A stretch of DNA of 64,000 bases from Heterotrichella gracilis (taxonomy: Eukaryota > Sar > Xanthophyceae > Tribonematales > Xanthonemataceae). The stretch spans positions 62,001 to 126,000 of the forward strand of contig JAULBX010031702.1 in the NCBI GenBank assembly GCA_032358255.1, read 5' to 3'. Below, piece after piece: positions 1-64,000 of this stretch. The position numbers and the translations under genes are program-made. The notes beneath the pieces were generated by a model that was not told the DNA's origin, did not search any database, and saw only the letters and a program-made list of their open reading frames with translations. Position 1 is the stretch's first letter, and every line of letters starts with the position of its first letter.

Positions 1-3000
1 GCTTCAGCCTTGTTGGCATTGCCGATAGCGACCAGGCACGTGCGGATCTTGCCAATGGGCTGCAGCTCTGCGGTTTCACCCTTGCCCAAGCAGTACTGCT
101 TCACATCTTCATCGCAGGCAGACACAGCGGGCCAGCCCTGCAGCACAAACATAACCACATGAGCAGCATGTCCGTTACAGCATGTGCTGGTGGTGCAAGT
201 TGTGCTTGAAGTCAATGCAGACTTCAGCCACCTCGTTGTGGATGCCCTTGCAGCATTTCAAACGGCATGCCAATGCAGAGCCGTGTGGCACCAACTGTGC
301 AAGGGTCAGTGGTGATTCTGGGGTTGTGCCGCCTATATGCATGCACCAATACATCGACCTCTTTCCAGTGTGCGATGTGCCAGCCACCACCTACCAGCTT
401 GTAGAATTGCAAGGCGACGTGCACAGCGCTGCTGACGGCCTGCGCGCAGTCGTCAGTCACCGAGAAGGCGTTCTCCACCAGGCACTTGAGCACCGAGCCA
501 TCCTCCTTGTTCTCACGGCTCAGCACTGAAGCGCAGCTGGCGGGCACGTCATACCTGCACGCCTGGCGCAGCGTGTAGTCCAGGCGCCAGTCCTTGACGC
601 GCTTCTCCTCCTGCTGCTGAAGTAGGGCCTTGCACTGGCTGCAGGGGGGACGGATATTCTTTAGGGTTTTGGGTCAAGGTTAGGGTTTTGGGTTTATTAG
701 CTCTCCCTGCTGTTGTTGCAACGGGGCTTTGCATTGGCTGCAATTGAGAGGGGTTTTGTTAGGGTTTAGAGGCTTGGGTGTGAAGCATGGCATACAGGTG
801 GTCATGATTGACTTAGGGTTTCTAACCAGGGTTTGGTGCATAGCCGAAGATGGCAGGAGTCTGAAATACACTGTAGCATAGAATTAGGGCCCTACCTGGA
901 GAAGTCCACCTTGTCTGCCTTGCTCAGCAGGCAGTTGAACACGCGGGACTTGCCGGGGCGCACGCCCTCGCAGTGCAGTTGGCGCTCCTCAGCGCAGGCC
1001 TTGGCCAGTGTGGGCTTAAGCTCGATGTTGGATGCCTGCATGATCTGCAGCTTGGACACCTCGGCCTTGCACTTGTCGGACAGCTTGTCCTTCTTGTCAA
1101 CCAGGCACTGGTGGACCCTGCCCTCGCCTGCAAAGAAAATTTTATGGTCACACCTTGACCACAGGGAGGCCTGGTGAGTGCGTGCACCACACTGGGTGAC
1201 CAGCAAGAAGCTCAATGCTGCGATGTACAGTGCTGGTGCCGTAGTAATGCTGCCTTCACTATTGCCTCCACAACAATAGCCACAGCGCTGGTACAGGGTA
1301 AGCAACGGAACCTACCAGGCTGGATCTTGGCGCAGTTGGTGTCCACGTCTGTCCGGCAGGCCTCAGCCAGGAGCACGTCGTTGTGGAAGTTGCGCACTTC
1401 CATCTTGGTGAAGTAGAACACCTCGGCCTTGCAGTCAGCCACGGTGATGTTCTCCAGGTTCTCAGTCAGGCAGCGCAGCACTGTCCCGCCGCACTCGCGG
1501 TCAACAAATCCGCACACGTTGCCGCACAGCTGGGGGATCACGTCCTTGCAGGCGCTGTTCAGCCTGAAGTTGAGGCGGTAGTCGCTGGACTCCATGTTCT
1601 CAAAGCGGGCAACCTCCTTCTTGCAATCATCGGAGAAGTCGGACTTGTCCTGGGTGTCCTGGAGGCACCTGCAGCAGCGGCAGTGCGCCCCGCTTCAGCA
1701 AGTGGGCATGCACCACTGCGCGTGAGCTGCAGCAATTGCATTGAAATAACAGCAGGCAAAATGCCAGCATGGACCATTGCATACCTGATAACCCTGGAGG
1801 AACCCTTGGGCACTGACTTGCAGTACTTCTTGATTTCGGGGCTGCAAGCTTTCGCCATGGGAGCATTGAAGTCGATGTTTTCCGCCATGATGACCTCGTG
1901 GTCAAACAGCACTGCTCTGCAGTTGGCTGTCAACTGGTCACGCCTGCAAAAGCATTCCCGTTTCAGTAACAAGGTCAACACTTGACGTGAGGAAAGCAGG
2001 TAGGCAGCATACAGGTACTTTACCTGTCCTGCAGGCAGCGAATCACGCGCGCAGAGCCTGGGGGGACGTTGGCACACAGCGTCTGGCGGTCTTCATAGCA
2101 AGCATCTGCCAGAGGCACGTTGAAACGGATGTCCGCGGATGCCAAAGACAGCACCTTGTGTACCCGGGCAGAGCAGCCGTCGTCAGCAATCTCATCCCTG
2201 CAGAAACAAAGAAAGCATAACATTAGCAACCCGCTGATAGGGTTGCACCTAAACCACAGCTCCATCTATGCTGGGCTCGCACAAGGATTAGGACTTTCAT
2301 TTGTGCACCGCTTGTTGCTGCTGCCGCTCACCTGTAGTCCATCAGGCACTTGACCACCCTGGCGTCATAGTTCTCCATGTTCTCAGAGCTGTCCTTCTCA
2401 TAGCCACAGATGGTGTCAATGTCGCTCTGGCACAGGTCCTTCAGCTGCGGGTCCAGCCTGAAGTCTGTGGCGCGCCTCTCCATGGTCTTCTCCAGCTCAG
2501 ACTTGCAGTCATCGGAGAAACCGGAATCGTCGCGGTGCTCCTCCAGGCAATCCTTGACGCGGGCGTTGCCAGGGGCGACATCTGAGCAGAACTGCAGCAG
2601 CAATGCACGCACTCAGTGTCAGGTTGGCGTGTGGTATGCAGCCCTGTGATACCTGTAGATGCATGCATGGCTAGAGTATGTGGCTAGCCAGTTTTATGCA
2701 AATTGTCAGCGCATGTTTATCATCCAAACTATGGGCACCTTTTTCTTGTCGTCCAAACACTTCTGGAACAGGCGGATGCTGAGGCGGATGTCATCAGAGT
2801 TCTCTTGTTCCTGCCGGAACAGCTGCTCCTGGCACTCCCAGGTGATTTTGATGCGGTTTGAGCGCAGGCAGTCCTGCACGTTCCCCTCGTGCGCTTTGGT
2901 ACCATTGCAGAACTTGGCGGCATCTGCCTTGCAAGTCTCGTGGAGCTCGGCGTCAGCCCTGAAATCATCTGCGGCCTCCTCTTGCTTCTTGAAAACCTGG

Positions 3001-4098
3001 GCGCTGCATTTCTCAGACAGGCTCTTCTTCTTGTCCCTCAAACAAGCAAGCACAGCGCCTGGCTGGTCCTTGTTCTTAATCTTGGAGCAGAGCTTGGTGA
3101 CGTCGTCCTTGCAAGCCTTGGCTGCAAGCGGTGCAAGCAGCGGTGTGAGCCCTCACATCACTGGGCAGGGTAGCGGTTGCAACAACAGCATAACTTGAGA
3201 CAGGATTCTCACCAAGAGTCAGGTCCTTGTTGATGTTAGTAGCCCTGTCAATAACAAAGGCCTCGATCTCCTTTTGGCAGTTCTCAGAGATTTTGTTGCC
3301 AGTGTAGCTATCCTTCTGCTGCTCCTTCAGCTGTTTCTTCAGACACTCAGCAATCCTGCCCTCGCCAGGCTTGACATCAGGGCAAAACTCATCAACATCC
3401 AGTTGGCAACCACCTGCAACAGGAGCATGTTGTTGCATCGCACTCTTTGTTGGCAGACCCTGGCGTGTGTGGGGCAGGTGCCGCAAGTTATGGGGGGTAC
3501 CTGTAGTGGCAATGTCTGCATCGCCACTGGCAAGCTCTGCAGCTGGTGCTTCCTTGACAACCTGAGCTACCACTTTGGCATTTGGCTCCTCCCGGAACGC
3601 TTGCAGCTGCGAGGACTCCTCCACTTTCTTGTCCAGCTCTGTCTTCTCCTCCTTCTTCCCACCAGCAGCAGGCTGGTCTGCAGGCTTGTTGCTGGGCTTT
3701 GCAGCTGCTGGTTTGGCGTCAGCAGCAGCAGCAAAGGAGGCTGACAGCAGAAGAGCACCCGCAAGAAGCAGAAAACATAGGCTCCGCCTGCCGCCCTGCA
3801 GAGGGACAAGCCAACAGTATTCAGGACAATCCACCCCAAGGGGTGGGTTTGAGTGAGCAGTTGCAGGATACCATGGATGAACATAGTTATTTGGGTGTGC
3901 CCAGGCAGGGTTGATGATATAAGGTGACTCAACAGCACACACTAACGGATGCATAACGACCCAGTGGGTGGGTGGGTGGGATAGGTGGTGGTTGCACAGC
4001 CATGATCAGAAGAGTTCTGCCAACGCCTAAACTGTCAGCACAGCGAAGCGGACCCGCACTGTACAGTGAACAAGACACACCTTGCGGTTACGGGCCAT
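1..4098 (-). CDS. GLG1: Golgi apparatus protein 1 (GLG1-type cysteine-rich repeat protein), C-terminus outside window
   Basis: Multi-exon gene read leftwards from an ATG at 4098. The first exon encodes MARNRK. A phase-0 intron joins it at 3795 to GGRRSLCFLLLAGALLL, giving a clear signal peptide, followed by a Lys/Pro/Ala-rich spacer. The rest is a series of GLG1 Cys-rich repeats of about 60 residues, with spaced Cys patterns such as KACKDD..LCSK, ETCKAD..FCNG, DLCQSD..ICGY and EACRTD..NCAK. Coding exons lie near 4098-4081, 3795-3503, 3413-3212, 3129-2735, 2595-2338, 2200-2030, 1946-1785, 1667-1310, 1131-897, 640-480, 270-190 and 140-1. Animal GLG1 is a type I Golgi membrane protein that binds growth factors and E-selectin; what it does in an alga is unknown. 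The expected C-terminal membrane segment lies off the window. The intron at about 640-890 carries degenerate TTAGGGTTT motifs. Confidence 0.85.
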
Positions 4099-5050
4099 GA
4101 TCAAAAGATGCTGCGGCACCAATCTGCCCTGACTTAGTCCTGAACTCCTGTTGCCCTCGTCCTGGATAACAGATGCACCAGAGCTTTCAGTGCGATACAG
4201 CCAAACAAGAGGCCGATCCGACTGCGAAGCCTGCTTTTTTGCAAGCCGCGCCACAGACTACAAGCAAATTCAGTCAGTCAGGGCGGGTGATCTACGATTT
4301 TCCTGTTGTACGCAAAATGCGAGCATAATGATGTTGGCAAACAAACCTCGTCAGCACCTGTCAAGACAACCGAGTGTCCCCAAATCTGGCCCTTGCCAAC
4401 TGCCCTCTAGCCTGCCAACTTTAGGGCTGCATGCTCCGGTTTCTGGGCTGGGGAGCAGGGAAAAGGGAACGACCTAGTACTCTGAGTACAGTACTGACAA
4501 CGGCCGAGTGGCCAAGCTGCGGTTGTGGTGGAGGTTCGCAGAGATACTGCTTGACTCTGCTAAGTTACAGCGTAAAGCAGCACGATCGCAGCTAAGGCAG
4601 CAGATTCTCAGCGAATTTCGCCTGTTAAAACTGCTTGCCAGACTTTGTTTCAAGCCTTGCCAGTGCCACTTGCAGTGGCCCACGTTCATCACTTGATCAG
4701 GGGTGTAATGTAAATGTTGATTTCGGGGAGAATAACAAGCCTAGGCACACACCCTTGCATGCCTCTGGTTGGCTTCCTACAGTCTTGCGGGTGAAAAGCA
4801 CTACCGTTGGTAATAGTTACCGTCGTAACGCTGCAACCGTGTCGCACATCAAGCGCCTGCGTCGGGTTGGCTAGAGAGGTACTAGAAAATCGGGCATGCA
4901 TCAATGCCGTGGTAGTCTTTGGCAGCTGCAGTCTGCTTGGTAGGTGCCTTGGCACGTAGTGGGCCCACACCGTTTCTCTAGGCATCTGTACCTATTGATT
5001 GCTTTCATAACTTGGGTACCAGACGTCTCAGACCCTTGGCTGACACCACG
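4099..5050. other. Spacer between divergent GLG1 and quinone oxidoreductase genes
   Basis: About 950 bp with no credible coding exon. It must hold the 5' UTRs and promoters of the two flanking divergent genes. I see no clear TATA box or recognisable operator. A tRNA A-box-like string near 4500 does not fold as a tRNA. Confidence 0.6.
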
Positions 5051-7257
5051 ATGAGGGCCCTCACTGTGAACAAGTTGGGTAATCCAATAGATGTGGGCGC
5101 TGCGTCACCTTTCACCGTTTCGAGCCACTACCCAGCGCCCAAACTGAGACCAGATGGCGTGCGCATCAAAGTGTATGCTTCAGGACTCAACTTTGCTGAC
5201 GCCCTGATGGTACAGGTAACCAACCACACCTCTGCCTTTCTTGTTGGCATGCTTGGCGTGCAAGGTGTATGACGTGGCTCTCGTGTGTGTCTCATGCCTG
5301 CAGGGGCTGTACCAGGAGAAACCCAGTCTGCCTTTCATTCCAGGTGCTGAGGTATCTGGCGAGGTGATAGAGTGCGGCAGCCAGGTTGAAGGCATACACA
5401 TTGGGGACAAGGTCAGTCTGACACTGAACCCAACCCAGGACAGCGTCCACCAAGCTTGACTAGCCATATCAGACACCTTGCTGTGCTTGTAGGTTTGCGC
5501 AGTGCCCGGCCCAGGGAGTGGAGGGTTCGCTGAAGAGTGTGTTGTCAGCGCGCAAGCAGTGTACAGGCTTCCAGGTGAGCGTGGCCAAGGGGTCAAGGTG
5601 GCATGACTCATGAGTGGGTTCCTGTACAGTGCTGCCTGTACTTGCTTGGCATCTCTAACGGGCACCTGTCGCTCTAACCGCATGCTCACAAGGTGTACTG
5701 CCAGTTGGTCTGCCACCCCTCAGTGCCAGGCAGATGTTTGCTTTATTGGATTTAACTTTTTGCAATACTGCATTTTGCACAGCTGGAGTTGATGTGGAAG
5801 CAGCAGCGGGGCTGCCAGTCGCCTTTGGCACTTCTCACATGGCGCTGAAGTTTAGAGCAAACCTGAAAGCAGGTATGTTCATCGTCACAGCTGAAAATAG
5901 AGTTTATTATTGTGCACAGCGTCGTTTTAAGCCTGAGCAATACACCATGGGTTCGCAGGGCAAGTGGTGTTGGTGCTGGGAGCTGCAGGGGGAGTCGGCT
6001 TGGCCGCCGTGCAGGTGAGGTAACATGTTGAACGACGCAGTTTTGCACTTTTATCTTGAATTTTTGCATTCCCTGGTTGTGATAAGTTAACCATTCTTAC
6101 GAGCAACCAATCCCGCTCGGGTTCTTTTCTCGGGTTCTTTTTTGGCTAATGCAGATTGTTTTGTTTGTTAGTTAGTTACATGCATTCCAGCAATTTAGCC
6201 AGATTAGCAGTCAGTCTTGCACATGCTAATGCAGATTGCAAACGCCTAATGCCTTATCTGGCCAAATGCAGATCGCAAAGGCCATGGGTGCGATCGTGAT
6301 CGCTGTGGCAAGAGGCGCCAGCAAAGTGCACGTGTTGAAGCAATTGGGTGCCGTCTTTTGCATTGATTCCGCCGACCCATCTGTGTCCCTGCGCAGTGCG
6401 GTGAAAGCAGCAGCCCCAAAAGGTACAGGCAGTGCTCGCCTAAGCATGATCATGGCGTTCGCAAGCACTTGCAATGTTTTAAAAAGCAAACAGTCACGAG
6501 GCAAACAGTGCGTTGGGATACCTGCAGGTGTGGACGTTGTGTATGACCCAGTTGGTGGCAAGCTCTTGTTCGAGGCACTCAAAGTCGTCAAGTGGAGCGC
6601 GCAGATCCTCATCATCGGCTTTGCCAGTGGTGACATCCCAAAGATTCCAGCCAACATATTACTGGTCAAGAACTTGACAGTGCATGGTATGATTATTGGA
6701 TGTTGAGCTTGATTTTGTAGGGGTGACAACCTCTGTCTGTTTATGAATGAAAACTGAACAAATAAAAATAAAAAAGTGAATACTCCATATCATCTCCAAA
6801 ACAACTGAAAAACCAATGACCACTGCACCCAGGAATCTACTGGGGCTCCTACCACCAGCACCAGCCTGCGATGTTGCGCCAATCGCTGGAGGAGCTGCTG
6901 AACTGGTGGGCTCAGGGCAAAATCCAGGTGCACGTGTCACACAGGTGCGCATGGAGGGGCATTGTATAAGTGCCCTGGAAAGCGAACACTCACCCAAATG
7001 CGCAAGGAGACCCAATACTATTCAGGTGCTGGTCATGAGGTGCCCATGTCCCTATTTTGGCGTAATGCACTGCCAGTCGAGGGCCTCAATTCTCGACATG
7101 TACTGGCCATCGTTGCTGTGACTGTTCAAGGCCGGTTCATATCTGGTGCAGGCTGCCGCTGGAGCAGGCAAGCGAGGCTTTCAAGGCTCTATTGGCGCGG
7201 AAGGCCATTGGCAAAGTCCTGCTGCTGCCATGTGCATCTGTGCCAGCCCGACTGTGA
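5051..7257 (+). CDS. NAD(P)H:quinone oxidoreductase, zeta-crystallin-like MDR family
   Basis: Nine exons join in frame: 5051-5215, 5304-5411, 5493-5574, 5783-5872, 5959-6014, 6272-6422, 6528-6686, 6833-6944 and 7152-7257. They give 342 residues, the usual length for this family. The N-terminal GroES-like half reads GVRIKVYASGLNFADALMVQ, then PFIPGAEVSGEV. The Rossmann half has VLGAAGGVGLAAVQ (the AxxGGVG nucleotide motif) near residues 155-170, then DVVYDPVGG and a C-terminal LPLEQASEAFKALLARKAIGK. No zinc-ligand set is visible, which fits the QOR branch rather than the alcohol dehydrogenases. The family reduces quinones or enals with NADPH. The start is the first ATG before the conserved domain. 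All introns are GT-AG. Confidence 0.88.
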
Positions 7258-7668
7258 GGCGTATATGCTATAAAGGCTTTTATCAAAATTCGTCAATTCT
7301 AGTTGCTACGTGCATTCTATCTATAATAGAATAATTCAGCCAAATTGAAATCAGCAGACAGCCTTGCACTTGCGGTAAGCACTCCTTTCCCGGCACCACT
7401 TCAAAGTTGTTTATCTTGGAGAGTTTGACACGTATTCTTGCCATAGGACAATCACAAATACCATAGCTTTGCCTATCGCTGGTTAGACAGGATGCATTTA
7501 TTACATATCAATGCTTGGCAGGGGCACCTAGACACAAGTCAGCCAGCAGAAACAGCTGATACCATGCGTGCTGCACTGCGTGTCACTTAATAGGGCGGTG
7601 GGTTGTAGCACCATATTTTGGGGAACACCAAGGCAGTGCCGCTATTCAGACTGTCACGCAATGGTACT

Positions 7669-7673
7669 TTACA
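7669..7673 (-). terminator. TGTAA polyadenylation signal candidate
   Basis: TTACA on the plus strand reads TGTAA on the minus strand, about 270 nt downstream of the stop at 7940. TGTAA is the known chlorophyte polyadenylation signal; use at this site is inferred. Confidence 0.4.
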
Positions 7674-7817
7674 GCAAAATCCAGAAAGCCATCTTAGAGG
7701 AAAACAGGAAGTGGAGAAAAACTGTCATAGGGGGTGAACAATGCCACCAAAATCGTCAACAAGTTCTAGCAAAACTGAAGTGTGCTGCTGTTGCTTCCAT
7801 ATGCACAAGCCTCTGCT

Positions 7818-7822
7818 TGTAA
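7818..7822 (+). terminator. TGTAA polyadenylation signal candidate
   Basis: First TGTAA I find downstream of the quinone oxidoreductase stop, implying a 3' UTR of about 560 nt. It lies close to the end of the convergent neighbour. Confidence 0.35.
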
Positions 7823-7939
7823 CAAACAGCATGATGGTTCTCTATCACTCAATAATAAATAGGCGGGCGCACCCTTGCTGTCAAATTGAGCGCTGGCTGG
7901 CTGGCTGGCAGGCGGTGAGGGTGTACTGGTGACAAGCGT

Positions 7940-9032
7940 TCACATGACATACACTCGGACAGCTGAGTTGCTTGCTTTCAGCCACTGTCCCTCGTCTTCA
8001 CCATCCTTCTCTCCACCGGGGCCAAAAGCATATGAGTTGCCTTGCGCATCCAAGAAGGTCACGTGCAGCTTTTGGCCATCTGCACATGCAATGCCATCCG
8101 AGGAGAACGCCTGGTTGAGAGCCATGGCCAAGGCTGCGCGCGTTTTCAACGACTCCAAGGGTATTGTTGCACCCCAGGACTTGCCCGCGTAGAACACCTT
8201 CACCCGCTGCCAGCGCAGGCTCAAGTTCACTGAGTTTACCAGCTTCTCCCGCGTCAGGTTTGCTGCCTGGACTGCAACACCCTTGAACTGTGTGAGCGAC
8301 TCCTCCAAGCCTGCTGCTTGCGGTCTCAAGGCTGCCTGTTGCTTGCTGGAAGTGATGCGGGAGTCTGACACGTTGGCAGTGTCCTCATTCCTGGTCCTAC
8401 TGCTGACTTTCCCTGCAGGATGAATATGCAAAGTGAGTAGGTGCAAAACCCACACAGTTTGACAGTTCATGAAAAGCCACCGCATCAGAGCGGTCTCTAC
8501 CATGCATGTCCTCTCACAAAAGGATGGGGAATGCCATGCGAGGAGGTGCAAAACACCCAAAGCTGTGCAGTTCATTTCAAGCCACTGCATCAGAAAGGCC
8601 TCCACGGTGATGAGGCCCACTTGATCGTAGTCCAGGCTTACCTTTGGGGTCTGAGGTGTCAACAGGCTGGGTGTGGAGGGAGGCTTCCAGGGAGTCATCC
8701 TTCTTTCTCAACCGTTTGAGCTTTTGGGTGACCCCATTGTCTTTGGGAGACCCTGTGTCTTTGCTGTGGTGTGAGTCAGGCGAGCTGCGCTCACTGCTGC
8801 TGCCTGATGTGTCACTCCGTTTGCTCCGTTTGCTGCCATTGGCCTGCTCTGATCCCCTAGAGCTCTCTGTTTTGCGTTTGCGGGCCTGTAGGTCCCCAGC
8901 TGACATTGCTTTGGGAGGCTGAGGGACAGACCGAGCCCGTGAGCGTGTCAACCCGTTCAGCTCCCGGTGCAGCTGCCATATCAGCTTTGCACTCTCTGCG
9001 TCAATGTCCTTCATATGTCCATGCCCTTCCAT
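7940..9032 (-). CDS. Uncharacterised Ser/Lys-rich protein with possible PB1-like C-terminal domain
   Basis: Two exons, 9032-8642 and 8412-7940, join in phase to give 287 residues. I do not recognise a characterised family. The N-terminal half (about residues 1-130) is hydrophilic and basic, with KRKTESSRGSEQ and KRSKRSDTSGSSSERSS, which suggests disorder and nuclear localisation signals. The C-terminal 90 residues look folded: RVKVFYAGKSWGATIPLESL, then AFSSDGIACADG, KLHVTFLDAQGNSYAF and a final AVRVYV. This strand order, with a Lys in the first strand, resembles PB1 ubiquitin-like interaction domains such as those in NLP or ARF regulators, but the acidic OPCA motif is not evident. A nuclear regulator is a guess. 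The ATG at 9032 opens the frame. Confidence 0.6.
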
Positions 9033-9710
9033 TTCAAGCCACGCTGCCCTCCAGAAACCCCCTCAATAGCGTCCAGACGTAGGAAGGTATAATACACAGC
9101 TCTGATAGTATTGTGGTTGTCAAGGTTCAAATGGCGCAGGGCCTGTGCGAGCTACCAGACCGCAGTGAGGCAATGACCCCTCAGGTACTTGGCAGGAGCC
9201 CTTTCAACTTTAGCATCTGTTGCCTCAGGGACACCACAAAAACTTGGGAAAAGGGGAAAACGAATCAGGAGGGCATCCTGAAGTCAGAAACTCAGGCTCA
9301 AGGCAGTAGCTGACATCATTTGCAGCTCAAAGTGTGCAAGCAAGCAATGGGGGGTGTTCATCGCACGCCAGTGCCAAAGGAACCTTGTACTCAGCACACA
9401 GGTCGCACGGCTCAAGAGGACGAACGTTTGAGCTGATGGTGATACTCTTTCAACTGTTATGAAGTTGAATCCTTTAACAAATTTACAGGAATTCCAACTT
9501 CAATTCTTCAGCGGCGGCACCACCAACCGCTGCCACCTGGTGGGCAATGAGAATAAGATGAAAAGGTAACGGGGACTGAGGCAAGTTCCACAGAACAGTG
9601 GGAGCTTCAAGTACTGTTTTCGTTAATAAAACAGTTCAAAATCCAGAACACGAGGTCCCTTCTGGTCCATGCACAAAGTGCAGAAGGGCACTGGGCGCAC
9701 ACATCATGAG
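9033..9710. other. Spacer: 5' region of the PB1-like gene and 3' UTR of IPI1
   Basis: Both neighbours are on the minus strand. The interval must hold the 3' UTR of the gene to the right and the promoter of the gene to the left. No conserved coding stretch is seen. Confidence 0.55.
9483..9487 (-). terminator. TGTAA polyadenylation signal candidate for IPI1/TEX10
   Basis: Minus-strand TGTAA about 225 nt downstream of the IPI1 stop at 9711. The spacing suits a chlorophyte 3' UTR. Confidence 0.4.
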
Positions 9711-12700
9711 TCATGACCCAATAAGCTCCTTGCATAGCGCTGACAGTCGTTGATACTTGGCCAGACACTCCTCTTGGGCCTGGTTTGCACTACCTGGCAT
9801 GCCATGCAACGCCGCCCTGCAAGCCACAACACAGCATCCATTCACACACATATTCCTTACACAACAAAGTGAATAAAAAGCAACAGAGCAGCTCCAATCA
9901 TACAAGAATAGCCTCCGTTCTCTTCGACCAGTGTGCGGGGGACAAGCTTGAAGTTGGGCAGGAAATACTGCATGTCCTCCTCACCTGCACCTCTCAATGC
10001 ATGCCATCACCGCTGCCTGCCCATCAAGCAGCCTGCTCCTGAGGTCAGTCCAGTGACACAGTGCCAGCAGCACATCGGCAGCACCCCCCAGCCTGGCAAG
10101 CTGACCCTCATCCCTGATCCCCTGTGACTGACCACAGGCATCCCCAACAGCGCTGGCCGAGGCTGCATCTGTGGCACAACCGCATGCTGCATTTGCCACC
10201 TCCTTCGCAAGCTCGCTTATTGTACACCCCTCGGCTGATACCAGCTGCATGACTGGCTCCAACCCGGGATCGACACCATCCCCAGCGATCCCCATGGCCT
10301 GCGTAGAATCTCGTGATGGGCCAGCCATGGGAGTCTCTGCACCAGGGTTTCCTGGGTGTGCGCTGCAACATGCAAGGCTGTATGTGGCGGCAATGCGGGG
10401 CAGGGATGGCAGCTCCTGGGGGGATGCCCCTGCGGAACAGGCCGTGCTGGCTGCCTGCAGCGCTCCGTACAGCTGGCGATGCTGGCAGTCTGGCGCACAG
10501 GCGGCAATCAGCGACGGCCACAGGAGACTGCATGCGGCACCTGAAACAGGAAAGCACCACACCTCATGACATCTAACCTCCACGCAGTCAGCTATCTCAG
10601 CCGATCATGCGGTGCCACGATTGTCACCACTGTCAATGCCATGGTGGCCCAAGATCGGCGTAATGGCCACATGCACATGCACGGCATGCATGCGCAGCAT
10701 AAAAGAGAAATAGGAGACTCCATGTAAAAGTACACGAATTACATTCTATTAATTTTCATCATTTAATTCGTTAATGAAATGCCATATTTTAGCCCTCACC
10801 TGGGTCGTCAAATCCCGTCAGCAGCACCTCGCACGCGCCACTCACCACCGCAACATGGCGGCCCCACGTGTTTCCCCCACCGCCTGGCGCCAGCTGTGCG
10901 CTGGTACCCAGCAGCAGCGCCAGCAGGCAGCGGGTGAGGGCAGCAGGGTCGGCTGCTGGGGCCCTTGCGGCCAGGATGACCAGGAGCCGCTCGGTGAGTG
11001 CAAGGGGGAAGGTGTCTGTGAGTGCGACCAGGGTGGCGGTGCGCAGCAGGGGCTCGGAGAGGGTTGGGAGGAAGTAGAGGATGTCCACCAGGAGGGCCTG
11101 GGGGCGCAGAGGGTTTGGAGTTTGTTGGTTGGAGGTGTGCAGTAAAAATGGACAGTTACGGTGCCAAATGCCAGGGCGAACTCGTGCACGCCTTATGATT
11201 GAAACTTGTGCCTGCTCATGAGCAGAGTCTGAGAGAAGACTCGTTGCAGGATGCATGGCACTCTGCAGGTCATTATCTTTTGTAATGAAACGAACAAAAA
11301 TTGAAGTAATTACAAGGAGATTCATAGAACCCTGGATTTGCACTCATACGCCATCGTGTCTCCACCACCACACAGGCCCTCACCTGGCTGTCTAGCGGCA
11401 GGCTGGCCGCCGACCCCGGTACCAGCACCGTCTTGCCCTCGCCCTTCTTCTTGCCATTCCCCTTGCGCTCCCCCACCAGCGAGCAGAACAGCGGCGCCAG
11501 CTGCACCTGTAACTCTTGTAGAGCGGCGGCCATAACGCTACCGGGGGGCGCAAATTTGGCCGCAATGTGCAGCATTTGCAGGGCCAGGTGTGAGGTCCCC
11601 GGGCGGGTCGTGCCCAGCTCCCAGATCAGCTTGGGCATGCCCTGGAGCCACTCCACTGCCTGGTGCTCGCTGACCAGCGCCTGCAGCAGTGAAGGGTGTA
11701 GGGTTAACAAGCCGGACACATCGCATATCAGTGACTACGGTGCCAGAAAAGGTAATGGTAGGGGGAAACCATGTGAATCCAATCTACGTGTGCGGCAAAG
11801 ATGGTGCGCTATCTCTAGGTGAACAGCAGAGGAATGGACCGGTACAGTCATGAAGTGGGATGATGCATGTGCTTTCCCATCCACATTACACAATGGCGCA
11901 TGTCTCCTTCTCAGTCTCCTTCTCAGCCATGGTATCACTGCCGCAATGCATGATTGCAGATCTACATCAACACCACCAGCCCCCACCTGGCCGGTGGCAG
12001 GGTCGATGCTGTACAGCCACTCCGGCCGCGCCAAAATGGCATACTGAAACCTCATGCACGCCAGCTTGGCCGCCGACCGGGCCCCGCTGCGCCCTGCGAG
12101 CGCCGCCACCGCCCGCAGTACATCCGCGCGCCTGCCCGCCGACAGCCGGGGCAGCGCCTTGGTGATGCACCCCAGCGCGGCGTCATGTGCGTCAGTCATG
12201 GGGGAGCCACCGCCCGCAGGGTGGGCGGGGGAGGGGCTGGCGCCAGTGGCTGGGTTGGGTCCCGCCGATGCGTCCCACCCGTCCCGTGAGGGCAGCACCT
12301 CGTCGTGCTCCAGCACGCGTGAGAAGTAGTCCAGAAGCCGCGCCACCCAGGCTTCCTCGTGCATCAGCATGGTGCCCTCCTGTGGCCATTTACCAATTAT
12401 TTATTCACATTACTTATTCTATTGTTATCTCTTATTGACTTATTTATTGCGTTACAGTCAGTTACATGCAACCCAGCAATTCAAGCAGAGGAGCAGTCTG
12501 CCTTGCTTGGGGGGAAAAAACAGGCAAATTATTCCATGCGGTGCCAGGGGATGTGGGGTTCCCGCACCTGTGTGAATTGGGAGGGTAGGAACCGTGACAG
12601 CAGCTTGCACAGCGCTAGGTTGAGCCCCTGGAGGCCCTGCTGGAGGGCGGAGGAGGGGCGGGAGGCGGGGCGGGTGGCGGGGAAGTGCGCCGCAAGCTTA

Positions 12701-15621
12701 GTCAGCACAAGCGGTTGAAGCGCTGCCTGGGCGCCTGCAACGAGGGGGTGCCATGTGGCGTTGGTGGCTGGTCCACAAAGGGGTGGGCATTTATTCAATG
12801 GCATTGATGACTGCCCCTCTATGCGGTGCAACAGCCTCCTGCTTGAAGGCTGTGGATGCGGCTCACATTGACACCCTATGCGCATTGTGAGGGTATGGAA
12901 TACGCAAAGCAAGGAGGGTTCCTGTCAATTAAACGCGTCATGCATATGCCAGAAAGGGAGGCTCTCAGGAGCGTGATGGTTTGTGGACGTACGCTGTAGC
13001 TGCTGCGGCGGCTGCCTGTCCATGAGCAGGTTGATGCATGTGACAATGGCCTCCATGCACTCCACTGCCTGCTGCTCAGGCTGGGCTGCCAGCTGCCCGG
13101 GAGCACACTCCGACCAGCACTCCAGCAGCTGCAGCGTCAAATTTTCCAACAGCGACTGGGGAGGCTGCGCATCCCCGCTGCCGCCCTTGGCTTTCGCCTT
13201 CCCCCCCTGTTTGCCTTGGCCAGTGGTGGCGCTCGGCTGCTTGCCAGGTGGCGGTTGCGTTGCGGCGTGGGCGTGGAAGAGGGGGTGGGTTGCAGATGCC
13301 TGGGCGGCTGGCCACAGGCAGCGGTGCGCAAACAGTGGGGCACTGGCCGTCTGGTCGTGGGTTGGTGCTGGAGAGGGCTCTGCCTGTGCTAGCAATTGCT
13401 GCGCTGGGTCAGCTGCGGCGGCGGCGGCCTTGGTCAGGAACCCTTTCAGGCTGTTCACCACCTGCGCGCCATAGACAAACCCTAAACCCTGAACTCCAGA
13501 CCCCTTCAGGCTGTTCACCACCTGCTTATCATTGCCACAAGCTCCATGGCTCCCGACCTGCTGCTGTTAACACCAAACCCGCATAGATATCACTGACGAC
13601 ACCAATGAGGTGGTATCTACTACATGCCAAAATCATTGGGTCATACACAGATGGAGTCATGCAACACAACTATGATTTCTTTGCATGCCCCCAACTCACA
13701 CTGGGCTCGATGCATGTCGTCAAAAACCTTGAATATGCGATCCACGGAACGTGACAACCCTCACCTTGAGGAGTGCTGCCAGTGAGCGGGAGGCCAGGCT
13801 GGCGGTGCGTGTGCCCTGTGACAGCAGGTCGCTGTAGTGCTGCAGGGTGGGCTCCATGAAATCAGAGGAGATGAGGTCGGGGGCGGCATCCATGAGCACC
13901 GCCAGGAACTTGAGGGCGTCAGACCTGGGGGGACCGCGGATGTTTAGGCCTATTTTACTTCTAATTAAAGAGCGTATTTTACTTCTAGCCACACATGCAT
14001 TCCAGCAATACAGCAGCCAAAATATGTGCTTGATTTGCCACACTGCAGATCCCTGTTACCCTAGACAAGGGTTTCACGCACCAGCTGGACACAGAGGTGG
14101 GGGAGACGAGTACGCCCCATTAGAATGCTCCATGCACACACAGCAGAGACAAGAAGCATTCGTGTGCTAGGTAATATGCAAGCTTGAGCCCAAGACGACA
14201 AACCACCGTGCTGACTCCAACCCAGCCTGTCAGCCACAGCTGACGGGCCTCAGGGACCCCATTGGGACCCCCATTAGGACCAGGGCAAGGGTGACCATTG
14301 CCCCCCTTCCCCCTTTTTGCCCCCGGCACCCCTCCCACCCACCCACCACCCACCTCACGTCCGCCGCCAGGTGCGTCATTGCGCTGCACACGTGCGCCAT
14401 GATGAGCGGCATGAAGGGGCGCAGGGCGGCAGGACCAACATGCGGCAGCACCTCACCCTGTAGACAGAAGCCACGGCTCCTCAGCGCCACACAGCGCCCA
14501 CAGGCATGGCTACCTTGATGTGTATGCTCCTCCGCATGCAACCACATTGTACGCCAATGCACCAACACATGACAGCAATTATGCGATACCATGAAATCCT
14601 GAGCCGCATTGTTGCGCAACCCCTATTCCCAGGGCGTCAACACAACCATTGAGCATGAACTCGTTGCCATAAAAGCATGCCTCTTGGACAGTGACAGGAG
14701 CATGAATGGCGCAAAACCAACTGAATTGTGATCGGTTTCTCCCCTTGTTCCCTTGTCTAGGGTGATGCAAGTGTAAGAACTCTGATTAGTCTGTTTGCAT
14801 TGGTTTCCTGCCAAGCCATGCGCACCATCCCCACCCTCGCCTCCCCACCTGCAGCAGCTCCAGCAATCCCCCCCTCACCGCCCCCTCCGCGTCCCCCACC
14901 CGCTCCGCCACCCGCTCCAGCAGCAGCGCCAGGTGGCGCCGCGCCTCGTCTGGGTGCCGCTGCAGCAGGTCGCGCAGGCCGGACAGCGCCTCTTTCCGCA
15001 CCTTGCCGCTGTAGTGGCCCAGCTGGCGGAGGAGGTCCTGGGGGCAAGGGGGTTGGGGGTGGAGAGGGGGAGGGGAGGGGAGGGAGGTGAACTGGGGCAT
15101 TGGCGGGTGGGGGGAGGAGGGTATGTGAATGGGTGGGGAGGGGGTGTGAAAGTGCTGGTGGGGTTGTTTGCGCGTTGTGTGGTGCTTTGCACGCGTGGCT
15201 GGTTGAAGCTTTCTGGGGGAGGTGGAGGAAGGTTTCTGGAGGTGTGCTGTCAGTGTGTAGTACCCGTGCGGTTGTGACTCAGTTGAGAGGACAAAGTCGT
15301 AAAGGAAATAAAGTACACTCAGAGTACAGGCCGTGAGATAAGCCTGCAGGAGTTTGAGGCAGATATCGCGCCACACACTCCCTGATATATTGCTGCAGTT
15401 ATGCATGCATGCATATGACCCCACCCTACCTTGAGTGTGAGGTTGCGTTGGTTCACCGCAGCGCCTCCCTTGTCCTCGCCTACGCTCTGACCGGGCATAC
15501 TGATGCTGCGCGACTTGAAGTTGGTCTCCGTGGCGTTCTGCGCCTGCGGCAGCTTGCGCCCCAGCTTGCGCTTGATCCGCTTGAAGTCCACATTCCCGCC
15601 ACTGGCTTTGCGCTTGCCCAT
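9711..15621 (-). CDS. IPI1: IPI1/TEX10 pre-rRNA processing protein (HEAT-repeat)
   Basis: Large minus-strand gene of at least 11 exons, from an ATG at 15621 to a TGA at 9711-9713. The N-terminus MGKRKASGGNVDFKRIKRKL is the basic start typical of Ipi1/TEX10. It is followed by DLLRQLGHYSGKVRKEALSG and EARRHLALLLERVAERVGD, the characteristic Ipi1 N-terminal HEAT region, then SDALKFLAVLMDAAPDLIS. Approximate exons: 15621-15430, 15038-14850, 14460-14358, 13926-13765, 13461-12990, 12737-12570, 12380-11990, 11680-11384, 11100-10800, 10540-9985 and 9817-9711. In yeast and animals this protein works in the Rix1/PELP1-TEX10-WDR18 complex, in ITS2 processing and nucleolar export of pre-60S subunits. The C-terminal two thirds is helical and poorly conserved, with Ala/Pro/Gly-rich inserts. 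Exact exon ends in the C-terminal half are uncertain. Confidence 0.8.
13436..13530. repeat. Duplicated splice-junction segment in IPI1
   Basis: An 18-bp core, caggctgttcaccacctg, occurs at about 13447-13464 and again at 13507-13524. The first instance is the acceptor side of an IPI1 exon (minus strand). The second lies in the preceding intron. A CCCTAAACCCTGAAC telomere-like motif sits between them. Confidence 0.75.
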
Positions 15622-16249
15622 GGTGCCTGCCGAGGGAGTTTTTCCTCGTCCTAGCTGTGCGTGTGGTGCTGCGAGTGGTAGCCAAATAACAGGGGATAGG
15701 CGCAGGTGTGTTGTTCAGCACATGGTTTCTATGTAAAGTGTTAAGCAGGGGCCCCGAGATGTGGTAGCTGGCGGCCGAGTTGCCAAACCACAAAGCTGCT
15801 GTCAGAACACTGAGCTTTTCTACTTGAAATGACTAGAAGTACAATTGAATTGAGTGTACCCTGCCAAATAAAAAAGGCCCAAACCAGTCCGGCTCGTTTT
15901 TTTGCGCACTGTTTCCAGGTTGTCCATGGCGGGAAACGTCCTGCGATTTTGTTTCATATGCATGCGTAGAGGTTCAGGCAACAGATTGCAGCACCTAGGT
16001 GACATTTTACACCCTATTGCTCGCGCATCTGTAGGCCCATCGTACAGGGCCCAGGTACCCGCTGGAAATCCTAGTTAGCAGCCAATCCCATTCAGCATTG
16101 CCTGCTGCAAGTGGGAAGGCTGAGTTTGGCACCGCCTCTGTCTCTAGCACACGGGGCAAGCCGTGCCTCATTTGAAACCCAAGTACCGTGTCTCAATCCA
16201 TCGCAAGCACCACAAAAGCACTTGCCTCAGTTCACACCTGGTACCACCC
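15622..16249. other. Divergent spacer between IPI1 and RMT2
   Basis: About 630 bp containing the putative promoters of two divergent genes, both linked in other organisms to the translation machinery. No recognisable regulatory box or ORF can be supported. Confidence 0.55.
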
Positions 16250-18974
16250 ATGGACGCGCCAGGCCCCACCGTGGAACCCACCTCACAGCCCAGCACTTCT
16301 GGTACCCCAGACCCAAACCCTGGCGATACCCTAGACCCCAGCCAGGGTCTGCTGCGCGCCGCAGAGGCGGGTGACCTGGCCCTTGTGCAGCAGCTGATCG
16401 AGCAGGGGGCTGATGCCGCGTACCAAGACGGGGAGGGCATGAACGCGCTGATGGTGGCGGCTGAAGCTGGGCACGAGGAGGTTGCGGCTGCCCTGTTGGA
16501 GGCTGGCACGCCCTGGAATGCGCAGGACAAGGAGGGGTACACGGCAGGTGGGTGGGGCATCCAGGGCTTTGGGTTTAGGGTTTAGGGTGCACGGCAGGTG
16601 GGTGGGGCAGTAGGGTTTAGGGTACACGGCGGGTGGGTGCAGTAAGGAAAACTCAGGGTAGGAAAAAGGGTCTGTAGGTGGTTGCAGCATTGGAAAGAAC
16701 ATGAGTATATGCTGTGGGTTGGTGCCCTGCTGGAGTCTGGCATGACCTGCAATGCAGAAAAATAGCCTGCGCTGGTGAATGCGAGCAGACCCTAAAACCC
16801 CTCAAACAGGGAGTACTAGATGATGCATCATGGAGTGGCTTTTCCTATTGCAGGTGAGTACGCGTCTGGCAGCGGTCACAAGGCTGTTGTTGAGCTGCTG
16901 CTGGAGTGGGGAGTGAAGATGGAGCTCATTCTGGGGACACTGCAGCGGCGACAGGCGGGCGAGGGGCCAGCCAATGCAGATTACCTGAAGCAGAAACTGG
17001 TGTATAGGTAATGGGCGCTTTTACACTGCTTTCATACTGCTTTCTGTTATAATAACGATGATTCTCCAGCTCTAAGAAAATAAAGTGATTTTTAACTCTC
17101 ATAAAGATTTTCGTTTGTTCTGCTTGGCTTGCCTCCTTTTGCGTCTAGGCATGCAGACAGTGCTTGGCTTGGAAGCCATTTTGAAAATGCAGTTGCACAT
17201 CCTTCATTCCCCTCTGGTGCAGAGAGGGCCAGCTGTTGGACGCTGATGGTGAGGCTGTAATGATGGGCTGGGAGGCACCGCTCATGGTGCAACACGCACA
17301 GGTCATCTGTGCGCAAGGGGGGGATGTGCTCAACGTGGGGTGAGTGGAAAAAGTGGGGGGGGAGGGGGTGCAGCCTTGTGGACAGTATGTTGGAAGGTGT
17401 TGGCAATCTTGGTGTGCGGTTGTGGCCGTCACAGGATGCGTGTTGGGTTTACGTGCATGCGCGGGAGCTTGGTCAGGGTTTGCCGGCATGCACAGCACAC
17501 GCATAATGTTGCTCAAGTCTTGCAAACCCGGCAGCCTGGTGACGGTGCGGATCAGCACAGCACTGTGCAACATTATACCTCCATATGTGGCTCCTTGCTA
17601 AGGTCGCCACCAACTGCCTTGGCGTGTAATCCTAGGGCTTCACACCCAGGGTCGGAATCATTGTCATTACCACCCCTTTTGGAACAATACATTCAACGGA
17701 TTCAGCACCCACTGTTGCCCCTCACCCAACCACCACCTCCCCACACCCTACCCCTTCCTCCCCCTGCAGGTTCGGCCTGGGCCTCATTGACCAGGAAATC
17801 CAGACCCACTCCCCCCGCACCCACACAATCATTGAGGCCCATCCGGACGTGTATGCGCACATGCTGGCACAGGGCTGGGGGGACAAGCCAGGGGTGAAAA
17901 TACTATTTGGCAGGTGAGAAAGCACGTGGGGAAATGACCGACCTCTTAGCTGGGGCACTCTCAAAGGAATTCTATTACTTTTTTTTTCCTTTCTCAAAAC
18001 ATTTGCACTTAAGATGCGGCTCATTGTCATGTTCATGTCAATTATATTGTGCCATCATGTCAATTAGTTTGTGCTCTATTGTACATATGAGCACCTTGCC
18101 TAAGAGGCACTGAAACATTTATACTGTTAATCATTATGCCCCGTTGTCTTTTGTGCCATCCCCCTATTCGACAGTCACATCATGTGTAATTGTTCTATGT
18201 ACCATCCTAACATAATGCACTGATTGTTTGGGTTCCATAAATTGGTGGCTCATTTCCTTAATTCGTGTTTGGCAGGTGGCAGGATGTGCTCCCCCAGCTG
18301 GGCACCTATGACGGCATCTTTTTCGACACCTATGGGGAGTACTATGAGGACCTCAAGGAGTTCCACGACCAGCTGCCCACCTTGCTCAAGCCACAGGGGG
18401 TGTACTCCTTCTTCAACGGCCTGGCGCCAGACAACATCTTCTTCCACCTGGTGTATGGGAGGTGCGCGCAGGCAGGACTGGGTGGGGTGTAATGGTAGAA
18501 ACAAAATTGGCAAAATTATTCAGCCATTATTTACATAATGTATTCCGGTGTCGAGGTGTGTCAAGGAGGAGGGTAGTTTGCATGTGAACGCATTCCTGTG
18601 TAGTCCACGTGTGTTGCGGGAGGGGTTTGCCAACGGGCAGGCTGGCAGCTTGCATGTAAGGGACATTGCTGGCTAGGATGTGTCAACTCCGTAACAGTTT
18701 TCCTCATTGCGCCACACTGGCATCTTTGTTGTGCACATCGGAAGTGGCTGAATGGTGACTTTCCCTATGTAGGATTGCCTCCCTTGAGCTCCAGCGGCTG
18801 GGGATTGCCACGCAGTACCGCCCGGTCCCCATCGACGCACGGGCAAACGAGATCTGGGAGGGTGTGAAGAACCGCTACTGGCACTTCACCACCTATTTCC
18901 TCCCCGTGTGCACATTCGCTCCCCCTGACCAGCCTAGCGCAAACGCACAGGCGGCGCAGGCAGACGCAGAATAA
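16250..18974 (+). CDS. RMT2: RMT2-type protein arginine N5-methyltransferase with N-terminal ankyrin repeats
   Basis: Six exons join in perfect frame: 16250-16547, 16854-17007, 17223-17339, 17770-17913, 18276-18461 and 18773-18974, giving 366 residues. Residues about 35-125 form ankyrin repeats ([40 protein letters not shown]). The class I methyltransferase domain has the SAM motif NVGFGLGLID across an exon junction, then [14 protein letters not shown] and [17 protein letters not shown]. It ends with FFNGLAPDN and [14 protein letters not shown], all hallmarks of yeast Rmt2, which methylates the delta-nitrogen of an arginine in ribosomal protein L12. An upstream GTG-started extension stays open but has no ATG, so the ATG at 16250 is chosen. 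Tandem copies of the exon 1 donor lie in intron 1. Confidence 0.92.
16541..16640 (+). repeat. Triplicated exon 1 donor segment with TTTAGGG motifs (RMT2 intron 1)
   Basis: The string acggcaggtgggtg forms the exon 1 donor at 16541-16554. It recurs at about 16591-16604 and, with one change, at about 16625-16638. The copies are separated by TTTAGGGTTTAGGG and TAGGGTTTAGGG. Confidence 0.85.
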
Positions 18975-19370
18975 TTGCAGGGCCATCTCATGCGGCTCCT
19001 ATCTTAGTGAGAATGGCGCCGCGAGAGCCAATTAGGGTTGTGTGTGGTGTGATTCATGAGCTTTAGATTGACAGATTCTTTGCTGATCACCTTGGAGCAC
19101 ATCTGGGTAAATCTCAATTCCCACTCAGTGCCATGATTTTCCATTAATGGTCACAACTTGTCAAAACGGTTCAGCCTTGCTGAAGGTCCCATCACCATCA
19201 ATAATGGGGTACAGCTGCAACAACAATGCCTCACGCGAGCTCGCTCAGGCAGCAACTATGTTACCAACCATATATTATTGATCACACTGTTTAAACTATA
19301 TGATCCCCTGCGTCCCTCGCGCAATTGGATGTCAATTTAATCGCCGTGGAACCTGCCACTGACACGTGCA
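18975..19370. other. Spacer between convergent RMT2 and ACL4 genes
   Basis: About 400 bp of 3' flanking sequence for both genes. I find no TGTAA signal in the expected orientation close to the RMT2 stop and nothing else recognisable. Confidence 0.5.
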
Positions 19371-22300
19371 TCATGCCTCTTTCTCCTCGTCCACATCCGC
19401 CACCCCCGCCTCAGCCGCAGCGGCAGCCAAGCCCTCCTCAACAGCAGCCTGCATGGGAGACAGGCAAGTGTTTGTCTGCTGCAGGGATGAAGCTGGTGCT
19501 TGGAAGCCTTCTTTGCAATGATTACCCCCCATTTGATGTTCCGTAACCCTTTGACACCGCGACGCCATACAAACAAACAAACAAAAGGCGTTCCAAGCCG
19601 TCATTGCAACACTTAATTGATTAGCTACTGATGTCAATTTGCGAGCATGGTTTGCCTCCACAACCTCCTGCACCAGCAGTTGCAGTTGCCTTTTTGTAAG
19701 TATGTGCATTCCAGCTTAGCATGTCTCAGGGTATGCCTCGCCCCACTCCAAGAGCCAAGGAAATATTGTTAGAAACCCTTGTCTTCTTGTAAGCAAGGTA
19801 GTAAGGCACAAAATGGCCCCCTCACCACCATGACCTCGCTGCCTGCTCAGCATGGCGCATGCAACCACATTTATATTATTCAAGGGTTTACGGTTTCAAC
19901 TGCGAGCTGGCACAGCAAAATCCCTCAGGGGAACCCACTCAGGGGATCTGTGTAGGGTTTAGGGTTCAGGGTTTAGGATGCGCGCCTTGAGCTCCTTGAA
20001 CGCCACCATGACCTCGCTGTCTGGTGAACAGCGCAGCTTCCTGGCCAGCGCCATGCCCTTCTCCACAGTGTCTGCCGCCTCCTCAAAGTCCCCGCCTGCG
20101 TGGTAGCACATGGCCAGCAGGTACCACACATCGGGCACGCAGTCGTTCTCCTCAAGCAGGTCCTCGCACACCTGGAGGAAGAGTAAAGAATAAAAAATAG
20201 TTACTAAATAAACAGAAATAAAAACAATGCTTAACACATATGAATGCCCGGAAGGCAATTGACATGAACAAGGGAAACAATTTTCTTTTAAGTGTATTAA
20301 AGGATTGTAATCACAACAAAGAGTCACGGGTGCAACATGTAGACAGCATGCTGGTTATTCCTACATTTACAACAATATTGAAATGTGGACAAAAATCACT
20401 ATGAGAACCACGTGAAGAATACATGCGCCAAAGCCTCACCGCTATCGCCGTGTCTGTATTTTCATCCAGGTCCAGCAGCAGCTTGGCCGCCTCGAACCGG
20501 AACTCATACGAAGGAATACCATCATCATCATCATCGTCATCGTCATCACTTTCCTCCCCTGACAAATCCCCCTCATCCCCCTTCACCCCCTTGCTGCCCA
20601 GCAGCAGCTCCTCCTCCGCTTCATCCCCCTCACCCTGCCCCTCCTCCCCTTCTTCTGCTGTTTCCTCCTTGTCGGGCTTGAGCCACAGCGCCAGGGACTG
20701 CTTGAGGAAATCTAGCGCCTCCTCAGGCCGACCTTGCTCGTTGCGCAAGCTGGCCAGGGCCTGGAAAGTGGGGAACCGCTTTACAAATGTAGAAAAGGAG
20801 CAAGGCCATATCCAATGGTGGATGCAACTCTACTCAGGTGCATGCGTGTGATGCATCGTGAAATCATTTGTCATTTTAAAATCCTGACTCAATACCTGAT
20901 CAATGCAGACCTTCCATCACATGCTTCACCCAACCCCACCATTACCATCTGGACAATCAACGAGACTCCACTGACTCATAACCCTCCAATCCTAAACCCT
21001 CCCGACCTGCAGCAACTCTTGGTGCGCCACCACTGCGCGCCGCTCACACTCCTCCACCACCCACTACACCAACCCCTTCATTAACCCCACCGGTGCTGAC
21101 CCCTGCTGTATATTACCACCACCCCTTCCTCAACCCCCACGCCTGTTCAAACACCGGCTGCAAAACAGATAATTCCTAATTTTCTTCAAAAATTGACCGA
21201 CCTGCAGCGGCTCTGGCGACTCGGGGTGCGCCACCACCGCGTGCTTTAGCAGCTGCTCGCACTCCTCTGCCACCCCCGCCACGTCAACCGCACATGCCAT
21301 GAGTGTCTCCACCTGGAAGCACAGCGCGGTGGCCAGGGTGGTGTCCAGGGTCCGCCGCTCGTCGGGGTTGGTACCCAGCTGCTCCTGCGGGGGGGCAGGG
21401 AAGGGTTTTTAAAGAACCGCGATGGTTAAAACTGCTTTGAGCCAAAATACATAGTGATACAACTCTATTAGGTAGGGCCGATGCGTAAGCTTGCTCCTGT
21501 TTCAGAGGGATCCTAGTGCGCTGTCATGGAGAAGATTGTGTGCGGTCGAGCAACACTCTGCTTCACCAGGCAATGCTGGGGATTGTCAGCAGCCATTGCT
21601 CTGCCATTAGGTGGTGCACATACACGCATGGCCACCCTGCCCCGCCACGCACAATCTCCTGTATTTGCGCCCTCAGCACCTCCACCCCCTTGCGCACAGC
21701 CTCAACCGCCTCCTCGCCCTCAAGCACCTGGCCTAGGTACCTGGGGGAACACAGGGGGGAGGGGGGTCATGTGGGCACTAGAAAGGGGGGACGAGGGGGC
21801 GAGGTGTGGGTCACGGGCATCAATAAGAGGGGTTGGAGGGGGAGGGGGATCATGCGCATTGCATGCGGAGAGCGAGGGGTGTGGATCATGTGCATGAGGG
21901 GGGCAGGAGGGATATAATTCCCCTGCACTAGCGAGTGACCACCACATACCCTTCGGGTTCAGGGTTTAGGGTCCCCTTGCACTCACAGGTACTTCTCGTG
22001 CCCCTTGTCCGGCTGCAGCCCTATTGCCCTGCGCAGCACACTGGCAGCCTCCTCGTGGCGCCCAACCTCGGCCAGCACCATGCCGTACATGTCGAGCACA
22101 TCAATGTTCTGTGGGCAAAGGGAGCATAAACAGGTGTTGGTTGGGGGGGTTGAGGGTGGGGGGTTTGAGGGTGGGGGGTGAACACTATTGGGCACCTGCT
22201 GCATTGGTGCCCAGTGCAGCAGGCGGCGTAGATGCATGGCGACATGCCCATCCCTCCCCCATTTCGCACACCCACCATACAGCATTTGGGTGGGTGGGTG

Positions 22301-23234
22301 GTGTAGGGGGAATGCTGATTCCAGCTCTGCGCATCATGTATCTCAACCCTATCCCTGCAGGACTGTGTGGCACACCCTACACCCTGCACAGAGCGGAGCG
22401 CCGCAATCCCTCCACCCGACATGTCGCAACACCAAACCCTAAACCCTAGGGAGGGGTTTCTTTACCTGTGGTGCTATGTCAGCCGCCCTGCGTAGGTGCT
22501 GCAGCGCCCTGTCATAGTCCTCCTCCTCCAGTGCCTGCTGGGCTGCTTCCACCAGGACCAGGGGGTCCACCTGGGGGGGAGGGGCAGGTGAGAGGGGAGA
22601 GGAAGAGGGGAGGGGAACAGGTGGGGGCAGGGAAGAGGCAGGAGTGAGGGGAGAAGCACAAGTGAGGGGAGAGCCAGGTGAGAGGGGAGAGGAAGAGGGG
22701 AGAGGAAGAGGGGAGGGGAAAAAAGGGGGAGGGGTTACTTCCTCTTAAGAGGGAGAGGGGGAGGGGTTACTTCCTCTTAAGAGGGAGAGGGGAGGGGATT
22801 GGGCACGTGTCAAACTGCTAAGGTGGGTTGTGGGTGGGTGGGTGGGAGCGAAGATGAGGGGGAGGGGGAGTCGCAAGAGTCATGGCAAGGTGGTTTGAAC
22901 GGGGAAAGGAGAGTAGGTTAGGTGGTATGCAGTAAAAGGTGGGCGCGCGAGGTGTGTTGCTGCTTACTAGGAAGTTGTGAGCTGCGTGTCCATCCATGTG
23001 TTGGTATGAACACATATGTTCTGTGGAGAAACGGTTTGTTCAGTGCATGTCTGATACTTGCCACCCTTGGATTAACCTGCTATAGGGTTTTGGTACCACC
23101 CCAACGAGCTCGCTGTCCAATGTGGTATGTTACCAATTGTGCGGGGCACCCACCGGGGCCTTGTCGCGAGGCGGCCGCCTGCCGCCCCTCCCTCGTATGG
23201 ACGTGGGCCGGTGGCGGTCCTGTTGAGGAGGCAT
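19371..23234 (-). CDS. ACL4: ACL4-like TPR protein, probable RPL4 assembly chaperone
   Basis: Eight exons join in frame: 23234-23154, 22570-22466, 22108-21987, 21740-21653, 21384-21202, 20760-20440, 20171-19986 and 19448-19371, giving 387 residues. The start MPPQQDRHRP is followed by a basic stretch. TPR units include VDPLVLVEAAQQALEEEDYD, NIDVLDMYGMVLAEVGRHEE and QALASLRNEQGRPEEALDFL. An acidic insert with about nine consecutive Asp (near 20520-20548) precedes YEFRFEAAKLLLDLDENTD and VPDVWYLLAMCYHAGGDFEE, the diagnostic end of the ACL4 family. Yeast Acl4 escorts Rpl4 to the nucleus. The last junction needs a GC donor (AAG|GCGCGC). Without splicing, the protein would end about 9 codons later at 19959. 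The first introns carry purine-rich repeats and telomere-like motifs. Confidence 0.8.
21003..21275. repeat. Degenerate copy of an ACL4 exon end in the adjacent intron
   Basis: The segment 21003-21060 (gacctgcagcaactcttggt and onwards) resembles the 3' end and donor of the exon at 21197-21275. Both share gacctgcagc, ggtgcgccaccac, a downstream cgctcacactcct-like string and tccaccac/tgccacc. The copy lies downstream of its parent in transcription order. Confidence 0.65.
22575..22900. repeat. Polypurine/polypyrimidine satellite in ACL4 intron 1
   Basis: Repeated gaggggagaggaagagggg-type units run from about 22575 to 22735. A duplicated block of about 34 bp follows (ggggttacttcctcttaaga occurs twice, about 22730-22800). 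The strand asymmetry could support triplex DNA. It lies in the intron after the first ACL4 exon. Confidence 0.8.
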
Positions 23235-23932
23235 GGCTTCCCGCGCTGCTCTAGTGCTGTGTACGAGACGCAGTCAAGCTAGTAGCTTGTGCTTGCTTGG
23301 GTGTCGTGGTGGTAGCGGATCGATTCCTTCGCCAAATAGTGTTGCAGTTTGTTTCCAACCGGTTATTGGGACTTGTAGTTGCCTAGCATGGTTTGAAGCT
23401 GGGTTGGGCCAACGTTGTTAAGACATCGCGGGTCTAGGAGTGCAAACCTTGGGAATATGCATGCATGCATGTGTTCCTCACACTAGTCTTCTTTTGGCTG
23501 AGGACACGACAAAGCAACGCAAAGATATGCTCTATGTGACAGATACTGGGCAGGCTTCTCGGTACTGTTTGTCTTAGGCCAACCCTCGTGCGAATAAACA
23601 AGGCGGCCATGCCGAAACCGGCGGGGCACCTGGGGTCCGCCGCTGCGCTGTGGGCTTGACAACGAAGTTTGCTCTTAATAGCCTTCAAGTCCTCAACAAA
23701 ATCAGCGGCACTGCGATGCTCACATATATTGGTCAGGCTGGGAACGATAGCACTGCGTTGAGACCTTGCCATGCCCATGATAACCATGCGGCATCAGATG
23801 CGGTTCCAAGCTTCACAAGCACAATAACGATAAACCCTATCCATATCGTCTTCAACCCACTTCTCAGAACCTCTCTATATTTTTAGCTGGCGTTGTAGAA
23901 TAGCTGAGCGTTTGTTTTGGACAGCTCTCAAC
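23235..23932. other. Divergent spacer between ACL4 and the sulfotransferase/aminotransferase gene
   Basis: About 700 bp containing both promoters. A run of ATGCATGCATG occurs near 23459-23470. No coding exon is supported. Confidence 0.55.
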
Positions 23933-26900
23933 ATGGCTGAAGTACCCTCGCAAGGGCAAGATGCAGACGACGAGTTCTGCTTCAACGCCTGGTCGGGCCC
24001 ACGATGCGTGAGCACGAGCCTCATGTACTCCTTTGCCCAACGAGCCGACACCACGGTAAAGGAGCCCTAAACCCTAAGCCCACCACCACCACCTGGATAG
24101 CTTCTGCTTCTTCACACCATGTGGCCAAACCCTAAACAAGGTTATGGTCCAATGCTTCTGTGGGTTGTGTGCAGGTACTTGACGAGCCTCTGTATGCGAA
24201 CTGGTTGAGGCTCACTGGCGCACCCAGACCCTATCGGGAGCAGGTGCGTACCCTAGGGTAATATGCATGCATATATACGCCACTCTTCTGGACAAACCTT
24301 ATACCCTAACTCGCAAGGAAAATTGTACACACTCTAAACCTTAACCCCACAATGGGGGGAGTACACACCCATGTCCATTCACTGACAGGGAGAAAGCGTG
24401 CACACCCTAAACAATCCCTCTAAAGGATAGGGTGCACACCCAAAACCCTAAACCCCACAAGAGGGTACGTATGCCAGTGCGCTCAGGGCTATATGTATGC
24501 ATGATGGTATCATGAAGTCTCATCAATGATGGTATCAATACTGGGTGGTTTGTGGCCGGTGTTGGTATGTGCTGGCATAGCTCTGATGGGTGGCGTGGTT
24601 TCGTGTGTGGCAGGTGCTGGCGTCACAGGACAACGATGGGGCTCGGGTGGTAGACGACCTAATACTAGGACCCAGAAAATCCAAGGTGGGGACCAGGTGC
24701 TTGCCACACAACAACACCTGCAACTCGCCTGCTGAAAGCGCACAAGTCCTGTGACCACATTGCACACACTGCCACCCATCACCCTGTACCACATGGCCAG
24801 GAGAGGAGGGTCCTGCTTCTTCCCATTAACCCTTCAGGAATTGGACCACCGCCGATCATAGGTGCTGTGCGCCAAATACTCGGCCATGCAGCGACCAGGC
24901 ACCCCCCCTCTCCATTCACCACCGCCTCCCTGCCACCCACACCCCCCACCCCACCCCACCTCAACACCCCCGCCACCGCCCACCGCCCACGCACCATCTC
25001 CCGCCACCGACTCCACGAACAAACACTCAAAAGATCATTTTGTGTAAAAAATTCATTTCCACCCCCAGGTGCTGTATGCCAAGCACATGGCCAAGCAGCG
25101 CCTGGGCACCGACCCGCGCCTCACTCGCCTGGCGCGCCACATGCTGCTGGTGCGTGAGCCCTACGCGGTCATCACATCATTCTCCGAGGTGCTTGAGCCC
25201 ACGCTGGGTGAGACCTGCTACCCTGCGCTGTGCGAGGTGTTCAGCGAGCTCAGGGCAATGGGGTGGGTGCGGTGGGGAGTGGGGGGTGGGGGAGAGGGAG
25301 GGAGAGCTGGGCAAGGGGGAGGGAACGTTTTTATGCTAATTTGTCAAATTTGTGAGCAGCTGTTGTGCTTATAAGAAACAACCCAAAGTTCAGGTACGTG
25401 CTTATGGTACACTGGGGAGGGTATTGCCTTTAATCACCATCATGAACACACGTTGTCCATTGCCTGCCTGATGACCACCCACTTACTATCTGCTAATTTT
25501 AAATATGTACTTGTGCATTTTCCAGGAGGCAGCCACCTGTCGTCCTTTCGGACGACCTTGTGAGGAATCCCGAGGGCATGCTTCGCGCGCTGTGCAAGGC
25601 ACTCAACCTGCCGTGGGACCAGGCGATGCTGAGCTGGGCCGCTGGGCCAAAACCCTACGATGGGGTGTGGGCGCCGTGGTGGTACGAGGGGACGCACAAG
25701 TCCACAGGCAAGTAAAGTAAAATTGTGGAGATTTACGACGGATTCCGAATGAAATATACAGCAAGTACTTTATTCTCAACTTTTAATTCGAACGTATGTG
25801 TTGACATTTGAGGAGTTTCCTCTGAAAGTGTCTGTTTGTATAATTGCATAAATTTCTGTTTGTAAATTCATCTTGATGTATTTCTCCCTTGAATGCTGCC
25901 CCCTGCTGCAGGGTTTGAGGCCCCCGGAGGCTTCGCCAAGCGAAAACCCTTGCCCGCGCACCTCAAACCCTTGCTGGCGGAGTGCCGACCCTTCTTCGAA
26001 ATGCTCAAGCAGCACGCCCTGCGGCCCCTGGACCCGGCTGCTGTGGAGGTGCCACGTGGCATTGGCCAAGGGGAAAGGGGTGAAATGGGTGATGGAGGGG
26101 AGGAAGCTGGCACCAGCGGGGGTGCAAAGGAGAAATCTGGGACGCATGCATATGTTGATGATCCCAGGAATGCGGATATTTTGATCGGCATCCGGAACGG
26201 GGTCACAGGTGGGGTGCACTGACGGGGAATTCTAAATTTGGACAAAAGAGCTTGCATCGTTCATTGCAATTTCAAGAAAGCGGACTTTGTGTAATTAAAT
26301 CCACAGATCAATTTATCCCACTGCTGCTGTCCAGCCCATGTCGCTGCATTGCAACCCTACATGCCATCGCACATATCCGCCTTAAACCATCAGCTCCTCG
26401 ACAGTGCTGACTGAAAGCTCAAATTGGCCCCTGTCGCACATCCTCTCTCAAACCATATCCTCACCCTCCCACAGGCGCCTTTGACCTGGCGTGGCGCCCC
26501 GATGCGCGCATGTTTGTGTTTGACAGCGGGTCTGTGACCTGGATATCTTCCCTTGCCTGCTCGTCAGGGCCTGCATATAAGTGCAAAGGAATACCTCCCC
26601 AGCAGTGGGGATATCAGTGGCAAAGAGAGTGCGCCTTATCCCATAGGCTGCAGGCTCACCTTGCCGTTTCGCCTCCCTCTCAAGTCTTACGCTCCGCTCC
26701 CTGCAGGCGCCTTTGACCTGGCGTGGCGCCCCGATGCGCGCGTGTCTGTGTTTGACAGCGGGTTCATGCTGGGCGATGGGGTGTGGGAGGGCATCCGGTT
26801 GCACACGGGGGTGCTGCTGTTTGCTGGGGATCACCTGGACAGGCTGTACGAGGGGGCCAAGGGGATCGACATGCACATAGGTGGGTGCGGGGGCAGGCTG

Positions 26901-28940
26901 GGACAAGGTGAAGTATGGCTCGGGCGCAGTAGGCTCAGGGCCGCATGGGTCGAGTGTTGACAGGTGCGCTGATAATGCACCGATGGCTATCATGGCCATG
27001 CTGGCAACATTTGTTCATGGGGGAGCATTGGGAGGGGTCTTGTGAGGGACCAAGGCGATTGACGTGGATGAGGATGTCACATCATCGAACCACACACCTT
27101 ACATGTTCTGCAATGTACTCAGGTGCCAGCCAAACAACACTTTCACCGTCCCACCCCTGCCCTACCCGCCACAGTCACCACACCTCACATGCATGCAGAT
27201 CTTTCCAAGGAAGAGCTTCAGCGGCTGATCTACGACACTATCAATGCCAACGACATGTCCGATGCCTCTGGGGTGCACATCCGCCTCATGGTGACGCGTG
27301 GCCTCAAGCCCACGCCCTACCAAAACCCTAATATCACCCTAGGCAGCCCCACCATTGTCATCATTCCAGAGTACAAGGAGGCTGCCGCTGGGCCAAAGGT
27401 GGGATGATATTCAATTGCTTATGATATCAATTTTATTATATCTATTTATGTATTATCTCTGTAAGTTAAGAATTGGTTTACTATGTATATATCTGTGTGT
27501 CGTTTTATTACTCAGTATTTGAAGTTTTGCCCCCCACCCCTATGTGGTTATGAGTTTAATTGCCCCTTGCCCGCAGGAGAAGGGCATCCGCCTTTTCACC
27601 TGCCACGTGCGGCGAGGTGCCCCAGATGTGCAGGACCCAATGTGGAATTCGCACTCTAAGCTCAACTGCATCGCAGCGTGCATACAGGTAGCTAGCTCTT
27701 TCTCCCCTCCCAAAAGCACATGTGCGACAGTGCTTGGCGAGTTAAATGCCTGTACAATGTATGATAGTTTTCATATTATGTTTATGACATTTGTTGCATG
27801 TCTTATGTGGTTGTTTATGTACTAGCTCCTCCCTCTCCTCCTTACCACAGGTAAGCTGGTACGGATGTTTGTGCGTCAGTTTGTTTATGCTCATTGAACT
27901 GCCCCCCTCCCCTCCTCCCAGTCGGGCCAACAAGGTCGGCGCTGCGCGGCTGACCCCCACAACTTTCTAAGACATAGGTGCTCCCATATGTTTTCTTTAT
28001 TCACCCATTGTTCCGCCTATCCCCCTTCCCCTTCAGGCCAACAAGGCCGGCGCTGACGAGGCGCTCATGCTGGACCCCCACGGCTTTGTGGCCACCTGCA
28101 ACTCGGTCAACTTTGCGATGGTGCGCAAGGGCGAGCTGTGGGCACCCACGCTGCGCTACCAGCTGCACGGCATCACGCGCATGCACACCCTGCAGCTGGC
28201 CAGGGACATGGGGATGACAGTCAGGGAGCTGGACTTTACCCTCACTGAGGCACGTCACGACCCTAAACCCTAAAGCTAGACCCTAAAAATAACGTGATGC
28301 TGCTGGCCAGGGACATGGGGGTGGCGGTCAAGGAGCTGGACTTTACCCTAATTGAGGCACAGCACAACCTGAAACCCTAAACCCTACAGCTAAAACCTAA
28401 CATGCATGTGATGCGGTTGGCCAGGGACGTGGGAATGGACGGCAAGGAACCAAGATTTTTTTACTAATTGAGGCGAGGAAGCTGTAGTGTATGCCGTGTT
28501 GAGTAATGTGAGGTAGCTTGCAAGCAGTTGTTGAATGCGTGGCAAGCTGTGCTGGGTTGGGAATGACAGCATTTAAGTAGTAAAGCATGCGCAGCATGTG
28601 TCGCAGGAAAGCACAGCTGGTGCGTTGATAGTGCAAGCGTTTGAAAGCTGGGCACATGTGCAATGGCTGCTATGCGGTCACTATGCATAGGCCAGCAAAC
28701 TACATATAATACTTATCTTTGCAAGTGCTTCGAAGTGTACACAACTTGAACCTGTTTGCTGTGCAGGTGTACAATGCGGAGGAAGCTTTTGTGACTGGCA
28801 CATTTGCTGGGCAGATACCAGTACGCGAAGTGGACGGGAGGGTGATTGGGACTGGGAAACGAGGTCCAGTGACAGCCAGGCTGCAGCAAGCGTATGCAGA
28901 CCTGGTGGAGAGTACGAGTGCCGCCGCATTGGAGCTCTGA
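23933..28940 (+). CDS. Branched-chain-aminotransferase-like protein: sulfotransferase-like P-loop domain fused to class IV PLP aminotransferase
   Basis: Eleven exons join in frame: 23933-24055, 24175-24243, 24614-24685, 25069-25262, 25526-25707, 25912-26208, 26707-26880, 27199-27398, 27577-27687, 28037-28249 and 28767-28940, giving 602 residues. The N-terminal third (FNAWSGPRCVSTSLMYSFAQ, RHMLLVREPYAVITSF) resembles a sulfotransferase or P-loop fold. The C-terminal part is a fold type IV aminotransferase: VFDSGFMLGDGVWEGIR, SKLNCIAACIQANKAGADEA with the presumed PLP lysine in SKLN (about residue 465), and AFVTGTFAGQIPV. The same fusion exists in Arabidopsis BCAT-like proteins, whose substrates are unsettled. 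Introns after 25707 and 28249 need GC donors (gcaagt, gcacgt). Several introns hold degraded copies of neighbouring exon ends. Confidence 0.88.
24859..25112 (+). repeat. Degenerate acceptor-side copy of exon 4 (aminotransferase fusion gene)
   Basis: The sequence aggtgctgtgcgccaaatac at 24860-24879, and onwards to about 24904, parallels the acceptor and first 40 bp of the exon at 25069. Shared strings include aggtgctgt, gccaa, cggccatgcagcg/tggccaagcagcg and gggcacc/aggcacc. Confidence 0.8.
26462..26764 (+). repeat. Duplicated exon 7 start with intact acceptor (aminotransferase fusion gene)
   Basis: Positions 26476-26531 repeat 26707-26762 with only a few differences. Both begin ag|gcgcctttgacctggc and run to gtttgacagcgggt. 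The parent continues into FMLGDGVWEG. The copy diverges there and loses this conserved block. The two are about 231 bp apart. Confidence 0.9.
27922..28082 (+). repeat. Degenerate acceptor-side copy of exon 10 (aminotransferase fusion gene)
   Basis: The segment ggccaacaaggtcggcgctg at about 27926-27945, continuing to cccccac, matches the true exon start ggccaacaaggccggcgctg at 28036. The copy lacks about 10 bp in the middle. Confidence 0.8.
28192..28452 (+). repeat. Triplicated exon 10 end with CCCTAAA motifs (aminotransferase fusion gene)
   Basis: The exon end ctggccagggacatggggat at about 28196, running to actgaggcac, recurs with few changes at about 28301-28360. A shorter third version lies at about 28418-28452. 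Telomere-like ccctaaaccctaaa strings separate the copies. The first two retain the tgaggcac GC-donor context. Confidence 0.9.
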
Positions 28941-29375
28941 CCTGGATATCGGCATGCTGTAGGACTGCTTTGGTGCTGCACTAGGCTTGGCTTGCTTGGC
29001 TTAAATTACATACTGAAGGAACAGCAAATCAGAGGCACCTGCCCACCATGTTGCGAAAGATGTTCTTGTTATTGCATGTGCATGTATACATGCCATACAT
29101 GGCCAACTCGACAAGTTGGATTACATATGATGATCACCACTGTGATCAGTTGGAAAGGACGAGTGTGATTTTACGCTAAGCCTTCCCAACTCCACCATCC
29201 ACCCACTCATCGTGGGCCATGTTCACGTTCAAATGTTCTAAAATATCCAGTGTGTGAAAAAAGCATCTGCAGTGGTTGTGACATTATCCTTGCCTCTCAT
29301 ATGTATCTATAGATCCTATGCAACTCAATCCTTCAACTCAAAAACAAAATCCATTCTATGTGCTCCATCATCTGA

Positions 29376-29478
29376 TGATGTACCAGTATCAACTTGATGC
29401 AAGTCACTGTCACTGCCAGGTACTGAATCAGTACCTGGCAGTGACAGTGACTTGCATCAAGTTGATACTGGTACATCA
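29376..29478. repeat. Near-perfect 103-bp palindrome (51-bp arms, 1-bp centre)
   Basis: The left arm 29376-29426 begins tgatgtaccagtatcaactt and ends ccaggtactga. The right arm 29428-29478 is its exact reverse complement, as far as I can compare base by base. A single A at 29427 separates them. The palindrome stops sharply on both sides. It could form a cruciform in DNA or a long hairpin in RNA. Confidence 0.95.
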
Positions 29479-29722
29479 CCACTCACTCTCATTCAGCAAT
29501 GCCCAGGGGGGTGATCATAACAATGCTGCCGAGTTGCAATTGAATACTAATATTAGCCGCTGAAGACAAGAGTATGGCAGCACAAAGCATCACGGTGAAA
29601 GTAATTCAATTACTTTTAAAAGAATGGTGCACACAATTGCTCAAAGTCACCTGCCAGGACAGCACTGCGCATCCTTGCAATTGCTGATCCATTCAATTGG
29701 GCGGTGGTTGGAGGAAAGCGGC

Positions 29723-29727
29723 TTACA
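29723..29727 (-). terminator. TGTAA polyadenylation signal candidate for the formin
   Basis: Minus-strand TGTAA about 56 nt downstream of the formin stop at 29783. Short but plausible spacing. Confidence 0.45.
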
Positions 29728-29782
29728 GTGCCACTGAGTCGCTGCAGCATGTGACCTGGCTTATCAAATTTCAGGCTAATTC

Positions 29783-32700
29783 TCAGACCTTGCGCGGCTG
29801 CGCCGCCACAGCGCGCGCCATGTCCTTTGTCACCACGTGCAGCGCCTGGTCAAAGCCGCATGCAAAGCTCCACAGCAGGCCGAAGACCGTCCCCAGGTCT
29901 GCGTGCGGAGGCTCCCCCAGCCACTCCGCAGTTGCCCGCACCACAGCCTCGGTTTCCCTCGCCAAGGCGCCCAGCTGTGTCCGCTGCTCAGAGGCCGTCT
30001 CCATGAAACCTTGCAACATGTGCGAGAAGATGTGGTCTGGGTGCTGCCCTAAATTTGAACCACTGGCTGCTGCTTGGCCTACAGGCCCTGCGGGTGCCAA
30101 ATCTGCGGGTGTCGAATCTGCCTTGGCATGGCCTACGGCTGTTACAGGTGATGACTTTGTGACAGCACCGCTCGCATTGCTGATAGTGCTCTCCTGGTCC
30201 ACTGCCTGCCTAACTGCTGCTTGCAGACTGCCACTGGCGCTGGCCTCTAGGGGAATGGACGTGTCTGTGGCAGGGGCTTGAGAAGGGCCATTGAGGGTGC
30301 CTGATGCCTGTGGATTTGGCACCACAACAGCCCCAGACGCTGCTGCCTCTGTGCAAAGCTGCTGCTCACTAACAGGTGCTGATGTGGGAGTGGCACCAAT
30401 GGTGGCCATGGCCGAGGCATCCCCCACCACGGTGCCTGCTCTGGCAGTAGCTTTGGAACATGCGCTGAACTCTGACTCTACAGCCACCATTCCAGCATCC
30501 AGAGCTTTTAAAAGCTCAGCATTCTCACCCTGCAAAATCAGAGCGTATCGGTAAATTTCCCGTGTTTTTGCAATGTTTTAGATTGTTTATCTATTTTTAC
30601 TGTTTAAACACCAAAATTAAGTAATTCATCAATAGCATCCAAAACAGCTGGGATATTCTAGGTACTGTGTTTTGCAATAATTATTGCGACAAATTTTGTG
30701 GAGCAACATGGCTTCTTACCTGTGCTTTTTTGGCGGCATCCTTCACGTGGCTCAGCTCTCCTGTCAAGAAGCAATTGCAGGCCTGAACACTTCCATGGAT
30801 GGCTTGTGATCCCTGACCAGTGCCATCAGTGCGTGACAGCTGCGGAAGTTGTGTGCTGGCGACCACCCAAGCAACAAAGTCGAGGACAGTTTTGACAGAA
30901 TGCGGCGGCGTGCTGAGCACATCTGTCTGGCTGGCTGCCTGAGGCACTGCTGCAGTACCCTCCACTGGCGTGGGATGTGAACCAGGCAACATGACACTGC
31001 TGGGCTGTGGGGCTGAGGCATGTACAGGCGACGGGCCTTCACCCATCTGCTGTACACCACCACCTGTATGCACCTTGCCAGGCATAGCCATGTGCTGGAT
31101 GCAGTCCTGTTTAGGCCGTGCATCTGGGGCCACCTGATCCTCCACTTGTGGGTTTGCAGTGTCGTGTTGCACGTCCTGTACAGCGCAAGGAACGCCAATG
31201 GCATCCACGCTCCTTGCCCTGGAAGCGCTGCGCAGCAGCTGCTTTGCCTCACTCAGCATAGCCGCTGGGGAACTTGGTGCAGCTGAAACAGCCACCGTGC
31301 TTCGCCTGGTATGCGTCGGCATTTTTGCCTTGCTGGGAGGGTGTATGGGGTTGGCCACGCGAGTGTCGCCCAGCTTCCCAAGGGACTCCAGGCGCAGGGC
31401 TGAGGCATTGCCACGTGCGGTGCCAGCATTGAGAGTATTCCCGACAGCCAGCACAGCCGCTAGCGTGGCTTGCAAGCGCATGCTGCCTTGGATCTTGTAT
31501 AAGAGGGTTCAGAGGGAGTGAGCAGCAGTCAGCTAGACAGTGGTCAGTGTTGAAAATGCAAAGAAAAGAGGAGAAGGAACGCGCAACGCGGAGCATACAT
31601 GTACTCATTTGCATATCAAGATCTTGCCGCAGCTGGAGTGCCATATATTGTGAAAAATGTGCATGGATGACTACAGCTTATACTCCGTACATTAAATGCA
31701 GTGCCACCAAATGCTGCCTTCAGAGGAAAAACTGTAGATGATTTTGAATGCACTAAGTGCCACATGATGATAAAATGGCAATTCCGCTGTAAAAGCTCAA
31801 AGATTGGGAACTGATAGTACCACACTAAGGTCTCCTCCTGAAACCATACCTGCTTGCACCCCAGCTGCACGATTTTCAGTGCTTCAGACGCCTCAGTGAA
31901 CATCTCCTCATACTGGTGTTTGAACACCAAGGCTTCAATCTTGGCATGCAGGCGTGGGATGACTGACAGGGCCAGCAAGATGCGCTCTGGTGGAGTCAAC
32001 AAGTCTTGCTTGTGCTTGTATGGCTGTAAGGCAGCTACCTCGTCCTCAGATGGGACCATCTGTCAGGAAGAAGGCAGTGAAGCAAGGTTGTGAACGGTAA
32101 AAGGCAATCTGATGTTGACACCGAAAGCAAGGCACAGGATTTGAGTGATTAGAAATCCAGGTTAGAGTCTAGGTTATATTAGAACATCCAGGCGGCCTTG
32201 ACATACAGTGCATTACGCTTGACACACTTGGCACTCTCACCGGATGCATAAGTTTTGAAGAAAACATAGCAGCAACGCGTATGCACACAATGTATACGTC
32301 ACACATTGATGCTGTGTACCTGCAACAGCGTGCTTAGGTGCTCAAGCTTCAATTGCTGGGCACCCAACACCGCTGCACACAGCCGCTCCGGATCTTGCAA
32401 GTGCGCGTCAAAGCGCTTGATGATGATGGAGACATTGTTTGCACGGGATACGAAGATGACTTTGGGGCCTTTGGTTCCTCGATTGTTCAATCCGGCTGCA
32501 AGTAAAAAAGCTCAATGTCAATAGTAAATAGGACAAATGGCAAACATCCTCAGAATATAGGAAGAAAATAAACACTCCACAGGCATAAAAGGGAGGCAGT
32601 TAATTTACCAAGTAAAAATTTTGTTCAACAAAATTGTGCAGACTGCTGATAACATAGAAACCCCACCCTTGTCATCTCCTGCTTGCATAGTGAACATCTG

Positions 32701-35590
32701 CTGGAGTTGGCGAGCCTGGTTGCTGGACAGCTCTGGGGTCTGCAGCTCAACCCACACAGTCTGGCCCTTGGGTGCAGCCTGCATGGAAACAATTGGTATT
32801 TACATGCGGCACCCAGCAAGCAAACACATGCACAGAAACCTGTACAACAGCACCCGGCATGTTCTATGTAGTACACTCCATGTATACTGCAGGTGACCAT
32901 GAGAGCTTCTGTTACCTTTACCCAGTATAAGGCTCGCAAGCGGGAAGTGCCAGTCCTGGTGATCTGCTCAGTCGAACTTGTACCATCCGCATCCTTTGCT
33001 TGCAGCAATGCAGCGGGGAACCCAGCCGCATTTTGCTGGGCAGTACCTACACAAGGTCAGGCTTTGGCGCTGCTTGCATCCTTGACCATTCATGTCACAC
33101 GGCATGAAATCCTGACTCTCGCCAACCAATTAAAAGCAAAAACTCTTCAATTTGGTATGCATACCTGGTTCAGCATTGTTGGCAGACGCACCGGCAGTGC
33201 CTTGGCCAGGTTTTGGTGCTGGGTTGACTGATGCGCGTCTGGGTGGAGGTGGGGGTGGAGGTTTGGCGGGCGGTTTTGGAGGTGGTGGAGGCGGAGGAGC
33301 TCTCGATTCTGCTGCTTTGGGTGCCACAGGCGCAGGCAGCTTGCCAGGTTGGTCATCAGTTGCCTGTGAAGGCCCTGGGAGCTGGGGTGGCATCGATGTA
33401 CTGGTTTCAGTGGCATGTGAGTGCCCTGTTACTGGTGTGCCAGGGTCATCAGATGTTGCCTGACGCTCCAACAACTGGCCGTTCATGTTGGTTTCCTGGT
33501 GGAGTTGTCCCTGCATCTCTGCAATGACCGCTTCCATGCCTTCTGCAGGTCTGCATGAATATTGATCATTATTATTATCATAACTATAAATATTTTATTC
33601 ATTGCTATAACTGCGGTAATCAACATGTTGTTGTAACATAATTTTATGCAGAAATCACTCGTTATGGCTGGGAATCTAAGGCTCAACCAATAACAAATTC
33701 AGCAATATTACGCAGGCAACCCACTGCAAATGCGAGTCAGAAATCACTCCCGTTTTGCAGATTGCCTGCTTCCATTTGTTGCGCAGGTTGTGAATGGCTG
33801 TGGGTTGTATGTTGCCAAGCCTTTCAGCACCCACTGTATATGCTGATGCGCCCCTGCACACACATTCACCCACATAAGTCCTTAGCGGGCCTGTAGCATG
33901 TTCTTTAGTGCTACTGAGTGAACGACCCATCCATTGTCTCAACATGGCACATGCAATTTTTATGTCTTCAAAAATCTTCAGGCTAACAGAGGCAAATATT
34001 GAAATCGACCTTACCTAGCGCTAGGCAGCTCAGATTTGGGGATGTCTTGGAGCATCAGGTCCATGAAAAAGGACTCGTATTCTGCATGCTGGACCAGGAA
34101 TGGGCTCCCGGGTGGCACATCCAGTTTCCCTGCCTGAACCCTGACAACCCCAGATTCTGCAAAGGCAGCATGGAATGCATAGGCAATCACTGGTGGATCC
34201 CATGATCCTTTGTGATCGCCCAACCAAAGACCAATTGTCACATCCCCTTGCAGTGGGATTCCAATGTCAAACCCAATTAAATCGCCCTGCAACAAGCCAT
34301 GCACGTAGGCAATTGTGAGTGGCAACATTCAATTGCATTTTCATGAGGCTGGCTAGTGTAAATGCAGTGGTGGCTCATATGGACATTGAAGGCCAGTGCC
34401 ACCCACCATCAGTAGACAAAATTTGTAGGAATATTGCATGCTGATTTGATTCAGACCAACAGCGCTCACCTGTGATAGTCTATCACTGTACATATCATCT
34501 TGGCTGCTACTCCTGGTCAAGGTAGTAGAGTCCCGCCAGGCTTCTCTGCCCTGATCATATGCCACCAGAAAAGCAGAGCTGTACCGCGGACGGACGCCAC
34601 CCTCCTGTTGCGCATGCACTGGCCCTAACCCAGCTGTCAAGGCCTTGAATACCACCCTAGTGAGCTTGAGGGTGTAGGTGTTGGTTGAGGGGAGCTGTGC
34701 AGCATGCAGGATCCGATGCACGTACTGCCCATAGCGCTCCTGGGACTGCCTCAAAACCTTCTCCCCGTGCAACTGCCGACCTGGAATAGAACAGCAGCCA
34801 ACAGCTCAGTGCCATCTGGACACGTTGATGCTTACCAGTGTTACTTGGAAGCAAGGAGGCCTTTTTACTACTCGTAATTGCTCACCTGCAGCCTGAGACA
34901 CCCCAGCCACTGCCCGTGAAAGGCTGTTGCAGCCGAAACTGAACAGGAGCTGACAGGTTGCCAGGAAGTTCGCCATATTTGCACCCACACCAGAGCAGCT
35001 GTGCGCGTGAAGCATCACTATGTGCTCTGGGTCACGGCTGAGCCAGGCGTGTGCAGTGTTACAGATGGCAAAAATGGCGTCCAAAGGACAGACTCCCAGC
35101 CCTGGTGGGCTCTCCCAGGCACTGGCATCTACCTCCACTACAGCGTTGCTCCACAGACCGTACAGCGCTGTGCTCATCCAGGGTGGGCCGATGTTCACAA
35201 GGAGCGTTTCCTCCATGACGTCCCTTTTCTGGACATAGGTTGCAAGCCTCTGCACGTCTTGCTGGTACACACTTGACAGCTGCTTGGTCTGGACGCTCTT
35301 GTGCCACAAAGCCTTCTCCTCATCTTTGCAAAACACCAAAACACTACAGTTACTCTACTTGCTCTCACCAGTCAAAAGCCAAATACATTCAGGAGGGACC
35401 TCGCCAAAAGGTGCAGAGACACGAAAACGGACTTACCAAACCAGGAAACCCAGACTCGGTCCAACAACTGGACTGGGTCTCGAGTTGGCTGCTTGCTCTT
35501 TCCGGTGAAACTCCATATGCTTTCAAACCCTCCTAACAAGCTCTTCTTTGGGGAATGCGGTTCGTTACCCAGGTGCTGTCTGTGGCCCAT
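29783..35590 (-). CDS. Class II formin: PTEN-like pseudophosphatase, C2, FH1 and FH2 domains
   Basis: At least 11 exons run from the ATG at 35590 (MGHRQHLGNEP) to the TGA at 29783-29785. Approximate exons: 35590-35437, 35323-34887, 34783-34471, 34286-34019, 33545-33168, 33042-32917, 32780-32665, 32494-32322, 32059-31850, 31491-30722 and 30532-29783. Domains in order: a PTEN-like phosphatase fold (DEEKALWHKSVQ, VLLVNIGPPWMS-like region, HAHSCSGVGAN where an active enzyme has HCxxGxxR); a C2-like segment (GDLIGFDIGIPLQGDVTIGL, ESFFMDLML); a short FH1 with two seven-proline runs; and FH2 with FVSRANNVSIIIKRF, LTPPERILLALSVIPRL and AVGNTLNAGTARGNASALRL. FH2 nucleates and caps actin filaments; the N-terminal part is membrane-targeting in plant class II formins. 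A low-complexity insert of about 150 residues splits FH2 after KLGDTR. Confidence 0.85.
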
Positions 35591-36376
35591 GGCTGTTTGG
35601 TGGGCACGTAATATAAGTTTTGTAATATGTGTTTGGTGGTCAACTCAGATAGGTTTATGGCCCTAGTCTGATACAGAAGTATGGTTCCAAAGGATGGCTT
35701 AGCAACATGTTGGGGTGTGCACAGCCTGGTTTGCAAGCATATATTGCCAACCCAATATAAAAGAACAATGGATCTGATGGGATAACGTTCTGAACGCTGT
35801 CGGTTCGTGCGTAACTAGCCCAGGGGCAGTTGGGACCCATATGGGTACCGCATGCCGGACGAGTGGCATGCACATGCATGCATATGACCGTGACGCCAAG
35901 ACGCCAAGAGCCTTCAAGGCGAGAATTTCCACACAAAGCAACATTCAAATCTGCTTCTATCTTCTGAGACAACCCGGCAGCAGATAGAAGCAAGGGCTCA
36001 GTCGACGATTGAGAATTAATCGGAACACATTTCCGAGACAAAACGGGTCATTTTCGATAAATCCATCTAATAATTTCAGCCCTGGGATCAGAAAATGCAT
36101 TACATCCCACCCAATTTCTTTTATTACAACAGGCGTCCTCCTGATTACAATGCTGCAAGAATATCAACTGCTGAGCACCCAGAGTCACCCACTTAGCAAA
36201 CTTTAAAAATATGAAAAACAATGTGAAGTGGTCACACACTAATTTTAGCATCAATCTTTGTTCATGTCTAATTTCTATCGTCCCCTCACTGCGCTCCAAC
36301 CAGCTTGTGTGCATTTGTCCAACGAACGCATGCGACGAGCTAATTATTCAACACGACAGCTCACTCCAGCGCGCTT
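35591..36376. other. Spacer upstream of the formin and downstream of the TPR-sulfotransferase
   Basis: About 785 bp. It holds the formin promoter and 5' UTR and the 3' UTR of the gene to the right. A small perfect inverted repeat lies at 35952-35962 and 35982-35992 (tgcttctatct and its complement, 19-nt loop). No coding exon is supported. Confidence 0.55.
36145..36149 (-). terminator. TGTAA polyadenylation signal candidate for the TPR-sulfotransferase
   Basis: Minus-strand TGTAA about 230 nt downstream of the stop at 36377. A further one occurs near 36124. Confidence 0.4.
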
Positions 36377-39300
36377 TCACAGCTCATCACGCTGTTCCTT
36401 GCCACCGGTGCTGTGCGCCTCCAGCGCTGCTTCGTACTTGTCTACCAATGGCTTCATCTTGGCCAGGGTGTCCCCCAGGTAGCTCTCGTAATGGCGCCAC
36501 TTGCCCACTGAGCTCGTGTACATTTGCTTGCGCACCTGCCCAAACATGAAAAACAAGAGTCAGTGTCAATTGCTGCAGCTGTGCACCCCTGCCATGCCAA
36601 CAAGGGTGGCATTATGGTCAATTGCATTATGAGAGGGCCCAAGCTCGGAGATTGTGCAAATCCCCTTGCAACTACTCTGACCCATGCCGCAAGTCACAGC
36701 TGAGTGCCTAAACACAGCGAGGTTGACCACAGTGTCAATAGGTGACCCCACCACATTATCCTGCCAGCCCAGAGAGGCATATAGCAGTGTCAGGATGGCG
36801 CTGGCTGGCGTAATGCATGCAGCGCCAAACCGCGTTATTGCTACAACCCATGTAACAAGCATCCATGATGCAGCGTTGAAATGCGCGCAGTCAACCTACC
36901 TGTCCCAGGCTTGCGGTTGCAACAGTGCGGTTGAGCTTGTGGAACTGCAGCACCCCATCCTCCCAGGGCATGCCGCATGCCTCCAGGATGCGCCGCGACT
37001 CCCCCTCCTGATCCGCAACAAGCTGCTCATAGTACACCTGGCAGGTAGGAGTGGGGGGAGGTGTAGAAAATGCTCAGCGCAACATCGCGGATGGCAAGAA
37101 GCAGTTACAATGAAAAACATATCCTGAATCGAGAGGTCCTTGGCTAAAGGCCAAGTGCCCACTTGAAGCACATTTGGGTGTAGGGTTTAGGGTAATCGGC
37201 AGGGAGGTGAGGCCGGCACCAACCCGCATGCCCCCCGGGACTCATGGTCTCAGCCAAAAAGCGCAATAACGTGCCCATCCTCACCTTGACAATCTGGCCT
37301 GGGAACACCTTGTCCCAGTGCTCCATGATGTCATACGTCATGGCCATCTGCGCAGCGATGTGGTCCAGGTGCCACGCCCAGGGGGTGCCTCGACCCTCAA
37401 ACGGCTGCACACACCACACACATGTATTAGGGCTAGGCCCTGTGTACACATGTATTGGGGCTAGGCCTCCCCAGTGAAGCAGGTTTGCTGTTGTGCACCA
37501 CGAGCATGGCATGATGGCAATGGGGCACAGGTACGTTCTTGCTGGTCCCTCTGCCCAGGACAGAGTGCCCAGGACAGCATGGTGCTACACCAATGGTTCA
37601 TCAAGTGCCGCACTGTGTGAACACCCTCAACCCTACAGCCCATGCCCTAAAATCCAACCCCTAAACCCTAAACCATAACTCCTCAGATCCGCACCTGGGC
37701 GTAGCACGACAGCGCCACGTCCATGGGGTGGCGCATCGCATGGATGATGCAGGACCTGGGCAGGATGATCTTGATGGCGCCCACGTTGAACGCGTTGCGC
37801 AGCATCTTGTCCACGATGCGGGTCACGTTGGTCCGATCGGGCGGCAGGCGGGAGCGCATCTCAGTCACGTAGCCGGTGGCAATATCCGCCAGCCGCCCCC
37901 CGCTTACACCCCCGTGCGCCTCCAGTGCTTCGAACATCTTGGGCAGCAGGGGCGCCAAGGCGGTGTCCTCACCTGCAGGATTTAGAGTTCAGGGTTCAAG
38001 ATTGGGTCCCAGGGCCAACAGAGCACCCTGAACCTAAAACCCTAAATGGGAGGAGCGCCGTGACTACGGTGCCTGTTCCTGCAGGGTGTGATGCACCAGA
38101 ATGTGTGCTTTCTCCTACAGCAACATGCAGTGATATTTGATGTGGCAATTAGAAGGGGCATCAGCCATGCGTTAGGGTTTGCAGCGCGCACCTGCCCCCC
38201 ATCCCCCCGAGTGGCTGGCTATGATTTGCTCAATGAGGGTGCTGCCCGAGCGAGGCATGCCCACCACAAAGATGGGCGTGGGGTCCTGCAGGCCCACACC
38301 TCCGCCCACCAGCGTATTGTACATCCGGAACCTGGGGTCGTCGGGGCGTGCAGGGCCAAACAGGGCCTTCATGGACTGCAAGGGAATTGCAGAGTGGGTA
38401 TTTAGGGTTCAGGGTTTGTGGTGCCAAACAGAGGTCGTTGGGTCGGGCAGGGCTGATCAGGCCCTTCATGGACTGCAAGGGGATTACTTTAGGCTGTAGG
38501 GTGTAAGGTGTAGGAGGTGTATGGTTTGTGGTGGAATCTGGCAGTCGTGCTGGAAAGCATGCAACTGCCCCTGCTGTAAGTAAGGTTATGGTACATGATG
38601 TGAAAGCGCCGACCACACATGCGTGCCAGAATGCACAATGCCGTTGCAAGGGAAGCACAGCGGGCATTAGCAGGTGCGTTGTTCATAGTGCATGGTGTGA
38701 AGGCATCACCAACAGCGCCTCGCTCGGTACCCTTTTATGTGGCGCTTGTAGTGCATGCTGGGATGCACCATGCTGTTGGCGTGCTGCGGAACAATGTATC
38801 ATGCCTGCAACGTCACCCCCTGCATCTGCAACACCCCACCCATCCCTACGCATGCACTGCCACGCCCCGCAAGCACCACTCCCCCACCTGCAGTATCTTT
38901 TGGTCCATGGTTGTGTTGTATGCCACCCTCATGCGCTGCAGCCCATTGGCAAGGTCCAGGTGGCGCCACGCGGCGTCATACTGCGCGCGCCGGTGGAAGG
39001 CCTGGTGCAGCGCAACAAAAATAGATTTAGGTATACATAACATTTGACATCTGACCTAACACGCCTTGAGGAGCACAGATTGAGCACAGATTAGAATACA
39101 CTGTGGTGATCAGAGCTTGAATTAACATGTCTCACGATAATTTATAACCCACTGATTGATAGTATAAATCCCTTATAATTCCCATTAAGATATCTAAGAA
39201 CTTATTCATACATGATGCATCAGACAGATGACTACATCGCAAATGAAAGCATGGACACAACCCAATGCATTGAACCGCAGAGGGGAGTCAGCAAAGAGAA

Positions 39301-41485
39301 GGCTCCTGCACACCATACCCCCTTCCCCCACCTGGTACAGCGCAAAGTGCATCCATGAGCGGTCCGCCGGTGCGATGTCATTCATCCACCCCCACTCCTT
39401 CTGCAGTCGAGAGGACTCGCTGCTGCGGCGCCGACGGCTGCGGGAGCCGGAGGGGGGGCTACCACCACCAGTGTCCTCTATCTCGCCTGTGGTGGGGGTG
39501 AGAAATGGGGAGGTTTAGGGTTTAGGGTTTGGATCCAAGGGTGTACCCGCCACCCACCCGATGTATCCATGAGGTGCTTGATCCCGTGATCCAGCTGTAG
39601 GGTTTAGGACAAAGGGTTTTCCAGTTCTCGGACCTAGGGTTTAAAACTACCCACTACATACCCTTAACACAAATCAATTGGTTGTGGTGTAAGAAGAGGG
39701 TTTTCCACCTCCCGTGGTTAAGTTCAGGATTGGAGTTTACGCACCCGCTGCATACATGAGGTGCTTGATGGCCTGCTCCAGCTCCGCCACCTGGTCATCC
39801 GACAGCTCCTTGAGGGAGGCGTAGGCCTTGGCAAAGGTACTGGGGCACACCCCGCGTGACGCCTCGATGGCCTGGAGGTACACCTCTGCTGCGTAGGTGG
39901 CGTTGCCCAACACCCCCAGGGCTTTGCCCTTGTTGAACACGGCTCCCGCATACTGCGGGGTGGGGTGGAGTAGGGGGTTGATGTGCGGGATTGGAACTTT
40001 ACATACTACATGATCATGTCATTGCAACAAAAATGACATGTACATACATTTAGAGATTCTAGAGGAAGTGTGCGGCCGGACCACACGTTCCAAGTGAGTT
40101 TTGGTGGTACAAAGGAATTCGTTGTTGCAGGCATGCAGGCAATTCTGAGTCATAATCCGGTCTGCAAATATTATAAAGTGTGTTGTTTTGATAGCTTCAG
40201 CCCACAAGGTTGGGGCATGTTTGAGCCGATGGTACTTGCTGCTCATTCCAGCGTCACAGCAAGCCTTTGAGGCTCGGTCCATGTGGCACTCTGAGTAAAC
40301 CAGGCCGCCAGCAGGGTGCGGCAAGGTAAAGTTGGAGGGCGGCACAGCCCATCACCCATTACACCTGACGCATTACCTGACCCATCACCCATTACCTGAC
40401 GCATTACCTGACGTCTGCAATTATGTGATCACAACTTTGTCCCATGTTTATACTTAGCTACAACAATCGCATGGGGCACGTACCAGGGATGTGGAGGTCA
40501 GTCCCAGCTGCGCCCCCATGCGAATGGAGGCATTGATGTGCTCCAGTGCCTGCTCCACCCTGCCTGCCCCCAGCAGCAGCGCCCCCAGGTTGGAGTGCAG
40601 GTTGCTCACAGTGCCCTGGTCGGGGGCCAAGCGAATGGCAGCCCTGCGTGGTGCAAATAGCTGTTTAGGGTTTAGGGTCAAGGACAGGTTGCTGCCTGTG
40701 CCATATGCAGCCACACTCAAATACAGCCACGTAACGTGTGGCCACACTACATGTGCTGCTTCCGCCGCTGGTTCCCTCAACCCTCCTTTAGGGTCAATGT
40801 GGTCCAGCACGTGGCAGGATGTCTAGGGTTTAGGAACGATTCTAGGGTTTTCACTCACAGGTATGCTGCTTCCGCCTCTGGTACCCTGCGCCCCCCATTA
40901 GGGTTCACGTGGTCCAGCGTGTGCAGGGTGGTGGCCAGCTCCAGGTGCAGGTGCCAGTTGTCGGGTGTCTTGGTGATGTACTGCCGGATCACCTGTGCCT
41001 TGTGGTCAAGCTCCTCCTTGGTGCCATGTGACATCTGTGGGTGCGGAAAACAAGTGCATTTAGCACTCGGAATACCTACCATCTGTAGGCACAGCTGCGC
41101 TATCGATGTGGCTAAAACAGTGCTGGTGCAGGCAGGTTACTATGTTTGGCAACCCTGGATTCAATCGGACAGGTTGTTGAAGCACTGCGATCTGCTCAAT
41201 TGCGGCGGCAAAGCTAGAAGCCGGGGTGGTCGTGTTGCCACATGTGGAAGATTGGGATCAGCTTTGGTAATTAGAACAATAGGCTGCTTGTCCTACTCTT
41301 GTGGTGCTGCAGATGCAACGGTAAAATGATTGTACTTCTTCAACCAACTGCCTGTGGGTGCTTACCCCGTCTCCCCGTGCGCCACCAACAAGCAACGCTA
41401 ATGCCGCCAGCGCCTTCCATGCTGGCCAGGCGAGCCCGCTTCTTCTAGTCATTCCCAACAGCACCGCCTTGCGTTGTATGGGCAT
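36377..41485 (-). CDS. Secreted/ER-lumenal TPR-sulfotransferase with C-terminal RDEL
   Basis: About ten exons: roughly 41485-41371, 41035-40859, 40646-40486, 39955-39744, 39487-39333, 39003-38889, 38377-38193, 37973-37697, 37404-37285, 37037-36900 and 36537-36377. The N-terminus has a signal peptide ([20 protein letters not shown], then LVGGARG); two in-frame ATGs, 41485 and 41452, are possible. A TPR region follows ([40 protein letters not shown]). The sulfotransferase domain has the PAPS 5'-phosphosulfate loop [20 protein letters not shown] and the 3'-phosphate motif [15 protein letters not shown]. It ends [20 protein letters not shown] and then RDEL-stop, a KDEL-type ER retrieval signal. 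It probably sulfates a protein or glycan in the early secretory pathway; the substrate is unknown. Three of its introns hold copies of adjacent exon ends. Confidence 0.82.
38330..38481. repeat. Degenerate copy of a sulfotransferase exon start in the upstream intron
   Basis: The exon segment ggccttcatggactgcaagg at about 38358-38377 is copied at about 38460-38479 as ggcccttcatggactgcaag. The flanking gtcgtcggggcgtgcagggc and gtcgttgggtcgggcagggc also match. On the minus strand the copy lies upstream of the true acceptor and retains a ctgcag-like site. A TTAGGGTTCAGGGTTT motif lies between. Confidence 0.85.
39557..39787. repeat. Degenerate copy of an exon end in the TPR-sulfotransferase
   Basis: Positions 39557-39597 (cacccgatgtatccatgagg and onwards) parallel 39741-39787 (cacccgctgcatacatgagg, then tgcttgat and tccagct). 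The parent is the donor end of the exon coding for [10 protein letters not shown]. The copy lies in the following intron, beside TAGGGTTTAGG motifs. Confidence 0.85.
40745..40930. repeat. Degenerate copy of an exon end in the TPR-sulfotransferase
   Basis: Positions about 40749-40815 parallel the exon end at about 40862-40930. Shared strings are tgctgcttccgcc, ctggt.ccct, ttagggt.ca, gtggtccagc and gtg.cagg. The parent encodes part of [20 protein letters not shown]. Telomere-like TTTAGGG motifs flank the copy. Confidence 0.85.
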
Positions 41486-42628
41486 GAGCAGACAAACCAC
41501 CGTTCCACACGCTGTGGCGCAGCCCTGTTATGGTGCTTGGGCTGCAGGTGGCGCCAATACTACACCGCTGACCTATCCGCATGCCATGTGTAGGCACGCA
41601 ACCTCAGCAACTGGCTGCGTATATGATCTTCGATAGACACACCACTGTCAGAGTTGCAGAAACTAAGCTAAGCCTGCTTTGCCCTCAACCGAGTGCGTCT
41701 CACACACGAAGGTGCGTCACCTACATGTCTGGCAATGACTTGAACTCTGGTCTACTGGCTGTGCTCGGTAAGCCAGGGGCACTCTGCAGTACCTCCTAGG
41801 CTGTGATGGTAGCAAAAAGCGTAAAAAATGAAGCTGGTGCCGTCCACAGTCGAGCATTTCCCAGCATAAGCAGCGGGGATTCGCCTTTGGCAGAACATGC
41901 ACACTAGCCCAAGGGCATCGACGGCGACATTGAATTACCCAAACAAATACCAACGAGCCACAGGTTTAAGTGGATATCGCTCAGCACCTACACTCACAAA
42001 GGTATGCCAAGCAAGAGAATCAGTCCAGAAGGCCCTCGGAGGAAAAGTGACGTGCTACGGGTTGGAGCGGGGTCATGTGAGTATGGGCCCATTCCTGCTT
42101 GCGCTTCAGTAGGACTTCAAAATGTATGTTGAACCACAGCAAGTATAGTCTGTGTCCCATAGTTCCACCGTTTGCGCTATGGATGTTGCCCAGGTCCTCC
42201 CTACTTGACAGCATGCATGCATCCCATAAACACCGGGATGCATGCATGCATTCGTTGTGTGCATGCATATATGTGGTTTGCAAACCAAAACCCATACCTC
42301 AACCTATTCGTCCAACTCCTTTGATGGTTTTCTAAACGACTCCGTCAATTTTTACCAGCCAGCTGGAAGAACAACCGACACCCTGTCTGCTCTTCGTGCC
42401 GTTTCTTGGCCGTATCCCACCTCAGGGCGCATAAGCACTAAGCACGCCCCGCTTTAGGGACGTCCTTACCCTAGGATGCGCATCTCTCGGCGGGTTACGC
42501 TTTCAGCAGATTATGCGGAGTGCCACGGCGGCTTTCACACGGCGCCCACCCGTTAGATCCCCAGCCCTAGCCACCTAGCTGGCTGGGGCACCACCCGTGT
42601 GGAGACATAGCATACCCACCCCACCGCA
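41486..42628. other. Divergent spacer between the TPR-sulfotransferase and diacylglycerol lipase
   Basis: About 1.1 kb with no supportable exon. It contains a perfect 15-bp inverted repeat at 42211-42249, listed separately, and presumably both promoters. Short open frames here show no family similarity. Confidence 0.6.
42211..42249. repeat. Perfect 15-bp inverted repeat built on GCATGC
   Basis: The left arm gcatgcatgcatccc (42211-42225) and right arm gggatgcatgcatgc (42235-42249) are exact reverse complements with a 9-nt loop. It lies in the intergenic region about 380 bp upstream of the diacylglycerol lipase ATG. Confidence 0.95.
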
Positions 42629-45600
42629 ATGCCTGGGCTACAGATGTTCAGGCGGCGGTGGCACGCCGCCAGCGACGACATCCCCGTGGTGGCTGCGCTG
42701 TTGGCCACTTTCCACCTCACGTGGTTGCTCATCCTCTTTTGCACCTCAGCGGTGAGTGGCCACCTTGACTCTTGGTCAGTGGGGGGGACACCCTGCACAA
42801 GTTCTCACGTCGATCGACAACACAGTGCTATAGTGTTGTCTAGACAGCTGCACCGTGGTTCAAGACAGCTGCCTGTATCCGGCTGTACACGTCCTGGAAG
42901 GGGTGTGCAGCGTGTACAGAGCTAGGCCTACCCTCTACAGGCTACAAAAGTCTCCAGTGCTGCACATGACTGCACAGAGCACACCATTAGCTACAACACT
43001 ACTTATTGGCTGCTGACTTGCCAATACACGCAACAGGCTACGTACTTACCACAGGCTCCATACTTGTACAGGTGACTGTGTGGGCTGACCCGGCACAGGA
43101 GGAGCGGTGCTCCGAGCACGATTGGATCGTCCTCGCAGACACCCTGCTGGCCTACTCCGTGGTCTCCTTGATCGTGTTTGCGCTGAGCACAGGCAACGAG
43201 ATCGCCATGGTGTTTGTGGGCATGATAGGTATGGAGGCAGCACAATCGGGGCTCACCCTTTGCCGGTTACAGGTTCGCATGTGCGCGTGCAACCACCAAC
43301 CTTCCTGCTTGCATAGACACCTGAATGCATGAAATGCAACATGTCGCATGTCGTGCACCTGTCACACATGTGGCAGATGCGTGGCACATTTCGTGCACTG
43401 GGAGCGGATGCGTGCAAGACCGTGCCTGGCTGTGTCAGCGCTCACCTCCCCGTTTCCTACACCCCAGGCACCCCCCTGGCGGGCCGCAAGCGCCTGGTGA
43501 TGCAAGGGCTGATGTACAACGAGATGATCCTGCTGGTGCTCATGACGCTCGCAAGCTGTAAGAACCCTTCCCCCCAAAACCCTTCATAGCCACGGCACTC
43601 GGTGGCTCAAGGAACCCTAAACCCTCACAGCTCATCGCGCCGCAATCAGCTCGCATCTTCTGGCCACATCCTCCCCTATTTTTACTATCTCACCCACCTT
43701 CACTCCCGCCTCCCAGTCCACAACGCCTTCACATCATCAGTGAACATCAATAAACCCAGGTTGTGCCGACATGCTGTCGCCATGATGTGCATGTCCACCC
43801 CTTGTTGCACATTGGTCTGCACCCACATACGCCTGGCAGCGCTTCCAATAACCTCATGCTGAGGCACCATGGCTGCAGGTCTGGGTGTGTGGTGGTGGTA
43901 CGAGTACAACGGATACTGCGTGTACTCAGGGAGCTTCAGATACCTCATCTTCATGTCATGGGGGGTCATTGGAATCACAGCGTAAGCAACTCTGGATGGC
44001 GGTGGAGGGGGGGTAGCGTGCGCGCTGCTTACCCCACTGTATGCAACGATGCATTGATTGTGTATCAACATGCATGTGTGCATAGCTACAAATGCGATGT
44101 GATGGAGTGGGTGTGATGGGCGTGTAGATGTGCAGATTTCAGCAATCTTTGCCCCTCAAATGTGCAGTGTTCAGCTTCATTTGACCCACCCATCTCACAG
44201 GCTCCTCTTGCACCTTCCCTTCACCGTCTTCCCAAACTACCTTGCCCCCAAATGTGCAGATTTGATCGGCATTTGCCCCCCACCTGCAGGCTCCTCATGT
44301 ACCTTGCCTTCAGCTTCTTCCCCGATTACCGCAAGGTTGAGGCGTGGGAGCAGACCGTGAAGCGCATGAGCAGTTGCATGTGCTGCGCACATGTGCTGGA
44401 GGGGGCTCAAGGGGGGGAGGGGGAGGGGAACAGGGAGCAGGGGGACATGTAGGGCACCAATGAACAAGCCAATGCCCAATGCCCTAAACCCTATGCTGAA
44501 AGCCCTACTTCTAAACTTCGAAATTAAACCATGCCGCTAGCGAGCTCAGCCAAGTACCCTGGGCTTCATTATGCACACAAAAACCTAACCCCGAACCCTA
44601 CGCTATATGATACAAAAACTGCTGGCGCACATGACGCACCTGCATGTCCTTCCCCTCCCTCCCCTCCCCACCCACCACTCCCTGTGCAGCACCGCCTCCC
44701 GTGAGATTGCGGCCTCCATGACCCACATCTTTGGCCGCGTGGACCTGACCGCCAGCGACCGCCTGCTTGGCATGTACCTCATGGCAATCACGCAGCACGA
44801 GAGGAGGCGCAGGCTGATTGCTAAGGCGCTGGCGGGGGCAGGTGGGGACCGGAGGGCTTGCCTTGAATCAGGGTTTTGTGAATGGGGTTGTAGGGACCTT
44901 GGAATGCGCCAAGGCGTACATGGGGATAATGGGTGGTCTCGCAAGGCATATGAGCTGCGAAGCTGCACCTGCGCAATGCCAAACCTAACAAAATCCTTCA
45001 TTTACCCCTAACAAAAACCCTTTCCCACCAGGCCTAGACCCTGACAAGGAGCTGCACCTGGAGCGCAAGCGGGCGCGCTTCCTCTTCCTCTCCCGCAGGA
45101 AGGCCTCAGCCTCCGGGAGTAGAACTGCCAGCGGTGGCGCTGACTGGGCCACCCACGTCTCCCATGTGGCCAACAGCGTCTCCTCTGCCCAGCAGCTGGA
45201 TACTGTTGTGGACCGCGCCAGGGCCCTGGGGTTAGTGCGGGGGCTGAGCCGAGTGAGCACCACGAGCCCTTGGAACCCCAAGGGGGGGAAGGTGGCGGCC
45301 TCCCCTGCAAGTGCAGGTGGGGACTGAGGGGTAGCCATGTCACCAGATGACGCCAATTAGATGCAATGGATATTCCTTTTGCTTTTCTGAAACATATTTC
45401 ATACTTCAGGCTACGATAAAATAATCAGGAGCAGCAAAAAAGCACAATGATATGTATTGCAGGTGATTTGGAGTCAGGCGGCGAGGCCTCCAAGCCAGAT
45501 GTTGACTCCCCCTTTGCATCCCCACATCTAGCGGACCTCCCTCTGGCTGACATCCCCGAAACCAGCGAGCAAGAGGACGCATCCCTGGGACTGGATGTGC

Positions 45601-48600
45601 ACATGGAGTACAACATGGCCCGCCAGGTGAACCTAAACCCTACTCCTGAAACCCTAACCCTGGAATCTATTGAGCCAGAGGGCTCATCCCTGGGACTGGA
45701 TGCGCACATGCAGTACAACCCTAAACCTTACACCCTAAACCCCAGAACCAGCGAGCCAGAGGACGCATCCCTGGGACTGGATGTGCACATGGAGTACGAC
45801 ATGGCTTGCCAGGGATCATGACTGCCTCGCCCGCTGTTTCCGCCCGCTATTGACCTGCCGGGCTGCGTTCAAAGTGGTATCTTGTTTTGTGTTCCTACCC
45901 GTTTTTGCTCCTGTTCTGACTGTCACAGTGTGGCATGTCGCCTCCAATCGCCCGCTGCTTGGGGTTTGAATAGACCCCGTCCTTCTTATATTTGTTTGTC
46001 AGAAATAGGAATCTCAGAAAATACTGAGGAATTGTGTTTTCGTAGGTGGTGCATGACCGCCGCATGGCCATCGCTGCGGGCAACGACCAGTACCTGCATG
46101 CCAACTCAGCACGCAGCACCTCAGCGAGTGAGACGAGCCTGAGCCGGGGCCCCAGCACGCGTATGGCCAGCCGCCAGGGGAGCGGTGCCCTAGACGGGGT
46201 GCACCACATAGAGCAGGGCATGCAGGCAAGGGCAGCAATTAACCATTACCCATTTCAACCATTGTAAATTGTGGTCAAATGTGCATTTCAACCATTTTTT
46301 CTTTTGTGGAAGAATGTGTATTGACAAGAAACAAAACATAACAAATGTGGTCAAACATTTGCTGCACTTTGTATTAGAAATTTACTTTGACATTTCAAGG
46401 TAGCAGGTAATCTACCCCCCCCCCCAAAGTAAGTATTTTGTACATGGACAATTTCCAACCATTATGTCCATTCATTATGCAGGCGCACAGCGCAAGTGGG
46501 GAGCTGGCGGGGCCCGGGGCGCTATCTATCCGCAGGCCCCAATCGCGGCTCCTTTCCATTGACAGCAGCCGAGGGCTGGGTGAGCTGTCCAGCAGCAACC
46601 AGCTCCGCCAGGGGTCAAGGAGGCTATCGGCGCTGTTGGGCAGCGGGCGATCGGCCCTTGGCATGCGGGAGGATCAAGCGGCGCCCAGCACGAGCCGCCC
46701 GACCAGCTGCAAGAGCTCCACGAGCGCTGCAGGCGGGGGGGTGGAGCCCACGCACAGTGGTCAAGAGGCGCCAACCACCAGCAGCCAGCTCATGAGCCAA
46801 AGAAGCGCTGCTGGCACAGGAGGTGAGCGCACGCAGCTTGGGATGCAAGGCGATCAAGGGGCGCCCAGCACCAGCCAACCCGCCAGCTGGGAAAGCGCCA
46901 CAAGCGCCGCAGGCAGGGGAGTTGGGCCCAGTCAGCATCAGGCGCCAGGTGGCAGCGTGGCGTTGAGCAGCCTGGATAGCGTCATCTCTGCCTGGGATAG
47001 CCGGCGGCCCACCCCGAATGGCCACCCCCCACCGCCACCTCATGTTGAGGAGGGTGCAGGAGTGGGTGCGGGGGTGGGTGCAGGGGAGGGTGCAGGAGTG
47101 GGTGCAGGAGTGGGTGCACGAGTGGGGGCAGGGGTTGGTGCAGGAGTGGGGGCAGAAGAAGGTGCAGTGGAGGAGGCGCTGGCTGATGCGCTGGAGGTTT
47201 CGCCTAGCGGCGACTCTGCTGCCATCCCCGAGCTCGACCGACTTGCGCACAAGCTTGACCACATGGTTACCTACAAGTTCTCATGCGTGCTCAGCCCATC
47301 GGTCGGGGTGCTGCGGAGCAAGTGCGACGTGGAGCGCATGCGGTGAGCGGCTGGGGAAACCTTGGCCTGGTTCGTTTACCCTAACGCGGTCCTGAGGTTG
47401 GCGCTCACCTGAACCCTCACTTGTATCCCTGGGCTGAACCCTGCTGACCCTGGCGCCACATGTGGCTGTCTGCCGGAGGACACTTGAGGGCTGCACCTGA
47501 TAAATGGGTATGGTCATGTGGTGAACAGCGGTCTCGGAAAGCAGCATGGGGCTCCTCCGTTTAGGTACAAACCTATTTGCTTAAGTAGCGGTGTGCCCTG
47601 CATCAAGAACCAGAATTACCAGGCAACTGGTTTTTCATGACCGTCGTATCATGGGATGGTCTTGTACCCCTTTTTCCAATCCATTACCACCAGCTTGTGC
47701 AAGCACTGTCAACCCCTACACACTCGTACGCAACCTCCACCAACTGACAGAGAAGCTCACACGTACTGCCATGGGCACCCGTCAAAGGTGCTGGAACCAA
47801 CCCAGTTGCCTAATCCCCTACACTGGAATCTAATCCAGCGGTCAACCCTAAACCCAAACTCCTAAACCCCTAACCCTACTGACAGAAGCCCTCCCCTCGT
47901 TTGCTGCCAGGGAGCTCGCCAACCTGTACACGGGCAAGTCACATGCTGTGCCCCGGGAGGTGCTTATCGAGGCACAGGGGGTGCTCAAGTACGCCATGGC
48001 GGCATATGGGCTGCAGGACAACATGTGGTTCCAGGGCAGGTGCGCTAGGAGGTGGTAGCCAGCTGTAGGGTATTTTAGGGTGTATGTAGAGGTGTCTTTG
48101 CGTGTCTGTAGGGGACCTGTTCTGCCGCTGCTGCGCTGGTTGGGCTGGTTCTTTTTCATGCATATGTATTGTTAAATTTGTTCTTTCCCCCCTTCGCTGT
48201 GCAGCTCTGTTGTCGTACGCCGCCTTTGCCATCGAATCCCCTCCCTTCCCTTACCCCTTACCCCTTGGCTGTCAGAGTGGGATGATCCTAGATTACCCAC
48301 CTACCATCCTCCCTCGTATACCCACACCACATCCCTATACCTGACAACTTGACCATCCTCCCCTGCGCCCTTCCCCAGGCCCATGAACCAGGCTCAATCG
48401 TGGGCCAAATGCTTTGCTGGCTGCCTGCATATATCCTGCCGCACACGCAACCTGCGGCTGGTGTACGGATTGCTGGGGATGGAACCCGGGGACCCCGCGC
48501 TGGTGCATGCAAGCTACACCAACGTCTCGCGAGGTGCGCAAGTGTGCCAGGGTGGGGCGCTGTGTAGGGGAGTTGATGGGTACGGGTGCGTGGGGAAGTG

Positions 48601-51600
48601 GCTTTGAGAAATGTAATGTTGGGGGCGGTGATGTGGGTATGTGGGTGTGGATGTACAGTCTTGCTCTTAGGCTGGGTTGGTTAAAAGAAAGGGCAACAGT
48701 GTGGGTTAGTCCTTGCAACTGCACCTACCTACAACCCCCATGCCTGCAGGTGCATTACCCCATGCATTACCCCACACCCCCCATGCCTGCAGGTGCATTA
48801 CCCTACATTGTGGTCACTGATGAGGTGCGGCGCCGCCTGATCATTGCTGTGCGCGGCACTGTGAGCATGGATGACCTGGTCACTGACCTGCTGAGCAAGC
48901 CTGTGGGGGTGGATGAATGGCTGCCAGAGGGGTTCAGGGAGGTGAGAGTGGCGGGGTTTTAAGGTTGAGGGAGCGGGGGTTAACACTAATATTAAAGGAT
49001 CGAAGTAATAGCCAAGAGGCCATGTACTTCTGCATACACACAGATTGTTTTTATGAAGGCAAGTCAAATGGCAGGGGCTTTGCGCAATGGTCTGCAAGCT
49101 GAAAACCACATTTTCTATCCACTATTATTTTACGCCCATATGATTCCATTCCCGTTATGCTGCAGGCGCACCCATACGAAGGCCCCGCCCACGTGCACGC
49201 AGGGGTTGTGGATGCAGCCACGGCAGTGCTACGGGACCTGGTGGCATGGGGTGGGTGCACCCTGAACCCTGAACCCTGAACCCTAAACCCTAAAGCTGAT
49301 GGCTAGGGATACGGGTTGAGATCAGAGTCCTCGGCATGTGGCATGGGTAGATGAAGCAAGGGCCTGCATGGTCTGAAAAGGCACAATTGTCAGATTTCCT
49401 TGCGAGGATTCTCTTAAATTTCCCCTCGGTGGCTACCGTGTCACCTCCCCTTGTCATCCCCCTCCTATCACATCTGATTTATCCCACCCCCCCTTGCAGG
49501 CATCCTCCCCGAAGTGGCTCTCCAGCAGGGCGACACCCCCCTCCCCCCAACGCCCACCGCCAGCACCACCACCCGCCGCCCAGTCCGCCCCTCCCTGGGC
49601 GCCAGCGTGCATGCTGACCGGGCACGCTGCGCCGCCATTGGCCGCCTGCTGGCCCAGGGGGAGTGGCAGGTGGTGACTACAGGCCACTCCCTGGGGGCTG
49701 CGGTGGCTACCATGCTGGCGCTCAAGCTGTGCTGCTGCTACCCACGTGCGTGCGCTGCTTGGGGGGGCGTGCCCTGGGAATGTGAACCCCTGAGTGGCTT
49801 GCCGTCAGGCAATGCCACGCTGCACATGACAGTGTTGATGCAGGGGCTTGATAGCACTACTGGGCTGCATGTGGCCACGGGTTGTATCTAATGCTTAGTC
49901 TGCCGCCCGAATCTCCATGTACCCCTGCTTAGATTTTGTCTCCTTGACAGGCCTTCCACCAACACACGAGGAAACTCAGTGCAAAATCCAAACCTGACTC
50001 GAGGCGCCTCCCCATTGCAGGCGTGCAGTGCTGGGCCTACTGCCCCCCCGGCGGCCTCATGAGCGCCAACCTTTCCTCCGCCTGCGCCCCCCTGGTGCAC
50101 TCCCTGGTGGTTGGCAAGGATGTGGTGTCGCGCCTGTCGCTGCACACAATGCAGCGGTTCATGGACGAGGCGGTGGTGGCCTTGGCAAGATGCAAGTGCG
50201 TGTTAAGGGTTGGGGTAGGGTTTGGCTTAAGTCAGGCCTTGGCGCTGGCGTTGGTTTGTTTTTTTTGATAGGATTTTGGTAGGGTTTGTGAGGGGCTTCA
50301 TGGTACAGGCGGTATGTTGTCGGTTAGATGCAAGTGAGTGCTTGCTGGGGTTTTGTCATATGTGTTGCCATGATGGGCGGCTGCAAATATCAGCTTGAGT
50401 ACGGTAGTCCGCCACCCACCACCCCTCCACCCACACCCACACTCACACCCACACCCACACCCACACCCACACCCACACCCACACCCACACCCACACCCAC
50501 ACCCACACCCACACCCACACCCACCCACCCCTACACCCGCCAGGTACTCCAAGCTGCACGCCCTGTGGATCATCCTGCGCCACAAGCTTGCCAACATGAC
50601 CACACAGGCTAGGGACCTGTTCTACAGATACGAGGACATACCGGATGAGGCGGCCGACACCCTGCAGCAGTAAGTGCACCTGTCCATGCCCCACTGCCTC
50701 CCCTGGATGAATAGGCCTTGCCACTTGTGGGTCTGTGCATGTGCCACGTCATGCAGCAGAGCTGTGTATGAACCAAGCAAGGGCACGGGGGGTGCCTGGC
50801 CTCCGCACCATGCTGCCATGTCTATCAGCGCAGCGACGACGATGCCATCATGTACATATGTCATGTCCCATGTCACCAATGATAATGACAATGAGAATGA
50901 ACAATGACAACCACAAGTACAACTGCAATCACAATGACAACGTCCCTTTACAATGTGCCGCCCACACTGCTTGCACGTGCACCAACCCGCCATCGGCAAT
51001 GTCCATTCCCCTCCCTGTTGCAGGCTGCATGACGCGTCCACCCTGCCCGAGGGCTCCCACATCCCCCTCTACCCCCCCGGCTCCATCGCCTTCCTGCGCC
51101 TGCTGGGGACCGACACCAGCACCCGCCATCCCCGCGAGGCCTGGGATGCAGTGTGGGTGAAGCCCGAGGATGTGATCGGCGAGGGCATCCTTGTATCCAA
51201 CAAAATGCTGGCGCACCACCGCGCGCCAAAGTGTAAGGAGGCCATTGCCAGCGCCTTGCTGCTGGCGCCTGGGGATAAGCTGGAGGTGGTGGAGTCAGGG
51301 TCGGAGTGCAGCTGGAGTCAGGTGGAGGTGCCTGAGGTGGTGGTGGGCATGGAGGGCAGGTGAATGCGGGGAGGGGAGTATCGGATGGATTACTATAGTG
51401 AGGGGTTGATGGTGTAGTGTAGTGGGGCAACGGATTGTCGTCCTTCTTAGGATGTGCGGGGTTAAGAGGCAATATTATGTCACTCAACCTGAGCCTTATC
51501 AGTTGCAGGAGAAAGTTTGACATGGGGAATGCACACTACTGTTGCAGCAAGGCGCGCTCTGAAGGGGGCAGCTATACATCCCACTGCACAATTATCTATA

Positions 51601-51729
51601 AGCGGTGTCCCAGTGGGAATGTTTTCCGCCTTGCACTTGTGCCCCAAAAATCTGCGTTGCGCACTGAATTGCCCTTTTTTTCTTTGTAGACTATCTCCAA
51701 GGCACTTGGTTTTTACACCACCAAGATGA
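42629..51729 (+). CDS. DAGL: sn-1-specific diacylglycerol lipase (DAGL), four-TM plus class 3 lipase
   Basis: Nineteen exons join in frame to about 1,214 residues. First: 42629-42751, 43072-43228, 43468-43557, 43879-43981, 44290-44379. Middle: 44690-44841, 45032-45316, 45463-45626, 46046-46225, 46483-47342. Lipase part: 47911-48039, 48379-48533, 48793-48941, 49166-49250, 49500-49745, 50021-50195, 50544-50669, 51024-51359, 51690-51729. The N-terminus has four hydrophobic segments (IPVVAALLATFHLTWLLILF, TLLAYSVVSLIVFALS, MILLVLMTLASC, LIFMSWGVIGIT). The lipase domain starts with LPYIVVTDEVRRRLIIAVRG. Its nucleophile elbow is TTGHSLGAA (Ser near residue 975), and likely acid and His lie in VGKDVVSRLS and MLAHHRAP. 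DAGL cleaves diacylglycerol to 2-monoacylglycerol at membranes. A low-complexity region of about 400 residues, unlike animal DAGL, separates the halves. The intron after 46225 needs a GC donor. If the last donor is ignored, the protein stops at 51363. Confidence 0.9.
44196..44330 (+). repeat. Degenerate acceptor-side copy of a DAGL exon
   Basis: The segment cacaggctcctcttgcacct at 44196-44215, continuing to about 44240, parallels the true acceptor and exon start caggctcctcatgtaccttg at 44287. Both share cctt..cttca.c.tcttccc and a TACC ending. The upstream caaatgtgcag is also repeated at about 44158 and 44250. Confidence 0.85.
45558..45806 (+). repeat. Triplicated DAGL exon 8 end
   Basis: The exon end encoding EDASLGLDVHMEYNMARQ (45571-45626) is repeated downstream at about 45671-45719 and again at about 45749-45812. 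All share catccctgggactggatg, g.gcacatg and agtac. CCTAAACCCTA motifs lie between. The copies stay open in a frame but lack the exact donor. Confidence 0.92.
47050..47166 (+). repeat. Coding minisatellite (Gly-Ala-Gly-Val units) in DAGL
   Basis: A 12-bp GT/GA-rich unit (ggtgcaggagtg and variants) is repeated about nine times. It encodes alternating GAGV/GAGE/GARV residues inside the large DAGL exon 46483-47342. Confidence 0.9.
48738..48810 (+). repeat. Tandem copy of a DAGL acceptor and exon start
   Basis: The string ccatgcctgcaggtgcatta occurs at about 48738-48757 and again at 48781-48800. The second is the true acceptor of the exon coding for GALPYIVV. The first retains CTGCAG|GTGCATTACC and is a potential competing acceptor. 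Confidence 0.88.
50430..50540 (+). repeat. (CCACAC)n microsatellite abutting a DAGL acceptor
   Basis: About 16 near-perfect acccac units form the whole upstream flank of the acceptor at 50541-50543. It appears to serve as the polypyrimidine tract of that intron. Confidence 0.92.
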
Positions 51730-52681
51730 TCCAAACTCCTGAATCAGATTTCAAATACGATGCACTGTGTTTATAGTATCTTGGGTACGTTAAGTTAACA
51801 AGGGCCTGCTTGCTATAAGCAAGTAAGCCTTACCTTATCTTCAACCATATGGTTTTATCCAATAAGTTGCTGTATCGCACAATAAACATGATCCCGTTAC
51901 TGACAGGCGTCGCATGCTGGGCGCTCTGACCTGTCACTGTAGTGTTATCAATGAGCTCAGCAACTAAGCAATTGTTGCAGTAGTTTACAATCATTGTGAG
52001 CGCGCAGCCAATGCAGACGATGCAGCAGCAGTATTTACAATTTCTAGGAGAATCCAGGCGGGTAATCCTCATTTTTATCATGATGTACGCGTATATACGC
52101 ATATGATTACATCATGGTGGATTTCCACATTTGACACTATTCAACCTACGGTAGGAAGAAATGGAAAATTGGTGACTCACTCAGATTTCAAATCTGATTT
52201 GTGTAAACACGATGCCATTGTTGCGGCATCATGATGGTAATTACGCATAGCAATGCCCTGGCCGGCGCATTCTTGCCAGCAACCCTGAGCTAGAAAAAAA
52301 GTCTTAATCACACAAGCACACAAACAAACAGTCCACTGGATATTATTTTGGGGAAAACTAGTTGTAGATGCAGCAAACTTCCCACCATATTGGCACAACA
52401 GAAGCATGGTGTGTTGCTACTGGAACTAGCTGGCACTCATGTAATACCTAGCACCCATGCTGATTGAACAAATAAGCACAAAGGAAAGGAACGCACAAAG
52501 GCGGAGTTCAGAGACACATATGCAAGCCAAAAGGCTCACACCAGGGCACCAGGAAGAAATGTATACAATTGCCCCAGTAGCCCAATGGTGCCCTGTGTAT
52601 CGCAAAGTGGCGCTTGGCAGTAAACACTTGACTTGCCAAACGGAGGATTTCATCCACTGGCTTGATTTGCCGCTCCATCGC
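51730..52681. other. Spacer between convergent DAGL and flavin monooxygenase genes
   Basis: About 950 bp of AT-richer sequence, presumably two 3' UTRs. Apparent open frames at 52430-52680 run antisense to nothing recognisable and show no family similarity. Confidence 0.5.
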
Positions 52682-55320
52682 CTACATACTGGCACTCTTG
52701 ACCCACTCGCGCTGCGCCACCCCCTCGCCCTCCTCAGCCTCTCGATGCTCGTCCCCTTGCTCCCTCCCCTCAGGGAACTGGCTCCTGTCCCCCAGCCGCT
52801 GCCCAATGTCAGCCAGGTACTGGGAGATTGCCAGCTGTGCCTCCTGCCACTCCTCCAGTGCGGTGTCCAGGTCAAAGTGGTGGGTGGTCAGGCAGTGCAC
52901 AAGCTCCATGGCGTCCAAGACCGCCTTGTTGGTCCCTGAGATAAAGAGGAGGTGTCTTTTGGCACCCCATAAGGTATTGATGGCTGGTAATGTCTTTGCA
53001 TCAATGGGAATGGCTGACTGCCGCATGCTGTGTGGGTACATGGCTATCACATGGAAGCCAGTTGATAGTGCTTCCTCTGGTTGCATGCATCCTTACTCTC
53101 TACAATCACGATTACATCATAAGAAAGGGCTTTAGGCTGACGGGGCAGCAGCAATACAATCTCCCACCAATTTCAGATGTTGTAGACAATATCCCTCTCC
53201 CTTGCTTCCAAGAATGATCTCCCAGCATGTTCACCATCCACACCACACCACCCATTGCATCCACACCACAGGGGAACATGTTGGTGCAACACCACAGGCA
53301 CCCACCCACCTGCTGCGGTGTGTGGCCTGACGATGCACGCTGCGTCGCCCAGCACCACCACCCTCTTGCCCAGCACCATGCGCTCCACCCGCATGTCCAG
53401 TATGGCCTGCACAAACAGCTCCTGGGTGGCCTCCACCAGGCGGCTCATTGCAGAGGGCAGCAGGCGGCGCGCAAGGGAGCGCTGGCGGGAAGCCACCTCC
53501 TCGCTGCAAAATAAAGGAGCCAGAGGTGGGTCGGATTTCTTAGAGTGGACACTGACCAACAGTGCGCCGTGGCCGAGTCGCCTCAAATGTAATCCATTGT
53601 GTAGCATGCACCCATGGCCATATGAATCCATGCATTGCACTTGCACCCTGTCGAACGATTCCATTTGCGGTCAGCGCCCCCCTCGCGGCTTGCACCTACC
53701 ACATCTGCCCCCTCGCCAGGCTGTAGCCGTGCCTGCGGCCCTGGGCATCCGTCAGTATGTCATGAAGTTCGTCCGGCGAGTGGTTCCAGTACCACACCCA
53801 GTTGATGCGGCGGGCCCCAGGCTGGGTACTGCCGTCGGCGCCAGGGATGGGGTAAACAAGGATGTGTGTGCGGGTGCCCTGCAGGTGGATTGGGTGGAGG
53901 TGGGGTGTGGGGGATGAAACAGCATTGGGTCAATGCTTGCTGGAGTGCGATGCAGCAGTTGGGCTTGTGGGGTTTGACCCAGGCAGTCATTGCCCCATCA
54001 TGAGCGCCTCCAGCTACTCAGCAGGCACAGGGTACTGCACATGTCCCACCACTCCCCAACATCCCTCACAAGGCCCACCACCACCCAGCTCCTGGTTTCA
54101 GCTACTGCTGCACACGGAAGGGTAACGCTGCCCTTGAGGGCAGACAGTGCCACACCTGGGTGCAGCTAGTGCTCCACATGGGTGCATCTAGTGCTACAGC
54201 AATTGCCACTCACCTGGTACACCGTGAAGTTGTCCCCAAACAACGCCAGCAGATCGGCATCTGTGTCACGCTCGTCCACACACCCCCGCCATGCCACGTA
54301 GCCCGCATACCGAGAAGCCACCTCGGGTGCAAACAGGCGGCGAACAAGAGACCCGGGCCTGCGCAGGAGGAGGGTGAACTTGGCGGGTGATGCTGGGTAG
54401 AAAGGCAGAAATTTGACTTGCATTACTGGCACTACAGCGTGTGCAAAGGTGGTGTCCTCCAACATCCTTGAGGAGTGGCACAGGTGCACTAGCACGAGAG
54501 GTGTGTTAAGCGCAGCGCACGATCCCTACCCGTCAGCACCGATCAGCAGGTCAGCAGTGTGCTCTTGCCCGTCAGCCGTTGTGCAGCAGACTCTGTCTCC
54601 CTCCTCTCGAACACCCGTCACCTCACTGCTGGTGTGGTATACCCGGTCAGGAACCGCCTGGCGCAACACCCTTCACACACAGAGGAAAAAGTTGTTGGCC
54701 TTACTGTGGACCCAGCAAGTGTGACACACTGCCAGTTTGTTTACCCAGCTAACAAACCAACGACACACTGAGCACCCACCAGTCATGCTACTTTGGCAGA
54801 AGGCAGGCGTGTGGTACCTGTACAGCACGTCCCATGCAGTGAAGCGCTGCTTGCTGTTCTCCGAATGTATGACGTTTCCGTTGATGTCCACGTACTGCCT
54901 CCTGTGGCAAGCCACGCTCATGGCTTCCTGCATGCATATCAGGCCATGTCATCACACGACTGTCGTCGCACGTTGCACAGATGGCCACGGTACTTGCAGC
55001 AAACGGCTTTTGGGTTGCCGTTACAAGCATAACCGTACCATATGGTGTCCTACTGTCACGTTCCTTGCAATGCATGGCTAAACAAACCTTGGTAGAATCT
55101 GGCATGCATGCATGCATCACAACACGCAAAACTCCACCTGATCTGTTACGTTGTACGCTTCCAAGAAATTGAGCATGTCGGGTTGTGCCACGATGCCTGC
55201 CCCTTGGCTCCACATCTGCCCAGCGGCTCGCTCGAACACACTGACGTTTACCCCACCAGCGGAGAGTGCGATGGCGCTGCACAACCCTCCAATGGACCCC
55301 CCAACTATTGCAGTGGTCAT
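52682..55320 (-). CDS. FAD-dependent monooxygenase (dihydroxypyridine/salicylate hydroxylase-like)
   Basis: Seven exons, approximately 55320-55144, 54928-54818, 54662-54533, 54393-54212, 53883-53703, 53507-53308 and 52940-52682. The start MTTAIVGGSIGGLCSAIALS carries the Rossmann GxGxxG-type FAD motif, followed by VNVSVFERAAG (ribose-binding acidic residue). Further motifs are TTADGQEHTADLLIGADG, the DG-containing FAD/NADPH motif; YAGYVAWRGCVDE; RINWVWYWN; and VVVLGDAACIVRPHTAAG, the GD motif contacting FAD. This set fits class A single-component aromatic hydroxylases, particularly those like 2,6-dihydroxypyridine 3-hydroxylase. The C-terminus ends in an acidic tail. In-frame upstream ATGs (near 55443) could add about 40 residues. 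The substrate cannot be inferred. Confidence 0.8.
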
Positions 55321-56018
55321 TGGTGGGTCCCTTGTCCCTGTGGCTCTCCTCGTACGAGAAGTGGCAATGTTGTCGCGCGGGTACCGAGGTGCTGCCGCGG
55401 TGTACGTTGGGCCAATGGTAATCTGTTCCAGCTTGGACTTCATAGTGAACAGCACAACGATACAAGTTGAACTACAAGTTCTCAGCAGTCAACACACTGT
55501 CATAGCTTACAACCAAACGAAGTTTGCCTTCCAAAATTCTCCAAGTTGCCTGGCTTGGAGGCAGTTCGCAGAAAACGCAGCTCAAAAACGATGTCAGTCT
55601 GGAGTGGCACACTCCCCAGTGTGACACCTGAGAAGTACAACACCTGCTCAGCTGGCCGAGCGTGGGTGTCAAACCCTGTGGTTTGCCTTGGGCAATAACC
55701 CGGCGACGGCAGGGAATGCTTGTTTGCTGCCTTTTGGGTTTTTAAAGCCAAAGGAGCCCTTCCCTGCTGCCAGCAGTGCCTAATTGGGATCTTTGGGACC
55801 ACTTCCATTGTCCTGTGACACACTTGTCACTTGCATGCTCTTACAGACGAAATATTACTGGCACCATAGAGTGCTGCAGCAGTTGTTGCAGATGAAACAG
55901 TTTCTTCTGATGTACAAAGCTTCCTTAACAAAGTAGAGTTCCATTACCAAGCAAATCGATATACAAGAAGTTCAGTATACAAGAGAGTACAACCCGATGG
56001 ACCCATCAGAACCCTTCT
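55321..56018. other. Spacer: monooxygenase 5' region and polyubiquitin 3' UTR
   Basis: About 700 bp between two minus-strand genes. It holds a TGTAA candidate for polyubiquitin at 55841 and presumably the monooxygenase promoter. An in-frame N-terminal extension of the monooxygenase cannot be excluded up to about 55455. Confidence 0.5.
55841..55845 (-). terminator. TGTAA polyadenylation signal candidate for polyubiquitin
   Basis: Minus-strand TGTAA about 175 nt downstream of the polyubiquitin stop, a typical chlorophyte distance. Confidence 0.5.
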
Positions 56019-58462
<2,444 letters not shown>

Positions 58463-61400
58463 GGTTATTGTTAGCTTTGACCCAACCAACTACAGCAGCG
58501 CAACTACACAGTAGTGAGCACCAAAGTACTGCAGCAGCTACAAGTGCACAAGACAGCATCCAGGTTGCACCAACACATCACGATGACAGTGACCAGCTAC
58601 CTCCAGCCTTGCATTTTGAACGCCTGGGCGAGGAGCAGGTGGCAACGCACAGCAGCAGCTTTCAAAGGCAGCTGACAGCGGTGCACAGGCCAAGGAAACG
58701 AAAGGGCACACCCTCTGTCGCCACATGGACACAGCAGCAGAAAGTGGCAGCCAGCGACAGTGGTTCAGCTCTGCGTATCACCAGCACAGCCAGCACAGTT
58801 GAGGCCCCTCCCACCAAAAGGCCCTTCCAAAGCCACAGCCTGCAGGACAACTGGGAGCTGCCACTGCCAGGTGGGCGCCACAAGTCGCACGCCACCCGCG
58901 AGGAGAAGGTCGCTTACGCCAAAAGCTTGTTGGCAGACGTAAAAAACCTGCGCTCAAGCCACACCTGCATCGAAGGCCGCCTCCCGGAGCACAGGGTGTG
59001 CACGCTATTTAATGTGGCCATCTACAAAGGGGCGGTGTATTATGTCAGTGAAGATGGCGAGGGGCCGCCACCGGTGCACATACGGCTGCGCTTTGATGTC
59101 CCATCCCCAAACTGGTTCAGCCCGACAGTCAGCAAGCCGGAGCAAGTGCCCTTCTTCACTGGTGCTGACCCGCAGCTTGAGGTGCAGGTATGGCTTGCAT
59201 AGCATTGACAAATCACATGCTGAATATGCTGCTCTGCATCGCCATGTTCCCGCATGCACACCAAGGATACCCACATGGCTGTTTGCCTCCTACCCACTTG
59301 AAGCCGCGCACAGCCATGCCTTGCACCCCGTGCAGGTGGTTGAGAACTCGCTGCTGTTCTACATCCCCGCCTTCAGCAACTACATGCACATGGTGGCGGA
59401 GTACGCGGCATCGCTGTTCGGTGTGGCGTGCAAGTACCTAGGCTACTGCCAGTACAGGAGCACGTCCAAGCTGTGGGTGGTGCACCCCGAGGCAAGGGGG
59501 GATGGTGAGCAGAAATGGGCGGGGAAGGGATGCCGTTGGGTGGCAATACCCTGCCTGGGGGTGGCAATGCTGTGGGTTTTCATCCATACTGCCCATTGCA
59601 CCTTTGCATTGCACTGAATATATTCTTACTGCAAAGAGATGATATTTTGTATTTGCTGTACAGTGTTGCTGGATGACAGTGAGCTACCACACCACAAGGC
59701 ATGAACGGCAACATGTTCTTGTATCTTCACATCGCACTTGTGATGTGCTAGGGGCTGCCTATGGTTCAAATTGTGCCAGATTTTGATCACGGTAGTCAGT
59801 TCCGCCAGCCCCCCACCCACCCATCCGCATGTCTCCCTGCAGCGCCCGACCTGGGGATCAACGCAGCCCCCATCGAGGCCGCGCTGGGCTGCGTGGCGCC
59901 GGCGCGCTTGCTGCACCTCAGTGACCCCACCATCTCCTCAGCGGTGGTGGTGCTGCTGACGGCGGTGGTGGGCATCGGCCCCGACTGCACCGCCAACCAC
60001 TACTGCGACCACCCCAACTCCAAGGTGTTGGAGGGGGAGCGCACGGAGCGAGAGCCCGCGCATGAGCGCCTCAATGTGCTGTGGAAGCGCGCCATCATGC
60101 AGGTGGGATGGTGGGCTTGGGTGGGGTGGTGGGCTTGTGATCGTGCCCTGGGTGAGGCGTATGCGCTGCCTGGTGCATGTGCCGCTGTTTACACACCCAT
60201 ACGTGCCATGCATAGGTTGTCCACATGCAGCCATGCAGTTCACTCCCATCCACCACCAGCCCATCACCGCCAACGCCGCCGCACCCTTCCCACCCCTCGC
60301 GCCCTCACCCCCCCCCCCCCTGCCCCACAGTGCGTGGGTCTGGACCCGCTGGCCGCCGCCCCCACCCACCCGCCGGTGCTCACCGTCATCAACCGCCCCT
60401 ACGCCGCGGGCCGCTCCTTCGTCAACGTGTGGGACCTGGTCCATGCGCTGCGGGCGCACTTTGACACCCGCGTGGATGTGCGCCTGCGCCATCTGGATGG
60501 GCTGAGCCTCGCGGAGCAGGCGCAGGTGTTCCACGAGACCTCCGTCATGCTCATGGTGGGTGGCAGGCAGGATAGGAGGGGCAGGGAGTGCCTGTTTGGG
60601 TTGGTCCATATGCAGGGATGAGTGTGCTACATGCGGTATGTGCATGCAGGCGTTTTATTCAGTAGGTTGAAATTTGCCACCACCAGAAAGTCTGACAAAG
60701 AATCCCACTGCACTTGGGAGCTTGTCCATCATAGCTGCTAGTAGGTACAAGGACATACTGTGAGTACGTTAACAGCCCCAATCCATCTCTGGGTTGAATT
60801 GCGCCCCACGCGCCCTGCTTGTGCCCCACATTGCACCGCCATTGTGGCTGCACCTCACCGATCCCCTCCCCACCCCCCTCCCCTGCCGCCCAGAACCATG
60901 GCGCCGCCATGGCCAACTCGGTGTTCCTGCCACGCAACGCCGTGGTCATCCACTTCAACTCGCAGAGCTTCTACTACGACCTCAAAGCATGGGCGCAGGA
61001 GGCAATCGGCAGGTGGGTGGATAGAAGAAGGCGGGTGGGCGTGGCGCTGCAGGGAGACACCCCTTTACTAAAGGGCACAGTAGCGTTGCCGGGTCTGATG
61101 CCGCTGGGTCTAAAGGCTTTAGAGGAGAAATTCCCCTTCCTTTACCTGTCCTGCCAGATGGCGCCCCTTCAAAACCACCAATGGCACCCCCCCACACCTC
61201 TCACACACCGCTGCACCTCTGCCCCACGGCAGGTGGCACCACTTCAACATCACCATCCATGCATTCTGTCTCCCCTCACCCCTCACACCCCTCTCCCCAC
61301 GTCGACCCCCTGCCAGGTGGCGCCCCTTCAACATCGACGTCATGCATGTGGACAACAGCGACCCCGCGCACATGGCCATGCGCTGGGAGGACATCATGGC

Positions 61401-61940
61401 CAGCCCTCACTGGCAGAACCTCACCGATGCCGACAAGCTGAGCTTCTTCCTCACAAGGTAATGATAAGGGAACTAGGGGACCTGTAACATTTATGGAGAA
61501 TGCACTGTATGAAGCTTATTACGTTCCCTACTTATGCGAGTTTACCTCGGATGTCCCAATGCTGGAGTGCTGATGAAGACACATGTTGAACGCACAAAGC
61601 ATGTGGACCACTTTCTTCAAGGCCATTTTAATAGCACACACGTTACATGCAGAAGTGTGGTATTTTCCTCTCTGCCATCTCCTCTTCCTGGCAAACGCGC
61701 CTGGTCAAGGACAGGCTGCATAGTCATTGTATTATGTGTTTATATACATTATATGTTTGTGTGTACCTCACCAGGCGCTGCCCCATGGCGCTGTCGGGGC
61801 CCGAGACCCACTTCGAGTGCACCTTCAAGTGGATGCACTACAAGCTCAACCTGGTGGTGGATGTGGGGGAGGTGGTGGGGCTGGCCGATGGGGCGCTGGT
61901 GGCGCTGGAGGGCAAGGGGGCGGGGAATGGCGATGGGTGA
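58463..61940 (+). CDS. GT61-family (DUF563) glycosyltransferase, first exon not identified
   Basis: Exons 58463-59187, 59336-59504, 59843-60102, 60331-60555, 60894-61012, 61317-61457 and 61775-61940 join in frame to about 602 residues. The first listed exon opens after an AG acceptor in phase 2 and has no in-frame ATG, so a 5' exon is missing. The N-terminal part (about 130 residues) is low-complexity. The catalytic region has VVENSLLFYIPAFSNYMHMV, then GRSFVNVWDLVHALRAHFDT, then the motif HETSVMLMNHGAAMANSVFL followed by PRNAVVIHF. These are hallmarks of GT61 enzymes such as plant xylosyl-/arabinosyltransferases and animal EOGT, which act in the Golgi or ER. A transmembrane anchor would be expected in the missing 5' part. 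Two decoy copies of the exon 61317 start lie in its upstream intron. Confidence 0.8.
61155..61350 (+). repeat. Two upstream copies of a GT61 exon start, one with intact acceptor and open frame
   Basis: The true exon start is cag|gtggcgccccttcaacat (61317). Copies occur at about 61155 (cagatggcgccccttcaaaa) and at about 61230 (caggtggcaccacttcaaca). The second reads in the same phase as RWHHFNITIHAF, against RWRPFNIDVMHV in the true exon. Confidence 0.92.
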
Positions 61941-62752
61941 GCCTATAATTACTATAGGCTATTATAGCTGGCAGTGCTTGTTTCTCCTTCCTCCGTCTTT
62001 TTTTGTTTTCGTCTCTTCTTCTTCCGCCTTCAATTTGATTTGAATGCAACTGTCCACATTGGATGCGCCATGTCATTCAACCGGGGAAGTTCAACATTAT
62101 GGTCACCGTGGGCTTGCTTGGAAGTCCCTACTATATGATGCCAGGAACATATTATGAACCACATATGGACTCAGAGTCTGTAACCAGCCTGGCCTCAGGA
62201 TTCTTTACCAGCTGGGATAGATTCACCGCCATCTTCATTCTTGACAGAGAATTCTTAATGCATTGCAACCCATCAACTGCAGTCACATGATCTGTACTAC
62301 AGCAACAGTGTTACGCTTGGGTTATCTTCGTGACAAGCTCAATCATCTATAGATGTATTCACTTCAATTAAACAGCTTCCAAATTAAATTTAGTAATACA
62401 AATTCAATTGCACTGGCACACTCACTGAGTTGCTGTGCACGGTTTGTTCATTTCACACATCACATAGATGAGAGATCTCACTGAATATATCAATTGCCAT
62501 TGCTCAACTTGGACATAGTCTTTTATTAAAGACTACTCTGCTGACTCAAAACTAACAGGTTGCAACAACATTTGTGGCCCATCTTGCGCAATTGCAGTTT
62601 GTGTTTCGTTCGTGATAAAAATCTATACATGGACTGTAAGAGACGGTAAACCTATAGGTCAGTTCATGCGGCGCAAGAGGCCCGGCCGGCACCTCTTACA
62701 TCCCTGCGCCTCAGCTGGCCCCTGCCCCCTCCACCCTCGGAACTGTCCTGGC
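61941..62752. other. Spacer between convergent GT61 and YbaK-like genes
   Basis: About 810 bp, AT-richer, containing presumed 3' UTRs. A TGTAA on the plus strand near 62635 could serve GT61. No coding exon is supported. Confidence 0.5.
62696..62700 (-). terminator. TGTAA polyadenylation signal candidate for the YbaK-like gene
   Basis: Minus-strand TGTAA 53 nt downstream of the stop at 62753. Confidence 0.45.
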
Positions 62753-64000
62753 TCAGTCATACGTGCAGTCGATGACCAGCGGTTGGTACTCCCTCACAAA
62801 CTCCTGCGCGCTCATGCCCACCTTGAGGTCAACCTCGCCCGCGCCCAGGAAGAAGAAATCGGGGTCCAGCTGCGTGATGCGGTGCGACATGATGATGGGC
62901 AGGCGCTCGCGGATGGCGATGGGCGTCACCGCGTTGTGCTCAAAGCCCGACAGCTCGTCAGACACCTGAGGAAGAGATGCATCAACAGGGGTTTGAAATC
63001 CAATGCACAATTATCAGCATAAATTGACTTCCCATCCCATGCGGCAGCAGCATTCCCATGAATAGTATTTCCCATCCCATGCGGCAACAGCATTCCCATG
63101 CTTGAAGTAGTATAATTTGATTTAATTTCTGTTAGTAAAAGTCCACAAAGCAGGAGGAACCAAAGGAGACAGGGAACAAGAGGAAGGGAAAGAAGCAGAG
63201 CAGGGGCAGGAACCCAACATACGATAACACAAAGAGGAATTGGAAAAGCATTTGACACCTGCTCTGGCGCCAGCCGCATGTTGAAGTACTGCTTGCCCAG
63301 ACGCCCACCATTCAGCTTGTGGATGTAGTTCTTTATCTTGTCGGCGTGCAGTCTTGCAGCATACTGTGGGGATGAGATGGTTGGGATGGGGTGTCAGGCG
63401 GTAGAGTAAAGTTGCCGTGCCAGTGGTAGATGCAGCGCATTGGTACTTTAACGCATCTTTGCCAATGCAACAAAGTGGCAATTCGGATATATTCAAAATC
63501 GTGCATGCATACATCTTGACCTGATGTCACATGCATTCCCGGCCAGCACCCCCCGCATCCAAAACCCTAAACCCTACACAGCCCCCTCACCTGCACAATG
63601 ACCAGGTAGTACTTTGAGTTGGTGGGGTCCCGCCAGCCCTGCACGCTGGGGTGCGCGCGCGTGTTCTCCATCACAATGGTCTTGCACAGCTGCTCCACGC
63701 TGTCGGCTGCTAGGCAATCCCGCCGGAATTCCAGGGGCTCGTCGTAGTAGTTGGAGGGCACCCGCACAAACCTGTGTGAATTTAGGGTTTAGGGTTCAGG
63801 GGTACTGTGGATTCCATGGACGGAGGGACAGCTCTTTGCTCTGGGAGGACAAGTTACTGTGCAGTGACAGCCGTTGCTCAGCGGTGCGTTGAATTTTGGG
63901 AGTGTGTTGTGTTGTGTGAGGATTGAGCAGTAGTCAATACCCTTACCGGTGGTTTGTGATTCCGCGCTCGTTGAGCTCCACCGCTAGCCGCGCTTGCGTA
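62753..64000 (-). CDS. YbaK/aminoacyl-tRNA-deacylase-like protein, N-terminus outside window
   Basis: Four exons are visible on the minus strand: about 64000-63946, 63773-63591, 63363-63257 and 62966-62753. The readable protein contains ARLAVELNERGITNHR, FVRVPSNYYDEPLEFRRDCL, QLCKTIVMENTRAHPSVQGW, YYLVIVQYAARLHADKIKNY and QYFNMRLAPEQVSDELSGFE. It ends HNAVTPIAIRERLPIIMSHR and FFFLGAGEVDLKVGMS before DCTYD-stop. The pattern (KTIVM, a basic KI..Y segment, TP, GGGEVDLK-like) is that of the YbaK/ProX fold found in plant proteins annotated as aminoacyl-tRNA-synthetase-associated. Members hydrolyse mischarged tRNA; this subgroup's activity is not established. Upstream exons lie beyond 64000. Introns carry CCCTAAACCCTA motifs near 63565 and 63785. 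Confidence 0.72.
63023..63102. repeat. Short tandem duplication in a YbaK-like gene intron
   Basis: The string ttcccatcccatgcggca, followed by a near-identical acagcattcccatg, occurs at about 63030-63060 and again at about 63069-63101. The copies differ at very few positions, which suggests a recent duplication. Confidence 0.88.

Follow-up and report, generated by a model that had tools for sequence, protein, structure and literature searches.

Tandem duplications in plants are said to have been traced, by Schiml et al. in 2016 and by Vaughn and Bennetzen in 2014, to paired nicks or to patch-mediated repair of breaks. Those described here resemble them in being direct and tens of bp long, in being attributed to fill-in at staggered breaks, and in sometimes carrying filler; neither the paired-nick nor the patch-mediated duplications are known to have a tie to splice junctions or to telomeric filler.

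In Drosophila, tandem duplication has been proposed to underlie both sliding and gain of introns, the case for gain being built on near intron pairs (Lehmann et al., 2010, PMC2891723). There, as in Heterotrichella gracilis, the tandem duplication takes in exon sequence together with a splice or proto-splice site, and one copy is intronic. The Drosophila cases in that account are new introns whose duplication footprint is mostly lost, whereas in the alga existing junctions have been duplicated outward, with copies that are still readable and with telomeric filler; the birth register expected from gain of the Drosophila type is not strongly found. Short repeats at recently gained Daphnia introns are also ascribed to break repair (reviewed in PMC3488318). 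Such repair would touch exon-intron structure in both organisms, but through new introns in Daphnia and through growth of existing ones in the alga.

In mammals, interstitial telomeric sequences inserted at double-strand breaks have been ascribed to telomerase taking part in the repair (Nergadze et al., 2007, PMC2246262); Table 1 of that paper gives flank duplication for 6 of 130 rodent and 4 of 25 primate loci. These loci and the algal ones have in common short internal arrays of the telomere repeat. The alga is unlike them in that its arrays concentrate at splice junctions, and in that flank duplication, rare there, appears common. The words splice and exon are absent from the main text of the mammalian study.

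Exon ends repeated in adjacent introns

The window, that is, the whole stretch of 64,000 nt analysed, had been proposed to contain copies of exon ends within the neighbouring introns. All 14 listed groups are present (Table 1). Realigned as 18 pairs, all 18 score above the maximum of 300 dinucleotide shuffles, with a small favourable bias for pairs less than 150 bp apart, whose split point was adjusted for the real sequence but not for the shuffles. The margin is narrow for 21003/21203 (16.5, shuffle maximum 15.5) and modest for 61155/61313 (20.5, shuffle maximum 17.5). Three of the 18 realignments fell on another pair within their own group: both 16541 pairs realigned as 16576-16604/16611-16639, and 28196/28418 as copies 1 and 2. 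The intended pairs appear in the ungapped search, as 16535-16559/16585-16609, 16535-16554/16620-16639 and 28294-28319/28408-28433.

With low-complexity pairs excluded, the window has 21 ungapped direct repeats at 20-400 bp spacing, against none in ten shuffles, and none at offsets of 3, 8, and 20 kb. A further 200 kb (contig C2), filtered in the same way, has 94 local direct repeats, some of them minisatellite arrays, against 0-1 in shuffles. Inverted repeats number 0 in the window and 2 in C2. The copies are, as had been claimed, local, direct and unequally decayed (aligned junction copies are 76-100% identical). The polyubiquitin gene, an ordinary case, supplies two of the window's 21 repeats.

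The comparison suggested with the original prediction, of introns with their own exon ends and with shuffled pairings as control, was strongly positive. It used 347 introns out of 477, those under 1500 bp whose flanking exons measure at least 40 bp, drawn from 314 kb less 50 kb (the window and C2). At a score of at least 16, the adjacent upstream exon end was matched in 26 of the 347 and the downstream one in 21, while randomly chosen exon ends of other genes gave no match in 996 upstream pairs and none downstream, and non-adjacent exon ends of the same gene 1 of 686. The introns' own exon ends in inverted orientation gave no match at score 16, and one at score 14. The proposed concentration at boundaries stood in part: the copies are anchored at junctions, but duplications by themselves are only modestly enriched there (low-complexity pairs again excluded, the window has 10 where a rotated annotation gives 5.3, and C2 has 23 where it gives 18.9), the sharp signal being that of the telomeric arrays.

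Home-made gene models put the listed groups at splice junctions; a first gene-finder run, which over-split exons, was discarded. For the RMT2 intron (16548-16853), alignment without gaps to five homologues confirms the junction. The models are not always right, and decoy copies are among the exons they call. At 26476/26707 the gene finder called the intronic copy an exon; at 61230/61313 the middle copy was chosen by the earlier model and the last copy by the retrained one (intron end 61316). Six short HMM introns with exon-like ends were inspected as candidate de novo introns, and several proved to be decoy copies called as exons; examples on C2 come from what its translation suggests is an adenylate-kinase-like gene and from the end of a presumed syntaxin-like gene.

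Table 1. Junction copies and associated telomeric arrays in the window
Feature	Position	Strand	Basis or remark
Used acceptor junction and exon start, TEX10/IPI1-like gene	13440..13465	-	repeat search, gene models, realignment
Intronic copy of TEX10/IPI1-like acceptor junction	13500..13525	-	25/26 identical
Telomeric array, 14 bp, between TEX10/IPI1-like copies	13477..13490	-	
Used donor junction, RMT2 exon 1	16535..16559	+	repeat search, homologues
RMT2 donor junction, first intronic copy	16585..16609	+	repeat search
RMT2 donor junction, second intronic copy	16620..16639	+	repeat search
Telomeric array, TTTAGGG sense, between RMT2 copies	16571..16588	+	second array 16612-16623
TPR gene exon end, beyond the originally listed cases	20003..20023	-	copy 19825-19845, telomeric array between
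TPR gene exon end, donor 14 bp away	21216..21244	-	gene models, exon-end test, realignment
Intronic copy of TPR exon end 21216..21244	21012..21040	-	24/29, marginal score
Acceptor junction and exon start	25067..25110	+	realignment
Decayed intronic copy of acceptor 25067..25110	24860..24903	+	34/44
Acceptor junction and exon start, aminotransferase-like gene	26677..26763	+	judged the used copy by eye, protein sequence
Upstream copy of aminotransferase-like acceptor, AG intact	26445..26531	+	77/86; called exon by gene finder
Acceptor junction	28021..28055	+	realignment
Intronic copy of acceptor 28021..28055	27910..27944	+	29/35
Exon end with GC donor, then telomeric array	28191..28268	+	repeat search, gene models, realignment
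Intronic copy of GC-donor exon end, then telomeric array	28298..28375	+	66/78; weaker third copy 28408-28433
Acceptor junction, sulfotransferase/TPR gene	38336..38388	-	realignment
Intronic copy of sulfotransferase/TPR acceptor	38433..38485	-	45/53, telomeric array between
Donor junction	39739..39783	-	realignment
Intronic copy of donor 39739..39783	39552..39596	-	37/45, telomeric motifs between
Exon end, donor 5 bp away	40864..40930	-	realignment
Intronic copy of exon end 40864..40930	40754..40821	-	54/67, telomeric motifs between
Intron end and exon start	44242..44322	+	realignment
Plain tandem copy of 44242..44322, without telomeric filler	44149..44233	+	67/81
Exon end at donor, lipase-3/DAGL-like gene	45554..45627	+	realignment
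Lipase-3/DAGL-like intronic copy	45672..45719	+	43/48
Lipase-3/DAGL-like intronic copy, GG in place of donor GT	45740..45813	+	68/74
Acceptor junction	48771..48803	+	realignment
Intronic copy of acceptor 48771..48803	48728..48760	+	31/33
Downstream-most acceptor copy region, GT61-like gene	61272..61347	+	realignment
GT61-like second acceptor copy	61190..61264	+	58/74; third copy 61150-61172

The telomere repeat and its place in introns

CCCTAAA is evidently the telomere repeat of this alga. There are 22 (overlapping) positions with nine-unit arrays, spread over 11 contigs; six of these contigs have forward hits, all no more than 200 bases from where the contig starts, and the other five have reverse hits. 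The original prediction missed that the motif is the telomere repeat, that it gathers at splice junctions, and that it is found mostly between the copies. In being short arrays of the alga's own telomere repeat away from chromosome ends, the internal arrays correspond to interstitial telomeric sequences.

Telomeric 7-mers occur at 7.30 per kb in introns of at least 150 bp, against 0.77 when shuffled. By position, their density per kb is 14.6 over an intron's first 60 bp, 4.0 mid-intron, and 10.9 over its last 60 bp, with 1.55 in intergenic sequence. None of the other 19 necklaces of the same composition has this edge pattern, their density being at most 2.0 per kb; since only the telomere necklace of the 20 is enriched, chance composition was rejected as the source of the motif.

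Arrays of at least 14 bp are sharply localized: 1.75 per kb at 0-20 bp from a junction, 1.30 at 20-40 bp, and 0.11-0.37 in the six deeper bins, an excess of about seven- to eightfold within 40 bp. Long arrays are thus densest nearest the junctions, so that the least decayed ones are found there. They flank 61 of 830 intron ends and 0 of 74 start or stop codons (p = 0.007); with a 7 bp threshold the contrast is weak (146 of 830 against 7 of 74, p = 0.08). Most intron ends lack telomere-type motifs, which occur within the terminal 80 bp in 22% and 13%. CCCTAAA and TTTAGGG orientations are in the ratio 92:93 in the 5′ half of introns and 105:41 in the 3′ half. Long CCCTAAA-sense arrays start at +5 to +14 after the donor in 11 of 17 cases, and 22 of 23 sit 5-34 nt before the acceptor.

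In the whole genome, counting overlapping registers apart, a donor string is followed by a telomere decamer 606 times at 0-29 nt against 263 at 150-179 nt, and a telomere decamer by an acceptor string 1105 times at 5-34 nt against 560 at 155-184 nt. Introns with an array at each end number 7 among 390, against 3.5 expected, which is too few to read.

Association of arrays with duplications

The original prediction tied the copies to CCCTAAA motifs, and the association is confirmed for 454 introns of at least 120 bp, from 534 of 60-999 bp without N. A junction duplication accompanies 23 of 93 introns with an array near the donor and 18 of 361 without (p = 1.2e-7); at acceptors the figures are 12 of 64 and 23 of 390 (p = 0.0014). 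For 25 of the 48 junction copies, an array separates the two duplicated segments: it is confined to that place in 15, and lies on both sides in 10, where the array may therefore predate the duplication. In two it lies only beyond the inner copy, and 21 lack any telomeric 7-mer, whether between the copies or just past them, some of these being plain tandem duplications. There is also no detectable copy behind 15 of 31 long arrays at donors and 19 of 28 at acceptors.

Among the listed places where a donor adjoins telomere sequence (96 and 90 after merging, of 945 and 606), 21 of 186 are repeated on the same strand no more than 300 bp away, where uniform scatter would give 0.3; the spacing is 85-118 bp in 15 of these 21.

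Template, decay, and size of the copies

The copies derive from unspliced sequence. In a test of 445 introns, 25 of the 48 junction copies extend better along unspliced sequence, none along spliced, and 23 clearly along neither; DNA and unspliced RNA are indistinguishable as template. Copying from mRNA was rejected, as 0 of 48 extend clearly better across the spliced junction. A single weak spliced-like extension was seen at 45627-46045. Being direct, non-inverted, and local, and templated by DNA (or unspliced RNA) rather than mRNA, the copies have the character expected of staggered-break tandem duplications; they are consistent with the break repair first suggested as their cause.

Copies decay near-neutrally, with mismatches of 12.7, 13.3, and 17.1% by codon position. 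Duplication steps cluster at 80-120 bp. The idea that the process lengthens introns is supported by a median length of 343 bp for introns with copies, against 280 bp for those without. A usable splice dinucleotide is kept in 32 of 48 relic junctions, against 36.4 expected; strong selection against decoy splice sites was rejected in the absence of a clear depletion. These relics could therefore supply latent alternative splice sites.

Possible explanations

The explanation we favor, as somewhat probable, is recurrent junction-focused break repair that combines tandem duplication with telomeric filler, moving the splice site outward and lengthening the intron. DNA at exon-intron junctions would be repeatedly broken or nicked, with junctions as the presumed preferred site and a staggered break as the probable initiating lesion. 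Repair would double whatever lies between two offset breaks, in most cases tens of bp of exon together with the splice signal, and the gap would often be sealed with a short piece of telomere repeat, perhaps by telomerase or from captured telomeric DNA. To judge from the DNA sequence, the outermost copy of the splice site could then serve, leaving the protein unchanged, and for this reason the gene would survive; the old junction would stay in the intron as a relic, decaying neutrally. Repeated rounds would push the junction outward in steps of ~80-120 bp, lengthening the intron each time.

Anchoring could also arise through selection alone, if duplications and telomeric insertions occur everywhere and coding selection spares those that are non-coding or span a splice site. 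Such selection must operate, wholly intronic duplications exist (40 of the 94 pairs in C2, arrays included), and the boundary share is only modestly raised; we give this explanation a minor but real chance. It predicts, however, a flat density of filler from splice site to mid-intron, where the long arrays are instead in marked excess within 40 bp, and it does not account for their absence from the flanks of coding-sequence ends, which are under equal coding constraint. Were intron edges protected from deletion, it is old, short arrays and not long ones that should be enriched there; the opposite is seen, and this idea was rejected. Telomere-type motifs near splice sites might alternatively be selected splicing or chromatin elements, with the duplications carried along or merely creating them. 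Telobox-like elements and sites for UAGGG-type RNA-binding proteins are candidates, and the position peaks after donors and before acceptors, like the difference in orientation between intron halves, are what such elements might show. We nevertheless consider it unlikely: most intron ends lack the motif, the two orientations are equally frequent in the 5′ half, avoidance of the AG of TTTAGGG before an acceptor also explains the 3′ bias, and the arrays lie preferentially between duplicated copies.

That the introns themselves were born of these events, from an X-filler-X arrangement within an exon with AGGT in X or from an introner-like insertion, seems very improbable. Creation of new introns was part of the original prediction, and a weak excess of short matches between donor and acceptor contexts (7 of 410 introns against 0.55 at score 10, 2 against 0.10 at score 12) points that way. 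At a score of at least 15, however, none of the 410 introns repeats its donor context at its own acceptor, as duplication of an AGGT segment would require, and this part of the prediction was not upheld. The exon-end matches are moreover locus-specific, with none among the 996 other-gene pairs, and copies of exon ends lie near the 5′ end of introns and those of exon starts near the 3′ end, the opposite of a birth register. An assembly artefact, for which no supporting evidence was found, is scarcely credible, given that most junction copies are clearly diverged and that the motif pairs recur across many contigs.

If break repair focused on junctions is the cause, splice junctions may, more tentatively, be mutational hot spots whose breaks are healed by telomerase or telomeric DNA, with introns growing genome-wide in quanta of ~95 bp. 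A mutational origin of the junction preference would connect the surroundings of splice sites with DNA breakage and with telomerase or telomeric DNA, a surprise to the fields of intron evolution and telomere biology alike. Intron lengthening and splice-site movement are usually inferred from old, eroded traces, while the algal relics are readable, many of them with recognisable filler. There are 48 readable junction relics in 0.3 Mb, making the process directly testable in one organism; by extrapolation, the genome would contain thousands.

Gene models and source organism

The window belongs to contig C897 of an assembly of 68.5 Mb in 903 contigs. The top match to its RMT2 protein bears the label Chrzof1 (62% identity), which we take to be Chromochloris zofingiensis, and among the matches listed the next ones are mostly other chlorophytes; judged by this protein, therefore, the source genome would be that of a green alga. 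No identical protein occurs among the 120 matches listed. Gene names other than RMT2 are our presumed assignments from the translations.

Gene models come from a small hidden-Markov gene finder whose training set was the window plus 200 kb of another contig, C2 (32 genes and 491 introns, median intron 257 bp); 50 kb of contig C46 was added for a later round of training. The gene finder is imperfect: some adjacent genes are fused, and some decoy exon copies are called as exons.

Duplicated exon ends

The original prediction listed 14 groups of exon ends copied into the neighboring intron. All 14 are present in the sequence, one pair barely exceeding shuffles; three of the 18 pairs into which they resolve are documented by local direct-repeat search rather than by realignment. 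The window contains 21 ungapped local direct repeats and the C2 sample 94 (shuffles: 0 and 0–1, respectively); for inverted repeats the counts are 0 and 2.

The comparison proposed with the prediction, each intron against its own adjacent exon ends, gave a clear excess over controls in the 347 introns of the window and C2: at a score of at least 16, the last 100 bp of the upstream exon was matched in 26 introns and the first 100 bp of the downstream exon in 21. At this score random exon ends gave no matches (0 of 996 upstream; 0 downstream), nor did the introns' own exon ends when inverted (one match at score 14), and other exons of the same gene gave one in 686. When the exon reach was extended to 200 bp, 27 of 48 matches ended within 3 bp of the junction; some of those remote from it are explained by decoy exons. 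By themselves the duplications show a modest boundary preference: 10 lie at boundaries in the window and 23 in C2, vs. 5.3 (sd 1.8) and 18.9 (sd 4.3) under rotated annotation.

Junction copies, defined as alignments scoring at least 12 within 6 bp of the junction, were found on 48 intron sides in a survey of 445 introns. Past the junction, 25 of the 48 are closer to the unspliced intron, none is closer to the spliced neighbor, and 23 are not clearly either; the template is therefore DNA, or at most unspliced RNA. Mismatches are nearly even across codon positions (12.7, 13.3, and 17.1%) and 16 of the 48 alignments contain indels, as expected for relics in near-neutral decay. The splice dinucleotide is kept in 32, with 36.4 expected from overall divergence. 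The relic junction and the presumed used one are 56 to 225 bp apart: 25 of the 48 distances fall at 80–120 bp and ten at 175–213 bp, and these two groups are parted by a near-gap at 120–140 bp holding a single case. Introns with copies are longer (median 343 bp, 69 introns, vs. 280 bp, 385 introns; p = 0.0009).

Telomeric repeats at splice junctions

The CCCTAAA motif, flagged in the original prediction beside many copies, evidently forms the telomere repeat of this organism. Arrays of nine units were located at 22 overlapping places, spread over 11 contigs; on six of these, among the contig starts examined, they lie less than 200 bases from the start in telomere-like orientation. Three-unit arrays occur at 834 places, the reversed pattern at none. 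In the 314 kb annotated, telomeric 7-mers in both orientations number 0.95 per kb in exons, 1.55 between genes, and 6.3 in introns, where they are concentrated at the edges (initial 60 bp, 14.6; interior, 4.0; final 60 bp, 10.9). For 139 introns with strongly coding flanks the corresponding values are 19.3, 5.1, and 14.8. The telomeric motif is the only one to pile up: the 19 remaining motifs of identical composition stay at or below 2.0 per kb in every class. In the 3′ intron half, CCCTAAA outnumbers TTTAGGG by 105 to 41 (92 to 93 in the 5′ half), probably because the AG in TTTAGGG is avoided ahead of the acceptor.

Arrays and copies go together. Where a telomeric block lies no more than 70 bp from the donor, 23 of 93 introns have a donor-junction copy, vs. 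18 of 361 others (p = 1.2e-7); at acceptors the figures are 12 of 64 vs. 23 of 390 (p = 0.0014). Of the 48 junction copies, 21 lack an array; where there is one, it is confined to the space between the copies (15), occurs on both sides (10), or lies only beyond the inner copy (2). Long donor arrays (at least 14 bp) in CCCTAAA sense begin 5–14 nt past the exon, right behind the splice signal, in 11 of 17; an exon copy is detectable on the far side for 16 of the 31 long arrays at donors and for 9 of the 28 at acceptors.

Genome-wide string counts, which are independent of gene models and count overlapping registers separately, follow the same arrangement. CAGGTRNG is followed by CCCTAAACCC 606 times at 0–29 nt vs. 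263 at 150–179 nt, and CCCTAAACCC by TGCAGG 1105 times at 5–34 nt vs. 560 at 155–184 nt; the TTTAGGG orientation, counted near donors only, gave 945. Among 186 listed donor-plus-telomere sites, 21 have the motif repeated on the same strand within 300 bp, vs. 0.3 expected from uniform scatter, which takes no account of gene clustering; 15 of these are spaced 85–118 bp.

Positions of individual features (window coordinates unless a contig is named)
Feature	Position	Observation
RMT2 intron	16548-16853	Junction around it confirmed by homologues
Intron	17914-18275	Example of short donor/acceptor context identity
12-bp tandem array	47052-47167	In DAGL-like gene; codes for Gly/Val-rich repeat
Telomere-variant array	49259-49291	ACCCTGA units grading into CCCTAAA, directly behind donor of intron at 49251
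Near-perfect (CACCCA)16	50428-50524	Hexamer other than telomeric; in or beside DAGL-like gene
Polyubiquitin gene	56025-57650 (-)	Tandem coding repeats, the two longest local repeats of the window, ordinary; run of 100 N inside
Threefold donor + telomere unit	C23: 72994, 73106, 73218	Regular 112 bp spacing (positions only)
Threefold donor + telomere unit	C15: 16491, 16595, 16699	Regular 104 bp spacing (positions only)

The degenerate units of the telomere-variant array might record mutation within an array.

Proposed mechanism and alternatives

The favored explanation is a repair process focused on splice junctions: a stretch made up largely of exon together with the splice signal would be duplicated, the gap filled by telomeric repeats, and the outer splice site would take over, lengthening the intron. 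A neutral, evenly spread process filtered by coding selection predicts instead that filler density should be flat inward from the splice site and that start and stop codons should be equally affected. Neither prediction fits. For arrays of at least 14 bp, density in the 40 bp next to a junction (1.75 and 1.30 per kb in two 20-bp bins) exceeds that deeper in the intron (0.11–0.37) seven- to eightfold, while for matches of 7–8 bp the excess is only ~1.6-fold; and at least 14 telomeric bp are found at 0 of 74 start/stop codon flanks vs. 61 of 830 intron ends (p = 0.007; at a 7-bp threshold, 7 of 74 vs. 146 of 830, p = 0.08). If intron edges were shielded from deletion, old arrays should be enriched there, but it is the least decayed that sit at the edges, and this, with the failure of the even-process predictions, is why junction-focused repair is preferred. 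The targeting claim leans mainly on the arrays, since the duplications alone prefer boundaries only modestly. Selection for telomere-like splicing elements is the main alternative.

In plants, tandem duplication can arise from paired nicks. In mammals, telomeric repeats are inserted at breaks, with the flank duplicated at 6 of 130 loci in rodents and 4 of 25 in primates, and with microhomology implicating telomerase (PMC2246262); in Drosophila, intron sliding and gain through tandem duplication are described (PMC2891723). As far as a limited literature search goes, the combination at splice junctions genome-wide is new, and no priority is claimed.

Proposed birth of new introns

The original prediction also proposed that new introns could be created. 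An intron born within an exon by such an event would be expected to repeat its donor context at the acceptor; this was seen in none of 410 introns at score 15, which does not bear the proposal out, with a small unexplained excess at lower scores (two at score 12, 0.10 expected; seven at score 10, 0.55 expected). The evidence is of growth of existing introns and splice-site migration, not of birth. The seven introns with short donor/acceptor identity could be old intron gains.
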